Shown: positions 1 through 41,230 of the stretch, piece after piece
Numbering within the stretch: the stretch's first letter is position 1
Layout of the letters: every line of letters begins with the position of its first letter
Virus record (IMG/VR): IMGVR_UViG_3300037172_000055
Coordinates: 1-41,230 of that record
Direction: 5' to 3' (one strand)
Length of the DNA: 41,230 bases
Origin: a virus
Program-made: the position numbers and the translations under genes
The notes under the pieces: generated by a model
Told to the model about the DNA's origin: nothing
The model's database searches: none
Seen by the model: only the letters and a program-made list of their open reading frames with translations

Positions 1-516
1 CGTAATCAATTTGACTTTAGTGGTTGTACAGTTGATACCTTCGATATCGATATCGTCGACGCCTCTAATCTTCTTCATCAAGATTTTACAGATGATGATA
101 TAGGTAGATACAAAGCTGACATTGTGGCTGAAAAGTGCTTAAATCTTGTAAATCCTAATAAAAGGTTTATGGAGGTTAAGGATTTTGAGAACTATGATGT
201 TATTTTTAGCGCTGTAGATTCCATGTCCTTCAGGTCTTCACTCTACAAGTATGGATTCGATCACCCTAGTTTGATGTGGATTGATGGAAGATGTAGTTCT
301 AGACAGGTAGGACTATATCACTCTAAATTGAGTAGAACGGTATTGGAAAAGGCAATTAATGATAGTAAAGAACGTACTGGATGTTTGTTGGAATATGACA
401 AGAAAAATAAAACTTCTCATGTAACTCCTCAAATAATCGCTGCTATGATGACTCAAACTTTTCTCAATTATATTAGAGATGAATTACAGCTTGACCCTGT
501 TGTTCTTCTTTTGTAA
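1..516 (+). CDS. E1/ThiF-like adenylyltransferase, C-terminal part (5' end outside window)
   Basis: The open frame runs in from base 1 and ends at TAA 514-516, giving 171 residues with no start in the window. The visible part starts with a strand ending in acidic residues (DIDIVD), then A-S-N-L-L-H-Q-D-F, D-I-G-R-Y-K-A and L-V-N-P-N. This is the order seen in ThiF/MoeB/UBA-type enzymes: nucleotide-binding acid, SNL-x-RQ-like loop, D-x-G-x-x-KA helix, then LNP. It is followed by VIFSAVDS, matching the family's hydrophobic strand ending in an aspartate. The family adenylates the C-terminus of ubiquitin-like or sulfur-carrier proteins. No partner (ubiquitin-like protein, E2, JAB peptidase) is visible downstream. 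It precedes the recombination genes but a hairpin separates them. Which subfamily, and whether a catalytic cysteine is present, cannot be judged from this fragment. Confidence 0.7.
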   Translation, partial: RNQFDFSGCTVDTFDIDIVDASNLLHQDFTDDDIGRYKADIVAEKCLNLVNPNKRFMEVKDFENYDVIFSAVDSMSFRSSLYKYGFDHPSLMWIDGRCSSRQVGLYHSKLSRTVLEKAINDSKERTGCLLEYDKKNKTSHVTPQIIAAMMTQTFLNYIRDELQLDPVVLLL

Positions 517-540
517 TATGAGATACGAAAATTAAAGCGA

Positions 541-567
541 GGGTTGGTATATAATCTATACCAACCC
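541..567 (+). terminator. hairpin after the ThiF-like gene
   Basis: GGGTTGGTATA (541-551) pairs perfectly with TATACCAACCC (557-567) around a 5-base loop. The run that follows (TTCAAAAC) is poor in T. This may be a weak terminator or an RNA-processing or stability hairpin between the ThiF-like gene and the ssDNA-binding gene. Confidence 0.5.
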
Positions 568-623
568 TTCAAAACTAAAATATAAACAATGACAATAAAC
601 TAATAACTAATAACTAATTAAAT

Positions 624-1613
624 ATGGCAATTATTCGTGCAAGTAAAGCATTTGAAGGTAGTGAACTTACCCAAAAATCTGCAACCTATATCAAGTCCAA
701 TACCCGGATAGTGGATTTTAAGAATAAGGAGAATGGTGTTTACCTATTCCTTTTAGGGGCATATAAAGAAGATAGTGCTGGTAATGGTGTGTGGTATAAA
801 CCGATTAAGATTCGTGATAATTACGGGATGAGCATGTATAAAAAGAAATTTGCTATCCAGCCTAACTGTCCAATTGAGTATTTTGCAAATAAGGTGCTGC
901 AATTTGCTCCTGATATGGCTAAGAGTAAGGAGATCGAGGAAGATGGCAGAAAGAAATGGATTTATCCAGTTTGGGGTAGGACTGCTTGGAGAGTGCTGTA
1001 TAATGCTGCTATCTTCAATGATTATGGCGCTGGTGTTCATGTTTTGGATTTGCCTCAATCTGGTGGTGCTAGTGTGATTGATGAACATGTGAGAGGGAAG
1101 CAGGCAGATGGTTTACCAAATCTAGATATTACTGACTATGAGCATGCTGTTCCAATCAATATCAAGCTAGACTTGAAAGTGAAGGGTCAACCGTGGAAAA
1201 TAGCTATTCAGACGCAAAAGACTTATCCTTTGCCTCGTGAATTGGCAGATACTGATTATTTGTATAATCTGGATGAAGTTATTGCATATCCTGATAAACA
1301 AGCGCTTATTGATGAGCTTAAGAGTCTTGTACCTGTGGATATATTTAGAAAGGGCTTGGAAGGTTATTCAGATGGTCTCACTCCTGAATTTACATCTACT
1401 CCTGAAACTCCAGAAGTAGATGTTAGGTCAGAAGTACCTCCAGTATATGAGAATCCGGTAGCTTCCATACCAAGGTCTAACACAGCTAAAACTGTGGCAC
1501 CAACTGTAAGTATTCCAAGAGCTAATACTGAGCCTAAAGCTTCAGAACCAGTAGCTAGTAATAGTGATGTTTTGAAACGGGCGCAGGAATTCTTGAAGAA
1601 TAAAGTTAAATAA
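624..1613 (+). CDS. putative ssDNA-binding protein (gp32-like)
   Basis: 329 residues. The core of about 230 residues has alternating beta-type segments with many aromatic and basic residues (WYKPIKIRDNYG, GRTAWRVLYNAAIF, NIKLDLKVKGQPWKIAIQ). A low-complexity Pro/Ser/Thr/Val linker follows (about 250-305), then a short basic end (FLKNKVK). Size, folded core plus disordered tail, and position directly before a UvsX-like recombinase all fit a phage single-strand-binding protein that coats ssDNA during replication and recombination. I see no classical gp32 zinc site and the tail is not acidic, so the call rests on layout as well as sequence. The start is ATG 624 in an A/T-rich leader with TAATAACTAATAACTAA direct repeats. 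A strong terminator closes the gene at 1622. Confidence 0.5.
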   Translation: MAIIRASKAFEGSELTQKSATYIKSNTRIVDFKNKENGVYLFLLGAYKEDSAGNGVWYKPIKIRDNYGMSMYKKKFAIQPNCPIEYFANKVLQFAPDMAKSKEIEEDGRKKWIYPVWGRTAWRVLYNAAIFNDYGAGVHVLDLPQSGGASVIDEHVRGKQADGLPNLDITDYEHAVPINIKLDLKVKGQPWKIAIQTQKTYPLPRELADTDYLYNLDEVIAYPDKQALIDELKSLVPVDIFRKGLEGYSDGLTPEFTSTPETPEVDVRSEVPPVYENPVASIPRSNTAKTVAPTVSIPRANTEPKASEPVASNSDVLKRAQEFLKNKVK

Positions 1614-1621
1614 GTAACTCT

Positions 1622-1656
1622 GGGAGCACTAATTAATACTAGTGCTCCCTTTTATT
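1622..1656 (+). terminator. Rho-independent terminator
   Basis: GGGAGCACTA (1622-1631) and TAGTGCTCCC (1640-1649) form a 10-bp stem with an 8-base loop, followed by TTTTATT. It lies immediately before the recombinase ATG at 1657, and the T-tract doubles as that gene's leader. This argues against using the upstream in-frame GTG at 1642, which sits inside the stem. Confidence 0.75.
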
Positions 1657-2853
1657 ATGCCTACAAATAACGACGAAATATTCCAGAAATTGCTGGAAGC
1701 TACAGAACATCAGTTTAAGAAGAAGTTTAAAGACACCAATGCCAAGTTTATTCTAGCTAGTGAAGAAAAGCCAGCTATTGGATTAATAGTAGATAATCCG
1801 GCTCTAGAATATATATTAGATAGAAGGTTTTTAGCTTACGGCAGATTTTATCTAGTATATGGTAAAAAGAGTTCTTCCAAGACTTCCTTATTCTATGAAA
1901 TTGCCAAGATATTTCAAAAGAATAATGGCAAAGTAATCTGGCTTGAGACTGAAAATGCCATTGACTTGGATTACGCTAAGAGCCAGGGTGTGGATTTGGA
2001 TAGTGTAATGTTAATTCATCCTCAGACATTGGAAGAAGCATTAAGTATAGCTGAATCATTTATTAGGAATTTAAGTAAGCTAGATCCGGATGGACAGATG
2101 CCTATTTTGATTTGTTTAGATAGTATTGCTGGTAGTACAACTGAATATGAGCAAGACACCTCTAATAATGTAACTGATACAATGCCAGGAGCACATGCTA
2201 GACTGCTAAGTAGGTTTTATCGAGAGATGGAACATCCTTTAGCAAATGAGCGTTGTGTGTTTCTGGCATTGAACCAGTTAAAGAAAGCGGTAGGTGGATT
2301 TACTCCGTTTGGTGGTGAAGCTGAGAGTATGATGGGTGGGGAAGCACCTAGATTTAGCAGTACATATCAAATTAAAATGGAAAAGATTAAGGATTTGACT
2401 GCTGAAGGAAAAGATGATGGTCCTGAGCGGAAATTTGGCTCCATTCATCAAATAACCTGTACTAGAAATAAGTTAGGGAGGGAAGGCAATACCCAAAGAA
2501 TTAGATTCGATCTATATATTGAGGGTGGTATTGATTGGTATTCCCCATTAGTATCTGAAACATTAGCTAAAAGTTATAAAGACTTGGTTACTGCTAAAGG
2601 TCCTAGGTACTCATGGAACATACCTGGAATGACTTATATTGATAAAGATGGTACGGAAAAACCTCTCAGTACTGAAGAAAGTTACTATGATAGGGATTTA
2701 GGGTATATGATAGCCCATAGTACACAAGCTAAGGAGGCTATTAGAACTGCTTTTGGAATCAGACCTCTTCCACCTCAAGCAGTAGTGGAAGAAGTTGAAG
2801 CTGAAAGACTTACTAAACGTAAGAAGAAGAAAGATGAAGAGAAATCATTATGA
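1657..2853 (+). CDS. UvsX/RecA-like recombinase
   Basis: 398 residues from ATG 1657, close to T4 UvsX in length. Recombinases of this family form ATP-dependent filaments on ssDNA and promote strand exchange. Visible motifs: a Walker A-like loop G-K-K-S-S-S-K-T at residues 69-76; a RecA-type glutamate strand VIWLETENAID; Walker B-like ILICLDSIAG; and a basic/Gly-rich segment with ALNQLKK and GGFTPFGGEAES, matching the L2/Q194-type region. The second glycine of Walker A is Ser74. A non-glycine at this place also occurs in T4 UvsX, as I recall, so this does not imply inactivity. The C-terminus is strongly charged (ERLTKRKKKKDEEKS). It overlaps the next gene by 4 bp (ATGA) and sits between the ssDNA-binding candidate and the Lys-rich gene. 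Confidence 0.85.
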   Translation: MPTNNDEIFQKLLEATEHQFKKKFKDTNAKFILASEEKPAIGLIVDNPALEYILDRRFLAYGRFYLVYGKKSSSKTSLFYEIAKIFQKNNGKVIWLETENAIDLDYAKSQGVDLDSVMLIHPQTLEEALSIAESFIRNLSKLDPDGQMPILICLDSIAGSTTEYEQDTSNNVTDTMPGAHARLLSRFYREMEHPLANERCVFLALNQLKKAVGGFTPFGGEAESMMGGEAPRFSSTYQIKMEKIKDLTAEGKDDGPERKFGSIHQITCTRNKLGREGNTQRIRFDLYIEGGIDWYSPLVSETLAKSYKDLVTAKGPRYSWNIPGMTYIDKDGTEKPLSTEESYYDRDLGYMIAHSTQAKEAIRTAFGIRPLPPQAVVEEVEAERLTKRKKKKDEEKSL

Positions 2854-3266
2854 AGAAATTAATCAAGAAATCTAAAGTAGTTAAACGAATTGTCAAACCA
2901 GTCAAGGCTAAGGTAAAGACTAAGGTAAAGACTAAGATAAAATCCAAGACTAAAGCTAAGCTGGTAAGAAAGAAGATCAAAGTAGAGGAACCTATTGAGC
3001 CAGTCAAGTCTCATATTGCAGTGCTTACAAATGTTGAAGTTAAAGTACCTAAGACAGCTGAACAGACTGCAAACTCAAGTACAACTACATTTGAGAAAGT
3101 AGTCAGAATTAGTAGCATGCCATTTGAACAACAGATGTCAGTAGTCTTTAATCCGTTACAAACCATGACTAAAACTGAATCTCCTCCAAACATAAGTGAG
3201 GCCACAAAAATAATTGAACATCAAAACGAAAATGAAACAACAACTCCTGATAATAACACCCCATAG
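2850..3266 (+). CDS. Lys-rich basic protein
   Basis: 138 residues. The first about 50 residues are extremely basic and repetitive (KAKVKTKVKTKIKSKTKAK), like histone H1-type or nucleoid-binding tails. The remainder is Thr/Ser/Pro-rich and probably disordered, ending in T/N/P-rich residues. No recognisable domain is present. It is translationally coupled (ATGA) to the recombinase, and its 3' end overlaps the next gene. A DNA- or RNA-binding accessory to recombination is plausible from charge and context only. Confidence 0.6.
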   Translation: MKKLIKKSKVVKRIVKPVKAKVKTKVKTKIKSKTKAKLVRKKIKVEEPIEPVKSHIAVLTNVEVKVPKTAEQTANSSTTTFEKVVRISSMPFEQQMSVVFNPLQTMTKTESPPNISEATKIIEHQNENETTTPDNNTP

Positions 3267-4077
3267 TTTTGTAGACCTTATCACAAATAGTAGTACCGAG
3301 CTATTCGTGTGTAGTACTAAGAAATCAGTTGAAATGGTTGAGGAGCTTTTAAAGAAGCTCCTCCTAAACCATAATGAGATGCTGGATACTCCTAATCAGT
3401 ATGTTTTTTCCGAAATATTTAAGCCAGTGGAAATAGCCAAATATACATATGATAAGGAGTTATTCTCTAAAGATATAGTAGCTAATTATCATAATTATCA
3501 TTGGGAAGACGATAATTATAAATATGTTTCACAAAGGCTAAGGCCAGATTCTTATATCCAAGCTGAAATTGAAGAAAATAAGCTGAGAAAAGAACATCCT
3601 GCCATTGTAAATCGTCGTAAGTATGAGGAGGATGAGACAAAGGAAGAACAGAAAAAACGGGAAGAAGAAAATCGAGATTATTGGAAACAAGAGAATAGAA
3701 TTTGGACTCAAGTAGGTGTAGAAACATTGGGAGCTGAAGTTGATTTGTTTATTGAATTCCTTAAATTAAACAAGGCTGAGCAGTATATTGATTTAGTGAA
3801 TACTTGGGCAGATAAAGCTAAAGAAGATCACTTAAAAGAGCAACGAGGTAAGTTTGTTGGGCTTCATAGATTAGTAAGTGCAGCTGAAGATAACGAGGAT
3901 AAAATACCCAAAGAATTGGCTGAGTTATTTGACTTCTTTACTTTGGTTAACGGATATGAATTTTCTATCCATAAAGGTCAAATTCTAATCTATTCAGCTA
4001 ATGATAACACCATTCCTTATTCATTGTTTGAACAAATAGCTGAATATTTTTCAGCTAGACGATATCACATAGGTTAA
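3232..4077 (+). CDS. HSFVDLITNSSTE-motif protein A, function unknown
   Basis: 281 residues from ATG 3232; an upstream in-frame TTG at 3214 is less likely. Residues about 10-23 read P-H-S-F-V-D-L-I-T-N-S-S-T-E followed by LFVCST. Thirteen of these residues are repeated exactly at the N-terminus of the next gene. The middle is highly charged and helical (about residues 110-165, rich in E/K/R, with KEEQKKREEENRDYW). The C-terminal part looks like an alpha/beta domain. It overlaps the Lys-rich gene by 35 bp and is followed after 4 bp by its paralogue. I do not recognise a function. Confidence 0.75.
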   Translation: MKQQLLIITPHSFVDLITNSSTELFVCSTKKSVEMVEELLKKLLLNHNEMLDTPNQYVFSEIFKPVEIAKYTYDKELFSKDIVANYHNYHWEDDNYKYVSQRLRPDSYIQAEIEENKLRKEHPAIVNRRKYEEDETKEEQKKREEENRDYWKQENRIWTQVGVETLGAEVDLFIEFLKLNKAEQYIDLVNTWADKAKEDHLKEQRGKFVGLHRLVSAAEDNEDKIPKELAELFDFFTLVNGYEFSIHKGQILIYSANDNTIPYSLFEQIAEYFSARRYHIG

Positions 4078-4081
4078 ATAC

Positions 4082-4483
4082 ATGATAAATACATTAAAGA
4101 TTACAGTACATAGTTTCGTTGATCTAATTACGAATAGTAGCACAGAAATCTACATTCAAGCTACACAGAAGACAATAGAATCAATTACCAAACTAGTTGA
4201 TAATATTTTAACTGTGGCTGGTAGTACGTTTAAGTGTGAGGATTTGTTTGATATTACCATAGATAAAGAAAGTTTCTATAAGAATTATTATCATGGTGAG
4301 GAGGAAGGTGAACCTAAAAAGACAGTAGAAGAATTTTTTGACATGGAACTTGAAGCAGATGCATATAGAAATATACATATAACTGTAAAAGCCAAGATTA
4401 ACACTTTGGCAGCTAAACAAGCAGCTGAAATATTAAGTAGCTTAACTAGTCTATTTTGTATGGAAGCTCGCTACGATGGATGA
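4082..4483 (+). CDS. HSFVDLITNSSTE-motif protein B, function unknown
   Basis: 133 residues. Residues 10-22 repeat the HSFVDLITNSSTE block of the preceding protein, then IYIQATQKTIESITKLVDNIL matches the spacing of FVCSTKKSVEMVEELLKKLL in it. The pair therefore shares an N-terminal module of about 45 residues while the rest diverges. It has no charged central helix and is about half the length of protein A. It starts 4 bp after protein A and ends 6 bp before the radical-SAM gene, so the four genes are probably co-transcribed. Confidence 0.75.
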   Translation: MINTLKITVHSFVDLITNSSTEIYIQATQKTIESITKLVDNILTVAGSTFKCEDLFDITIDKESFYKNYYHGEEEGEPKKTVEEFFDMELEADAYRNIHITVKAKINTLAAKQAAEILSSLTSLFCMEARYDG

Positions 4484-4489
4484 TTAAAC

Positions 4490-5350
4490 ATGTTAAAAAT
4501 AAAAAGAAGAATTGAAAAAGAAGCGAATTATAGTGCGGTATTCTTTGATGGTAAAACATTAAGAATACCGCTTAATCCTTCTAAACCAATCACAGAATTA
4601 CGATATCCAGAATTCTATGACCTTAGTTTTGGTGATAAGTGTGTAACTGGAAAATGTCCATGGTGTTATGCTAAAGGAAATCCTAAAGGTAAGCACTATT
4701 CTAATATAGTAGGCAAGATTGAGAAGTATTTTGGTTCAATGACAGAGAACCAACGTTGTTTCCAGGTAGCTGTTGGTGGGCAGCAAGAACCATTAGAGCA
4801 TCCTGAATTCTGGGATGCAATGAAGTTGCTAAAAAGTTTGGATATTGTTCCTAACTATACTACTAACGGAGTTCTATTTGATGAAAATGTAGTTAACAAG
4901 ACTAGAGAACATTGTGGTGGAGTAGCAATAACTCTACACCCTCATTTAGAAGATGATTGGAGGAAAGCGTTGGATTTGGCTATTAAGTGTAAACTTAAGG
5001 TTAATATTCATTTTATAGTATCAGATGAAGATTCAGTAGATAGGTTAATTACACTCTATAATGAATATAACGGCAAAATTGATTACTTCGTTCTATTACC
5101 TTACATGAATGTTGGTTTTGCTGCTAAGAACCCTAAAACCATAGCTTATGATAAACTTGCTGCTTGGTTAGATAGTGTCCAGAATTACGCTAATATTGCT
5201 TTTGGTGCTAACTTCTATAAGTTCCTTAATACTAATAAGAGGTGGGATGTCTCATTATACCCTCCAGAAATCTTGAGTAAATATCTAGTATTAGATGACA
5301 ATATGAATTTGTATAATAACAGTTTTGAAATGAAGCTAGTTAGATATTGA
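4490..5350 (+). CDS. radical-SAM-like protein
   Basis: 286 residues. A cysteine cluster C51-x4-C56-P-W-C59-Y is followed by G-G-Q-Q-E-P-L-E-H-P (the GGEP-like SAM-binding strand) and by P-N-Y-T-T-N-G (the TNG strand), in the usual radical-SAM order. Later strands (VNIHFIVS, DYFVLLPYMNVG) fit the remaining TIM-barrel half. Family members bind a [4Fe-4S] cluster and cleave S-adenosylmethionine to start radical chemistry. The loop is CX4CX2C instead of the canonical CX3CX2C, a spacing known in some subfamilies. There is no SPASM-type Cys cluster at the C-terminus. The substrate cannot be inferred; the genes either side are of unknown function and a Holliday-junction resolvase. Confidence 0.78.
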   Translation: MLKIKRRIEKEANYSAVFFDGKTLRIPLNPSKPITELRYPEFYDLSFGDKCVTGKCPWCYAKGNPKGKHYSNIVGKIEKYFGSMTENQRCFQVAVGGQQEPLEHPEFWDAMKLLKSLDIVPNYTTNGVLFDENVVNKTREHCGGVAITLHPHLEDDWRKALDLAIKCKLKVNIHFIVSDEDSVDRLITLYNEYNGKIDYFVLLPYMNVGFAAKNPKTIAYDKLAAWLDSVQNYANIAFGANFYKFLNTNKRWDVSLYPPEILSKYLVLDDNMNLYNNSFEMKLVRY

Positions 5351-5382
5351 CATTAGTGTGTAGTCTGGCATATTAATCAATT

Positions 5383-5910
5383 ATGTCAGACTACATTCTC
5401 AGCTTAGATAATGGTACAGGCAGCACAGGTATCGCTATGTTTGGACCTAATGATTTGGTTAGATACGAAAAGTTCCCTACTAAAAGTACTATAAACTACC
5501 AGAAAGAGGAACAACATATAACTAGAGTGGATGTTCCAGCTCTTAGAATACTATTAGTTAATTGGAACATACCTAAAGATACTATTGTACTGTTAGAAAG
5601 ACCACTTATTAATCCTACTAGATTTAAAGCCAGTATATCTGCTGCTAGATGTTTTGAAGCCACTATTATAGTATTAGAAGAATTAGGCCTGGATTATAAA
5701 GTGGTTGATTCGAAAGCTTGGCAGAGAGTATTACTACCTAATATAGAAGGTAGTAATGAACTTAAGAAAGCTTCATTAGAATTAGGAAAGAAATTATTTC
5801 CTAACTTAAAACTAAAGAAAGATGCAGATAGTTTGCTGATTGGATACTGGGCCAAAAATAAAGACAAACTAGAAACAATTAAACCTATTAAAAAGAAAAT
5901 AAAATTATGA
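5383..5910 (+). CDS. RuvC-like Holliday junction resolvase
   Basis: 175 residues, normal length for RuvC. It has the RNase H-fold acid set in order: D9 in ILSLDNGTGSTGIA, E72 in VLLERPLINP, and D147/D149 near the end in KKDADSLLIGYWA. These coordinate the two metal ions that cut four-way junctions symmetrically. It belongs functionally with the ssDNA-binding candidate and UvsX-like genes upstream and would resolve recombination or replication branches before packaging. The C-terminus is Lys-rich (PIKKKIKL). It starts 32 bp after the radical-SAM gene. Confidence 0.85.
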   Translation: MSDYILSLDNGTGSTGIAMFGPNDLVRYEKFPTKSTINYQKEEQHITRVDVPALRILLVNWNIPKDTIVLLERPLINPTRFKASISAARCFEATIIVLEELGLDYKVVDSKAWQRVLLPNIEGSNELKKASLELGKKLFPNLKLKKDADSLLIGYWAKNKDKLETIKPIKKKIKL

Positions 5911-5920
5911 AAACTTAACC

Positions 5921-6574
5921 ATGACTAAACCTGAAATTGAACGCTATATCTCTGAAATACCTAGACAAACTGTAACTGAATATATCAACTATTGGAATAC
6001 TATAAAACCTGTAAATAAAGATGAATACTATAATAGATTTGTATTTAGTCATCTTTCTGTGCATTGTAGTTGGCGAGCTAATATAAAAGCTTATAAGATG
6101 GTGATAGGTAGAGTAATACCTGATAAACAAACCTTAAAAGATGTAATATCTTATAGTGGGGTAGGACTTATTAACCTTAGAACCAAAGGTATGTGGGAGT
6201 TTAAGGAATCATTCTATAATAACCCTGCTCAATATTATAAGTCTGAAGCTGAGACTTGGGATTGTTTTCGAGATAGAATAATGAATCTCATACATGGATT
6301 AGGATATGCTAAAACAGCCTTCGCCCTGGAGTTATGTTATCCTAATGAAGCTGAAGTTACTTGTTTAGATGTGCATATGCTTAGATTATATGGCTATGAT
6401 AAGTCACAAACACCTAATAAAGCTTTATATAAGGAATTTGAAGAGCATTGGGTTAATACTTGTAAGACTAATAATATTCCCCCATTCATAGCTAGATCAA
6501 TATGGTGGGATAAAAATCAGGTTAATACTAATGAAAGTTTGGGTAAGTATTGGACTTATGTATTCGAAAAATAA
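5921..6574 (+). CDS. putative helix-hairpin-helix base-excision (glycosylase-like) protein
   Basis: 217 residues, mostly helical. Around residues 125-155 it reads H-G-L-G-Y-A-K-T-A-F-A-L-E-L-C-Y-P, then V-T-C-L-D-V-H-M-L-R-L-Y-G. This resembles the HhH-GPD pattern: a G-x-G-x-x-K hairpin, then a strand or helix carrying the catalytic Asp (here D in CLDVHM). DNA glycosylases of this superfamily remove damaged or modified bases. No Fe-S cysteine cluster is seen at the C-terminus. It sits 10 bp after the resolvase, consistent with a repair operon. A non-enzymatic HhH protein is an alternative. Confidence 0.5.
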   Translation: MTKPEIERYISEIPRQTVTEYINYWNTIKPVNKDEYYNRFVFSHLSVHCSWRANIKAYKMVIGRVIPDKQTLKDVISYSGVGLINLRTKGMWEFKESFYNNPAQYYKSEAETWDCFRDRIMNLIHGLGYAKTAFALELCYPNEAEVTCLDVHMLRLYGYDKSQTPNKALYKEFEEHWVNTCKTNNIPPFIARSIWWDKNQVNTNESLGKYWTYVFEK

Positions 6575-6584
6575 TGAATATTTT

Positions 6585-6620
6585 CTAGTCAGTTAATTAA
6601 AACTAAAGTTAATTGACTAG
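6585..6620 (+). repeat. inverted repeat between genes
   Basis: CTAGTCAGTTAA (6585-6596) can pair with TTAATTGACTAG (6609-6620) with one G-U pair, around a 12-base A-rich loop. No T-run follows, so it is more likely an RNA stability or operator element than a terminator. It ends 8 bp before the start of the next gene. Confidence 0.45.
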
Positions 6621-6627
6621 AGAGTAT

Positions 6628-6810
6628 ATGGATAAACTAACCCAATTCAAAAATCTAACTTGTATTAGAGAGTTACCTATGAGATGTTATAGTAAGAAAT
6701 TTAGAATATTACACGAACACCTGCCTAATATAGATAATGAAGTCTATTATCATTTAGAATGTCTGGAATGTAATATGCAATTTGCTGTAAAGGAACTATA
6801 TGATAAGTGA
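6628..6810 (+). CDS. small Cys-containing protein, unknown
   Basis: 60 residues from ATG 6628; the longer frame would use a TTG inside the preceding inverted repeat. Cysteines occur at C-I-R, R-C-Y and a C-terminal LECLECNMQF, where C-x2-C suggests half of a zinc site. It overlaps the next gene by 11 bp. No function recognised. Confidence 0.6.
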   Translation: MDKLTQFKNLTCIRELPMRCYSKKFRILHEHLPNIDNEVYYHLECLECNMQFAVKELYDK

Positions 6811-7099
6811 CCCTAAAAAACAAATAGTGGATATTAATAAAACTTTTGCCAAAGAACTGACTGTCAAATACGATAAAGGTCAAAGAGAACATGGTGGTAA
6901 TTTCTATGCCAAACCTACAGTAAGTAATATTAGGGAAGAGGTGGTTGATCTAGTAGCTTATACTCATGTTCTGGAAAAGCATAAAGATAAAGTGGTTCAA
7001 GATTTATGTGAGTTATGGGATAAATTGAAAGAAGCCAAATGTAAAAAAGAATTGTTAGATAGGCTAAGTGTTATTATAACTAACACTAAATATATTTGA
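6800..7099 (+). CDS. small MazG-like / nucleotide pyrophosphohydrolase-like protein
   Basis: 99 residues. The segment KYDKGQREHGGNF followed by N-I-R-E-E-V-V-D-L-V-A-Y-T resembles small phage MazG-like proteins, in which an E-E-x-x-D helix binds Mg2+ and the GQ-x-EHGG strand precedes it. Such enzymes hydrolyse (d)NTPs to monophosphates. The second metal-binding helix typical of full MazG is not obvious, so activity is uncertain. It is the last gene before the long non-coding and tRNA region. Confidence 0.5.
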   Translation: MISDPKKQIVDINKTFAKELTVKYDKGQREHGGNFYAKPTVSNIREEVVDLVAYTHVLEKHKDKVVQDLCELWDKLKEAKCKKELLDRLSVIITNTKYI

Positions 7100-7157
7100 C
7101 ATATCATATTCTATTAATTATATTGAACTTAATGCAAAGTTTAGTTACATCAATTAA

Positions 7158-7220
7158 AACTACCTACTCCCCTAATAAGGAAGGTAGTTGACAGGGTGTA
7201 TTGATATTTTACACCCTAGG
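7158..7220 (+). promoter_or_regulatory. attenuator-like leader hairpins
   Basis: Hairpin A is AACTACCT (7158-7165) with AGGTAGTT (7182-7189). Hairpin B is AGGGTGTA (7193-7200) with TACACCCT (7210-7217), an 8-bp perfect stem. Hairpin B uses bases 7213-7217, which also form the left arm of the terminator at 7213-7236. B and the terminator are therefore mutually exclusive, as in transcription attenuators and riboswitch expression platforms. It lies between the core block and the tRNA/small-gene region. Confidence 0.5.
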
Positions 7221-7243
7221 TTTAAGTACCTAGGGTTTTTTTG
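7213..7243 (+). terminator. Rho-independent terminator
   Basis: ACCCTAGGT (7213-7221) pairs with ACCTAGGGT (7228-7236) around a 6-base loop and is followed by seven T residues. It would end transcription of the core operon or act as the terminator arm of the attenuator-like leader. Confidence 0.8.
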
Positions 7244-7445
7244 TGACAATTTGTTTGAGGCGTTACTCTTGTATTGCAGATATTGGCAAGACCAATACTC
7301 TAGTCAATATAGGTGGGATTCGTTCCTGCTAGCTGTTGTGCCTTTAAATTAACAGCTCGGTTATTATAATGTATGGTGATGAACCTAGAGTATAATAGCG
7401 TGCGGTGAATATTGATTTATTCTATAACTAATTTCTGATCTTTAA
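7244..7445 (+). other. non-coding stretch with inverted repeats
   Basis: No credible gene in about 200 bp. Short hairpins are visible: TATTGG/CCAATA near 7282-7298, AGCTGTT/AACAGCT near 7331-7356, and a T-arm-like segment around 7312-7330. These may be remnants of degenerate tRNA genes or an unrecognised small RNA. No complete cloverleaf could be drawn. Confidence 0.35.
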
Positions 7446-7518
7446 GCAGGGGTGATGTAATGGTAGCATGGACGCTTTCTTGTGTCTTGTATTGGTGTAA
7501 ACCCAATCCCCTGCTCCA
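7446..7518 (+). tRNA. tRNA, anticodon uncertain (TTC or TCT)
   Basis: Acceptor GCAGGGG/CCCCTGC with T73 and encoded CCA; D arm ATGT/GCAT with AATGGTA loop; T arm ATTGG/CCAAT. The anticodon stem GACGC/GTGTC closes only a 6-base loop, TTTCTT. The anticodon is TTC (Glu) or TCT (Arg) depending on where the base is missing. It may be a degenerate or unusual tRNA. Confidence 0.65.
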
Positions 7519-7521
7519 ACT

Positions 7522-7596
7522 GCTCGTGTCGTATAGTGGCTAATACCTCTGTCTTTCCAACAGAAAAAAGCGGGTCGGAACCGCTCACGAGTACCA
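7522..7596 (+). tRNA. tRNA-Glu(TTC)
   Basis: Acceptor GCTCGTG/CACGAGT with a G-U first pair, anticodon stem TCTGT/ACAGA with loop CTTTCCA, T arm AGCGG/CCGCT, encoded CCA. It is 3 bp after the preceding tRNA. Confidence 0.8.
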
Positions 7597-7605
7597 ATTA
7601 ACATT

Positions 7606-7878
7606 ATGATTGCTGATATTTATGCTTTTTCTAGAGATGGATTTACACATGATACTTTTCAAAATTTTTTAAACGGTGATTTTCATGATGTGTTTCAGTT
7701 TGACCGGTCTACTATACCACCATATAATCTGTTTAAAGTATCAATCAATTTAGATGATTATGATATAAGTTGTGGACCTGGTGTTGTATATAATCATACT
7801 GTCTTACATTTTAGAAAGAAAACTATAAACTCCAGACATGCAGAAAGTGGTGAACGGAGGCTTGAACCTTATTTATGA
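7606..7878 (+). CDS. tagged small protein, unknown
   Basis: 90 residues beginning 9 bp after tRNA-Glu. The body is aromatic-rich (FQNFLNGDFHDVFQFDR, NLFKVSINLDDYDIS) and likely a small beta domain. The last residues, S-R-H-A-E-S-G-E-R-R-L-E-P-Y-L, carry the C-terminal module found on 25 proteins here. It overlaps the next tagged gene by 4 bp. No function recognised. Confidence 0.75.
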   Translation: MIADIYAFSRDGFTHDTFQNFLNGDFHDVFQFDRSTIPPYNLFKVSINLDDYDISCGPGVVYNHTVLHFRKKTINSRHAESGERRLEPYL

Positions 7879-8168
7879 ATGAATATATAGTAGGAGATGA
7901 AGTTTCTGTAACTCTTAAGTCTGGTAATCGAGTTAAAGCAAAGATTATAAGTATTGATAATGACGAGCTTGCACTAAAGTTTGTAGAGTATACAGAGCTT
8001 ATAAACATTGATGCAAGCGTTGGTTCAAGCGTTGGTTCAAGCGTTGGTTCAGGCGGTGGTTCAGACGGTTGGCCTATTATTCATAGACACATAAATGAGG
8101 TAATCTCTTTAGTATCTAAAATTAGAAAAGAAAATCCTTTTGATAGGAAACTGGAGTTTGATTTATGA
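7875..8168 (+). CDS. tagged SH3/KOW-like small protein with SVGS repeat
   Basis: 97 residues. Residues 2-45 (EYIVGDEVSVTLKSGNRVKA, then I-I-S-I-D) have the G-D-x-V strand-turn pattern of small SH3/KOW-type barrels, shared with the array at 26.7-29.2 kb. A linker follows in which a 12-bp unit (GCGTTGGTTCAA-like) is repeated about three times to give SVGSSVGSSVGS, then GGGSDG. The C-terminus, K-E-N-P-F-D-R-K-L-E-F-D-L, is the common tail. The linker implies the tail must sit away from the barrel. Overlaps neighbours by 4 bp on both sides. Confidence 0.75.
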   Translation: MNEYIVGDEVSVTLKSGNRVKAKIISIDNDELALKFVEYTELINIDASVGSSVGSSVGSGGGSDGWPIIHRHINEVISLVSKIRKENPFDRKLEFDL

Positions 8169-8647
8169 CAATAACAAAAATAGGTAATAGATGGTATGAT
8201 GAAAACAATAATAGCTGGTTATCAGAAGAAGCAGCTACTCAATACTCACCTACCCTAACTAATTGTAGAGAGTGTAGAGATTGTAGTAATTGTAGAGATT
8301 GTTATAATTGTAGTAATTGGTGTAGTAATTGTAATAGTTGTAGTAATTGTATTAATTGTAGTAGTTGTAATTATTGTAGTAATTGTATTAATTGTAGTAA
8401 TTGTAGAGATTGTAGAGATTGTAGTAATTGTAGTAGTTGTAGTAATTGTAGTGGTTGTAGTGGTTGTGATGATTGTAGTGATTGTATTGCTTGTAGTTAT
8501 TGTGGTAATTGTAAAGATTGTTTTCACTGCTATTTATGTAAAATTTGTAGTAACCTTAGATTTTATGAAAAAGGATCACAATTAGATACTACTACTATAA
8601 GGGTGGAGGCTAATGCTTTTGACAGAAAATTAGAAATAGACTTATGA
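8165..8647 (+). CDS. Cys-triplet repeat protein, copy 1 (32 Cys)
   Basis: 160 residues. Residues 1-33 form the family N-domain (T-I-T-K-I-G-N-R-W-Y-D-E-N-N-N-S-W, then Y-S-P-T-L-T-N). From C34 there are 32 cysteines spaced every third residue, the other positions mostly Ser/Asn/Asp/Arg/Gly. One phase slip occurs: S-N-W-C has three residues before the Cys instead of two. A spacer of about 30 residues leads to the common tail F-D-R-K-L-E-I-D-L. Nearly all Cys codons are TGT, so the DNA is a 9-bp-flavoured tandem repeat (TGTAGTAAT-like). Metal or Fe-S binding, or a one-faced Cys rod, are possible; the family is not one I can name. Confidence 0.85.
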   Translation: MTITKIGNRWYDENNNSWLSEEAATQYSPTLTNCRECRDCSNCRDCYNCSNWCSNCNSCSNCINCSSCNYCSNCINCSNCRDCRDCSNCSSCSNCSGCSGCDDCSDCIACSYCGNCKDCFHCYLCKICSNLRFYEKGSQLDTTTIRVEANAFDRKLEIDL

Positions 8648-8949
8648 AAAAAGACACACTTGTAACATTAACCAAATTAAAACCCGTTGAAAATCCAGAG
8701 TATCCAACTCCAAATAAAGCAGACTACAGACCAGGACAATTTAATGGAAATGTAAGTTTACCAATAGATTATACAGCTACTGGAATTTTATTAGAAGATA
8801 TTGAGGTTGGAGAGCCTATTCTTATGTTCAGACATATTAGAAATGGGATTAAAACTCCTGGTCATTTTTCTTCTAGCCGAGTCTCTAAAATAGAAGGTAA
8901 TTTGTTATACACTAATAACAGTATTTATAAAATTGAAATATTAACTTAA
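8644..8949 (+). CDS. small beta-rich protein, unknown
   Basis: 101 residues, no C-terminal tag. Motif-like segments are G-I-L-L-E-D-I-E-V-G-E-P-I, F-R-H-I-R-N-G-I and HFSSSRVSKIEGNLLYTNNSIY, a pattern I associate with small phage beta-barrel proteins of unknown function. Coupled by ATGA overlap to the Cys-triplet gene before it. Confidence 0.7.
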   Translation: MKKDTLVTLTKLKPVENPEYPTPNKADYRPGQFNGNVSLPIDYTATGILLEDIEVGEPILMFRHIRNGIKTPGHFSSSRVSKIEGNLLYTNNSIYKIEILT

Positions 8950-8954
8950 ACTAT

Positions 8955-9377
8955 ATGGAACAACTATATAAAAAGACAAAAAAGAATGGTAAGACTAAAT
9001 ATGCTAAGGTGAATTTAAAAGACTTGGCTGATAATTTACTAGTTGATAGAATGACTCTAAGCCCAGGTCTTTGGCTGGTTAAAGAAGTTCCTAATTGTAA
9101 GTCATTAAGTTCAGTTTCTAAAGTATCTAGAATACCGGATTACCCCTACGATTTTACTAGTATAATCATGAATCGTGACGAACTGGCCGATTTCCTCGTC
9201 AAATTTAACAATGATTATACTAAAAAACATCCTAGCTCAGGGAATGGATGGCAAATATTTCCGAGTTATTCCGAACTAGCTGAGGCTATTTTAAATGAAT
9301 TGGTTAGACTGGCTGGCCTAGGATTTGGTGAAAAGCGAGAAGTACCTGTAACTAGAAAATTAGATTTGGAGTTATAA
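8955..9377 (+). CDS. tagged protein, paralogue of the next gene
   Basis: 140 residues. The N-terminal half contains V-N-L-K-D-L-A-D, L-S-P-G-L-W-L-V-K-E-V-P-N and S-S-V-S-K-V-S-R-I-P-D-Y-P. The next protein has V-A-L-S-D-V-S, L-E-A-G-I-Y-L-V-K-P-L-P-N and S-I-I-S-K-L-A-K-Y-P-D-K-P at matching positions, so the two are paralogues. The C-terminus, V-T-R-K-L-D-L-E-L, is the common tail, and here it ends in TAA without overlapping a start. That shows the terminal Leu is not just a by-product of TTATGA overlaps. Confidence 0.75.
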   Translation: MEQLYKKTKKNGKTKYAKVNLKDLADNLLVDRMTLSPGLWLVKEVPNCKSLSSVSKVSRIPDYPYDFTSIIMNRDELADFLVKFNNDYTKKHPSSGNGWQIFPSYSELAEAILNELVRLAGLGFGEKREVPVTRKLDLEL

Positions 9378-9378
9378 T

Positions 9379-9819
9379 ATGGCAGACCTATACTATAAAG
9401 TTGGAAAAAGATATAGAGTAGCTTTATCTGATGTAAGTGAGGGAGCTATGACAACATTTTTATCAGAAGATGGAATAAGACCTACCTTTCTAACTATGGG
9501 AAATTTGGAGGCAGGTATATATTTGGTAAAACCACTACCTAATACTACTTTAGTGAGTATAATCTCTAAACTAGCTAAATACCCTGATAAACCTGAATTA
9601 CTGGCTCAAATAAAAGTTACCCAGTCTGAAATGGAATATTTTATTGCTGAGTATAGAAGAACTAGGGTTACTAAAATAGGAATTGATACATTAAGTAATC
9701 AAGAAATAGCCAAGGTTCTTTTTGATTATCTTATATCTAAATCTGGTATTAAATTTTCGGAGAAGCCGGTTGAAAAAGTTGAACATATAGTAGAACGAAA
9801 ACTAGAACTGGATTTATAA
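9379..9819 (+). CDS. tagged protein, paralogue of the preceding gene
   Basis: 146 residues, starting 1 bp after its paralogue. Shared block L-x-x-G-[LI]-[WY]-L-V-K-x-x-P-N, then a helical second half (EMEYFIAEYRR, QEIAKVLFDYLIS). It ends H-I-V-E-R-K-L-E-L-D-L. The stop is directly followed by tRNA-Ala at 9821. Function unknown. Confidence 0.75.
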   Translation: MADLYYKVGKRYRVALSDVSEGAMTTFLSEDGIRPTFLTMGNLEAGIYLVKPLPNTTLVSIISKLAKYPDKPELLAQIKVTQSEMEYFIAEYRRTRVTKIGIDTLSNQEIAKVLFDYLISKSGIKFSEKPVEKVEHIVERKLELDL

Positions 9820-9820
9820 C

Positions 9821-9892
9821 GGGGCTATAGTGATAATAGTAGCACGGAAGTTTTGCAAACTTCAGGACACAGAGCGTAACTGTGTAGTTCCA
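9821..9892 (+). tRNA. tRNA-Ala(TGC)
   Basis: Acceptor GGGGCTA/TAGTTCC with two G-U pairs, anticodon stem GAAGT/ACTTC with loop TTTGCAA, T arm CACAG/CTGTG, discriminator A. CCA is not encoded (ATC follows). It starts 1 bp after the stop of the upstream gene. Confidence 0.8.
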
Positions 9893-9896
9893 ATCC

Positions 9897-9970
9897 GGTC
9901 TGGAAGCATTAAAGTGATGCAGAGAACTCTTAATTCTCAGAATAGGGAGCGTTACCCTAGCAGACCACCA
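9897..9970 (+). tRNA. tRNA-Lys(CTT)
   Basis: Acceptor GGTCTGG/GCAGACC (the innermost pair is a mismatch), D arm GCAT/ATGC, anticodon stem GAGAA/TTCTC with loop CTCTTAA, T arm TAGGG/CCCTA, encoded A-CCA. Confidence 0.85.
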
Positions 9971-9976
9971 ATTAAA

Positions 9977-10222
9977 ATGAATGATCAAGTTAAACATGTA
10001 GAAATTATTACTATACCTCTGCCTATAGTGCTAGAAATAGTAAAGGAGTATGTAGAAGCTAAATATAATCTAACTGGTGGAGAAATATATTTAAGAAGAA
10101 AAACAGGACCAATACCTGATCCTGAATTGTATGATTTAAAATATAGAACTGTTGCAACACAAGCTGATATACATAAAGATTTATCAGAATTGCTGGAAAG
10201 AAAGTTAGAAATTGATTTGTAA
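9977..10222 (+). CDS. tagged small protein, unknown
   Basis: 81 residues from ATG 9977. The frame extends upstream to 9830, but that part is two tRNA genes. The body is helical and Ile/Val-rich (IPLPIVLEIVKEYVEAKYN), then L-S-E-L-L-E-R-K-L-E-I-D-L at the end, the common tail. It sits between tRNA-Lys(CTT) and tRNA-Lys(TTT). The second half may correspond to the helical C-terminal part of the two proteins before it. Confidence 0.7.
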   Translation: MNDQVKHVEIITIPLPIVLEIVKEYVEAKYNLTGGEIYLRRKTGPIPDPELYDLKYRTVATQADIHKDLSELLERKLEIDL

Positions 10223-10228
10223 GTCATT

Positions 10229-10305
10229 GCAAACGAAGCTTATATGGATAAGCAACCGACTTTTAATCGGTAGATAGCTTGGTTCGAATCCAGCCGTTTG
10301 CACCA
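10229..10305 (+). tRNA. tRNA-Lys(TTT)
   Basis: Acceptor GCAAACG/CGTTTGC, D arm GCTT/AAGC, anticodon stem ACCGA/TCGGT with loop CTTTTAA, T loop TTCGAAT, encoded A-CCA. Followed by AATTTA, as many tRNAs here are. Confidence 0.88.
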
Positions 10306-10317
10306 ATTTAATAATTT

Positions 10318-10403
10318 GCACTGTTATCCCGTAGAGGTAGCGGATTCGACTGTAGATCGAATGCTAAATAGCTCGGGTGGTTCAACTCCATCACAGTGCA
10401 CCA
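10318..10403 (+). tRNA. tRNA-Tyr(GTA)
   Basis: Acceptor GCACTGT/ACAGTGC, anticodon stem TTCGA/TCGAA with loop CTGTAGA, extended variable region as expected for bacterial Tyr, T arm GGTGG/CCATC, encoded A-CCA. Confidence 0.85.
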
Positions 10404-10415
10404 GACCAAAACAAA

Positions 10416-10673
10416 ATGAAAATAAAACTAAAATATAATGCAACAGGTGCAATGAAAATTATCATGCACATCTTAAAAAGATCTACTAAACGGCATAAGG
10501 CCCTAACTTTTAAACAAATAATGAGAGAAGGTTTAAGACTTTTTGGACCGTATCTTTATAGTGAAGACTATATGAGAAAAGGTATGGCTGACCTTAGAAG
10601 AATAAAATTTAGACTTGTTAATCATAAACCAAAAGATTTAAGGATACAATATAGTTATAGGTACATATACTAA
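10416..10673 (+). CDS. small basic protein, unknown
   Basis: 85 residues from ATG 10416; the frame opens earlier inside tRNA-Tyr, which is not a credible start. Rich in Lys/Arg/Tyr, with a helix-like segment (TGAMKIIMHILKRSTKRHK) and a C-terminus R-I-Q-Y-S-Y-R-Y-I-Y. Possibly nucleic-acid-binding by charge. No tag and no family recognised. Confidence 0.6.
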   Translation: MKIKLKYNATGAMKIIMHILKRSTKRHKALTFKQIMREGLRLFGPYLYSEDYMRKGMADLRRIKFRLVNHKPKDLRIQYSYRYIY

Positions 10674-10688
10674 TATAGTATAGTGACA

Positions 10689-11702
10689 TTACGAAACATT
10701 TTTATGCAAGTGTAATTCAATGGTAGAATGAGGCTCCTCCAAAGCTTTAATGGGCGTTCGACTCGCCTCACTTGCTTGTAATTGTTTAATTAATAAATTA
10801 GGTTCTTTTACTATTTCCTCCCAATTACCACCATATTTTTTAGTCTTAATGATAACTAGATTTGGCACTTTAGCTGTTTTCATTTTGTACTCTGCTTCTT
10901 TAGTAATATATCCTTTCAATTCAACGAAAATATTGTTTAAAATAAAGTCAGGATAGTAATTGCGGGATTTACCGTCTAACGTAGTATAAGGAAATCCTTT
11001 TAAGTTTCTAGAATAAGATAGATTTAATTGTTCGGCTATTTTGCAAAAATTATATTCCATAGTTGACTGACAGTGTATTATTGTACCATCTTTTTTGGTA
11101 TAGTCTGAGTGTTTACCCCAACCTCCACCTTTACGAGGGCCTCCGGTTTTACCTTTCAATACTTTTGATTGCAGTAACTTATAACAAGCTGAAGAACATG
11201 TTGACTTTCTGCAGTGTGTTTTAAATGGGTTAAGACATATTATACATATTTTATTCACTATTTTAACGACTTGTCCATTTTTATATCTAAAACGAGGAAT
11301 ACCGTCGTTTTCGTAACGATTTTTTAATGCTAAACTTATGTTCATATTTTTAGTTTTAATTTGTTTTGTTGTTAGATGACTATTCCTATATTTAGCGCTG
11401 CAAGACTTATTGCAAAAATTTAGTTTTGTTCGTTTGATTTCCTTCTGTAATTTATATCTTGTTTTTCCACACTGAGCACAAGTTACAAGTTTTGCAGCAT
11501 TAGGTTTGCATTGTTTTGAACAATAATCGGACACACGACAACTAAGTTTATTTGCAATCTGACGTTGCACTTCATTTTTATTTTTGTAGTATGTTTTATG
11601 ACAATTACAACATTCTAAAGGTATAAGATCTCTAGAACCACAAGTGTCAAATATAGCTTGTAACATCAATATCTTCATATGAGTTATATTACCACTATCC
11701 AC
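10689..11702 (-). CDS. zinc-finger plus PD-(D/E)XK (VSR-like) homing-type endonuclease
   Basis: 337 residues and the only convincing minus-strand gene. Residues about 30-180 hold three Cys-rich treble-clef-like fingers (C31-C32-x-C34 with C61/C65; C75-x2-C78 with C97/C101; C-x2-C with C-x4-C-x3-C). After a Gly-rich linker (GGPRKGGGWGKHS) comes S-T-M-E-Y-N-F, then Y-Y-P-D-F-I-L and F-V-E-L-K-G-Y. This D...E-x-K spacing is typical of VSR/PD-(D/E)XK nucleases in phage homing endonucleases. The last about 25 residues are encoded antisense to tRNA-Gly (10706-10776). Orientation, position between tRNA genes and the domain mix suggest a mobile free-standing homing gene. Confidence 0.75.
   Translation of the reverse strand: MDSGNITHMKILMLQAIFDTCGSRDLIPLECCNCHKTYYKNKNEVQRQIANKLSCRVSDYCSKQCKPNAAKLVTCAQCGKTRYKLQKEIKRTKLNFCNKSCSAKYRNSHLTTKQIKTKNMNISLALKNRYENDGIPRFRYKNGQVVKIVNKICIICLNPFKTHCRKSTCSSACYKLLQSKVLKGKTGGPRKGGGWGKHSDYTKKDGTIIHCQSTMEYNFCKIAEQLNLSYSRNLKGFPYTTLDGKSRNYYPDFILNNIFVELKGYITKEAEYKMKTAKVPNLVIIKTKKYGGNWEEIVKEPNLLIKQLQASEASRTPIKALEEPHSTIELHLHKNVS
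10706..10776 (+). tRNA. tRNA-Gly(TCC), overlapped antisense by the homing-type gene
   Basis: Acceptor GCAAGTG/CACTTGC, D arm ATTC/GAAT with AATGGTA loop, anticodon stem AGGCT/AGCTT with loop CCTCCAA (C instead of T at position 33), T arm GGGCG/CGCCT. CCA is not encoded (TTGT follows). Confidence 0.72.
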
Positions 11703-11725
11703 TCCAAACTAGCAACAACAATTAT

Positions 11726-11801
11726 GCTCTATTAATGTAAGGGTTAGCAATACCGACCTGTCACGCCGGAAGAACGGATTCGAGTTCCGTATAGAGCGCC
11801 A
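11726..11801 (+). tRNA. tRNA-Asp(GTC)
   Basis: Acceptor GCTCTAT/ATAGAGC, anticodon stem CCGAC/GCCGG with one mismatch and loop CTGTCAC, T arm ACGGA/TCCGT with TTCGAGT loop, G73 and encoded CCA. It lies 23 bp beyond the 5' end of the minus-strand nuclease gene. Confidence 0.85.
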
Positions 11802-11811
11802 CTAAAACAAA

Positions 11812-12309
11812 ATGACAATAACTAAAAGAGACGATAGATGGTATGACGAAAACAATAATAGTTGGAGAACAGAAGAATCAGCTACTACATACTCACTTAC
11901 CCTAATTAATTGTAGAGATTGTAGTAGTTGTAATAATTGTATAGGTTGTAGTGGTTGTAGAGATTGTAGTGGTTGTAATAATTGTAATAATTGTAATAAT
12001 TGTAATAATTGTTATAATTGTAGTGGTTGTAGTGCTTGTAATATTTTTAATTATTGTCATGATTGCAGTAGTTGTTTTAATTGTTATGATTGTAGTTATT
12101 GTATTTGTTGTAATCAGTGTATAAGTTGTAGTGATTGTAGAGATTGTAATAATTGTAGTTATTGTAGTCATTGTAGTAATTGTAGTTATTGTAATCATTG
12201 TGAATTGTGTGGAAAATTAGTTGATCAAAAGTTTCAAGAAAAGATTAAAGACCCATTAATTAGGACAGAGTTTAATGTAGAAAACAGGTTACTAGAACCA
12301 GACTTATAA
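11812..12309 (+). CDS. Cys-triplet repeat protein, copy 2 (33 Cys)
   Basis: 165 residues. N-domain variant T-K-R-D-D-R-W-Y-D-E-N-N-N-S-W-R-T-E-E, then 33 cysteines at three-residue spacing. One triplet has Phe in the Cys place (N-I-F-N-Y-C). Four consecutive N-N-C units around residues 56-67 point to recent repeat expansion. The block Q-C-I-S-C-S-D-C-R-D-C-N-N-C is also in the copy at 20247. The tail, V-E-N-R-L-L-E-P-D-L, has Leu in the variable second position. Starts 10 bp after tRNA-Asp. Confidence 0.85.
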   Translation: MTITKRDDRWYDENNNSWRTEESATTYSLTLINCRDCSSCNNCIGCSGCRDCSGCNNCNNCNNCNNCYNCSGCSACNIFNYCHDCSSCFNCYDCSYCICCNQCISCSDCRDCNNCSYCSHCSNCSYCNHCELCGKLVDQKFQEKIKDPLIRTEFNVENRLLEPDL

Positions 12310-12313
12310 ATTT

Positions 12314-12595
12314 ATGCAGTTAATTGAACAAACAATACTAGACTATATTGTAAAACCTGATAAACTTGAAACTAAGTTGTCTCATATTATTGGATTTAAT
12401 ATAGTCAAAAACAAGCTATCACCAACCTCAATCAAATGTGTTACTACAATACTAGAACAGGAAAAGGATGCAGTGGATTATTTTACTGTTCATCCATATA
12501 CTAGGCTAGGTTGTGATAATACCAATTATGATAGGCAAAATGATTCTTTGTACCAATCACCTAACCAATTTCGTTACTTAACATACACTGATTAA
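12314..12595 (+). CDS. small protein, unknown
   Basis: 93 residues. Helical first half (TILDYIVKPDKLETKLSHII), Asn/Tyr/Asp-rich C-terminus (DNTNYDRQNDSLY). No tag. Its stop overlaps the start of the RecB-like nuclease (TAATG), so the two are co-translated, but no function is evident. Confidence 0.65.
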   Translation: MQLIEQTILDYIVKPDKLETKLSHIIGFNIVKNKLSPTSIKCVTTILEQEKDAVDYFTVHPYTRLGCDNTNYDRQNDSLYQSPNQFRYLTYTD

Positions 12596-13368
12596 TGACC
12601 TGGCGCTTCTCACATTCAAGTATAGGAAGTTACAAGCAATGTCCTAAGAGGTATGAACTTACCTACCTTCAAAAAGGTAAAGTACAAAAAGAGGATACAG
12701 TTGAACTATTCTTAGGAAAAAGGGTGCATGAATGTTTAGAAGTATTATATCACTATGCTAATTTAGGCAATACCTGGCTTTTAAAAGATTTGACTGATCT
12801 ATTTATCGTTTTATGGGAAGAGAAATGGAATAATGATATAAAGATAGTTAGATTCGGCTTACCTGCTCTACATTACCTTGATTTAGGTATAAAACAACTA
12901 ACTGACTACTATAATAAGTATCATCCTTTCAACCAACACAAATCCCTGAGTTTAGAGCAGAAGCTATATTTTAATTTAGCCCAAGATGAAAAGTATGTAA
13001 TGTCTGGAGTAATTGATAGGATAGAAGAAATTGAGCCTGACTATCTAGCTATTCATGATTATAAGACTGGTAAGAATATGATGAGTCAGAAAGAATGTGA
13101 CTCAGACCGACAACTTGCTACTTATGCTATTGGGGTTTTAAATAAATATCCTGCTACTCAAAAAATTGATTTAGTCTGGCATTATCTACTATATAATGTT
13201 GAAGTTGTATCTAGTAGGACTGCTGAACAATTAGAAAAGTTAAAGGTTGAACTGATAACAGATATTGATACTATATCTAAAGCTGTTACAGATAATAACT
13301 TCAAAACTAATATATCACGTTTATGTGATTGGTGTGAAGTTAAGAAATTTTGTCCTGCTCACAAATAA
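12595..13368 (+). CDS. RecB/Cas4-like PD-(D/E)XK nuclease with Fe-S cluster
   Basis: 257 residues. It opens with F-S-H-S-S-I-G-S-Y-K-Q-C16-P-K-R-Y, the usual start of AddB/Cas4-type nucleases. GKRVHECLE follows (the metal-site His region), then V-I-D-R-I-E-E-I with H-D-Y-K-T-G (catalytic D and D-x-K) and RQLATYA (motif QxxxY). Three C-terminal cysteines (C244, C247, C253 in C-D-W-C-E-V-K-K-F-C) combine with C16 as the four-Cys [4Fe-4S] latch of Cas4/AddB. Such enzymes process DNA ends 5'-3'. It is outside the core recombination block; no CRISPR array is present, so a DNA-end-processing or repair role is likelier than adaptation. Confidence 0.83.
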   Translation: MTWRFSHSSIGSYKQCPKRYELTYLQKGKVQKEDTVELFLGKRVHECLEVLYHYANLGNTWLLKDLTDLFIVLWEEKWNNDIKIVRFGLPALHYLDLGIKQLTDYYNKYHPFNQHKSLSLEQKLYFNLAQDEKYVMSGVIDRIEEIEPDYLAIHDYKTGKNMMSQKECDSDRQLATYAIGVLNKYPATQKIDLVWHYLLYNVEVVSSRTAEQLEKLKVELITDIDTISKAVTDNNFKTNISRLCDWCEVKKFCPAHK

Positions 13369-13373
13369 TTTTA

Positions 13374-13449
13374 GGCTGTATAGTGAAAGTGGATATCATA
13401 CAATTCTTCTAAATTTGAGTTCCTGGTTCGATCCCAGGTACAGCCACCA
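13374..13449 (+). tRNA. tRNA-Arg(TCT)
   Basis: Acceptor GGCTGTA/TACAGCC, anticodon loop CTTCTAA on an imperfect CAATT/ATTTG stem, T arm CCTGG/CCAGG with TTCGATC loop, encoded A-CCA. Starts 5 bp after the nuclease stop. Confidence 0.85.
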
Positions 13450-13513
13450 TTTTAAAACCGAAGCCGTTGAACTTCATTAAATCTTCAACAAACAACAAAT
13501 AAACACTAACTAT

Positions 13514-14056
13514 ATGAATAAAGTACCTATTACTAAAACCGCCCTACAAGCACTTTCAACTCCTACTAAAGATGTGATTGACAAGGCTTCACCACTAATT
13601 AAACGCTTTGCTGAAATTATCATGGGTTATTATAGCCCTGAAGAACCAGCTGTTTTTGAGTCTGAAGGAGATAAGATAGTCCAAGCTTTGTTTGATAAAT
13701 GGCCTAAAGATGATACTACTTTGCGGCTAGCTGAATTGACTGAAGCTATTTACGGATATAAGCCTGTTGTTAAAGATAATAAGACGATTAAATTTGGAGA
13801 ATTGATTAAGTACAATAGTGACGTCTATGTAACTGTGCATAGTGATAGTAATAGTTTTTATGTTGCTTCAGTGAATGGAGCAAATTGTCTACGTCTATAT
13901 CCAAATAATGCTATTAATAAAGTTACGGCTGCTGAAGCTGGTATTTTTGTTAAAGAATTCTTGAAAGTTAAACCTAGTATATTACTTACTACGCTAGGTA
14001 AGGTAGCTATCAGTATTGTTTTAGAGTTTTTGGAACAGGTTGGAGATAATATTTAA
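13514..14056 (+). CDS. unknown protein
   Basis: 180 residues. N-terminal helices (KDVIDKASPLIKRFAEIIMGYY), a central beta-type stretch (KFGELIKYNSDVYVTVHSDSNSF), then helices to the C-terminus (LGKVAISIVLEFLEQVG). No catalytic motif, signal peptide or tag. It stands alone between tRNA-Arg and tRNA-Asn, with an A-rich leader lacking Shine-Dalgarno and a short GTTGAA/TTCAAC hairpin upstream. Confidence 0.7.
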   Translation: MNKVPITKTALQALSTPTKDVIDKASPLIKRFAEIIMGYYSPEEPAVFESEGDKIVQALFDKWPKDDTTLRLAELTEAIYGYKPVVKDNKTIKFGELIKYNSDVYVTVHSDSNSFYVASVNGANCLRLYPNNAINKVTAAEAGIFVKEFLKVKPSILLTTLGKVAISIVLEFLEQVGDNI

Positions 14057-14062
14057 TCTAGT

Positions 14063-14138
14063 TGGTGTGTAGCTCAATTGGTAGAGCAATCGATTGTTAC
14101 TCGATAGGTTCTTGGTCCGACTCCAAGCACACCAGCCA
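14063..14138 (+). tRNA. tRNA-Asn(GTT)
   Basis: Acceptor TGGTGTG/CACACCA, D arm GCTC/GAGC with AATTGGTA, anticodon stem ATCGA/TCGAT with loop TTGTTAC, G73 and encoded CCA. Confidence 0.88.
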
Positions 14139-14291
14139 ACATTTGCTAGGTAGTTTAATATTATGTGTTATAATGATGACTTCAATAGACTATCTGCTAG
14201 CGTAGTTGCGACCCATTATTAAACGCACTTGTAAAACCACAGCTTTCTAAGCTGTTGATGTCGTGTCAAGAACGACCCTGGCTGTCAATTT
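14139..14291 (+). other. non-coding gap with tRNA-like remnants
   Basis: Contains an anticodon-arm-like hairpin ACAGC-TTTCTAA-GCTGT (near 14239) followed by a T-arm-like GTCGT-GTCAAGA-ACGAC. No matching acceptor 5' strand or D arm was found, so this is either a degenerate tRNA-Arg(TCT)-like gene or a fragment. The 5' part holds an imperfect inverted repeat built on GCTAG...CTAGC (14145-14205). Confidence 0.35.
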
Positions 14292-14474
14292 ATGAATGAA
14301 CAACAACGTAAGAAAAAACTAGTAGATGTAATAAATCTGGTTGATGATGAACTTAGACTAGTTATCAAAGCAACTTATGCTAAAGAGCGTACAACTGAGG
14401 AAAGACTAGCAATTGCAGATATAATAGAGGCTCAAGGCCGACTATTAGATGCACAGTCACGTCTCGAAAAATAA
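14292..14474 (+). CDS. small helical protein, unknown
   Basis: 60 residues, highly charged and predicted to be almost entirely helical (EERLAIADIIEAQGRLLDAQSRLEK), compatible with a short coiled coil. No tag. Ends 5 bp before tRNA-Met(CAT). Confidence 0.6.
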   Translation: MNEQQRKKKLVDVINLVDDELRLVIKATYAKERTTEERLAIADIIEAQGRLLDAQSRLEK

Positions 14475-14479
14475 ACTTT

Positions 14480-14556
14480 TGCGGGAGGGTAGGTTAGATC
14501 TACAGAAGTCTCATAAGCTTCTTTAAACTAGGTGCAATTCCTAGTCTCCGCACCCA
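14480..14556 (+). tRNA. tRNA with CAT anticodon (Met or lysidine-Ile)
   Basis: Anticodon stem GAAGT/GCTTC with loop CTCATAA, T arm CTAGG/CCTAG, 3' end CTCCGCA-C-CCA. The acceptor is TGCGGGA with imperfect inner pairs (one extra G). Whether it is elongator Met, initiator or Ile2 cannot be decided by eye. Confidence 0.75.
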
Positions 14557-14563
14557 TTTAAAT

Positions 14564-14989
14564 ATGAACCATAACCTTTGTCCTAACTGTAATAATACTG
14601 GAAAATATCTTGAATACTTTGATTCTTTCTATTGTCCTGACTGTGATAACTGGCTTGAACCAATTTGTGAGGATAAAGAATGTAGATATTGTAGTGATAG
14701 GCCGGAAAAGCCTAGTTTACAATTTTTACCTAATAAAAAGACTTATTCTGACTTAATAGGTGATTTAATGGAATATAATCATTTCGTAGCTCTAACCGTA
14801 TCTGGTTCTATAATAACTGAAGATGGTTATGTCGAATCTGTATTTATTGATGGTATTCATAGACCGGAGATATATATTGAGGGTGGCTGGATATTGGATC
14901 CGGATAGTAAATTTTATAAACACTACGAATTATTAGAGTTGGGTAAAGCATTTCCTGATAAGGTAATTCAATTAGAATGGTGTACCTAG
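14564..14989 (+). CDS. zinc-ribbon-like protein, unknown
   Basis: 141 residues. The N-terminal 45 residues carry C-P-N-C, C-P-D-C, then C-E-D-K-E-C-R-Y-C, enough for one or two zinc sites. The rest is an alpha/beta domain (HFVALTVSGSIITEDGYVES, EIYIEGGWILD). It begins 7 bp after a tRNA and its TAG stop is directly followed by the Cys-triplet gene at 14991. Confidence 0.65.
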   Translation: MNHNLCPNCNNTGKYLEYFDSFYCPDCDNWLEPICEDKECRYCSDRPEKPSLQFLPNKKTYSDLIGDLMEYNHFVALTVSGSIITEDGYVESVFIDGIHRPEIYIEGGWILDPDSKFYKHYELLELGKAFPDKVIQLEWCT

Positions 14990-14990
14990 T

Positions 14991-15434
14991 ATGACAATAA
15001 CTAAAAGAGACGATAGATGGTATGATGAACGAGGTAATAGTTGGAGAACAGAAGAATCAGCTACTACATACTCACTTACCCTAATTAATTGTAGAGATTG
15101 TAGTAATTGTAGTAATTGTATTAATTGTAATAATTGTAATAATTGTATAGGTTGTAGTACTTGTAGAGGTTGTATTAGTTGTAGTGTTTGTAGTGTTTGT
15201 AGTGATTGTAGTAGTTGTAGTAGTTGTAGTGGTTGTAATAGTTGTAGTGGTTGTAGTACTTGTTATAATTGTAGTGGTTGTAATAGTTGTAGTAGTTGGT
15301 GTGATCATTGTATTAATTGTAATAATTGTAGTAGTTGTATTGGTTGTAATGACTGGACTAATAACATGAAATATGAACCGGTAATTAGACCATTTATAGA
15401 TTGTAGAGATAGACTATTAGACCCTTATTTATGA
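14991..15434 (+). CDS. Cys-triplet repeat protein, copy 3 (29 Cys)
   Basis: 147 residues. The N-domain differs from most copies at D-E-R-G-N-S-W (usually D-E-N-N-N-S-W). It has 29 cysteines with one phase slip, S-S-W-C, resembling the S-N-W-C slip in copy 1. The block C-I-S-C-S-V-C-S-V-C-S-D-C-S-S-C is shared with the copy at 33157. Its spacer and tail (R-P-F-I-D-C-R-D-R-L-L-D-P-Y-L) match those of the copy at 27997. Overlaps the next gene by 4 bp. Confidence 0.85.
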   Translation: MTITKRDDRWYDERGNSWRTEESATTYSLTLINCRDCSNCSNCINCNNCNNCIGCSTCRGCISCSVCSVCSDCSSCSSCSGCNSCSGCSTCYNCSGCNSCSSWCDHCINCNNCSSCIGCNDWTNNMKYEPVIRPFIDCRDRLLDPYL

Positions 15435-15808
15435 ATTCCAAATTTGAACAATTATTACGAACTAAAGGCTGGGTAGTTGAAAATAACAATATTTATGTCA
15501 AGGATTACCATTTTATATTGAATAATATGGATAAGTTAGTATCCATCAATGTATACTTTTCAGACTATACCAATGATGGATTTCCCAAGTTTGCTAGATA
15601 TTCAGCTTTAAATAAATCAAGTATCTATTTATCCAAAGCTAATGCATATACTATAATTAAGAGTAAAGATAGAATTATATTAATGTTGGATCTAGCTGGG
15701 CAAGAATGTGCTATTAAATTTTTAATGTATAGTGAAGCAGTCCATACACTTATGCATCAAGCTAAACTAATATTGGACCAAGCTAATCAAACTTATGCAA
15801 GTATCTAG
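15431..15808 (+). CDS. unknown protein
   Basis: 125 residues, alpha/beta, with an aromatic beta segment (NIYVKDYHFILNNM) and a helical end (AVHTLMHQAKLILDQANQ). No tag, no motif. Coupled by overlap both to the Cys-triplet gene before it and to the phosphoesterase after it (14-bp overlap). Confidence 0.65.
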   Translation: MNSKFEQLLRTKGWVVENNNIYVKDYHFILNNMDKLVSINVYFSDYTNDGFPKFARYSALNKSSIYLSKANAYTIIKSKDRIILMLDLAGQECAIKFLMYSEAVHTLMHQAKLILDQANQTYASI

Positions 15809-16538
15809 TAATAAGCAAAGAGTGTTAGTACTATCAGATGTTCATCAAGATATAGCTAGACTAAGATATATTTTAACCCACGAAGACTACGATTTTATAG
15901 TTAATTTAGGGGATTTGTTTGATTCATTTGATTATAGGAGAGAAGATGATATAGTAGATACTTGTAAATTCATAACTGAGTATATAGATAATCCTAACTA
16001 TATTTCACTTCAAGGCAATCATGACCTACATTATCTATACAGTAGTCCTATGACTTGGTGCTCTGGTTATCATAAAAATAAAGAGAAAGTAATTAATAGG
16101 TACTTTAAACAGGATAAAATAGAAGTAAGAAAGAAGTTTCGATGGTATTGTTGGATAGATGACTTTCTTTGTACCCATGCTGGACTACATCCTTATTACC
16201 TAAGCCCTATGCAATCTTTAAATAAGGAAGAGTTATCAATTTGGTTAGACAATGAAAGTAAGAAGGCTGAAACTAATTTACTCATAGAACAACCTCATTG
16301 GTTTTATAGTGCTGGAAAAGCTAGAGGTGGTAGAGCTAGTGTAGGAGGGATTGTTTGGTTAGATTTTAATCAAGAATTTGTAGCAATAGATGGCCTAAAT
16401 CAGTTATGCGGTCATACTCCTCACAATAACATAACTCAATACAAGAATACTAATAGTTATGATATTGATTGTCATGTAGCTCAATATCTTATAATACAGA
16501 ATGGTAAGTTAGAAATTAAAGACTATGTAGATTTATGA
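15795..16538 (+). CDS. calcineurin-like metallophosphoesterase
   Basis: 247 residues with the full metallophosphoesterase motif set in order: D-V-H in VLVLSDVHQD, G-D-L-F-D, G-N-H-D-L-H, then T-H-A-G-L-H and C-G-H-T-P-H. These bind two metal ions and hydrolyse phosphomono- or diesters; the arrangement is closest to small Ser/Thr-phosphatase or diadenosine-tetraphosphatase-type enzymes common in phages. An insert around residues 85-120 (WCSGYHKNKEKVINRY) may form a substrate lid. It sits in a run of co-translated small genes, so its substrate is not indicated by context. Confidence 0.85.
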   Translation: MQVSSNKQRVLVLSDVHQDIARLRYILTHEDYDFIVNLGDLFDSFDYRREDDIVDTCKFITEYIDNPNYISLQGNHDLHYLYSSPMTWCSGYHKNKEKVINRYFKQDKIEVRKKFRWYCWIDDFLCTHAGLHPYYLSPMQSLNKEELSIWLDNESKKAETNLLIEQPHWFYSAGKARGGRASVGGIVWLDFNQEFVAIDGLNQLCGHTPHNNITQYKNTNSYDIDCHVAQYLIIQNGKLEIKDYVDL

Positions 16539-16723
16539 AATATTTCGTCACTTATAAAGAGGCTAACTATCCTAAAACTTGGACTTATTCTAATGAACCT
16601 GCTTGGGAATCTAGTTTTCGTGAATTCAATAATCTTAAAGATGCCGAAGATCTGATAAATGGTATAATTAATCAAACTGAATATTTTAAAGATATTAATT
16701 TATCTGTTGCAGTAGTTATGTAA
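16535..16723 (+). CDS. small protein, unknown
   Basis: 62 residues, overlapping the phosphoesterase by 4 bp. Pattern Y-F-V-T-Y-K, W-T-Y-S-N-E-P-A-W-E, F-N-N-L-K-D-A-E-D-L-I-N-G-I-I suggests a small beta-alpha unit. Ends 3 bp before tRNA-Ser. No function recognised. Confidence 0.6.
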   Translation: MKYFVTYKEANYPKTWTYSNEPAWESSFREFNNLKDAEDLINGIINQTEYFKDINLSVAVVM

Positions 16724-16726
16724 TTT

Positions 16727-16813
16727 GGCAGCATCGCATAATGGTATTGCCCCTCATTTGAAGTGAGAGTGCGGGTAACACCGGTGAGGGTTCGAGTCCT
16801 TCTGCTGCCTCCA
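16727..16813 (+). tRNA. tRNA-Ser(TGA)
   Basis: Acceptor GGCAGCA/TGCTGCC, anticodon stem CTCA/TGAG with loop TTTGAAG, long variable arm (CGG/CCG pairing) as expected for Ser, T arm GAGGG/CCTTC, encoded T-CCA. Confidence 0.85.
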
Positions 16814-16819
16814 ATTTAA

Positions 16820-16893
16820 CCAGATATAGCGTAATAGTAGCGTACAAGCCCTGGGAGCTTGTGGTGTCTGTGCAACTCAGACTATCTGGACCA
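16820..16893 (+). tRNA. tRNA-Pro(TGG)
   Basis: Acceptor CCAGATA/TATCTGG, D arm GCGT/GCGT-like with AATAGTA loop, anticodon stem CAAGC/GCTTG with loop CCTGGGA (C at position 33, G37 as in Pro tRNAs), T arm GTCTG/CAGAC, encoded A-CCA. Confidence 0.82.
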
Positions 16894-17189
16894 TTATTTA
16901 CTAGTTACCGGGTCCGAAACTGTCCTTAACCAGACAAAGTAGGTACCAAATACAGATAGAGAACTGTAGTCAACAACGCACACTTAGTAAATGGAGTGTG
17001 GACGGAAATGAGCCAGGGAATCTGGATGATACCGTGCAGCCACAACTTAGTAATAAGTCTGTGGACATGATAGGTGAAGGTCAGGATAACAACCTGGACA
17101 AGTCCTAAAGGGTTATGTAAATAGTATAGCAATATACAGCCCAGTACCTTGAAATATAGGTGTGTTGAGCCTGGTAATTAGTAAAACAT
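16894..17189 (+). ncRNA. structured non-coding stretch between two tRNAs, candidate small RNA
   Basis: About 296 bp without a credible gene. It contains two similar hairpin pairs in tandem. Module 1: CACACT...AGTGTG (16979-17000) then CCAG-GGAAT-CTGG. Module 2: CCACA-ACTT...AAGT-C-TGTGG (17039-17064) then CAGG-ATAACAA-CCTG. Both first hairpins have ACTTAGTAA in the loop side and are followed by TGTGGAC. It is either a duplicated structured RNA or relics of two tRNA genes. I found none of the conserved group I intron core strings, and both flanking tRNAs are intact. Confidence 0.4.
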
Positions 17190-17263
17190 ACACACGTAAT
17201 TTAATAGTAGAATATTTGCCTGATTAGCGAATTGTACTTGTGCAACTCAAGTCGTGTGTACCA
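17190..17263 (+). tRNA. tRNA-Ile(GAT)
   Basis: Acceptor ACACACG/CGTGTGT, anticodon stem TTTGC/GCGAA with loop CTGATTA, T arm ACTTG/CAAGT with TGCAACT loop, encoded A-CCA. Confidence 0.85.
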
Positions 17264-17288
17264 ATTTAAACGAACAAAACAAACATCC

Positions 17289-17600
17289 ATGAACAAATTT
17301 AATACAACAATGATAAAATTTATTCCAGCAATGGTAACATTAGCAGTATTATACTTTATTGCTGCTATTTTCGTTGGTTATTATACGGCAAACAGAGACA
17401 AACTACTTCAAAAGCAGAGAGAAGAACAATATAAAGTGATATTAATAAATGCATATCTCACAGGTTATGAAGATGCACAAGATGTTTATGGTAAGATGAT
17501 TAAGAATGAATTCCATAATCATACTGACTTAACAAATTATTCACAAACAGCCTATGATAACTTTTGTACTAACACAGTGAATAAGTATCCGTTACCATGA
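17289..17600 (+). CDS. membrane-anchored small protein
   Basis: 103 residues from ATG 17289; the longer frame would begin inside tRNA-Ile. A short basic N-terminus is followed by one hydrophobic segment (about residues 10-33: FIPAMVTLAVLYFIAAIFVG), then YTANRDKLLQKQREEQY, giving an N-in or signal-anchor helix with a charged helical stalk. The C-terminal about 55 residues are polar with one Cys. Possibly an envelope or lysis accessory protein, but no specific family is recognised. Confidence 0.65.
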   Translation: MNKFNTTMIKFIPAMVTLAVLYFIAAIFVGYYTANRDKLLQKQREEQYKVILINAYLTGYEDAQDVYGKMIKNEFHNHTDLTNYSQTAYDNFCTNTVNKYPLP

Positions 17601-17932
17601 AAAAGACAACTATTAATGTAATAATGGGCTTAAAAGTGATGGACGACCTTATGCACGCAACTGATGTGTTTGAATCTTTTAAGAGATTAGGTGAACATCA
17701 AGTTATAGAGTATGAAATGCAGAAAAGTGAACCAGATTTAGATTTCATAACCAGGTTTAAAGAATCAGCTGAAAAAGAAGGCTATATAATTACAGCTATC
17801 TGGGTAGGTGAAAATCCTCAAGTCAATTTAGTGGATTGGTCAATTAAAGCAATTAGTGATGGACAAAAATGGAGTATGTTAGAACCATATTTAAACCATT
17901 TCGGTATACAAAAACAAGAAAAAACTATATAA
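17597..17932 (+). CDS. unknown protein
   Basis: 111 residues, overlapping the membrane-protein gene by 4 bp. Alpha/beta character (TTINVIMGLKVMDDLM, FITRFKESAEKEGYIITAIWVG). No tag, transmembrane helix or catalytic motif visible. Confidence 0.62.
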   Translation: MKKTTINVIMGLKVMDDLMHATDVFESFKRLGEHQVIEYEMQKSEPDLDFITRFKESAEKEGYIITAIWVGENPQVNLVDWSIKAISDGQKWSMLEPYLNHFGIQKQEKTI

Positions 17933-17939
17933 TTAAAAT

Positions 17940-18236
17940 ATGAACGCTACTGAACTATTAGATAAGTTTGAAAAAGAACTCCCCAATCTAGGAACTTGGT
18001 ACTGGACTGAAAAGACAGGCTCCAAACCTAGAATATTAGTATGCATCACTAAAATGCTTAAAGCAGGTCTGGAAGAAGAAACTGTTAAAGATATTATTAT
18101 TAGTATGATGTATACTGGTTATGTAGAGCATGAAAGACAGGTTAAAGCCGAGACTGGTTTAAGTGTAGAAAAGTTTATGCAGAAAAAGCTTGAATCTTTG
18201 CCTGTTGAACAAGAACATTGTCTTACTAACGAATAA
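17940..18236 (+). CDS. small helical protein, unknown
   Basis: 98 residues, mostly helical (TELLDKFEKELPN, SVEKFMQKKLESLPVEQEH) with a central segment K-P-R-I-L-V-C-I-T-K-M-L-K. It is 7 bp after the previous gene and ends 6 bp before tRNA-Phe. No family recognised. Confidence 0.62.
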   Translation: MNATELLDKFEKELPNLGTWYWTEKTGSKPRILVCITKMLKAGLEEETVKDIIISMMYTGYVEHERQVKAETGLSVEKFMQKKLESLPVEQEHCLTNE

Positions 18237-18242
18237 TTTAAT

Positions 18243-18318
18243 CCGGTTCTGGTGTAGTAGGTCTGCACGCTTGACTGAAAATCAAGAGGTCGTTTTTCGA
18301 TTAAACGGAACCGGGCCA
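18243..18318 (+). tRNA. tRNA-Phe(GAA)
   Basis: Acceptor CCGGTTC/GAACCGG, anticodon stem CTTGA/TCAAG with loop CTGAAAA, T arm CGTTT/AAACG with TTCGATT loop, G73 and encoded CCA. Confidence 0.88.
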
Positions 18319-18329
18319 ACCTATAATTT

Positions 18330-18638
18330 ATGCTGCAAAAACTGCCAAAAAGCGTAGGTGATTCCATTACTTTGGGTTCTTTAATATGTATAGGAATTGC
18401 CCCAACTAGTAATTCTTCTTTTGTTCCATTTGCCTCTTTCGAAAGAGATGGAGAGTTAATTAGTTATGAAATAAAGAATCAAGCGTTAATAGATCAGTTA
18501 TCTCATACCTTAACCGATATGCTTATGTCTGATATGAAAGACATTGATGTTAGAACTGATTATAAGTATGTAGTAAAAGCAGGTTACATAGAATTACTCT
18601 ATAATAACAACACTATAGAAATTCAAAATGAAAACTAA
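18330..18638 (+). CDS. unknown protein
   Basis: 102 residues. Beta-type N-terminus with small residues (VGDSITLGSLICIGIAPTSNS), central helix (ALIDQLSHTLTDMLMSDM), C-terminal strands (YKYVVKAGYIELLYNN). It overlaps the next gene by 11 bp. No motif recognised. Confidence 0.62.
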   Translation: MLQKLPKSVGDSITLGSLICIGIAPTSNSSFVPFASFERDGELISYEIKNQALIDQLSHTLTDMLMSDMKDIDVRTDYKYVVKAGYIELLYNNNTIEIQNEN

Positions 18639-18972
18639 AATAAACACTAGTACTCTACCTGGTCTGGCTCTTCTTTCTATATTAGGTGAGGATGCAATAA
18701 AAATATTAATAACTCATGCTTTAGATAAAAAAGAAGATGAGAAGCATATATTTGATATTGACCTTAAAATTGATGGTAAAGAGTATGATTTTCTTGTGTT
18801 GGTAGAACAATATCAAAAAAATCTGGAGCGTATGATCGATCTTGAAGTTAATAGCAGACTTGAATCTAAGTTTAATGAGCTAACCGACAAGTTATCTTTT
18901 ATATCTAGCATGTTTGATGCAGCTAAGGCAAAAATTAAGAGTGAACTTAATTTAACTGAGGATGATTATTGA
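18628..18972 (+). CDS. unknown protein with coiled-coil-like C-terminus
   Basis: 114 residues. The second half (ERMIDLEVNSRLESKFNELT, then A-A-K-A-K-I-K-S-E-L) is a long charged helix compatible with a coiled coil. The acidic end N-L-T-E-D-D-Y lacks the common tail. Ends 8 bp before tRNA-Val. Confidence 0.6.
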   Translation: MKTKINTSTLPGLALLSILGEDAIKILITHALDKKEDEKHIFDIDLKIDGKEYDFLVLVEQYQKNLERMIDLEVNSRLESKFNELTDKLSFISSMFDAAKAKIKSELNLTEDDY

Positions 18973-18980
18973 TAGTTAAT

Positions 18981-19054
18981 GGGGGATTAAGCTAGTAGTA
19001 GACGCAGGCTTTTACACAGCCTGAGGATTGGTGCGATTCCAATATCCCCTACCA
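18981..19054 (+). tRNA. tRNA-Val(TAC)
   Basis: Acceptor GGGGGAT/ATCCCCT, anticodon stem AGGCT/AGCCT with loop TTTACAC, T arm ATTGG/CCAAT with TGCGATT loop, encoded A-CCA. Confidence 0.85.
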
Positions 19055-19059
19055 TTTAT

Positions 19060-19327
19060 ATGCCTACAAAAATACAAGATTGTAAAGGTTTATCTGTTTG
19101 TATTAATAATCATGTCTTCAAATCTAATGAGGTTAGATTAATACCATTTAGTGCTGCTGAAAAAGAATGTAAATGTGTTCTTTATACTGATAGTGACTAT
19201 GTTATAAAAAGACGAGAGCCAGTAGATCTAGAATTTCCTGGATTTTAGAAATGCCCCTACTAATTCAACACCAATAAAAGGTGTTGATAATACAATACCT
19301 GAGAGGAGATTAGAAATAGATTTATGA
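19060..19327 (+). CDS. tagged small protein requiring a +1 frameshift at 19243-19246
   Basis: The ATG 19060 frame gives 62 residues (T-K-I-Q-D-C-K-G-L-S-V to E-F-P-G-F) and stops at TAG 19246-19248. The +1 frame is open from 19232 and encodes R-N-A-P-T-N-S-T-P, then T-I-P-E-R-R-L-E-I-D-L-stop, a perfect copy of the tail on 24 other proteins here. It ends in the usual ATGA overlap with the gene at 19324. The shift site reads GGA-TTT-TAG-A: a tRNA-Phe on TTT can re-pair with TTT one base downstream, facing the slow TAG. A joined product would be 88 residues, the size of the other tagged proteins. Either programmed +1 shifting, a recent one-base insertion, or a sequencing error. Confidence 0.6.
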
Positions 19328-19542
19328 ATTTAGAAGCAGCTATAAACAAGATAAAAGGCAAGACTATCTATGTCTGGGTGCCTTATAATAGAATAGATCA
19401 ATGTGCAGTTGAAGTTGACTATGTTAGTGCAGTTAATTGGTTAAAACACGTATATAAAGAAGAGAATGATATTGATCCAATACTAATCTCTGATCTTAAT
19501 AAAGATGTTGTGTTAGGGAATGTACAAAGATTGTTGTTATGA
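19324..19542 (+). CDS. small protein, unknown
   Basis: 72 residues. Pattern A-I-N-K-I-K-G-K-T-I-Y-V-W-V-P-Y-N-R, then A-V-N-W-L-K-H-V-Y and D-P-I-L-I-S-D-L-N suggests a small alpha/beta fold. Its ATG overlaps the stop of the tagged +1 frame, supporting translation of that frame. Overlaps the following gene by 4 bp. Confidence 0.6.
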   Translation: MNLEAAINKIKGKTIYVWVPYNRIDQCAVEVDYVSAVNWLKHVYKEENDIDPILISDLNKDVVLGNVQRLLL

Positions 19543-19742
19543 GTGATGAGCCCAAACCAGTAAATATGGATAAACTTAGGGAAGCTGTGGAGTATTGTGA
19601 TTTGCAAGGTAACTGTGATTACGATAATAGTCTGGTTCAAGGATATGCTGGTAACTATTTGGAAGAAGTAATTAAGACTTATGAACGTGGAGATGAACAG
19701 TGGCCTATTCCTCATCCTTTGATTAAAGTACAACCGTTTTAG
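19539..19742 (+). CDS. small acidic protein, unknown
   Basis: 67 residues, acidic, with K-L-R-E-A-V-E-Y-C-D-L-Q-G-N-C-D and G-N-Y-L-E-E-V-I-K-T-Y-E-R-G-D-E-Q-W-P. Ends 11 bp before the CAT tRNA. No family recognised. Confidence 0.58.
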   Translation: MSDEPKPVNMDKLREAVEYCDLQGNCDYDNSLVQGYAGNYLEEVIKTYERGDEQWPIPHPLIKVQPF

Positions 19743-19753
19743 TAAATTTAGCA

Positions 19754-19824
19754 GGCAGACGAACTTAGGTTCAGCTAACTCTCATAAGGTAAGTGGCTGA
19801 GTGCAAATCTCAGGTTTGCCACCA
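19754..19824 (+). tRNA. tRNA with CAT anticodon (second copy type)
   Basis: Acceptor GGCAGAC/GTTTGCC, D arm GAAC/GTTC, anticodon loop CTCATAA on an imperfect stem (TAACT/GGTAA), T arm CTGAG/CTCAG, encoded A-CCA. It differs from the CAT tRNA at 14480, so one may be Met and the other lysidine-Ile. Confidence 0.75.
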
Positions 19825-19889
19825 TAATTCACACAATTAAATTTGTGATAGGGCAGGCTTAAATTAGCTTGCAAAACAACAGAAAATAA

Positions 19890-20126
19890 ATGAATACAAA
19901 TAATACAAATACAGAAGTTAGTCATCCTTCACCTACTGTCGAAAGTTTGATGGATGAACAAAATTCCACTTGTTGCATTGATAGTTATAAAGGGAGACCT
20001 ACTTTTGCTATTAATAAAGAAAGTCCATATCCTTTTAGTTTTGGTCTATTAAAAGCTAGATTAATTGTAAAACATATGGAGGCTTTGCAGAAGTTCGTAG
20101 AATCAGATGGTAGAAGCTTGGTTTAA
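19890..20126 (+). CDS. small protein, unknown
   Basis: 78 residues. Asn/Thr-rich start, then C-C-I-D-S-Y-K-G-R-P-T-F-A-I-N-K and a helix (GLLKARLIVKHMEALQKFVE). No tag. Lies between the CAT tRNA and tRNA-Thr. Confidence 0.58.
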   Translation: MNTNNTNTEVSHPSPTVESLMDEQNSTCCIDSYKGRPTFAINKESPYPFSFGLLKARLIVKHMEALQKFVESDGRSLV

Positions 20127-20132
20127 TATTTC

Positions 20133-20206
20133 GCTTCTGTAGTTTAAGAGTAAAACTCAGGTTTTGTAAACCTGGTATCCTGGTGCAAGTCCTGGCAGAA
20201 GCTCCA
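20133..20206 (+). tRNA. tRNA-Thr(TGT)
   Basis: Acceptor GCTTCTG/CAGAAGC, anticodon stem CAGGT/ACCTG with loop TTTGTAA, T arm CCTGG/CCTGG-like with TGCAAGT loop, encoded T-CCA. Confidence 0.85.
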
Positions 20207-20212
20207 TTCCGA

Positions 20213-20243
20213 GGCAAGAATAACTATTATTCTTGCCTTTTAT
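20213..20243 (+). terminator. Rho-independent terminator
   Basis: GGCAAGAATAA (20213-20223) and TTATTCTTGCC (20227-20237), a perfect 11-bp stem with a 3-base loop, followed by TTTTATT. It separates tRNA-Thr from the Cys-triplet gene whose ATG is at 20247. Confidence 0.8.
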
Positions 20244-20246
20244 TAT

Positions 20247-20708
20247 ATGAAGATAACAAAAAGAGCTGATAGATGGTATGACGAAAACAATAATAGCTGG
20301 TTATCAGAAGAAGCAGCTACTCTATACTCACCTACCCTAACTAATTGTAGTAATTGTAATAATTGTAATTATTGTAGAGATTGTAGTTATTGTAGTAGTT
20401 GTATTTATTCTAATGGTTGTAGTAGTTGTAGTAGTTGTAGTGAGTGTAATGGTTGTAGGAATTCTCTTAATTGTATTAGTTGTAATCAGTGTATAAGTTG
20501 TAGTGATTGTAGAGATTGTAATAATTGTAGTGTTTGTAGTCTTTGTAGAGATTGTAGTTATTGTAGTAATTGTAATAATTGTAGAAAATGTGAAAATTGT
20601 TATCTCGTTAGTAGTCTTGAAAATTACGCCCCACTTCTTAAATTTGAACCATCTTCAACTAGACCAGAATTAGATATTAATGATAGGAAATTAGAACCAG
20701 ACTTATGA
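20247..20708 (+). CDS. Cys-triplet repeat protein, copy 4 (27 Cys)
   Basis: 153 residues with N-domain K-I-T-K-R-A-D-R-W-Y-D-E-N-N-N-S-W. There are 27 cysteines on a three-residue grid, and two grid positions carry Ser (C-I-Y-S-N-G-C and C-R-N-S-L-N-C) through TGT to TCT changes. The period is kept although Cys is lost. The Q-C-I-S-C-S-D-C-R-D-C-N-N-C block is shared with copy 2. The tail is T-R-P-E-L-D-I-N-D-R-K-L-E-P-D-L. It directly follows a terminator, so it may have its own promoter or be reached by read-through. Confidence 0.85.
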   Translation: MKITKRADRWYDENNNSWLSEEAATLYSPTLTNCSNCNNCNYCRDCSYCSSCIYSNGCSSCSSCSECNGCRNSLNCISCNQCISCSDCRDCNNCSVCSLCRDCSYCSNCNNCRKCENCYLVSSLENYAPLLKFEPSSTRPELDINDRKLEPDL

Positions 20709-21079
20709 CTTTAAGAGACATATTAGACAATGATTTAATTGAACGTATTAGAAACCATAACGAAAAAGAAGTAAACCCTGAATCTTCTAGATTTAGTTCG
20801 GATGCTGATTTAACCTTATTTCATAAATGGGCTTACAAAGTAGAGAAAGGTTGGTATGGATTTGATTTAGGTAATAAAGTCCCGTATTGCTGGGTACTTG
20901 CCATAGATAAAGTATTAAAAAAGATCGAAGAACTAGACCCAGAATTTACTATTCAACAAATAAAGTTAAAGTACGGTCAATTATGTTTCTATATTGATTA
21001 TAATAAGAACATAGATGAGATTAATCAATTAGCCAAGGAATTACTGGAATTATGTTGTAGTAGGCACTTAATTTATTAA
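20705..21079 (+). CDS. unknown protein
   Basis: 124 residues, overlapping the Cys-triplet gene by 4 bp. Notable segments are G-W-Y-G-F-D-L-G-N, P-Y-C-W-V-L-A-I-D-K-V-L-K-K-I-E and T-I-Q-Q-I-K-L-K-Y-G-Q-L-C-F-Y-I-D, a layout I associate with small phage proteins of unknown function. C-terminus L-L-E-L-C-C-S-R-H. No tag. Confidence 0.65.
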   Translation: MTLRDILDNDLIERIRNHNEKEVNPESSRFSSDADLTLFHKWAYKVEKGWYGFDLGNKVPYCWVLAIDKVLKKIEELDPEFTIQQIKLKYGQLCFYIDYNKNIDEINQLAKELLELCCSRHLIY

Positions 21080-21118
21080 TTGCTAGTAAATGTAGTTTTA
21101 TACCTTTAAAATATAAGT

Positions 21119-21394
21119 ATGAAGTTACCAAGGATTAATCGTTATATCCCTAAAGATACACCGGTAATTAAAGGTATGATTCTTAGAGGATTGTGTGACT
21201 ATGAAGAAAAAGCAATATATATTAACCCCAAACAAAGTGATAAAGAACGGCTTATTACAGCATGCCACGAGTCAACACATTACTTATTTCCATCTTTGAC
21301 TGAAAAGAAAGTAGAAGAATACGGTTGTCTAATAGGTGAAGTGTTGTGGCGGTTAGGATATAGAAGCAGAATTAGAAAGAAACGAAAAAGCTAG
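21119..21394 (+). CDS. small HEXXH metallopeptidase-like protein
   Basis: 91 residues. H50-E-S-T-H54 lies in L-I-T-A-C-H-E-S-T-H-Y-L-F-P-S-L and is followed by K-K-V-E-E-Y-G, which could supply the third zinc ligand. This matches minimal zincin-like proteins common in phages; a protease substrate cannot be named. The C-terminus is very basic (RSRIRKKRKS). The 39-bp upstream gap includes TTG-N18-TACCTTTA, which loosely resembles a Bacteroidota promoter. Confidence 0.6.
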   Translation: MKLPRINRYIPKDTPVIKGMILRGLCDYEEKAIYINPKQSDKERLITACHESTHYLFPSLTEKKVEEYGCLIGEVLWRLGYRSRIRKKRKS

Positions 21395-21425
21395 TATTTA
21401 ATTTAAGCTTTAATATAATATCAGA

Positions 21426-22217
21426 ATGCGTGAAATGTATGATATTGTATTAAAGAAATCTATATTTATTTTAGATAAAAAGTTAATGTCGGTTAGTCGA
21501 GAACTTGGTCTGGATTATACTGCAGTCTCCAAACTTCTACACAAAGAACAATTCCACGTAGTTGGTAGATATATACTACCAGAGAATAAAGATAAGATAT
21601 TTACTTTAGTTAATTATGATACTGGTGAAGAGTATGACTGTATAACTAATAAGAGTTTAAAACATCATTTTAATCAAGAACTTACAGAGAATGAAATTAA
21701 GTATGTATATGAATTATTATCTGGCAGGCAATATTTAGCTTCTATTTGTGATCGAGCTCTTATTAAGAAGGGTGTAATTAAAGATGGAAATTTCGTTAAT
21801 ATCAAAGCTTCTTCTATTAGATATAATAAGGAAAGAGAAGCACAGTTATATCGATGTACAACTACCAGAGATTTGAGAGGTAGGTTGGCTAATATAATAC
21901 AAGCAGTAATAAGTAAAAGAAAAAGTTCAGCCATAAAATCATTAGTTGGTTGCACTTATAATGAATTAGCTCAACATCTATCTAACCGATTTACTTCACA
22001 AATGACTTGGGGTAACTATGGAGAATGGGTAGTGGACCATATAATACCGTTGTCATTGTTCGATTTAAGTAATAAAGAAGAAGTATTAAGAGCTAATCAC
22101 TATACTAATTTACAACCTTTATGGTCTTCTAAAAATATTGCTGAGAAATACGGTGAGTTTAATTATATCAGCAATAGTGAGAAGAATTGTAAGAATATAC
22201 TAGGCGGAAGAATTTAA
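21426..22217 (+). CDS. HNH homing-type endonuclease
   Basis: 263 residues. The C-terminal third has T-Y-N-E-L-A-Q-H-L-S-N-R-F, M-T-W-G-N-Y-G-E-W-V-V-D-H-I-I-P-L-S, then H-Y-T-N-L-Q-P-L-W-S-S-K-N-I. This is the H-N-H beta-beta-alpha metal motif with the DH, N and final N/H positions. The N-terminal part (SRELGLDYTAVSKLL) looks like a helix-turn-helix DNA-recognition element. Architecture and position next to tRNA-Gln fit a free-standing HNH homing endonuclease. It is the second homing-type gene in the tRNA region. Confidence 0.78.
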   Translation: MREMYDIVLKKSIFILDKKLMSVSRELGLDYTAVSKLLHKEQFHVVGRYILPENKDKIFTLVNYDTGEEYDCITNKSLKHHFNQELTENEIKYVYELLSGRQYLASICDRALIKKGVIKDGNFVNIKASSIRYNKEREAQLYRCTTTRDLRGRLANIIQAVISKRKSSAIKSLVGCTYNELAQHLSNRFTSQMTWGNYGEWVVDHIIPLSLFDLSNKEEVLRANHYTNLQPLWSSKNIAEKYGEFNYISNSEKNCKNILGGRI

Positions 22218-22218
22218 T

Positions 22219-22292
22219 TGGGATGTTGCATAATGGTAGTGCCAGGGTCTTTGGAGCCTTAGGTGAAGGTTCGATTCCTTCCATCCCAGCCA
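22219..22292 (+). tRNA. tRNA-Gln(TTG)
   Basis: Acceptor TGGGATG/CATCCCA, anticodon stem AGGGT/GCCTT with loop CTTTGGA, T arm GAAGG/CCTTC with TTCGATT loop, G73 and encoded CCA. Starts 1 bp after the HNH gene stop. Confidence 0.85.
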
Positions 22293-22525
22293 TTTACAAT
22301 ATAAACGAAATCAAGTCACGTCAATATTAACTGAAGGTACGTTGCTCTGGCTCTATGTATCAACTAGAATAAGTTAATAAATCCCCGAAATTTATAGAGA
22401 TAAAGTACGGGCAGAACCTCATTGAAAGACCACCCTTTAAAGCAATTTTATTGTGTAGACTAGGTGGGAGTTAAGCTAGAGTTGTGCCTAGCATATTGTA
22501 TTTAAAACCATAAAACCATAAAACT
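22293..22525 (+). other. non-coding gap, possible structured RNA
   Basis: About 233 bp with no gene. Short inverted repeats include TTTAT-AGAG-ATAAA near 22391 and GCTAG...CTAGC near 22473-22494. The end is an A-rich leader with the direct repeat AAACCATAAAACCATAAAACT before ATG 22526. No cloverleaf found. Confidence 0.35.
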
Positions 22526-22978
22526 ATGAAACGACCTACAAGAAAAGCAACATTAGAAGATTCAGTAACGTATATTCTAGCAGAGATTAAAGAATTAGAA
22601 GCTTGTCAATATCTGCTTACGCAGATCATTTATAAACTTACTAATGATTATGCACCGGATGATACTCTTTCTGATAGTGTAGCTAAGATAACTGAAAGAA
22701 TAACTCGTAAAAAGTGCAGGCTGTTTGAACAATTAGCCACAATTTCTGTTCTTAGCCCAACTGCTGAAGCTAAGTTAAAACAAAGATTAATCGATAAATT
22801 AAATAAATCTGGTTCATATTTCAGCAATTTTGTTAATCAATCTTGGACTGATATCTCTACCAACCCTGAAGAATTAAAGCAAACTATAAAAGATCAGATG
22901 AGTAAAGCATTACAAGTAAGAGAGGATGAGGTAGATATGATAGCAGTACCTAAAAGGAAGTTAGAACCAGATCTATGA
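22526..22978 (+). CDS. tagged helical protein, unknown
   Basis: 150 residues, largely helical with coiled-coil-like stretches (SVTYILAEIKELEACQYLLT, VAKITERITRKKCRLFEQLA). It is the largest tagged protein that is neither Cys-triplet nor from the 8955/9379 family. C-terminus V-P-K-R-K-L-E-P-D-L. Overlaps the following Cys-triplet gene by 4 bp. Confidence 0.75.
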   Translation: MKRPTRKATLEDSVTYILAEIKELEACQYLLTQIIYKLTNDYAPDDTLSDSVAKITERITRKKCRLFEQLATISVLSPTAEAKLKQRLIDKLNKSGSYFSNFVNQSWTDISTNPEELKQTIKDQMSKALQVREDEVDMIAVPKRKLEPDL

Positions 22979-23367
22979 AGATAACTAAACGAGAAAATGA
23001 TAGATGGTATGACGAAAACAATAATAGCTGGGATAGTGAAGAACTAGCTACTCAACTCTCACCTACCTTAACCGATTGTAATGATTGTTATAGATGTAGA
23101 GATTGTAGAGATTGTGGTCATTGTAGGGGTTGTATTAATTGTAGTGATTGTTTAAGTTGTGATATTTGTGTAGATTGTAGAAATTGTCGTCTTTGTAGAT
23201 ATTGTTATGCTTGTTATGGTTGTAGTTGGTGTAATAATTGTAGTAATTGTTTAGGCTTATATAATTATCGAGATAAAGAAAATTTAGAACCTCAAGTAAG
23301 AATATTACCTCCAACATCAAGAATAGAATTAGATATTAATGATAGGAAATTAGAACCAGACTTATGA
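22975..23367 (+). CDS. Cys-triplet repeat protein, copy 5 (20 Cys)
   Basis: 130 residues. N-domain with one extra residue (T-K-R-E-N-D-R-W-Y-D) and W-D-S-E-E-L-A-T. The 20 cysteines have more varied partners (Arg, Tyr, Leu, His) than in other copies, so this is likely an older, less homogenised member. The spacer N-Y-R-D-K-E-N-L-E-P-Q-V resembles H-Y-N-E-E-K-L-K-P-Q in the copy at 31737. The tail D-I-N-D-R-K-L-E-P-D-L is identical to copy 4. Confidence 0.85.
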   Translation: MKITKRENDRWYDENNNSWDSEELATQLSPTLTDCNDCYRCRDCRDCGHCRGCINCSDCLSCDICVDCRNCRLCRYCYACYGCSWCNNCSNCLGLYNYRDKENLEPQVRILPPTSRIELDINDRKLEPDL

Positions 23368-23573
23368 CTATAGATCAAAGAATAACTAGATTGGAGAAGA
23401 AGGCTGGAAGGCCAGATTTACCAGGAACTACAATTAGTAGAATACTTTATAAGAAGAAAGGGTTTGGCTGGACTGTAGGAGTTGGAGCAATGCATTTATC
23501 TAGAATATGGTTTCATGCTAAAACTATAGAATCAGCACTATCCAAAGCTGAAAAACACTTTAAAATAAAATGA
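23364..23573 (+). CDS. small basic protein, unknown
   Basis: 69 residues, coupled by 4-bp overlaps to the Cys-triplet gene and to the ligase gene. Short N-terminal helix (DQRITRLEKKAGR), then K-G-F-G-W-T-V-G-V-G and a C-terminal helix ending K-H-F-K-I-K. Possibly functionally linked to the ligase; no motif supports more. Confidence 0.6.
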   Translation: MTIDQRITRLEKKAGRPDLPGTTISRILYKKKGFGWTVGVGAMHLSRIWFHAKTIESALSKAEKHFKIK

Positions 23574-24718
23574 CTAAATTTAATACACTTTATAAGCGGG
23601 CTAGTAATGGGAAGATACAGGAATGGACCATAGTTGTAGATGATAATTCTTACATAGTTACGGAAGGCATGAAAGATGGAAAGCTAACTACTACCGCTCC
23701 TCATACATGTGAAGGTAAGAATCCTGGAAAGAAGAATGAAACTTTAGCAACAGAACAAGCTCTGAAAGAAGCCAAAGCAGTTTATGATAAGAAACTTCGT
23801 AGAGGTTATGTAGAAAGTATTGGTGACGTTGATAATACTACTTTTGAAAAACCTATGAAAGGTTCTAAGTTTCAGGATTATGAAAACGAAGTTGAATACC
23901 CTGTAGGTTATGACGATAAAATTAATGGGGTGAACTTTAGAATTAAGGCTAAAGGGATTGAAAGTACGGGTGGGGAATTCTTTTTAACTGCTCCTCACAT
24001 CATTAATAGCCTAAAACCTTTATTCACTAAGTATCCAAATCTAGTATTGATGGGTGAAGGTTATAATCCTAAAGCTGAGTTCCTTCATCAAATAACTGAG
24101 ATTCTTACAGTAACTAAGAAAAACAAAGACATTACACCAGAATTATTAGCATTAAGTGAGAAAGTTTGTGAATGCTGGTTATTTGATGGGTACGGCTTTG
24201 ATAATATTGATGAAAATACTAATTGGATGAAGAGGAGAGAAGCAGTTAAAAAATTAGTCAAAGGTTATAAGTATGTTTATGTTTTGCCTTATAAGACAGC
24301 TAATAATAAGGCTGAGTTGGATATTGCTTTGGCTGAAAATAAGACTAGAGGTGGTGAAGGTCTTATGGTTCGTTGGAAAAATTGTGAGATAAAACATGGT
24401 AAAAGCAAATATCTACTCAAGCTAAAACATTGGGAAGATGAGGAGTTTGAATTGGTGGATTTCGCTCTAGGGAACGGAAATTGGAGCACATTTCCTAAAA
24501 AAGCAATTTTCAAATTACCTGAACCTTGTAAAGATAGAGATGGTAATATCTTAACTACTTTTGCATCCAATATAGAAGGAGGAGAAGAATATCTTGCTAA
24601 ATTATGGAAAGACCGTAAAGACTTGATAGGTAAGAAATTTACTGTGAAATACCAGCTTAAAAGTGCTTATGGTATTCCTCAAATTCCTTGGTTAATTGTA
24701 CCTAGAACATATGAATAA
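23570..24718 (+). CDS. ATP-dependent DNA ligase with N-terminal WGR-like domain
   Basis: 382 residues. Residues 1-about 82 read like a WGR-type domain (Y-K-R-A-S-N-G-K-I-Q-E-W-T-I, G-K-N-x-G-K-K-N-E-T-L-A-x-E-Q-A). The nucleotidyltransferase core has K117-I-N-G-V-N-F-R (motif I, lysine to be adenylated; Asn instead of the commoner Asp), L-M-G-E-G (motif III), E-G-L-M-V-R-W (motif IV) and L-L-K-L-K-H-W (motif V). A final beta-barrel (OB-like, G-K-K-F-T-V-K-Y) follows. It seals nicks with ATP in replication and repair. It sits far from the core repair block, embedded in the tagged-gene region. Confidence 0.85.
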   Translation: MTKFNTLYKRASNGKIQEWTIVVDDNSYIVTEGMKDGKLTTTAPHTCEGKNPGKKNETLATEQALKEAKAVYDKKLRRGYVESIGDVDNTTFEKPMKGSKFQDYENEVEYPVGYDDKINGVNFRIKAKGIESTGGEFFLTAPHIINSLKPLFTKYPNLVLMGEGYNPKAEFLHQITEILTVTKKNKDITPELLALSEKVCECWLFDGYGFDNIDENTNWMKRREAVKKLVKGYKYVYVLPYKTANNKAELDIALAENKTRGGEGLMVRWKNCEIKHGKSKYLLKLKHWEDEEFELVDFALGNGNWSTFPKKAIFKLPEPCKDRDGNILTTFASNIEGGEEYLAKLWKDRKDLIGKKFTVKYQLKSAYGIPQIPWLIVPRTYE

Positions 24719-24893
24719 ACAAATAATGAAACAAGCAGGGTTTACTGAAGAACTTAAACAAATAGAAGTAGGTAATTGTCCTATCTGTCGTAAACCGATA
24801 AATTTAGAAGATTTCAGAAATGCTCTGTCTAAAAGAGAATATGAGATCTCGAAAATGTGTAATGCCTGTCAGGACTTAATCTTTGGCCCATGA
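24711..24893 (+). CDS. small zinc-ribbon protein
   Basis: 60 residues from ATG 24711, overlapping the ligase end by 8 bp; the longer frame needs TTG 24696. Two C-x2-C pairs (C-P-I-C and C-N-A-C) about 30 residues apart make a four-Cys zinc site. No other domain. Confidence 0.65.
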   Translation: MNKQIMKQAGFTEELKQIEVGNCPICRKPINLEDFRNALSKREYEISKMCNACQDLIFGP

Positions 24894-24896
24894 TTT

Positions 24897-25202
24897 ATGT
24901 GGATAAAATGGAAATATAATGATCCTGGCTGGCCTGATTTTAAAGAACTTGAGATCCCTGATGATTTTGATGGTTGTGATTCGATAGAGGATTATCTTTG
25001 TGAGCGCGGATATGTTCCAATAGGTATTAAAAGATTTCTGTCGAGTAGGATAAAGTGGGAGAAGATAGACCTTTCTCCTCAAGAAATTAAAGCTAGAAAG
25101 ATAACTTCATTAAGGAGTGAAATCGATTATCATACAATGTGTTTAGCTGACTATAAGAAAGAATTAGAGGAACTACTTAGAGATGATGTCAAAACCACTT
25201 AA
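24897..25202 (+). CDS. unknown protein
   Basis: 101 residues. The Trp/Asp-rich N-terminus (W-I-K-W-K-Y-N-D-P-G-W-P-D-F) leads to a helical charged C-terminus (H-T-M-C-L-A-D-Y-K-K-E-L-E-E-L-L). Overlaps the PTH2-like gene by 20 bp. No family recognised. Confidence 0.6.
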   Translation: MWIKWKYNDPGWPDFKELEIPDDFDGCDSIEDYLCERGYVPIGIKRFLSSRIKWEKIDLSPQEIKARKITSLRSEIDYHTMCLADYKKELEELLRDDVKTT

Positions 25203-25530
25203 AATGTATATCTTTGTGAGAAAATCGCTACCATCTCACAAAGTAATTAGTGTAGCCCATGGTGTATTAATAGCGCATTTAAAATTCAGTCCACTCACAC
25301 CTTTAGTATATAGTAATGAAAACCAGAGAGTATATAATGAATGGCTTAATACCTCATTTCGCAAAGTAGTATGTGAAGTGACTGATGCGGAGTTTACGGA
25401 GCTAAAGAAGGAATCTGATTATATAACAGTAACAGAATCAGCCTTACCTGGAGAAGAATTAACACTGGTATTCTGTCCTAGATATGAATGGCCGGTAAAG
25501 TTTAAAACTTACCCTTTATTCAATACATGA
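25183..25530 (+). CDS. peptidyl-tRNA hydrolase 2-like protein
   Basis: 115 residues, the length of a single PTH2 domain. K-M-Y-I-F-V-R-K-S-L, then K-V-I-S-V-A-H-G-V-L-I-A-H (PTH2 first strand and helix with conserved Lys/His-Ala), then F-R-K-V-V-C-E-V-T-D-A-E-F and L-P-G-E-E-L-T-L-V-F. The PTH2 fold cleaves peptidyl-tRNA and similar phage proteins occur. In a genome with many tRNA genes, tRNA recycling is an attractive role, but some catalytic positions (for example the strict K-G-K loop) are not evident. Confidence 0.6.
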   Translation: MMSKPLKMYIFVRKSLPSHKVISVAHGVLIAHLKFSPLTPLVYSNENQRVYNEWLNTSFRKVVCEVTDAEFTELKKESDYITVTESALPGEELTLVFCPRYEWPVKFKTYPLFNT

Positions 25531-25760
25531 TAAAAGTAACTATAATATACGTGGATAGCTGGTTACAAGGAAGTCATATGGTAAATTTAACTAAAATGGC
25601 TAGGGTTGAAGCCTCATCTATCAAAGCTATAATGGAATCTAAATATAGAGATTCAATTATCTATATGTTTGAAGGCTGGCCGTTTAGGGTAGGTGAAACG
25701 ATAGAAGACTTAAACAAATCTGAAATTATAACAATAAACGAAGACAGTACTAAAATATAA
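25527..25760 (+). CDS. small protein, unknown
   Basis: 77 residues, coupled by 4-bp overlap. V-T-I-I-Y-V-D-S-W-L, then V-E-A-S-S-I-K-A-I-M and I-I-Y-M-F-E-G-W-P-F-R-V-G suggest a beta-alpha-beta unit. Ends 11 bp before tRNA-Leu(TAG). Confidence 0.6.
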   Translation: MIKVTIIYVDSWLQGSHMVNLTKMARVEASSIKAIMESKYRDSIIYMFEGWPFRVGETIEDLNKSEIITINEDSTKI

Positions 25761-25771
25761 ATAATTAACTT

Positions 25772-25848
25772 GGGTGAGTAGACCAGTGGAAGGAGTCACA
25801 TGTCTTAGGAACATGGCAGGGTGGGTTCGAATCCCATCTCACCCACCA
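25772..25848 (+). tRNA. tRNA-Leu(TAG), short variable region
   Basis: Acceptor GGGTGAG/CTCACCC, D arm GAC/GTC with extended loop, anticodon stem CATGT/ACATG with loop CTTAGGA, T arm GTGGG/CCCAT with TTCGAAT loop, encoded A-CCA. The variable region is only about 5 nt (GCAGG), unlike the long arm expected for bacterial Leu tRNAs. Confidence 0.78.
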
Positions 25849-25877
25849 AACTAACAACAACAATAATAACTAAACTT

Positions 25878-26588
25878 ATGGAACAAACATTACAATTACA
25901 ACATCTAACAAATAATTCTGACAGCGCATTTCCTTCTTTCTCTACTTTTACTGAACCAGCTATGTCACAATCAGAGCTATTACTAACTAGAATAGATACT
26001 CTGGAAGCTGGTATTAGGGAGATTAAAAATATAGGAGCAACTATAGATAAAACGTTAAATAGTATACTTGATTTGATTGAACTTAAAGAAGCTAATCAAC
26101 CAGCTACTACTGAAAACTTTACGCTAACTCCTACACCATCAACTAACGATGCAGCAGTTTCAATTATACCTACAGCAACTAAAAAATTGCTTAAGAAGGC
26201 AGAACAAGAAGGTGTTGTAGAAAAAATGCATGATGCTTTTTCAAATAATCCAATATTGAATGCTAATAAAAATAAATTGGTTCACGCATCTCTACATAAA
26301 TTGTTTGTATTGTCCTTGGTATTTGATGGCCGCTTTTCGAGTCAAGATGCTAAGAAGGCCTTGTTAGAATATGGCTTCAATTATGCTGAACAAAATGGAC
26401 CTACCGCTTTATTACATGATTTTGCTAAACGAGATTGGTTGACCGAAGTTGCACCTGGAGATACTACTCAGAATAAAAAACTTTCGTTCTATATCGTGAA
26501 TCAAAAAATCCTCTCTGTTATTGCAATATTGTTAAACCCGGCTATTTTTATTGAATTGTATGATGATAGTAGAATAACTACTGCATAG
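25878..26588 (+). CDS. unknown protein, possible two-domain regulator
   Basis: 236 residues from ATG 25878; the frame extends back into tRNA-Leu. Residues about 30-80 form a helix with heptad-like spacing (LLLTRIDTLEAGIREIKNIG). A Thr/Pro linker follows (about 85-110). The C-terminal about 110 residues (HASLHKLFVLSLVFDGRFSS, Y-A-E-Q-N-G-P-T-A-L-L-H-D-F) look like a winged-helix-type fold. Oligomerising helix plus DNA-binding-like domain suggests a regulator, but this is inference. Confidence 0.55.
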   Translation: MEQTLQLQHLTNNSDSAFPSFSTFTEPAMSQSELLLTRIDTLEAGIREIKNIGATIDKTLNSILDLIELKEANQPATTENFTLTPTPSTNDAAVSIIPTATKKLLKKAEQEGVVEKMHDAFSNNPILNANKNKLVHASLHKLFVLSLVFDGRFSSQDAKKALLEYGFNYAEQNGPTALLHDFAKRDWLTEVAPGDTTQNKKLSFYIVNQKILSVIAILLNPAIFIELYDDSRITTA

Positions 26589-26670
26589 TTCTACATAATA
26601 GGGATTTGACTACAATAATCCCTCCAGTAAAAGTCTGGCGTCTTGGAGAACGATATCTCCACTATCTAAT
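26589..26670 (+). other. three-hairpin leader before the SH3-like array
   Basis: Three short hairpins in a row: GGGATT/AATCCC (26601-26623), CCAG/CTGG (26625-26638) and GGAG/CTCC (26646-26660). The ATG of the first array gene follows at 26671. This could be a structured 5' leader or a degenerate tRNA. Confidence 0.4.
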
Positions 26671-26946
26671 ATGAAAAAATTTAAAATAGGAGACAAAGTA
26701 TCATTTACAGTTAATATTTTAGGACATAAAATAAATGGCATGGGTGAAGTAGAGTATGAATCAAATGAAGGGGATACTTTTTGTTTAGTAAAAATTTATG
26801 AAATTGAAGAGAATGATTTTGAGATGGTAATTGGTACTTCACAATGTATGTTAGTAAGGTATATAACAGCTTTATATCAACCTGAACAAATTACTCATAG
26901 TTTTGACTCATACATTACTAATAGAAGATTGGAGTTAGAATTATGA
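26671..26946 (+). CDS. tagged SH3/KOW-like protein, array member 1
   Basis: 91 residues. F-K-I-G-D-K-V-S-F-T-V opens the barrel-like domain, then G-M-G-E-V-E-Y and F-C-L-V-K-I-Y-E-I-E. C-terminus D-S-Y-I-T-N-R-R-L-E-L-E-L. First of nine consecutive genes on 26671-29166 (eight SH3-like and one Cys-triplet) that overlap end to start by 4 or more bp. Confidence 0.75.
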   Translation: MKKFKIGDKVSFTVNILGHKINGMGEVEYESNEGDTFCLVKIYEIEENDFEMVIGTSQCMLVRYITALYQPEQITHSFDSYITNRRLELEL

Positions 26947-27209
26947 AAGAACCAGAAGTAGGTGAGATTGTTGAGTTCATTATATTTGAACCAGTGGCTG
27001 ATACAGTTTCAGAAATAGCAGGAACTGGCGAAATTGTTGAAATAGATAATCATCTATATATTGTAAAAGTATATACTATCAAACAAAATGACGAAACTAT
27101 ATATAAATATTTAATTGGAGACAAATTAGTACTGTTTGAATCAGAAATAGAAGTTATAGGAAGAAAAGAAATTACCTTAGATGATAGGAGACTTGATTTA
27201 GAATTATGA
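26943..27209 (+). CDS. tagged SH3/KOW-like protein, array member 2
   Basis: 88 residues. P-E-V-G-E-I-V-E-F, G-T-G-E-I-V-E-I-D, Y-I-V-K-V-Y-T-I-K match member 1 (G-M-G-E-V-E, L-V-K-I-Y-E-I-E), so the two are close paralogues. Tail L-D-D-R-R-L-D-L-E-L. Confidence 0.75.
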   Translation: MKEPEVGEIVEFIIFEPVADTVSEIAGTGEIVEIDNHLYIVKVYTIKQNDETIYKYLIGDKLVLFESEIEVIGRKEITLDDRRLDLEL

Positions 27210-27478
27210 CTAACCTACAAATAGATGATATGGTTACCTTTAATTTCATTAGGAGTTTATCTGGAGAACTTAACATAATTTCAGGTCTAGGTGTGATTAA
27301 GGAAGTAAATGAGAGAGTTTGTTTGGTAGAGGTGATCTCTATTAATGACCCTAGATTAGGAGGACTATATAAGTTCTTAACATTAGGACATTACTGGGTA
27401 AAATTCTTTTCCAGACCATTACCAACTATAAGAACCGAAACTTACTTAACTAATAGAAGATTGGAGTTAGAACTATGA
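27206..27478 (+). CDS. tagged SH3/KOW-like protein, array member 3
   Basis: 90 residues. L-Q-I-D-D-M-V-T-F has Asp where most members have Gly in the GD turn. G-L-G-V-I-K-E-V and C-L-V-E-V-I-S-I align with members 1 and 2. Tail T-Y-L-T-N-R-R-L-E-L-E-L, nearly identical to member 1, suggesting recent duplication of at least the tail. Confidence 0.75.
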   Translation: MTNLQIDDMVTFNFIRSLSGELNIISGLGVIKEVNERVCLVEVISINDPRLGGLYKFLTLGHYWVKFFSRPLPTIRTETYLTNRRLELEL

Positions 27479-27741
27479 ATGAATTTGAAATAGGTGACTT
27501 AGTAGTGCTGGATTGGTCTAGTAATTTGGAGCCTGATGCAAAGGCTGAGGCAGTGATTATTCAGGTTTTTAATAAGTGCAACTACATCTATCGAGTAAGA
27601 GTTAATGAAATGTTCAAGTTTTCAAGTGTAACCTGGTATATAGGAGAAGAACTCTTAGTGAACGTAAGAAATTTAACAAAAGTCCCTGCAACTACTAGAA
27701 CAGAAAACATATATGAGCGAAACCTTGACCCATATTTATAA
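27475..27741 (+). CDS. tagged SH3/KOW-like protein, array member 4
   Basis: 88 residues. E-F-E-I-G-D-L-V-V-L-D-W opens the domain; Y-R-V-R-V-N-E and W-Y-I-G-E-E-L-L-V follow. Tail R-T-E-N-I-Y-E-R-N-L-D-P-Y-L. Its last 29 bp also encode the N-terminus of the next gene in another frame. Confidence 0.75.
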   Translation: MNEFEIGDLVVLDWSSNLEPDAKAEAVIIQVFNKCNYIYRVRVNEMFKFSSVTWYIGEELLVNVRNLTKVPATTRTENIYERNLDPYL

Positions 27742-28000
27742 TGTAGGTGATGTAGTTAAAGGATATTATAGAAATAAGACTGATAATAATTGTACGGGTG
27801 TTATATTATATCAAACATCAATATTTAATTTGCCTTATTACTATATAGAATTATTAGAGCCTATCATTACTGCATCTTTTACAGTTGGTGTAATTTTATT
27901 AATAAAAGAAAAAGAAATTAGTACAAAACTCTATTCCATACCAGCTACAAGAGTGGATAATAGTGATTTAAATAATCGAAGACTAGACCCTTTCTTATGA
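27713..28000 (+). CDS. tagged SH3/KOW-like protein, array member 5
   Basis: 95 residues from ATG 27713, a start inside the upstream gene's tail region. No later in-frame ATG precedes Y-N-V-G-D-V-V-K-G-Y, so the long overlap appears real. Later segments Y-Y-Y-I-E-L-L-E and V-G-V-I-L-L-I-K. Tail T-R-V-D-N-S-D-L-N-N-R-R-L-D-P-F-L. Confidence 0.7.
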   Translation: MSETLTHIYNVGDVVKGYYRNKTDNNCTGVILYQTSIFNLPYYYIELLEPIITASFTVGVILLIKEKEISTKLYSIPATRVDNSDLNNRRLDPFL

Positions 28001-28428
28001 CAATAACTAAAAGAGATAATAGATGGTTTGACGAAAACAATAATAGTTGGATAACTGAAGAAGAAGCTACTCAATACTCACCTACCCTAACTAATTGTAG
28101 TTGGTGTGGTGGTTGTAGTTGGTGTAATGATTGTTATAGTTGTATTAATTGTTATGATTGTAGTAATTGTAGAGATTGTAGCTATTGTAATAATTGTAGT
28201 AATTGTAGAGGTTGTAGTAATTGTGGTAGTTGTATTGATTGTAGTAATTGTAGTGCTTGTAGAGATTGTAGTAGTTGTATTGATTGTAGTAATTGTAGAG
28301 ATTGTAGAGAGTGTAGAGATTGTAGTAATTGTATTGATTGTAGAGATTGTACTAATAATAAGAAGTATGAACCAGTAACTAGACCATTTATAGACTGTAC
28401 TAACAGACTATTAGAACCAGACTTATGA
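27997..28428 (+). CDS. Cys-triplet repeat protein, copy 6 (29 Cys)
   Basis: 143 residues, embedded in the SH3-like array. The N-domain has F for Y in R-W-F-D-E-N-N-N-S-W and I-T-E-E-E-A-T. It has 29 uninterrupted cysteines with no phase slip or missing Cys, the cleanest array in the set. It begins with S-W-C-G-G-C-S-W-C. The spacer after the array is only N-N-K-K-Y-E-P-V-T-R-P-F-I-D-C, then T-N-R-L-L-E-P-D-L, matching copy 3. Confidence 0.85.
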   Translation: MTITKRDNRWFDENNNSWITEEEATQYSPTLTNCSWCGGCSWCNDCYSCINCYDCSNCRDCSYCNNCSNCRGCSNCGSCIDCSNCSACRDCSSCIDCSNCRDCRECRDCSNCIDCRDCTNNKKYEPVTRPFIDCTNRLLEPDL

Positions 28429-28667
28429 CACAAAAGGAATATAAAGTAGGAGATGTGGTTGATTTTGAGGTTAGTAATTTGAAAGGAATAGGAACTATAA
28501 CACCATATAATGGAGACATAATGTATGCTGTAATTATAGAGGAATTTCCCGGTATACCTAGTAGAACTAAATGGCATATATTTCCTGATGAAATAACAGG
28601 TATACATGTTGAACCTAGAATAGAATTTGACATCACAAAAGATAGAAGATTAGAGTTAGAACTATGA
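28425..28667 (+). CDS. tagged SH3/KOW-like protein, array member 6
   Basis: 80 residues, the shortest member. E-Y-K-V-G-D-V-V-D-F-E-V, G-I-G-T-I-T-P and Y-A-V-I-I-E-E-F show the barrel pattern. Tail I-T-K-D-R-R-L-E-L-E-L. Overlaps neighbours by 4 bp. Confidence 0.75.
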   Translation: MTQKEYKVGDVVDFEVSNLKGIGTITPYNGDIMYAVIIEEFPGIPSRTKWHIFPDEITGIHVEPRIEFDITKDRRLELEL

Positions 28668-28918
28668 ATGAATTTGAAGAAGGAATGAAAGTTATAGTTA
28701 CTTTTTATAGCGGTAATAAAGCTGTAGGAATAATAATATGGTATGCTGATGATACTTCCTATGAAGTTGAAGTCTTGCATTATACAGAAATTAATGATAA
28801 AGAGAAAACGGTGGAGACATTTCCAAATCCTTATAGTAACATTAGCTTCATAAATACCGAAGCAATACCAAGTAGAACAGAGAATCCTTTTGATAGAAAA
28901 TTGGAACCAGATCTATGA
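28664..28918 (+). CDS. tagged SH3/KOW-like protein, array member 7
   Basis: 84 residues. E-F-E-E-G-M-K-V-I-V-T-F-Y-S-G-N-K-A-V-G-I-I closely matches the members at 7875 (V-T-L-K-S-G-N-R-V-K-A-K-I) and 30420 (V-T-F-T-F-S-G-N-Q-A-I-G-V), forming a sub-family. Tail R-T-E-N-P-F-D-R-K-L-E-P-D-L. Confidence 0.75.
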   Translation: MNEFEEGMKVIVTFYSGNKAVGIIIWYADDTSYEVEVLHYTEINDKEKTVETFPNPYSNISFINTEAIPSRTENPFDRKLEPDL

Positions 28919-29166
28919 GTGAATATAAAGTAGGAGATGTTGTAGTTTATTGGTCTATTAGTTCTAACTCAGAGGCAGTTGCTAAGATAGTCGAAACCGA
29001 TTGGACTAGTTTTAATTATTTAAGGGTAATTATAATAAAACATGATCATCTTAGTGCAGGTACATCAATTTATTTAACAGAGAGTGAAATAATAAGATTG
29101 GACGGTCCCATTATAAAACACTGTTTTGATATTATGTTAGACAGAAGATTAGATTTGGAACTATAA
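28915..29166 (+). CDS. tagged SH3/KOW-like protein, array member 8
   Basis: 83 residues. E-Y-K-V-G-D-V-V-V-Y-W, A-V-A-K-I-V-E-T and Y-L-R-V-I-I-I-K. Tail I-M-L-D-R-R-L-D-L-E-L, ending in TAA with no downstream overlap. It is the last gene of the continuous array before the G-free gap. Confidence 0.75.
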   Translation: MSEYKVGDVVVYWSISSNSEAVAKIVETDWTSFNYLRVIIIKHDHLSAGTSIYLTESEIIRLDGPIIKHCFDIMLDRRLDLEL

Positions 29167-29173
29167 GTAACTG

Positions 29174-29259
29174 TTTTACCTTATATACCACATTCTCTAC
29201 TCCAATCTACCACTCTCTCCCCATAATCCTCCCCATCACTCACAATTTCAACTACTTAC
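29174..29259 (+). other. G-free pyrimidine-rich tract
   Basis: 86 consecutive plus-strand bases contain no G and many C/T runs (TCTCTCCCC, CCTCCCC). The surrounding 130-bp gap has no gene. Such a tract stays unstructured as RNA and could be a loading or binding site, but no function is evident. Confidence 0.4.
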
Positions 29260-29266
29260 GAAACTT

Positions 29267-29284
29267 GTATTAACTCTATATAAT
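29267..29284 (+). promoter_or_regulatory. promoter-like TTG...TATAAT
   Basis: TTGTATTAACTCTATATAATAAC precedes ATG 29299. The same TATATAATAAC core occurs at 34312-34322 before another gene with an upstream gap. Recurrence and position suggest a promoter element, but spacing is not canonical. Confidence 0.25.
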
Positions 29285-29298
29285 AACTTTCCAACTAT

Positions 29299-29565
29299 AT
29301 GAATCCTAAAGTAGAACTAATAAAAATAAACAAAATCCCAATTAGTATAGGTGTGGATAAATACGTATTCCCTATTAAAGCTGGTATATTACATCATAAC
29401 CAAGACTCACTACTAGGCTCTACTATAGTATCAGATCCAGGTTATAGTGTATTAGGATTTCGCCCTGACCCTAAAGCTCTATCCAACCATAATCTAGCCT
29501 TTGAACTAGCAGAACTAGCCTGGAAAATACAAGAATTTGATCTTATATATGAAAACACTAACTAA
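29299..29565 (+). CDS. small protein, unknown
   Basis: 88 residues. K-V-E-L-I-K-I-N-K-I-P-I-S-I, then D-K-Y-V-F-P-I-K-A-G-I-L-H-H and a helical end (LAFELAELAWKIQEFDLIYE). No tag. First gene after the G-free tract; overlaps the next gene by 17 bp. Confidence 0.6.
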   Translation: MNPKVELIKINKIPISIGVDKYVFPIKAGILHHNQDSLLGSTIVSDPGYSVLGFRPDPKALSNHNLAFELAELAWKIQEFDLIYENTN

Positions 29566-29782
29566 CTACCTCAATGACCCGGATAATGACTTAACTGTTG
29601 AACTTGATGCTGAATTATTAAAGAAGATTCAACTAGATACTCTTTATAGTCTATTAATTAAGAGTACTGAAGCCTTAAATCTGCCTGCTATCTCTAAGGA
29701 GCATACTGATATAATGGTAATTCATTTAATCCTTAATGAAATAGAACTTTTGAAATATGGATTCAACATTAAAGAAGTGTAA
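29549..29782 (+). CDS. small acidic helical protein, unknown
   Basis: 77 residues from ATG 29549; a TTG 12 bp upstream is less likely. Helical and acidic (DDLTVELDAELLKK-like, DTLYSLLIKSTEALN, VIHLILNEIELLKYG). No tag, no motif. Confidence 0.58.
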   Translation: MKTLTNYLNDPDNDLTVELDAELLKKIQLDTLYSLLIKSTEALNLPAISKEHTDIMVIHLILNEIELLKYGFNIKEV

Positions 29783-29805
29783 GAAACTAATAACCTGGGC
29801 TGAGC

Positions 29806-30006
29806 ATGAAATTAAAGATTGAATACTTGAAACTACTATATAAAAGAGTACTTAACTGTATATACTATGCTTGTTTGACTGACCAATACTTAAGTTGTAT
29901 AGTACTAATTATAGTTTATCCTATATCTCTTATTATAGTGAATCTATATAACAAAGTTGTAATTAAAGATAGTAAACCTAATTGTTGGAATGATTTTTTC
30001 TTCTAA
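29806..30006 (+). CDS. small single-pass membrane protein
   Basis: 66 residues. A basic amphipathic N-terminus (LKIEYLKLLYKRVLN) precedes one strongly hydrophobic helix (about 31-49: CIVLIIVYPISLIIVNLY), then a polar tail ending W-N-D-F-F-F. Likely inner-membrane. Followed 3 bp later by a Cys-triplet gene. Confidence 0.62.
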   Translation: MKLKIEYLKLLYKRVLNCIYYACLTDQYLSCIVLIIVYPISLIIVNLYNKVVIKDSKPNCWNDFFF

Positions 30007-30009
30007 GAT

Positions 30010-30423
30010 ATGACAATAACAAAAAGAGATGATAGATGGTATGACGAAAACGATAATAGCTGGTTATCAGAAGAAGCAGCTACTCTATACTCACCTAATC
30101 TAACTAATTGTAGTGGTTGTATTGATTGTAGAGATTGTAGAGATTGTATTAATTGTAGTTATTGTAGTCATTGTATTAGTTGTATTAGTTGTAGTGATTG
30201 TTATGATTGTAATGATTGTAGTAATTGTAGAAATTGTATTAGTTGTAGTAATTGTAGTAATTGTAGAAATTGTATTAGTTGTTATGATTGTAACGATTGT
30301 AAATATGTCTGTTGCCTGACAGACAGAACAAGATTTACTGCTCAATTCGAACCTGCTACAGAAGATACTATAATAAGACCTGAACTTGACATTAATAATA
30401 GAAGACTTGAAATTGAACTATGA
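30010..30423 (+). CDS. Cys-triplet repeat protein, copy 7 (22 grid Cys)
   Basis: 137 residues. N-domain R-D-D-R-W-Y-D-E-N-D-N-S-W. It has 22 cysteines on the grid, with an internal direct repeat of C-S-N-C-R-N-C-I-S-C (a 30-bp duplication). The array ends in an off-grid K-Y-V-C-C. The spacer E-D-T-I-I-R-P-E-L-D-I-N-N-R-R-L-E-I-E-L is identical to that of the copy at 31737, so the C-terminal module is shared between two copies whose arrays differ. Confidence 0.85.
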   Translation: MTITKRDDRWYDENDNSWLSEEAATLYSPNLTNCSGCIDCRDCRDCINCSYCSHCISCISCSDCYDCNDCSNCRNCISCSNCSNCRNCISCYDCNDCKYVCCLTDRTRFTAQFEPATEDTIIRPELDINNRRLEIEL

Positions 30424-30683
30424 ATGAATTTAATATAGGTGACATTATTTCTGTAACATTTACTTTTTCTGGTAATCAAGCTATTGGTGTTGTAACTGAC
30501 GATGATAAGTTTATGATCACGTCTTATACTAAAGTACTTAAACCAGACTATGTAGTTAAAGGTTTATCAGACCGTGAACCTCTTTATGGATGTAATATAA
30601 GGAATATTCAACTAGTATCACGGAGTATTAGACAAGTTAGACAAGAAGACCCATTTTCCCGTAACCTAGACCCATATCTATGA
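30420..30683 (+). CDS. tagged SH3/KOW-like protein, detached member
   Basis: 87 residues. E-F-N-I-G-D-I-I-S-V-T-F-T-F-S-G-N-Q-A-I-G-V-V, closest to array member 7 and to the 7875 protein. Tail R-Q-E-D-P-F-S-R-N-L-D-P-Y-L. It directly follows a Cys-triplet gene, an adjacency seen elsewhere (7875/8165, 27713/27997, 27997/28425). Confidence 0.75.
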   Translation: MNEFNIGDIISVTFTFSGNQAIGVVTDDDKFMITSYTKVLKPDYVVKGLSDREPLYGCNIRNIQLVSRSIRQVRQEDPFSRNLDPYL

Positions 30684-31129
30684 ATGAAGAATACCTTAAA
30701 CTAGTTAAAGAACTGCAAACTACAGTAAAAATTGAATTGGACAAAGCTCCACTAAAAGATAATTACTCCTCAAACTATCCTGAAGCATCTGTTAATACCT
30801 TGGCAGTTAATATAGGTATTATTATAGATGATAGATTTAGTGTTAATGACTTATCCAATACTAACACTATAAACCCTCCTATTAAGCTCTATTGGCTCCA
30901 GGTCACGTCCTATAATGATTTTGAAGTCTTCCTGTCTACTAGAGGTATTCCAGCCTATATCTCATTTGACGGTGATCTAGGCCCTAAAGTAAAGGATGGT
31001 GAGGATTGCGCCAAACTACTTGTAAAGGTATGTAAGGCCAATAAGTTGAAAGAACTACCTCAATACGAATGTCACTCCCCTACCCTCTCTAAGAAACAGA
31101 AGATAGAAGAGATACTATTAAACTATTGA
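30680..31129 (+). CDS. unknown protein
   Basis: 149 residues. Segments V-N-T-L-A-V-N-I-G-I-I-I-D-D-R-F, I-K-L-Y-W-L-Q-V-T-S-Y-N-D-F-E-V-F-L and K-L-L-V-K-V-C-K-A-N-K-L suggest an alpha/beta fold. No catalytic motif and no tag. Overlaps the tagged gene before it by 4 bp. Confidence 0.62.
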   Translation: MNEEYLKLVKELQTTVKIELDKAPLKDNYSSNYPEASVNTLAVNIGIIIDDRFSVNDLSNTNTINPPIKLYWLQVTSYNDFEVFLSTRGIPAYISFDGDLGPKVKDGEDCAKLLVKVCKANKLKELPQYECHSPTLSKKQKIEEILLNY

Positions 31130-31132
31130 TTA

Positions 31133-31432
31133 ATGAGAACAGAGCTTGAATGTAATAAGAGAGACTTGGAGGATCATCTATTATCAGAAGCTATTGAAAG
31201 CTTTAGTAATATTCTCTCTAATAATGGTTGTAATGATCTTTATATACCGAATACTGAGGAAGCTAGGCTACTTTGGGATGAATATCAAGCTTGGAACCTC
31301 AAAACTCCTTTAACCGAGCTTAAAGGACATGTAGATTACTGGCCACCCTACGTCGATTCCAAGAATAGGTTAGTAGTATATGATTCTTTATTCATATACT
31401 TATTGCGAAAACGTACAGGTTTGCTAGATTAG
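31133..31432 (+). CDS. unknown protein
   Basis: 99 residues. Helical N-terminus with acidic residues (R-D-L-E-D-H-L-L-S-E-A-I-E-S-F), then E-A-R-L-L-W-D-E-Y-Q-A-W-N and a Trp/Tyr-rich segment V-D-Y-W-P-P-Y-V-D. Ends 7 bp before tRNA-Leu(TAA). Confidence 0.6.
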   Translation: MRTELECNKRDLEDHLLSEAIESFSNILSNNGCNDLYIPNTEEARLLWDEYQAWNLKTPLTELKGHVDYWPPYVDSKNRLVVYDSLFIYLLRKRTGLLD

Positions 31433-31439
31433 ACTTTAT

Positions 31440-31528
31440 GCCTATGTGGTGGAATTGCTAGACACCCGGGAATTAAGATCCCGTGACCTTCAAAAGTCGT
31501 GCAGGTTGAAGTCCTGCCATGGGCACCA
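31440..31528 (+). tRNA. tRNA-Leu(TAA)
   Basis: Acceptor GCCTATG/CATGGGC, anticodon stem CGGGA/TCCCG with loop ATTAAGA, long variable arm, T arm GCAGG/CCTGC, encoded A-CCA. A normal class II Leu tRNA, in contrast to the TAG one. Confidence 0.88.
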
Positions 31529-31542
31529 ATTTAAATAACATT

Positions 31543-31740
31543 ATGGCTCAATTAATAATAAAGAATATTACCATGAATCAAGCCAAAGTATTAGCTAGTT
31601 ACTACCAAAGACAAGGGGAACAACACGCTGAAGTATGGTTTGAAGACAGAAACGAAGAAACACCAATAGTAGATGTATCAAAACGTCCTTGGTTAATAGT
31701 AGATGAAAAAGAAGAAACTGTAACTATTATTTGTAAATGA
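31543..31740 (+). CDS. small protein, unknown
   Basis: 65 residues from ATG 31543; an earlier in-frame ATG lies in the tRNA 3' end. A-Q-L-I-I-K-N-I-T, A-K-V-L-A-S-Y-Y-Q-R-Q-G, A-E-V-W-F-E-D-R and K-E-E-T-V-T-I-I-C-K give a compact beta-alpha-beta pattern. Overlaps the Cys-triplet gene by 4 bp. Confidence 0.62.
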   Translation: MAQLIIKNITMNQAKVLASYYQRQGEQHAEVWFEDRNEETPIVDVSKRPWLIVDEKEETVTIICK

Positions 31741-32075
31741 AACTAACAAAAATAGGTAATAGATGGTATGATGAAAACAATAATAGTTGGTATTCTGAAG
31801 AAGAAGCTACTAAATACTCACCTACCCTAACTAATTGTAGTAATTGTAGTAATTGTATTAATTGTAGTAATTGTAGTAATTGTAGTGATTGTACTAGTTG
31901 TTATATATGTGTTAATTGTAGTAATTGTAGTGAGTGTTATAGATGTAGAGATTGTATTAGTTTGTATAGACATTACAACGAAGAAAAATTAAAACCTCAG
32001 AAGTATGACACTGAAGATACTATAATAAGACCTGAACTTGACATTAATAATAGAAGACTTGAAATTGAACTATGA
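31737..32075 (+). CDS. Cys-triplet repeat protein, copy 8 (14 Cys)
   Basis: 112 residues, the shortest copy. N-domain K-L-T-K-I-G-N-R-W-Y-D-E-N-N-N-S-W-Y-S-E-E. Only 14 cysteines, the first six almost pure S-N-C, so array length varies more than twofold within the family while the N- and C-modules stay constant. Spacer and tail (D-T-I-I-R-P-E-L-D-I-N-N-R-R-L-E-I-E-L) match copy 7. Coupled by overlap to the AAA+ gene. Confidence 0.85.
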   Translation: MKLTKIGNRWYDENNNSWYSEEEATKYSPTLTNCSNCSNCINCSNCSNCSDCTSCYICVNCSNCSECYRCRDCISLYRHYNEEKLKPQKYDTEDTIIRPELDINNRRLEIEL

Positions 32076-33052
32076 CCACCAATAATTTAGAAGAATTTGG
32101 TACTAAACTACCAGAACATACAGCTAAATCTAATCAGATTATGATACCTGATGCTATCCTTTATGCTGCACCAGAAGAAATCAATGTAGCTAATGGATCA
32201 GCTCAAACTCCTACTCAATGGACGGAGCCAGTTTCAGGAATGTTTTTATCCACACCTGAAACAATTAAGAAGTTACCGTCTAATGTATATAAGTATGTAG
32301 CTTATTCAGATAATAAATGGGGTTTTCTGAAAGTTAATATCAATGTTGACGAACTACTATTACTACCTGATAGTACTTCAGATCTAGTACTTCAAGAGAT
32401 TCAAACCTTTCTAGACAATGCGGAAACCTTTAAATACTATGATGTATTGCATAGAAGAGGGTTCTTATTCTATGGTCCAGCAGGTTCAGGCAAGACTTGC
32501 TTAGTACAACAAATCATTAAGAAGGTGATTGACCAGAATGGAGTGATTTTGCTTTGTGATAACCCACAAGCTATCGAACTAGGTTTAAGAGACCTTAGAG
32601 CAGTTGAGCCAGATAGATTCATAGTTTGTCTATTCGAAGATATTGATGCCTTGATTCAAAGATATGGAGAGAAGGAGATTCTTGCTATATTAGATGGTGA
32701 AAGTCAAATCAACAAAGTCTTGAATATAGGAACAACTAATTACCCTGAAGTATTGGATAGGAGAATCATTAGACCTCGTAGATTTGATATGGTGATTAAG
32801 ATTGACTGGCCTAGTGAAGCAGTTAGACGACATTATTTTAAGAATAAGCTTAAGATTGATGACAAAGAACTGGGTAAGTGGGTTAACGCCACGGATAAGT
32901 TCTCCTTCGCTGCTTGTGCTGAGTTGATGATTAGTGTTAAATGTCTAGGTAAGGATTTTGAGAAAGCAGTGGAACATTTACGTGAATTAATGAAACATAA
33001 ACCAGATAGCCGGGATTTTAACAGCCCTGCAGACTTTAATATAGGACATTAG
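32072..33052 (+). CDS. AAA+ ATPase
   Basis: 326 residues. A roughly 120-residue N-terminal domain precedes the ATPase core: F-L-F-Y-G-P-A-G-S-G-K-T (Walker A, 135-142), I-V-C-L-F-E-D-I-D (Walker B with E189-D190), I-G-T-T-N (sensor 1), then D-R-R-I-I-R-P-R-R-F-D (arginine-finger region). The C-terminal helical lid follows. This pattern is of the FtsH/BCS1/proteasomal-ATPase group, which remodel or thread proteins. No protease domain or transmembrane helix is present. It is co-translated with a tagged Cys-triplet gene, which makes it a candidate handler of tagged proteins, by context only. Confidence 0.83.
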   Translation: MTTNNLEEFGTKLPEHTAKSNQIMIPDAILYAAPEEINVANGSAQTPTQWTEPVSGMFLSTPETIKKLPSNVYKYVAYSDNKWGFLKVNINVDELLLLPDSTSDLVLQEIQTFLDNAETFKYYDVLHRRGFLFYGPAGSGKTCLVQQIIKKVIDQNGVILLCDNPQAIELGLRDLRAVEPDRFIVCLFEDIDALIQRYGEKEILAILDGESQINKVLNIGTTNYPEVLDRRIIRPRRFDMVIKIDWPSEAVRRHYFKNKLKIDDKELGKWVNATDKFSFAACAELMISVKCLGKDFEKAVEHLRELMKHKPDSRDFNSPADFNIGH

Positions 33053-33059
33053 TTTTAAA

Positions 33060-33148
33060 GGATAGTTAACTAGTAAAGTTACTAGAACAGTTTACTAAAC
33101 TGATTGCTCCTTAACTGGAGTGGGGAGCATTACCTCAGCTATCCTCCA
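33060..33148 (+). tRNA. tRNA-Ser-like, anticodon ACT
   Basis: Acceptor GGATAGT/GCTATCC, D arm CTAG/CTAG, anticodon stem CAGT/ACTG with loop TTACTAA, long variable arm CTCC-TTAACT-GGAG, T arm TGGGG/CCTCA, encoded T-CCA. The class II shape supports Ser. An A at position 34 is very unusual for a bacterial Ser tRNA (normally GCT for AGC/AGT). Confidence 0.7.
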
Positions 33149-33156
33149 ATTTACTT

Positions 33157-33636
33157 ATGAAACTAACAAAAAGAGATGATAGATGGTATGACGAAAACAA
33201 TAATAGCTGGTTATCAGAAGAAGCAGCTACTCAATACTCACCTACCCTAACTAATTGTTATGATTGTAGAGGTTGTAGTTATTGTGATGATTGTAGTTAT
33301 TGTGATGATTGTAGTAATTGTAGTAATTGTAGTAGTTGTAGTAGTTGTATTAGTAGTTGTATTAGTTGTAGTGTTTGTAGTGTTTGTAGTGATTGTAGTA
33401 GTTGTAATCAGTGTATAAGTTGTAGTGATTGTAGTAATTGTAGTAGGTGTACTAGTTGTAATCGTTGTAGCGGTTGTAGCGGTTGTAGTGATTGTACTCG
33501 TTGTATTGATTGTAGTTGGTGTAGTTTACTTATAGATAGAATAAGATTTTTCCCACAAACTGGCCCTGACAACTCGGAACTAATAACTAGAAAAGAAATA
33601 GCATTAACAGATCGAAATCTGGAACCATTTTTATGA
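33157..33636 (+). CDS. Cys-triplet repeat protein, copy 9 (30 Cys)
   Basis: 159 residues. Standard N-domain, then 30 cysteines with one phase slip (S-C-I-S-S-C-I-S-C). It has an internal tandem duplication S-Y-C-D-D-C-S-Y-C-D-D-C. It shares S-V-C-S-V-C-S-D-C-S-S-C with copy 3 and N-Q-C-I-S-C-S-D-C with copies 2 and 4, so it reads as a mosaic. The spacer is different from the other copies (P-Q-T-G-P-D-N-S-E), followed by A-L-T-D-R-N-L-E-P-F-L. Confidence 0.85.
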   Translation: MKLTKRDDRWYDENNNSWLSEEAATQYSPTLTNCYDCRGCSYCDDCSYCDDCSNCSNCSSCSSCISSCISCSVCSVCSDCSSCNQCISCSDCSNCSRCTSCNRCSGCSGCSDCTRCIDCSWCSLLIDRIRFFPQTGPDNSELITRKEIALTDRNLEPFL

Positions 33637-33962
33637 AAATAAAACCAGGCTTTGAAGAAGAATTTGAAGTAGCCAAGACTTTAATACATAAACATACTGA
33701 TGCTATAATCAAATATGTTAATGATTGGAGTTTGGCGATGGAGAACTGTATAGCTGAAGGTCAATCATTAAAAGATATAGCCATGCCTTTAAGTGAACAG
33801 ATTTCTATTATAGATAGCAGGCCTGACCATGTTAAAGTTATGGCCGCTATACTATTAATGAACTGTTGGATTTATGGGGATGAGTTGACTGAGATATTTC
33901 ATCCTAGCCACCTTAACTTTGAGCTGGAACTGCTAAAACAATTAAAGTTTGCTAATTACTAG
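33633..33962 (+). CDS. unknown helical protein
   Basis: 109 residues, mainly helical (FEEEFEVAKTLIHKHTDAII, M-E-N-C-I-A-E-G-Q-S-L, V-M-A-A-I-L-L-M-N-C-W-I-Y-G). Overlaps the Cys-triplet gene by 4 bp and ends 3 bp before tRNA-Arg(CCT). No tag. Confidence 0.6.
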   Translation: MKIKPGFEEEFEVAKTLIHKHTDAIIKYVNDWSLAMENCIAEGQSLKDIAMPLSEQISIIDSRPDHVKVMAAILLMNCWIYGDELTEIFHPSHLNFELELLKQLKFANY

Positions 33963-33965
33963 AAT

Positions 33966-34041
33966 GAGGGTGTAGTGAAATAGCATATAATAACTCTTTC
34001 CTAAAGAGTAGTTACAGGTTGAAATCCTGTCATCCTTACCA
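33966..34041 (+). tRNA. tRNA-Arg(CCT)
   Basis: Acceptor GAGGGTG/CATCCTT with G-U pairs, anticodon stem ACTCT/AGAGT with loop TTCCTAA, T arm ACAGG/CCTGT, encoded A-CCA. Confidence 0.82.
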
Positions 34042-34050
34042 AATTAAACC

Positions 34051-34143
34051 ATGAAACTAGACGATCAAACAAAAGACAACATTATTGAAATCTTATGGGC
34101 AGTATTCTTTGTATTATTGCTCTTAAAGATATTCATATTTTAA
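34051..34143 (+). CDS. 30-residue membrane microprotein
   Basis: Short frame: charged N-terminus M-K-L-D-D-Q-T-K-D-N, then a single hydrophobic helix of about 20 residues (IIEILWAVFFVLLLLKIFIF). It starts 9 bp after tRNA-Arg in an A-rich leader. First of three consecutive tiny membrane proteins. Confidence 0.5.
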   Translation: MKLDDQTKDNIIEILWAVFFVLLLLKIFIF

Positions 34144-34147
34144 CTTT

Positions 34148-34291
34148 ATGAAACTGCAAAAAATACTAGAAGCCTGTTTATGGATAAATCTTATTATCTT
34201 CATAAGTGCTATAGCGGCTCTTACACATCACTTTTTACTAACTATTCTGTTTTCGATTTTTTGTTTACTCTTTATTGGTTATAAAACTTGA
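34148..34291 (+). CDS. 47-residue membrane protein
   Basis: Two hydrophobic segments (about residues 10-25 and 29-44) separated by T-H-H, basic N-terminus (M-K-L-Q-K) and C-terminus (G-Y-K-T), giving a hairpin topology. Four bp after the preceding microprotein gene. Holin-like size, but no evidence of function. Confidence 0.5.
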   Translation: MKLQKILEACLWINLIIFISAIAALTHHFLLTILFSIFCLLFIGYKT

Positions 34292-34305
34292 AAATATCAT
34301 TATCA

Positions 34306-34319
34306 TTGTTGTATATAAT
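34306..34319 (+). promoter_or_regulatory. promoter-like TTGTTGTATATAAT
   Basis: TATATAATAAC recurs from 29277-29287, here in a 64-bp gap before ATG 34356. Position and repetition are suggestive; no spacing matches a well-known consensus. Confidence 0.25.
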
Positions 34320-34355
34320 AACACTATTCACAAAAACCTTGAATTTACAAACTAA

Positions 34356-34520
34356 ATGAAACCAGACAAAAAGAAGAAAGACCTTTTAATGCTACTATGC
34401 GTTATTGGTGGGATAAGCTTGTTTGCAGGCATGACACATACCCCAATACTATTAGTAGCAATTCCGGTTTACCTTTATCTCTATCTAGACGACCTTGATA
34501 AAGATATCAATGAAGATTAA
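34356..34520 (+). CDS. 54-residue membrane protein
   Basis: Very basic start (M-K-P-D-K-K-K-K-D), hydrophobic segments about residues 10-24 and 29-43, acidic end (L-D-D-L-D-K-D-I-N-E-D). Opposite end charges suggest both termini are cytoplasmic. Third member of the microprotein trio, 6 bp before the deoxyribonucleotidase. Confidence 0.55.
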   Translation: MKPDKKKKDLLMLLCVIGGISLFAGMTHTPILLVAIPVYLYLYLDDLDKDINED

Positions 34521-34526
34521 CACAAA

Positions 34527-35111
34527 ATGAACAATAAACTAACTGTATTTTTAGACTTGGATGGCACTATTGTAGACTGGTTGGATAAGATGAGAAAAGA
34601 ATGTAAATTACCAATCAGTGCATTTACTCAATTTTATGAGAATCCAGACTCTCTAACTGAGGAAGCAATTACTGAATTATTTGGAGGAGAAAATAAATTT
34701 CGCAAACTAATGTATAACAGAAGTGCTAAATTCTGGTATACTCTTGATAGCTTTTGGTGGATGGAATATCTGATAGTCCAGTTAAAAAATAACTTTAATG
34801 AAGTTGCCTTCTTTACTAGCCCTGGAGATAACCCTGAAGCTGGGAAGGGTAAGATTTTATGGCAACAAAAGCATTATCCAGAGATTCCTCTTATTATGGG
34901 GAAACACAAGCATTTATGTGCTGGTCCTAATAAAGTATTAATAGATGATAACTATAGGAAGATTGGTAGGTTTATTGAATATGGAGGTTATGGCATTCTT
35001 TGGCCTAATCAGTTTCATGTAGCTAAGTTTAATGCCGGTAGAACGTACTCACTTATTTCTGATATAGTAGCTGAAATTCTAGCTTACCAGAAATACCATA
35101 CCTTGATTTAA
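34527..35111 (+). CDS. HAD-family 5'(3')-deoxyribonucleotidase-like enzyme
   Basis: 194 residues, normal for the NT5C-type family. F-L-D10-L-D12-G-T carries the nucleophile and acid/base aspartates, F-F-T-S-P is motif II, a Lys in the K-I-L-W-Q-Q-K-H helix supplies motif III, and L-I-D-D-N-Y is motif IV. The enzyme dephosphorylates nucleoside monophosphates and in phages tunes dNTP pools or recycles host nucleotides. It precedes the HNH gene by 1 bp. Confidence 0.78.
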   Translation: MNNKLTVFLDLDGTIVDWLDKMRKECKLPISAFTQFYENPDSLTEEAITELFGGENKFRKLMYNRSAKFWYTLDSFWWMEYLIVQLKNNFNEVAFFTSPGDNPEAGKGKILWQQKHYPEIPLIMGKHKHLCAGPNKVLIDDNYRKIGRFIEYGGYGILWPNQFHVAKFNAGRTYSLISDIVAEILAYQKYHTLI

Positions 35112-35112
35112 T

Positions 35113-35784
35113 ATGTCTGACCTCATTTTTAGTCGTGAAGTGCTTAAGTTGAATAAAAATCATTTACCTATAGGATTCTTCACGCCTAAAGATGTATTTA
35201 CAGCTTTGGCTAATTATATGGTTGATAGAAGACAGAACTATATACTGGATGTTAAAGGTAATAAAATGCGCAAGATGCTGGCTTATGATATTACTTATGA
35301 ACAGATAGATGATGACCTATACGACTTCTCCAAACTTCTTAATATGCGGGTAGTTGACTGGGATGAATGGATAACCTTGCCAGTAAGGAGTTATGATCTA
35401 TTCGTACATACCCCTAACCTTGTAGTAAGAGTGCCTAGAGTAGTTGTAAGTCTGGCTTGTGAAGAAATGCCTAAAGTTCGATATAATACTAGCTTAAAAT
35501 CTGTTTATAACCTGTATGAAGGTATTTGTCAGATAAGTAAGAAAAGATTAACAATGAAGGAGGCTAGTCGTGATCATGTAATACCTGTCTCTAAAGGTGG
35601 CGAAAATAAGCTAAATAACATCATCTTGGTCGATAGATGTATTAATAGCAGAATGGGTAATAAGTATAAACATGAGTTAGGATTGCCAGAGATTAAACCT
35701 AAAACCCCTAAAACCATGCCGGTAAAAGATACATTAAGAAATATTAAAGGTGTTCCGGAATGGGAATACTGGTTAAAAAGATGA
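35113..35784 (+). CDS. HNH endonuclease
   Basis: 223 residues. The N-terminal domain (F-S-R-E-V-L-K-L-N-K-N-H-L-P-I-G) resembles the V-L-N-x-x-x-x-P-I start of McrA-like HNH proteins. The C-terminal HNH is C-Q-I-S-K-K, S-R-D-H-V-I-P-V-S-K-G-G-E-N-K-L-N-N-I, then C-I-N-S-R-M. Only one cysteine of the usual second CxxC pairs is present, so zinc support is reduced. Unlike the two other nucleases it is packed tightly with its neighbours, which suggests a resident gene and not a recent insertion. Confidence 0.78.
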   Translation: MSDLIFSREVLKLNKNHLPIGFFTPKDVFTALANYMVDRRQNYILDVKGNKMRKMLAYDITYEQIDDDLYDFSKLLNMRVVDWDEWITLPVRSYDLFVHTPNLVVRVPRVVVSLACEEMPKVRYNTSLKSVYNLYEGICQISKKRLTMKEASRDHVIPVSKGGENKLNNIILVDRCINSRMGNKYKHELGLPEIKPKTPKTMPVKDTLRNIKGVPEWEYWLKR

Positions 35785-36158
35785 GTACTATATTAAAGAG
35801 TGAATATCTTTATAATGATAATGATAATCATGATAAAGTATATAATGTGACGCTAAAAGAAGTGGAAGGACAAATCACAACAGGTACAGTTATTGATTTT
35901 GTAGTTACTGCCGAATATGGTAGGAGAGGTTCGGTTTTAAAGACCATAACTAAATATGATGGCATTAGCTATGGTAAAGCTAAAGAAATTTATACATCTT
36001 TAATAGCAGAAAAAATAGCCAAAGGTTACAATAAAGGACCTAAAAGAAAGAAGGTCAAATCCGAACCTGAATTGAAACCTAAACTGAAACCAAAGAAGTT
36101 GGAAACCCAGGAGCTAAACGATGTACCTTTTAGAAGATTAGACTTTGGTGACTTATGA
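35781..36158 (+). CDS. WGR-domain protein
   Basis: 125 residues from ATG 35781 (ATGA overlap); an earlier in-frame ATG at 35760 lies within the HNH gene. Residues about 15-90 (Y-N-V-T-L-K-E, F-V-V-T-A-E-Y-G-R-R-G-S, Y-G-K-A-K-E-I-Y-T-S-L-I-A-E-K-I) match the WGR fold, a nucleic-acid-binding domain found in PARPs and fused to some ligases. A Lys/Pro-rich linker follows. The end P-F-R-R-L-D-F-G-D-L resembles the common C-terminal tail with one extra residue. Confidence 0.72.
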   Translation: MSTILKSEYLYNDNDNHDKVYNVTLKEVEGQITTGTVIDFVVTAEYGRRGSVLKTITKYDGISYGKAKEIYTSLIAEKIAKGYNKGPKRKKVKSEPELKPKLKPKKLETQELNDVPFRRLDFGDL

Positions 36159-36661
36159 ATAACAACCTTACTCTTTTTAGTTATGTTGATAATACTACTT
36201 TAACTTTGGCTCAAGGTAGGTTAATTAGTAGTTTTGCCAGACATTTTGGGTATCCTAATAAAGTTATGAGAGGATTGATAGATATGGATAGGGCGGTACA
36301 GGAAAGACTTATTCACTTTGATTTGCCAAATTACGTTATTAGAGATACCTATTATGTAGTTAATGTTAAATTATCCATTAATAAGCTGTTTTCTGAGAAG
36401 TCTTTCTATAAAAGCGATCTGTATTGCCAGTATACCTTAAAAGCCTCAGACCCGGCTAAAACAGATTCGGTATTGGTTGTTTCCAGCCCAGATCTTTATA
36501 TAGTTGTTCCTTATGATATTATAGTTAATGGTAAAACAGCTTTGGATCTTTATGGAGGGGGTGTATTTTTGAATTATGAAGGCTGTACTGGTCAGGTTCT
36601 TATACCTATTAAGCACTATTTAGATAGTAAGTTCCCAGACCCCTCCCCTCCCTCAGAATAA
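36155..36661 (+). CDS. unknown protein
   Basis: 168 residues, beta-rich (Y-V-I-R-D-T-Y-Y-V-V-N-V-K-L, S-V-L-V-V-S-S-P-D-L-Y-I-V-V-P-Y-D-I-I-V). The N-terminus contains F-A-R-H-F-G-Y-P-N-K-V. The end is Pro/Ser-rich (PDPSPPSE). Overlaps the WGR gene by 4 bp. No family recognised. Confidence 0.62.
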   Translation: MNNNLTLFSYVDNTTLTLAQGRLISSFARHFGYPNKVMRGLIDMDRAVQERLIHFDLPNYVIRDTYYVVNVKLSINKLFSEKSFYKSDLYCQYTLKASDPAKTDSVLVVSSPDLYIVVPYDIIVNGKTALDLYGGGVFLNYEGCTGQVLIPIKHYLDSKFPDPSPPSE

Positions 36662-36818
36662 TGGTTTTTTTAGGTATAATAATCTGAATAGGAGTTTTTT
36701 GACTTGCAGATTCATTTTTAGTACTTAACAAGTGCTGATTTATCTTCAAATCATTAAACATGCCTGATAGACAAGTTACACAAACCAAACAAATTGGCCC
36801 AAAAGAGAAAGGCTTCAT
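36662..36818 (+). other. 157-bp gap with a possible 20-codon frame
   Basis: Contains T-runs and GGTATAATAATC near 36675. The frame ATG 36760 to TGA 36822 (20 residues, M-P-D-R-Q-V-T-Q-T-K-Q-I-G-P-K-E-K-G-F-I) ends in an ATGA overlap with the next gene, so it could be a leader peptide. It is too short to call confidently. Confidence 0.3.
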
Positions 36819-37466
36819 ATGAAATCTATATTTAAAACAAAAATCGAACCAACCCTCAAAATTGTCTCTTTCAGAGAGTTTGCTACTGAGGTTGTTCCAG
36901 CTATTATAAGGGAACAGCCTTCTTTCAAGTTCACTGATGGTTGGTGTTTAGGTGAAATTGAAAGAATCACATTGGATCGAGGAATTGATACGTTAATGGG
37001 TGGTGGAGATAATAACTATCATTATACTGAACTTGATCCTGATACCAAAGTGCATATTACTACTACAGGCTTTCGTGTATCTCAAGATAAGTTACAATTC
37101 ATCCTTGTTCTTCCTACAAAAGCTCTTGGAAACTTTAGAACCCTCGCTGAATTGGCAGCATATCAGAAGGAAAACAGATTTCACATGTTGATTGATTGTA
37201 AGTTTAATGAGTCTGGAGATATGGCTTGGATTTTTGAAAAGACTAAGAAAGGCATTATTACTCATGTGTTAACTGCTTTTGAAGACTTTGACACTGATCC
37301 TACTGTAAATCTTAACAAACAACCAGTTCATTTTTTACGTTCTGGCAGTATCCAAATCGACTTGCAACTGAGTCAGCTAGATCAATATACATCCGGAGAA
37401 GGAATCTTCACATTTATGTCACCTCCTTCTTGGAATGCCTGGGAAGGAATCTTTAAACGGCTCTGA
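36819..37466 (+). CDS. unknown protein
   Basis: 215 residues, alpha/beta. Notable segments are V-S-F-R-E-F-A-T-E-V-V-P-A-I-I-R, G-G-G-D-N-N-Y-H-Y-T-E-L, L-Q-F-I-L-V-L-P-T-K-A-L, R-F-H-M-L-I-D-C-K-F-N-E-S and a C-terminal F-M-S-P-P-S-W-N-A-W-E. No catalytic signature identified. Last gene before the large non-coding region. Confidence 0.65.
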   Translation: MKSIFKTKIEPTLKIVSFREFATEVVPAIIREQPSFKFTDGWCLGEIERITLDRGIDTLMGGGDNNYHYTELDPDTKVHITTTGFRVSQDKLQFILVLPTKALGNFRTLAELAAYQKENRFHMLIDCKFNESGDMAWIFEKTKKGIITHVLTAFEDFDTDPTVNLNKQPVHFLRSGSIQIDLQLSQLDQYTSGEGIFTFMSPPSWNAWEGIFKRL

Positions 37467-38094
37467 GATTAAGTTTTCTGAAAAGTCAAATTTGGTGGGG
37501 AAACATACTAATACTGAATAAAGTGTGAGCTTTGAGTAAGCTCTTCAGTGTTGGTGCTAGGTAGGTGATTGGTTGTTTGTTAGGAATTTTCCAATCACCT
37601 ATCTTTAATATTTTTAGCTTTGAACTGGTGCTGTATTAAATCTGGCTTACTAGACTGAATAGCAATATGGCATGAGCTGTTTATGTTGTCCACTCTTAAC
37701 CAACTGTCCCGAATTGTCAATACAAGGATAGTTCTGTTAAGACGATTGAGTCAGTAAGAAGGGTTCCTTGGCCGGGAATTCTTCTGTTGCAGCATCAGTT
37801 CTTTAATTTAGGCAGCATTGCAATAATTTTTAACTAGAAAAGCTGGTAGAGCGCGGATTCTTGACTAGCTGTATGTAGAGTTGCAGGATTAAACCGTGAT
37901 CGCTGCAAACCAATCAGTATTAGTTAAATGGACTAATTCTTGCTAGTTAGGCATTAAGATACCTCCTATTATTGCAGTGCTGTCTTCTTTTAGTCTTCTT
38001 TTTTAAGCGGTGTGTAACAGGAACCTCTAGTTTTAAAGCAAAAAACGGATTGATGAGGTAGTTGCATATTGGTGCTTCTTAAAGGAGAAGGCTT
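37467..38094 (+). ncRNA. about 630-bp structured non-coding region, candidate large RNA with tRNA-like relic
   Basis: No credible gene. Several strong hairpins: CTGAA/TTCAG enclosing GAGCTT/AAGCTC (37514-37548); TAGGTGATTGG (37562-37572) with CCAATCACCTA (37591-37601), 11 bp; GAAGGGTTCC with GGGAATTCTTC (about 37757-37785); ATTAGT/ACTAAT near 37919-37937. At 37811-37906, GCTGGTAGAGCGCGGATTCTTGA looks like a tRNA D arm and 5' anticodon half (CTT), and outer strands GCAGC/GCTGC could pair, but the 3' anticodon stem and T arm are broken. Size and setting recall large phage ncRNAs that neighbour tRNAs; homology untested. Confidence 0.42.
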
Positions 38095-38127
38095 GCACCT
38101 AGTCTAGTACTAGGTGCTTCAATTTTA
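38095..38127 (+). terminator. Rho-independent terminator
   Basis: GCACCTAGT (38095-38103) and ACTAGGTGC (38109-38117), a perfect 9-bp stem with CTAGT loop, then TTCAATTTTA. Closes the non-coding region before the PurA-family gene. Confidence 0.75.
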
Positions 38128-38158
38128 GTTAACATTAACAACCACAATTACTTAAACT

Positions 38159-39601
38159 ATGCAAAAAATAAAAGCTATAATCTTAGTTGGATTGAACTAT
38201 GGTGATGAGGGGAAGGGATCTGTAACTGATAGTCTAGTCCAACACTTCAAGTCAGATTTGGTGGTTCGCTATAATGGTGGATTCCAAGCTGCCCATAACG
38301 TTCACAATGAGACAGGACATCACACCTTCCATCAGTTCGGTTCTGGTACCTTGAGTGGGGCTAGAACTTATATAGGTGATGAAGTTATTATCTCACCTAA
38401 ATTGATGATGGATGAGGCTGATAGCTTGTATAAGCTTGGAGTAGATAAACCATTATCTCTCATACATATATCGCCTCACTGCAAGATTACTACGCTATAC
38501 CATATAGCGTTGAATCAAATGAGAGAATTGGCTCGCACAAATGTACACGGCAGTACTGGAAATGGTATTGGAGTTACTGCAGAATTAGCTAGACAACGTA
38601 GTAGTTGGGTCTTGAGAGTAAGAGGTTTAAGTGAACATAAAAGTGGTGTCCTCCAAATTCTTAACAATATCCGGGAGTATTGTTTTTTGAAATGTGTTGA
38701 ATTGCAGCATGATTATAATTTGGAAAGTCAAGCAGCAGAGGAATTGATGCTTACCTTTAACATACCTCAATTAAACAACCAACTATACGATATTTACCTT
38801 GAATGGTTAAATCAGGTCAACGTTTGCCATAGTCTTGATATTATCAAAGACAGTAACCTTCCTATTTTTGAAGGAGCACAAGGAGTATTGTTGGATAAAC
38901 TTCATGGTTTTCATCCTTACACTACCTGGTCTGATACTACTCCTACCTATGCTATGGATATGTTGTATAGATTAGGTATCCCTATACAGAATACTTATAA
39001 GTTAGGCATTACCAGGACTTTTATGACTAGGCATGGTAATGGTCCTCTTCTGACTGAAACAAATGATTTGAATGCTTTAATAGCACATGATCATAATAAG
39101 ACAGGTAAATTCCAAGGATGTCTTAGGGTAGGTAATTTAGACTTGATGGCTTTGCAATATGCTATTCAAAAGTGCGGTGGTCTTAATGGTCTGGCAGTTA
39201 CTCACTGTGATTATTTAAGTAATCGTGAAGTACGTACAGTTTGCTGGACTTATGCTGGTATAGATTTGCTTAGTTACAATTGCAAGGAAGAAGCTGGTTT
39301 GGAAGCCTGGAATCTTACTAAGGCCTACTCTAAGAATAAGGCCCTGCTATATGAAGTTCCAGATTTATTAGCTGAAATTCAAAAGGTTACGAAGTTACCT
39401 ATAGTAATAACTTCACACAGTAAATTCACAAAAGACAAATTATATATGGGACTAGAACAAAATGAACTCCCGGCAACGTATACTCCAGTTAAAACTGCAG
39501 TACCGATTGTTGAGGAAGTGAGCAATCCTGAAGAAATTCAGATTAAACAAGCTGATACGTTTCAACAAACTGAAGCAGCAAAACCAACAACAACTAATTA
39601 A
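38159..39601 (+). CDS. purA: adenylosuccinate synthetase family protein (PurA-like)
   Basis: 480 residues, about 45 longer than typical PurA because of a Pro/Thr/Glu-rich C-terminal extension. PurA condenses IMP with aspartate using GTP. Present are G-L-N-Y-G-D16-E-G-K-G (phosphate loop with the catalytic Asp), H46 in G-G-F-Q-A-A-H, G-S-T-G-N-G-I-G, F-E-G-A-Q-G-V-L-L-D, T-Y-K-L-G-I-T-R-T-F-M-T-R-H-G-N-G-P and L-A-V-T-H-C-D. The usual G-G-x-N-A-G-H is altered to G-G-F-Q-A-A-H. The retained D16 argues against PurZ (2-aminoadenine pathway), which has Ser there. Role: purine supply or a modified-purine pathway. Confidence 0.82.
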   Translation: MQKIKAIILVGLNYGDEGKGSVTDSLVQHFKSDLVVRYNGGFQAAHNVHNETGHHTFHQFGSGTLSGARTYIGDEVIISPKLMMDEADSLYKLGVDKPLSLIHISPHCKITTLYHIALNQMRELARTNVHGSTGNGIGVTAELARQRSSWVLRVRGLSEHKSGVLQILNNIREYCFLKCVELQHDYNLESQAAEELMLTFNIPQLNNQLYDIYLEWLNQVNVCHSLDIIKDSNLPIFEGAQGVLLDKLHGFHPYTTWSDTTPTYAMDMLYRLGIPIQNTYKLGITRTFMTRHGNGPLLTETNDLNALIAHDHNKTGKFQGCLRVGNLDLMALQYAIQKCGGLNGLAVTHCDYLSNREVRTVCWTYAGIDLLSYNCKEEAGLEAWNLTKAYSKNKALLYEVPDLLAEIQKVTKLPIVITSHSKFTKDKLYMGLEQNELPATYTPVKTAVPIVEEVSNPEEIQIKQADTFQQTEAAKPTTTN

Positions 39602-39603
39602 TT

Positions 39604-40551
39604 ATGGGTTTTTCACATTATGATGCAACTATAACTAGAAGTTACATCTCTTCTAGAACTGCTGCTGGCGTATCTGTAATGGATCATGCCGTAGCAGTGA
39701 ATGAAGGAAGAGCTGAAAATAAGGCTCATCCAACGCTTGATATGAGAATTCCTAACCGGGCTGGTAGGATAATTAGAGAGAGTCTTGATAGTGAGGCTCA
39801 TCCTAATAGTTTGCCAATCGCTGTATGTCTTGATACTACTGGTTCGATGAGCACAATACCTTCCAAAGTAGTTTTGCAGTTGCCTAAGCTGATGGATTTG
39901 CTAATTAAAGCAAAGTATGTCTCTGATCCTCATATTCTGTTCGGGGCTGTAAATGATGCAACTACTTATCCTGCAGCTGCTCTTGAAGTCGGTCAGTTTG
40001 AGTCCGGTAATCAGATGGATGGTTGTCTTACCAATATTTTAGTCTCCCAAGGTGGCGGAGGTGGTACTCAATGCGAAAGCTATGAGTTAATCATGTTTGT
40101 GCTGGCAAGATTGACTGAATTGGATAGCCTGAAAAAACGTAATAAGAAAGGCTACTGTTTTATTTTGGGTGATGAAAAACCCTATTCTTTTGTTAGTAAG
40201 CAAGAGGTTAAGGAGTGGATTGGAATTGACATTGAAGCTGACATTCCTACTACCACAATTTTGGAGGAATTGAAGCAGAAGTTCAATGTTTACTGGTTGT
40301 TCCCTAGTAATGCTCAGAATAGCCGAGATAGAGGGATTAAGGCTCATCTTCAAGGATTGTTTGGGCAGAATCTTATCATGCTGAAAGATGAAGAGACTAT
40401 CTGTACTACCATAGCAGCTACTATTGCTATTAATGAAGGTAGAGATCCGCGTACTGTAACCGAAGAATTGAAGGATGGATTTAAGGACAATCCTGATGAT
40501 ATCCAAGTCATCATTGACTCCATACCGCCTCGTAGATTTGATGACTTGTAA
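39604..40551 (+). CDS. von Willebrand factor A (VWA)-domain protein
   Basis: 315 residues. The VWA-like core begins A-V-C-L-D77-T-T-G-S-M-S, a MIDAS motif of D-x-T/S-G-S type. A conserved-type Thr loop follows in N-D-A-T-T-Y-P, and G-G-G-G-G-T-Q-C-E-S-Y and K-K-G-Y-C-F-I-L-G-D-E-K-P supply later strands. The first about 70 residues are a separate Arg/Ala-rich segment. VWA proteins often pair with AAA+ ATPases; an AAA+ gene lies 6.5 kb upstream but is not of the MoxR type. The end S-I-P-P-R-R-F-D-D-L vaguely echoes the common tail. Follows PurA by 2 bp. Confidence 0.78.
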   Translation: MGFSHYDATITRSYISSRTAAGVSVMDHAVAVNEGRAENKAHPTLDMRIPNRAGRIIRESLDSEAHPNSLPIAVCLDTTGSMSTIPSKVVLQLPKLMDLLIKAKYVSDPHILFGAVNDATTYPAAALEVGQFESGNQMDGCLTNILVSQGGGGGTQCESYELIMFVLARLTELDSLKKRNKKGYCFILGDEKPYSFVSKQEVKEWIGIDIEADIPTTTILEELKQKFNVYWLFPSNAQNSRDRGIKAHLQGLFGQNLIMLKDEETICTTIAATIAINEGRDPRTVTEELKDGFKDNPDDIQVIIDSIPPRRFDDL

Positions 40552-40553
40552 TT

Positions 40554-40570
40554 GAGCAATTCGTTGCTCT
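40554..40570 (+). other. UUCG-capped hairpin after the VWA gene
   Basis: GAGCAA-TTCG-TTGCTC is a perfect 6-bp stem with a TTCG tetraloop 3-5 bp after the VWA stop codon; no T-run follows. Probably a 3' end stability element upstream of the terminator. Confidence 0.5.
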
Positions 40571-40601
40571 GGTGGAGGCTGGCTTTAACTAGTTAGCCCT
40601 G

Positions 40602-40645
40602 GTGCAGTATATTCTATGTTTCTGAGTGTACTGCACTTTTAATTT
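40602..40645 (+). terminator. Rho-independent terminator
   Basis: GTGCAGTA (40602-40609) and TACTGCAC (40629-40636) form an 8-bp stem with a 19-base loop followed by TTTTAATTTT. Ends the PurA-VWA unit before tRNA-Ile(TAT). Confidence 0.7.
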
Positions 40646-40649
40646 TGAT

Positions 40650-40721
40650 GGTGCTATAGCTCAGTGGTAGAGCAAGCTCTTTATAAGGGTTAGGTCGATG
40701 GTTCGAATCCATCTAGCACTA
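40650..40721 (+). tRNA. tRNA-Ile(TAT)
   Basis: Acceptor GGTGCTA/TAGCACT with a G-U first pair, D arm GCTC/GAGC, anticodon stem AGCTC/GGGTT with three G-U or G-T pairs and loop TTTATAA, T arm GATGG/CCATC with TTCGAAT loop, A73. CCA is not encoded (CTA follows). Reads ATA codons. Confidence 0.85.
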
Positions 40722-40767
40722 CTACTTTCCATACACTCCCGTATAGTAACTTTTACACAAAATAACA

Positions 40768-41085
40768 ATGTCCTTCCCTATAATAATTAATGGTGGTGTA
40801 ATGGGTATTTCTACCCAAACATGTATAGTTTGTGGCTTTCTAGCTGATGGTTTCAATGTTTTAGGTTCATTTTGTAGTGCTCATAAACACATTCTAGTAA
40901 GAGAATTCTTACTAGAAGAGGATCTGGTTGTGCTAGATATTATTCCAGATCAAGAACTTAGAGAACATATTAAGAATTATATCAGGAAAACCAGCATAGA
41001 TGATAGTAATGCTGAATGGTGGTGTAAAGCATCAAATAAAGGTAAAAGAGAATTTCGAAAACAACATCCAGAACTATTTAAATAA
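40768..41085 (+). CDS. small Cys-containing protein, unknown
   Basis: 105 residues. C-I-V-C-G-F followed by F-C-S-A-H-K-H could form a zinc site (C-x2-C ... C-x2-H). The rest is helical and charged (EFLLEEDLVVLDIIPDQELR, end G-K-R-E-F-R-K-Q-H-P-E-L-F-K). A-rich leader, no tag. Confidence 0.62.
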   Translation: MSFPIIINGGVMGISTQTCIVCGFLADGFNVLGSFCSAHKHILVREFLLEEDLVVLDIIPDQELREHIKNYIRKTSIDDSNAEWWCKASNKGKREFRKQHPELFK

Positions 41086-41088
41086 CAT

Positions 41089-41230
41089 ATGATTCTATTC
41101 TTACCAAGCGAGAAATGTGATAATAGAGTAAGAGTACTTGCAATAGTACTCATTTTATTCATAGTAGTAGTTTTGACATTAGTAGTATTAGCTCCTCTAT
41201 CTTCTATTAAAACAATGAAAATAACATCAG
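41089..41230 (+). CDS. membrane protein, 5' part (runs off the window)
   Basis: Open frame of 47 codons to the window end with no stop. Polar start M-I-L-F-L-P-S-E-K-C-D-N-R-V-R, then one long hydrophobic helix (VLAIVLILFIVVVLTLVVLA) and P-L-S-S-I-K. Starts 3 bp after the preceding gene. Function unknown. Confidence 0.55.
   Translation, partial: MILFLPSEKCDNRVRVLAIVLILFIVVVLTLVVLAPLSSIKTMKITS

Follow-up and report, generated by a model that had tools for sequence, protein, structure and literature searches.

A short C-terminal peptide common to many otherwise unrelated small proteins of an uncultured large bacteriophage, probably a docking tag

The window analyzed here is a stretch of 41,230 nt (positions 1 to 41,230 of IMG/VR record IMGVR_UViG_3300037172_000055). 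It belongs to an uncultured large bacteriophage whose map closes at about 217 kb, and in which one short C-terminal peptide is common to dozens of small proteins with otherwise unrelated bodies. The original prediction listed 25 such ends in the window; all were present, and all matched R-x-L-[DE]-x-x-L-stop. The bodies of these genes fall into seven types, as follows.

7606..7878, +, tailed gene, body type C (unique), tail ...RRLEPYL
7875..8168, +, tailed gene, SH3-like small barrel type, tail ...RKLEFDL
8165..8647, +, tailed gene, Cys-triplet (CxxC repeat) type, tail ...RKLEIDL
8955..9377, +, tailed gene, type D (pair with 9379..9819), tail ...RKLDLEL, TAA end
9379..9819, +, tailed gene, type D, tail ...RKLELDL, TAA end
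9830..10222, +, tailed gene, type E, tail ...RKLEIDL, TAA end
11812..12309, +, tailed gene, Cys-triplet type, tail ...RLLEPDL, TAA end
14991..15434, +, tailed gene, Cys-triplet type, tail ...RLLDPYL
19060..19327, +, broken gene (103 aa in a related contig; 44-bp deletion here), last frame still ...RRLEIDL
20247..20708, +, tailed gene, Cys-triplet type, tail ...RKLEPDL
22526..22978, +, tailed gene, type F, tail ...RKLEPDL
22975..23367, +, tailed gene, Cys-triplet type, tail ...RKLEPDL
26671..26946, +, tailed gene, SH3-like, unmatched in the related strain, tail ...RRLELEL
26943..27209, +, tailed gene, SH3-like, unmatched in the related strain, tail ...RRLDLEL
27206..27478, +, tailed gene, SH3-like, related strain matches the last 26 nt only, tail ...RRLELEL
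27475..27741, +, tailed gene, SH3-like, tail ...RNLDPYL, TAA end
27713..28000, +, tailed gene, SH3-like, tail ...RRLDPFL
27997..28428, +, tailed gene, Cys-triplet type, tail ...RLLEPDL
28425..28667, +, tailed gene, SH3-like, tail ...RRLELEL
28664..28918, +, tailed gene, SH3-like, tail SRTENPFDRKLEPDL
28915..29166, +, tailed gene, SH3-like, tail ...RRLDLEL, TAA end
30010..30423, +, tailed gene, Cys-triplet type, tail ...RRLEIEL
30420..30683, +, tailed gene, SH3-like, tail ...RNLDPYL
31737..32075, +, tailed gene, Cys-triplet type, tail ...RRLEIEL, stop overlapping the start of the AAA+ gene
33157..33636, +, tailed gene, Cys-triplet type, tail ...RNLEPFL

The tail closed 25 of the 187 forward window frames (stop-ended, at least 30 aa) and none of the 319 reverse ones; about 0.01 such ends were expected among the forward frames from amino-acid composition, for tail patterns devised after the tails had been seen. 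A looser tail pattern was displayed by 1 of the 319 reverse frames, and among 93 window genes called by our own simple script the motif was C-terminal 24 times and elsewhere once. Chance was rejected as the cause of the tail on these counts, and frequent chance occurrence in the other genes of the genome, which the original prediction had named as a refutation, was not observed. At 19327, where a +1 shift had been supposed, no programmed shift was found; 44 bp are missing compared with the related contig, which leaves 24 intact tailed genes and one broken. The consensus is approximately [TI]-R-x-[ED]-x(2-5)-[DNE]-R-x-L-[DE]-[PLI]-[DEYF]-L-COOH, the first half of which is not general. R-x-[DE] was found just upstream of the tail in 43 of 70 tailed genes (window and composite together, orthologues counted twice) vs 11 of 243 untailed composite genes, so that the second element previously ascribed to most tails is common but not general.

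When the last 22 residues were removed, the bodies formed many clusters without mutual BLASTP match at 1e-3. Whole-protein homology was therefore rejected as the cause of the tail, and the objection that tails might align only through homologous full proteins did not hold, the bodies not being all homologous. SH3-like genes were split over several BLASTP clusters and are taken as one type on alignments only; the structure predicted for this type, at modest confidence (pLDDT 64.7), is a small beta barrel, which matched no PDB entry at E<=0.001. The predicted model of the Cys-triplet type was unreliable (pLDDT 50). This type matched one PHROG family of unknown function (phrog_15341), whereas a search for relatives gave no match in phage records and 51 pattern matches in genome contigs, none of which was confirmed. 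Two of the 28 called Cys-triplet genes were devoid of the tail and ended instead in a transmembrane-like helix or another C-terminal region. No known function was found for the tailed bodies searched, and five of them compared with a defence library gave no convincing match, nor any sign of a defence or conflict function.

Between two strains about 98% identical, tailed genes accounted for all 10 variable vs 14 of the 70 shared genes of the window (Fisher 1.2e-6), and for 13 of the 16 variable vs 14 of the 67 shared genes of a 212.6-kb composite (Fisher 1.1e-5). The variable genes included five Cys-triplet genes in the window and nine in the composite. Without this type, tailed genes still represented 5/5 variable vs 10/66 shared genes in the window (2.3e-4), and 4/7 vs 11/64 in the composite (0.03), where the enrichment is weak once Cys-triplet genes are set aside. 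Variable genes had 26-57 nt at their ends in common with the other strain. For 27475..27741, only the last 45-54 nt matched the related strain, at the ends of other genes there, and for 27713..28000 the matches were limited to 40-57 nt of its start and 44 nt of its end, at different places.

DNA-level sharing can thus be part of the spread of the tail. A stronger claim would make the tail a DNA-level feature only, either a joint left by recombination or a signal for translational coupling where genes overlap by ATGA, in line with these common gene ends and with the ATGA end of 19 of the 25 tailed genes. As had been argued from the start, the TAA end of the other six shows that TTATGA overlap does not produce the tail as a by-product, and the motif is nearly confined to the C-terminus. 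Moreover, beneath the core residues of 44 distinct tails, arginine was encoded by both AGR and CGN and leucine by both TTR and CTN, and this synonymous variation indicates that the peptide is conserved rather than a DNA signal. These tails were picked with R.L[DE]..L, so that their fixed residues are by construction and only codon variation among them counts as evidence. As sole cause, a DNA-level signal is already contradicted by the codon variation and seems scarcely credible; as a route of spread it is possible.

Three other window genes, two of them with a variant of the tail, are relevant to its possible partner.

32072..33052, +, classic-AAA (PAN/CDC48/FtsH-like) ATPase, untailed, candidate tag reader (a guess)
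35760..36158, +, WGR-domain protein, variant tail FRRLDFGDL
39604..40551, +, VWA-like protein (PHROG 2971), variant tail PPRRFDDL

The earlier statement that core genes lack the tail is largely right, except that the near-matches at 36158 and 40551 look like real variants. DUF3150, WGR and VWA-like proteins end in the variant RR[LF]D..[DE]L. Among 303 untailed called composite genes, three ended in [RK]R[LF]D.{0,2}[DE]L vs 0.0002 expected, this pattern having been devised after the ends had been seen; the VWA-like protein of the window is a further case beyond these three. It matched PHROG 2971 and phage homologues but no Pfam model, the VWA name being ours and that of the original prediction, and a Bixzunavirus homologue does not carry the tail end. 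An exact tail (TRRLDLEL) closes the DUF3150 protein of a sister contig. Both AAA+ proteins tested resembled models of the PAN/CDC48/FtsH type, with scores under the curated cut-offs. A MoxR model, as expected for the AAA+ of a MoxR AAA+/VWA chaperone pair, did not figure among their listed matches, on the assumption that such models would be listed. The composite AAA+ end (DRALDPFN) is tail-like but without the final Leu, and in sister contigs this end is weaker (RELDIS). Of the composite frames, 7 of the 700 forward ones and 1 of the 792 reverse ones fitted the loose pattern behind the AAA+ end, some clearly by chance. Composite ends 18261, 80450 and 151958 were taken as such, and composite 152065-152292 (ending in ESRL), which fitted a loose pattern, was dropped because a similar untailed plasmid protein (similarity by eye) adjoins DUF3150.

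All 46 exact tails of the composite were forward; the reverse strand, which carries the RNA-polymerase genes and most of the structural block, had none. Seven proteins near the RNA-polymerase genes share an N-terminal motif like AFINGFIKA (by eye, without chance estimate). In the searches made, the tail was nearly restricted to this phage group, with a single further occurrence in a sister contig. A 23-aa tail consensus compared by tblastn with 50,697 phage records gave no match, such a short query having little power. The profile search of phages proposed in the original prediction was carried out with a tail HMM, which as a control recovered 24 sites in the window and 10 and 15 in G002 and G007, respectively, but none in six complete phage records or in two of the sister contigs. 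A third sister contig, G014, gave a single match, within a C-terminus that we consider unrelated, while the exact DUF3150 tail there was missed, so the HMM is not complete. A 30.5-kb sister contig (70% terminase) displayed neither exact tail nor HMM match. Three exact-pattern scans of IMG/VR, limited to certain tail forms that end in TATGA, returned 15, 9 and 5 stretches, of which 13, 9 and 5, respectively, were within contigs of this phage group; the two other matches, L073 (7.8 of 19 kb examined) and L082, showed no second tail. In literature covering few subscription journals, nothing was found on DUF3150 together with phage and no description of such a phage tail, whose absence from print is thereby not established.

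There is good support for a tag that acts at the protein level and sits on non-homologous bodies, as would fit a single recogniser. The original interpretation is thus partly supported: one partner fits such a tag, and a protease, an unfoldase, a virion docking protein or a scaffold would each be a candidate for it. The tail is probably a C-terminal docking tag that plugs many non-homologous, exchangeable small proteins into one common intracellular partner. A single hub would recognise the tag together with its free carboxylate, and a new body would turn useful on landing on the tail by recombination, like an arms-race toolkit. The AAA+/DUF3150/VWA/WGR proteins of the phage, or a scaffold under them, are tentatively suggested as this hub because DUF3150, VWA and WGR have the variant tail while the examined homologues of DUF3150 and VWA do not. 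Also in favour of the docking reading are the exact tail of a sister-contig DUF3150 and the AAA and VWA neighbours of plasmid DUF3150 homologues; the untailed window AAA+, the separate positions of VWA and WGR relative to DUF3150, and the 30.5-kb sister contig without a tail count against it. A more speculative extension is a lineage-specific intracellular address code in which this hub would serve more than 40 unrelated, fast-exchanged clients, recombined bodies would be functional at once, and the same body could take a membrane anchor instead.

Virion packaging is the main rival to the docking tag. The tail would then be a capsid-loading signal, and its bearers internal head proteins that, like those of T4, travel in the virion and are injected; small, tandem, strain-variable genes with one common tag would fit. 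However, T4 signals and most giant-phage propeptides are N-terminal in the available parts of PMC3012670 and PMC5694885. In addition, the AFINGFIKA-like N-terminal motif of seven proteins is a better candidate, no tail occurs on the reverse strand, and the variant sits on DUF3150, WGR and VWA-like proteins; these three points are some evidence for an intracellular role over packaging, which we consider unlikely. A degron or unfoldase hand-hold giving the proteins a short life appears improbable. Free C-terminal peptides of fixed sequence are a common form of degron and the phage encodes classic-AAA ATPases, but no protease domain was detected in the window AAA+, the variant-tailed DUF3150, WGR and VWA-like proteins would be targets too, and a simple k-mer comparison of upstream signals between tailed and structural genes gave no class-specific promoter marking the tailed genes as early. 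A role of the tail in binding the sliding clamp or the replisome (hydrophobic pattern L-x-[LPI]-x-L) is very improbable, despite a hydrophobic spacing like that of the bacterial clamp hexapeptide. That hexapeptide opens with Gln, which none of the 44 distinct tails has at this position (R, K, L or N there), and the composite DNA polymerase, helicase, SbcC-like and ligase genes end untailed, the polymerase-like gene (PHROG 17 match) in NNKCWNWK.

If the common tag is true, the functionally obscure tailed bodies would form one system that could be probed with a single bait, and the binder of a docking tag would be the hub of much of the variable gene set of the phage. Phage biology could gain from it a tag for C-terminal targeting, and the system offers a test case for the way in which viruses fit novel proteins into an old machine.

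Encapsulin cargo-loading peptides, short and often C-terminal, dock unrelated cargo to one shell; the phage tail is likewise a short C-terminal peptide on unrelated bodies, but of another sequence and with far more clients. T4 internal proteins (IPs, Alt) carry an N-terminal capsid targeting sequence that is cut off, according to the portions of PMC3012670 and PMC5694885 available. Like it, the tail is one conserved short tag on many small non-homologous proteins; unlike it, the tail is at the extreme C-terminus, is not known to be cleaved, and occurs on 46 composite genes, all forward, with its variant on DUF3150, WGR and VWA-like proteins. For the chimallivirus phage-nucleus import pathway (PicA), the accessible part of PMC11087766 reports no conserved signal and proposes a recognition surface over an N- or C-terminal signal. 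Phage-encoded machinery selectively handling many phage proteins would be common to both systems, whereas the proteins described here have a C-terminal tail.

Homologues of DUF3150 adjoin AAA and VWA genes on bacterial plasmids, and members of these clusters resemble phage proteins: both plasmid DUF3150 proteins gave matches to the phage DUF3150, and the Manganitrophus AAA to a sister-contig AAA+. The AAA and VWA of the Vibrio fluvialis plasmid cluster gave no BLASTP match to their phage counterparts, and the tail was absent from all five plasmid proteins checked. Unlike in the plasmid clusters, the phage genes are dispersed, VWA and WGR sitting apart from DUF3150, and a WGR protein is added.

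The C-terminal tail R-x-L-[DE]-x-x-L-stop was found on all of the 25 window C-termini named in the original prediction (25/25), and closed 25 of 187 forward frames against 0 of 319 reverse frames (stop-ended, at least 30 aa), with 0.01 tails expected from residue frequencies. In the 93 called window genes, the motif was terminal 24 times and internal once (gene calls came from a simple in-house script and include spurious short frames). A second element, R-x-[DE], had been proposed upstream of most tails; within 10 residues of the tail it accompanied 43 of 70 tailed genes of the window and the composite map (11 of 243 untailed composite genes), and was absent from the remaining tailed ones. 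The gene ending at 19327 displayed the tail as proposed, but 19060-19327 is a broken gene, lacking 44 bp of a related contig in which the counterpart is an uninterrupted 103-aa frame reaching the tail.

Codon usage under the tail pointed to constraint at the protein level, since a conserved DNA signal would not give such variation. Among 44 distinct 24-nt tails (window, composite map and contig G007, all selected by the pattern), first and third codon bases varied at Arg(-7), Leu(-5), Asp/Glu(-4) and Leu(-1), with the residue kept or Asp and Glu swapped. Arg(-7) was encoded by AGA, AGG, CGA, CGG and CGT, and Leu(-5) by TTA, TTG, CTA, CTT and CTG. The codon of the final Leu mostly ended in A, as expected where TTATGA or CTATGA overlaps a start. 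The tail was nevertheless independent of this stop overlap, as had been claimed, 6 of the 25 window tails ending in TAA with the motif kept.

The window, a 41-kb IMG/VR record, was related (~98% identity) to a 212.6-kb composite built from overlapping records, 100% identical over 91.8 and 59.8 kb. As contig L067 connects the right end of the window (36817-41230, 99.2%) with the left end of the composite (1-9029, 100%), the phage map probably closes at about 217 kb, both size and circularity being deduced from these overlaps. The composite encoded RNA-polymerase-like subunits, DNA polymerase, terminase (27% identity to the nearest isolates), ribonucleotide reductase and a tail-sheath-like protein. 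Exact tails ended 46 of its 349 called genes (at 16-28, 110, 150-160 and 180-210 kb), each of them a forward-strand gene (by frames, 46 of 1193 forward vs 0 of 1351 reverse). Searches of phage records and IMG/VR recovered tails from this phage group, plus a single one from a sister contig; a sister contig of 30.5 kb had none. Sixteen tRNA genes were scattered over 16 sites of the window (7522-40722), singly or paired among genes, all on the + strand.

Tailed window proteins comprised seven body types:
Cys-triplet proteins, nine in the window: conserved N-terminus, CxxC every three residues
SH3-like small proteins, ten in the window: modest beta-barrel model
8955-9819: paired type, two genes
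7606-7878, 9830-10222 and 22526-22978: three single types, one gene each
19060-19327: broken gene, counted as its own type

Several further types were added by the composite, and sequence clustering alone divides the SH3-like group further. Cys-triplet proteins (window 8165-33636 and composite), with CxxC every three residues, reached 28 called genes in one phage and matched a single PHROG, phrog_15341, whose function is not annotated. In the composite, 26 of 28 called Cys-triplet genes were tailed; by eye, one of the two others ended in a transmembrane-like helix and one had a different C-terminal region.

Genes differing between the two strains (<70% cover or <85% identity, window vs composite) were enriched in tails. 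All 10 variable genes among 80 forward window genes were tailed, compared to 14 of 70 others (Fisher 1.2e-6), as were 13 of 16 variable genes in the composite's syntenic stretch, compared to 14 of 67 (Fisher 1.1e-5). Cys-triplet genes, whose repeats may diverge fast for unrelated reasons, made up 5 of the 10 and 9 of the 16 variable genes; without them the figures were 5/5 vs 10/66 in the window (2.3e-4) and 4/7 vs 11/64 in the composite (0.03), so that the association holds clearly for the window but is weak for the composite. The five remaining variable window genes had SH3-like bodies, for which the composite gave no match or end matches only. Three of them matched over 26-54 nt at their 3' ends, the counterpart being the tail of another gene or, in the case of 27713-28000, a stretch with no such body that precedes composite gene 200827; these short matches suggest that bodies were exchanged at tail joints.

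The tail is best read as a C-terminal docking tag making exchangeable proteins clients of one hub: bodies would swap at tails, and each tailed body would become a client of the same hub. The tailed genes may have an arms-race role. One tag shared by diverse cargo is a device of a known kind, and the tail comes closest to the T4 capsid targeting sequence; in excerpts of PMC3012670/PMC5694885, a review describes T-even internal proteins as a highly diverse defence set with only this sequence in common. Virion packaging is the reading ranked second, because the T4 tag is N-terminal, as are most giant-phage propeptides compared with it in the same excerpts, whereas the phage tail is C-terminal, and because an N-terminal motif occurs elsewhere in this phage. 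That motif (AFINGFIKA and variants; by eye, hand-made pattern) was common to seven proteins around the RNA-polymerase genes (composite 71934-116954), several with Pro-rich stretches after it, and is a candidate prohead-targeting signal, more natural for packaging than the tail. Examples are:
composite 89388-90089, AFINGFIKA-type protein
composite 95982-96659, AFINGFIKA-type protein
composite 100337-101131, AFINGFIKA-type protein

An eighth match, in a UvsX-like gene, was put down to chance. The literature searched, with most subscription journals outside its scope, yielded no case of a C-terminal tag shared by more than 40 genes of a single phage.

For the docking tag, our guess at the hub is the AAA+/DUF3150/VWA/WGR set, because three of its members carry variant tails: DUF3150 (PF11348, E 2e-9) ends TRRLDFDEL, the WGR protein (PADLOC WGR match 1e-13, under the Pfam cut-off) FRRLDFGDL and the VWA-like protein PPRRFDDL. 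A 45-aa frame ends NKRFDDL. The variant pattern, defined post hoc, was expected 0.0002 times by chance in 303 genes. In sister contig L066 (terminase segment 81% identical) the DUF3150 homologue ends TRRLDLEL, an exact tail. A classic-AAA ATPase encoded by the composite has the C-terminus RRTEGNGEDRALDPFN, its sister-contig homologues NRELDIS and IRELDIS; whether these are variant tails is uncertain. The tail was absent from the five homologues examined (two plasmid DUF3150, a plasmid AAA, a Mycobacterium phage AAA ending KVRVLDL, not counted as a tail, and a Mycobacterium phage VWA-like protein), and phage records searched held no WGR homologue. Plasmid DUF3150 genes adjoined AAA genes, and once also a VWA gene; BLASTP gave no match between the AAA and VWA of a Vibrio plasmid and the phage AAA and VWA-like proteins.

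A PurA/PurZ-like gene adjoins the VWA-like gene (window 38159-40551), and their Bixzunavirus homologues (Wally gp259, gp261) likewise lie close together. An AAA+ ATPase gene at composite 147278-149260 was split at its Walker A region, and the gap contains a short additional frame; an Rfam search of this gap gave no match at E<=0.01, hence no recognised intron, and the homologues in sister contigs L065 and L066 were uninterrupted. A DUF2997-like gene and a small gene at composite 151862-152292 are ordered (by eye) as they are beside AAA and DUF3150 on a plasmid of Candidatus Manganitrophus, DUF3150 being flanked there by the two.
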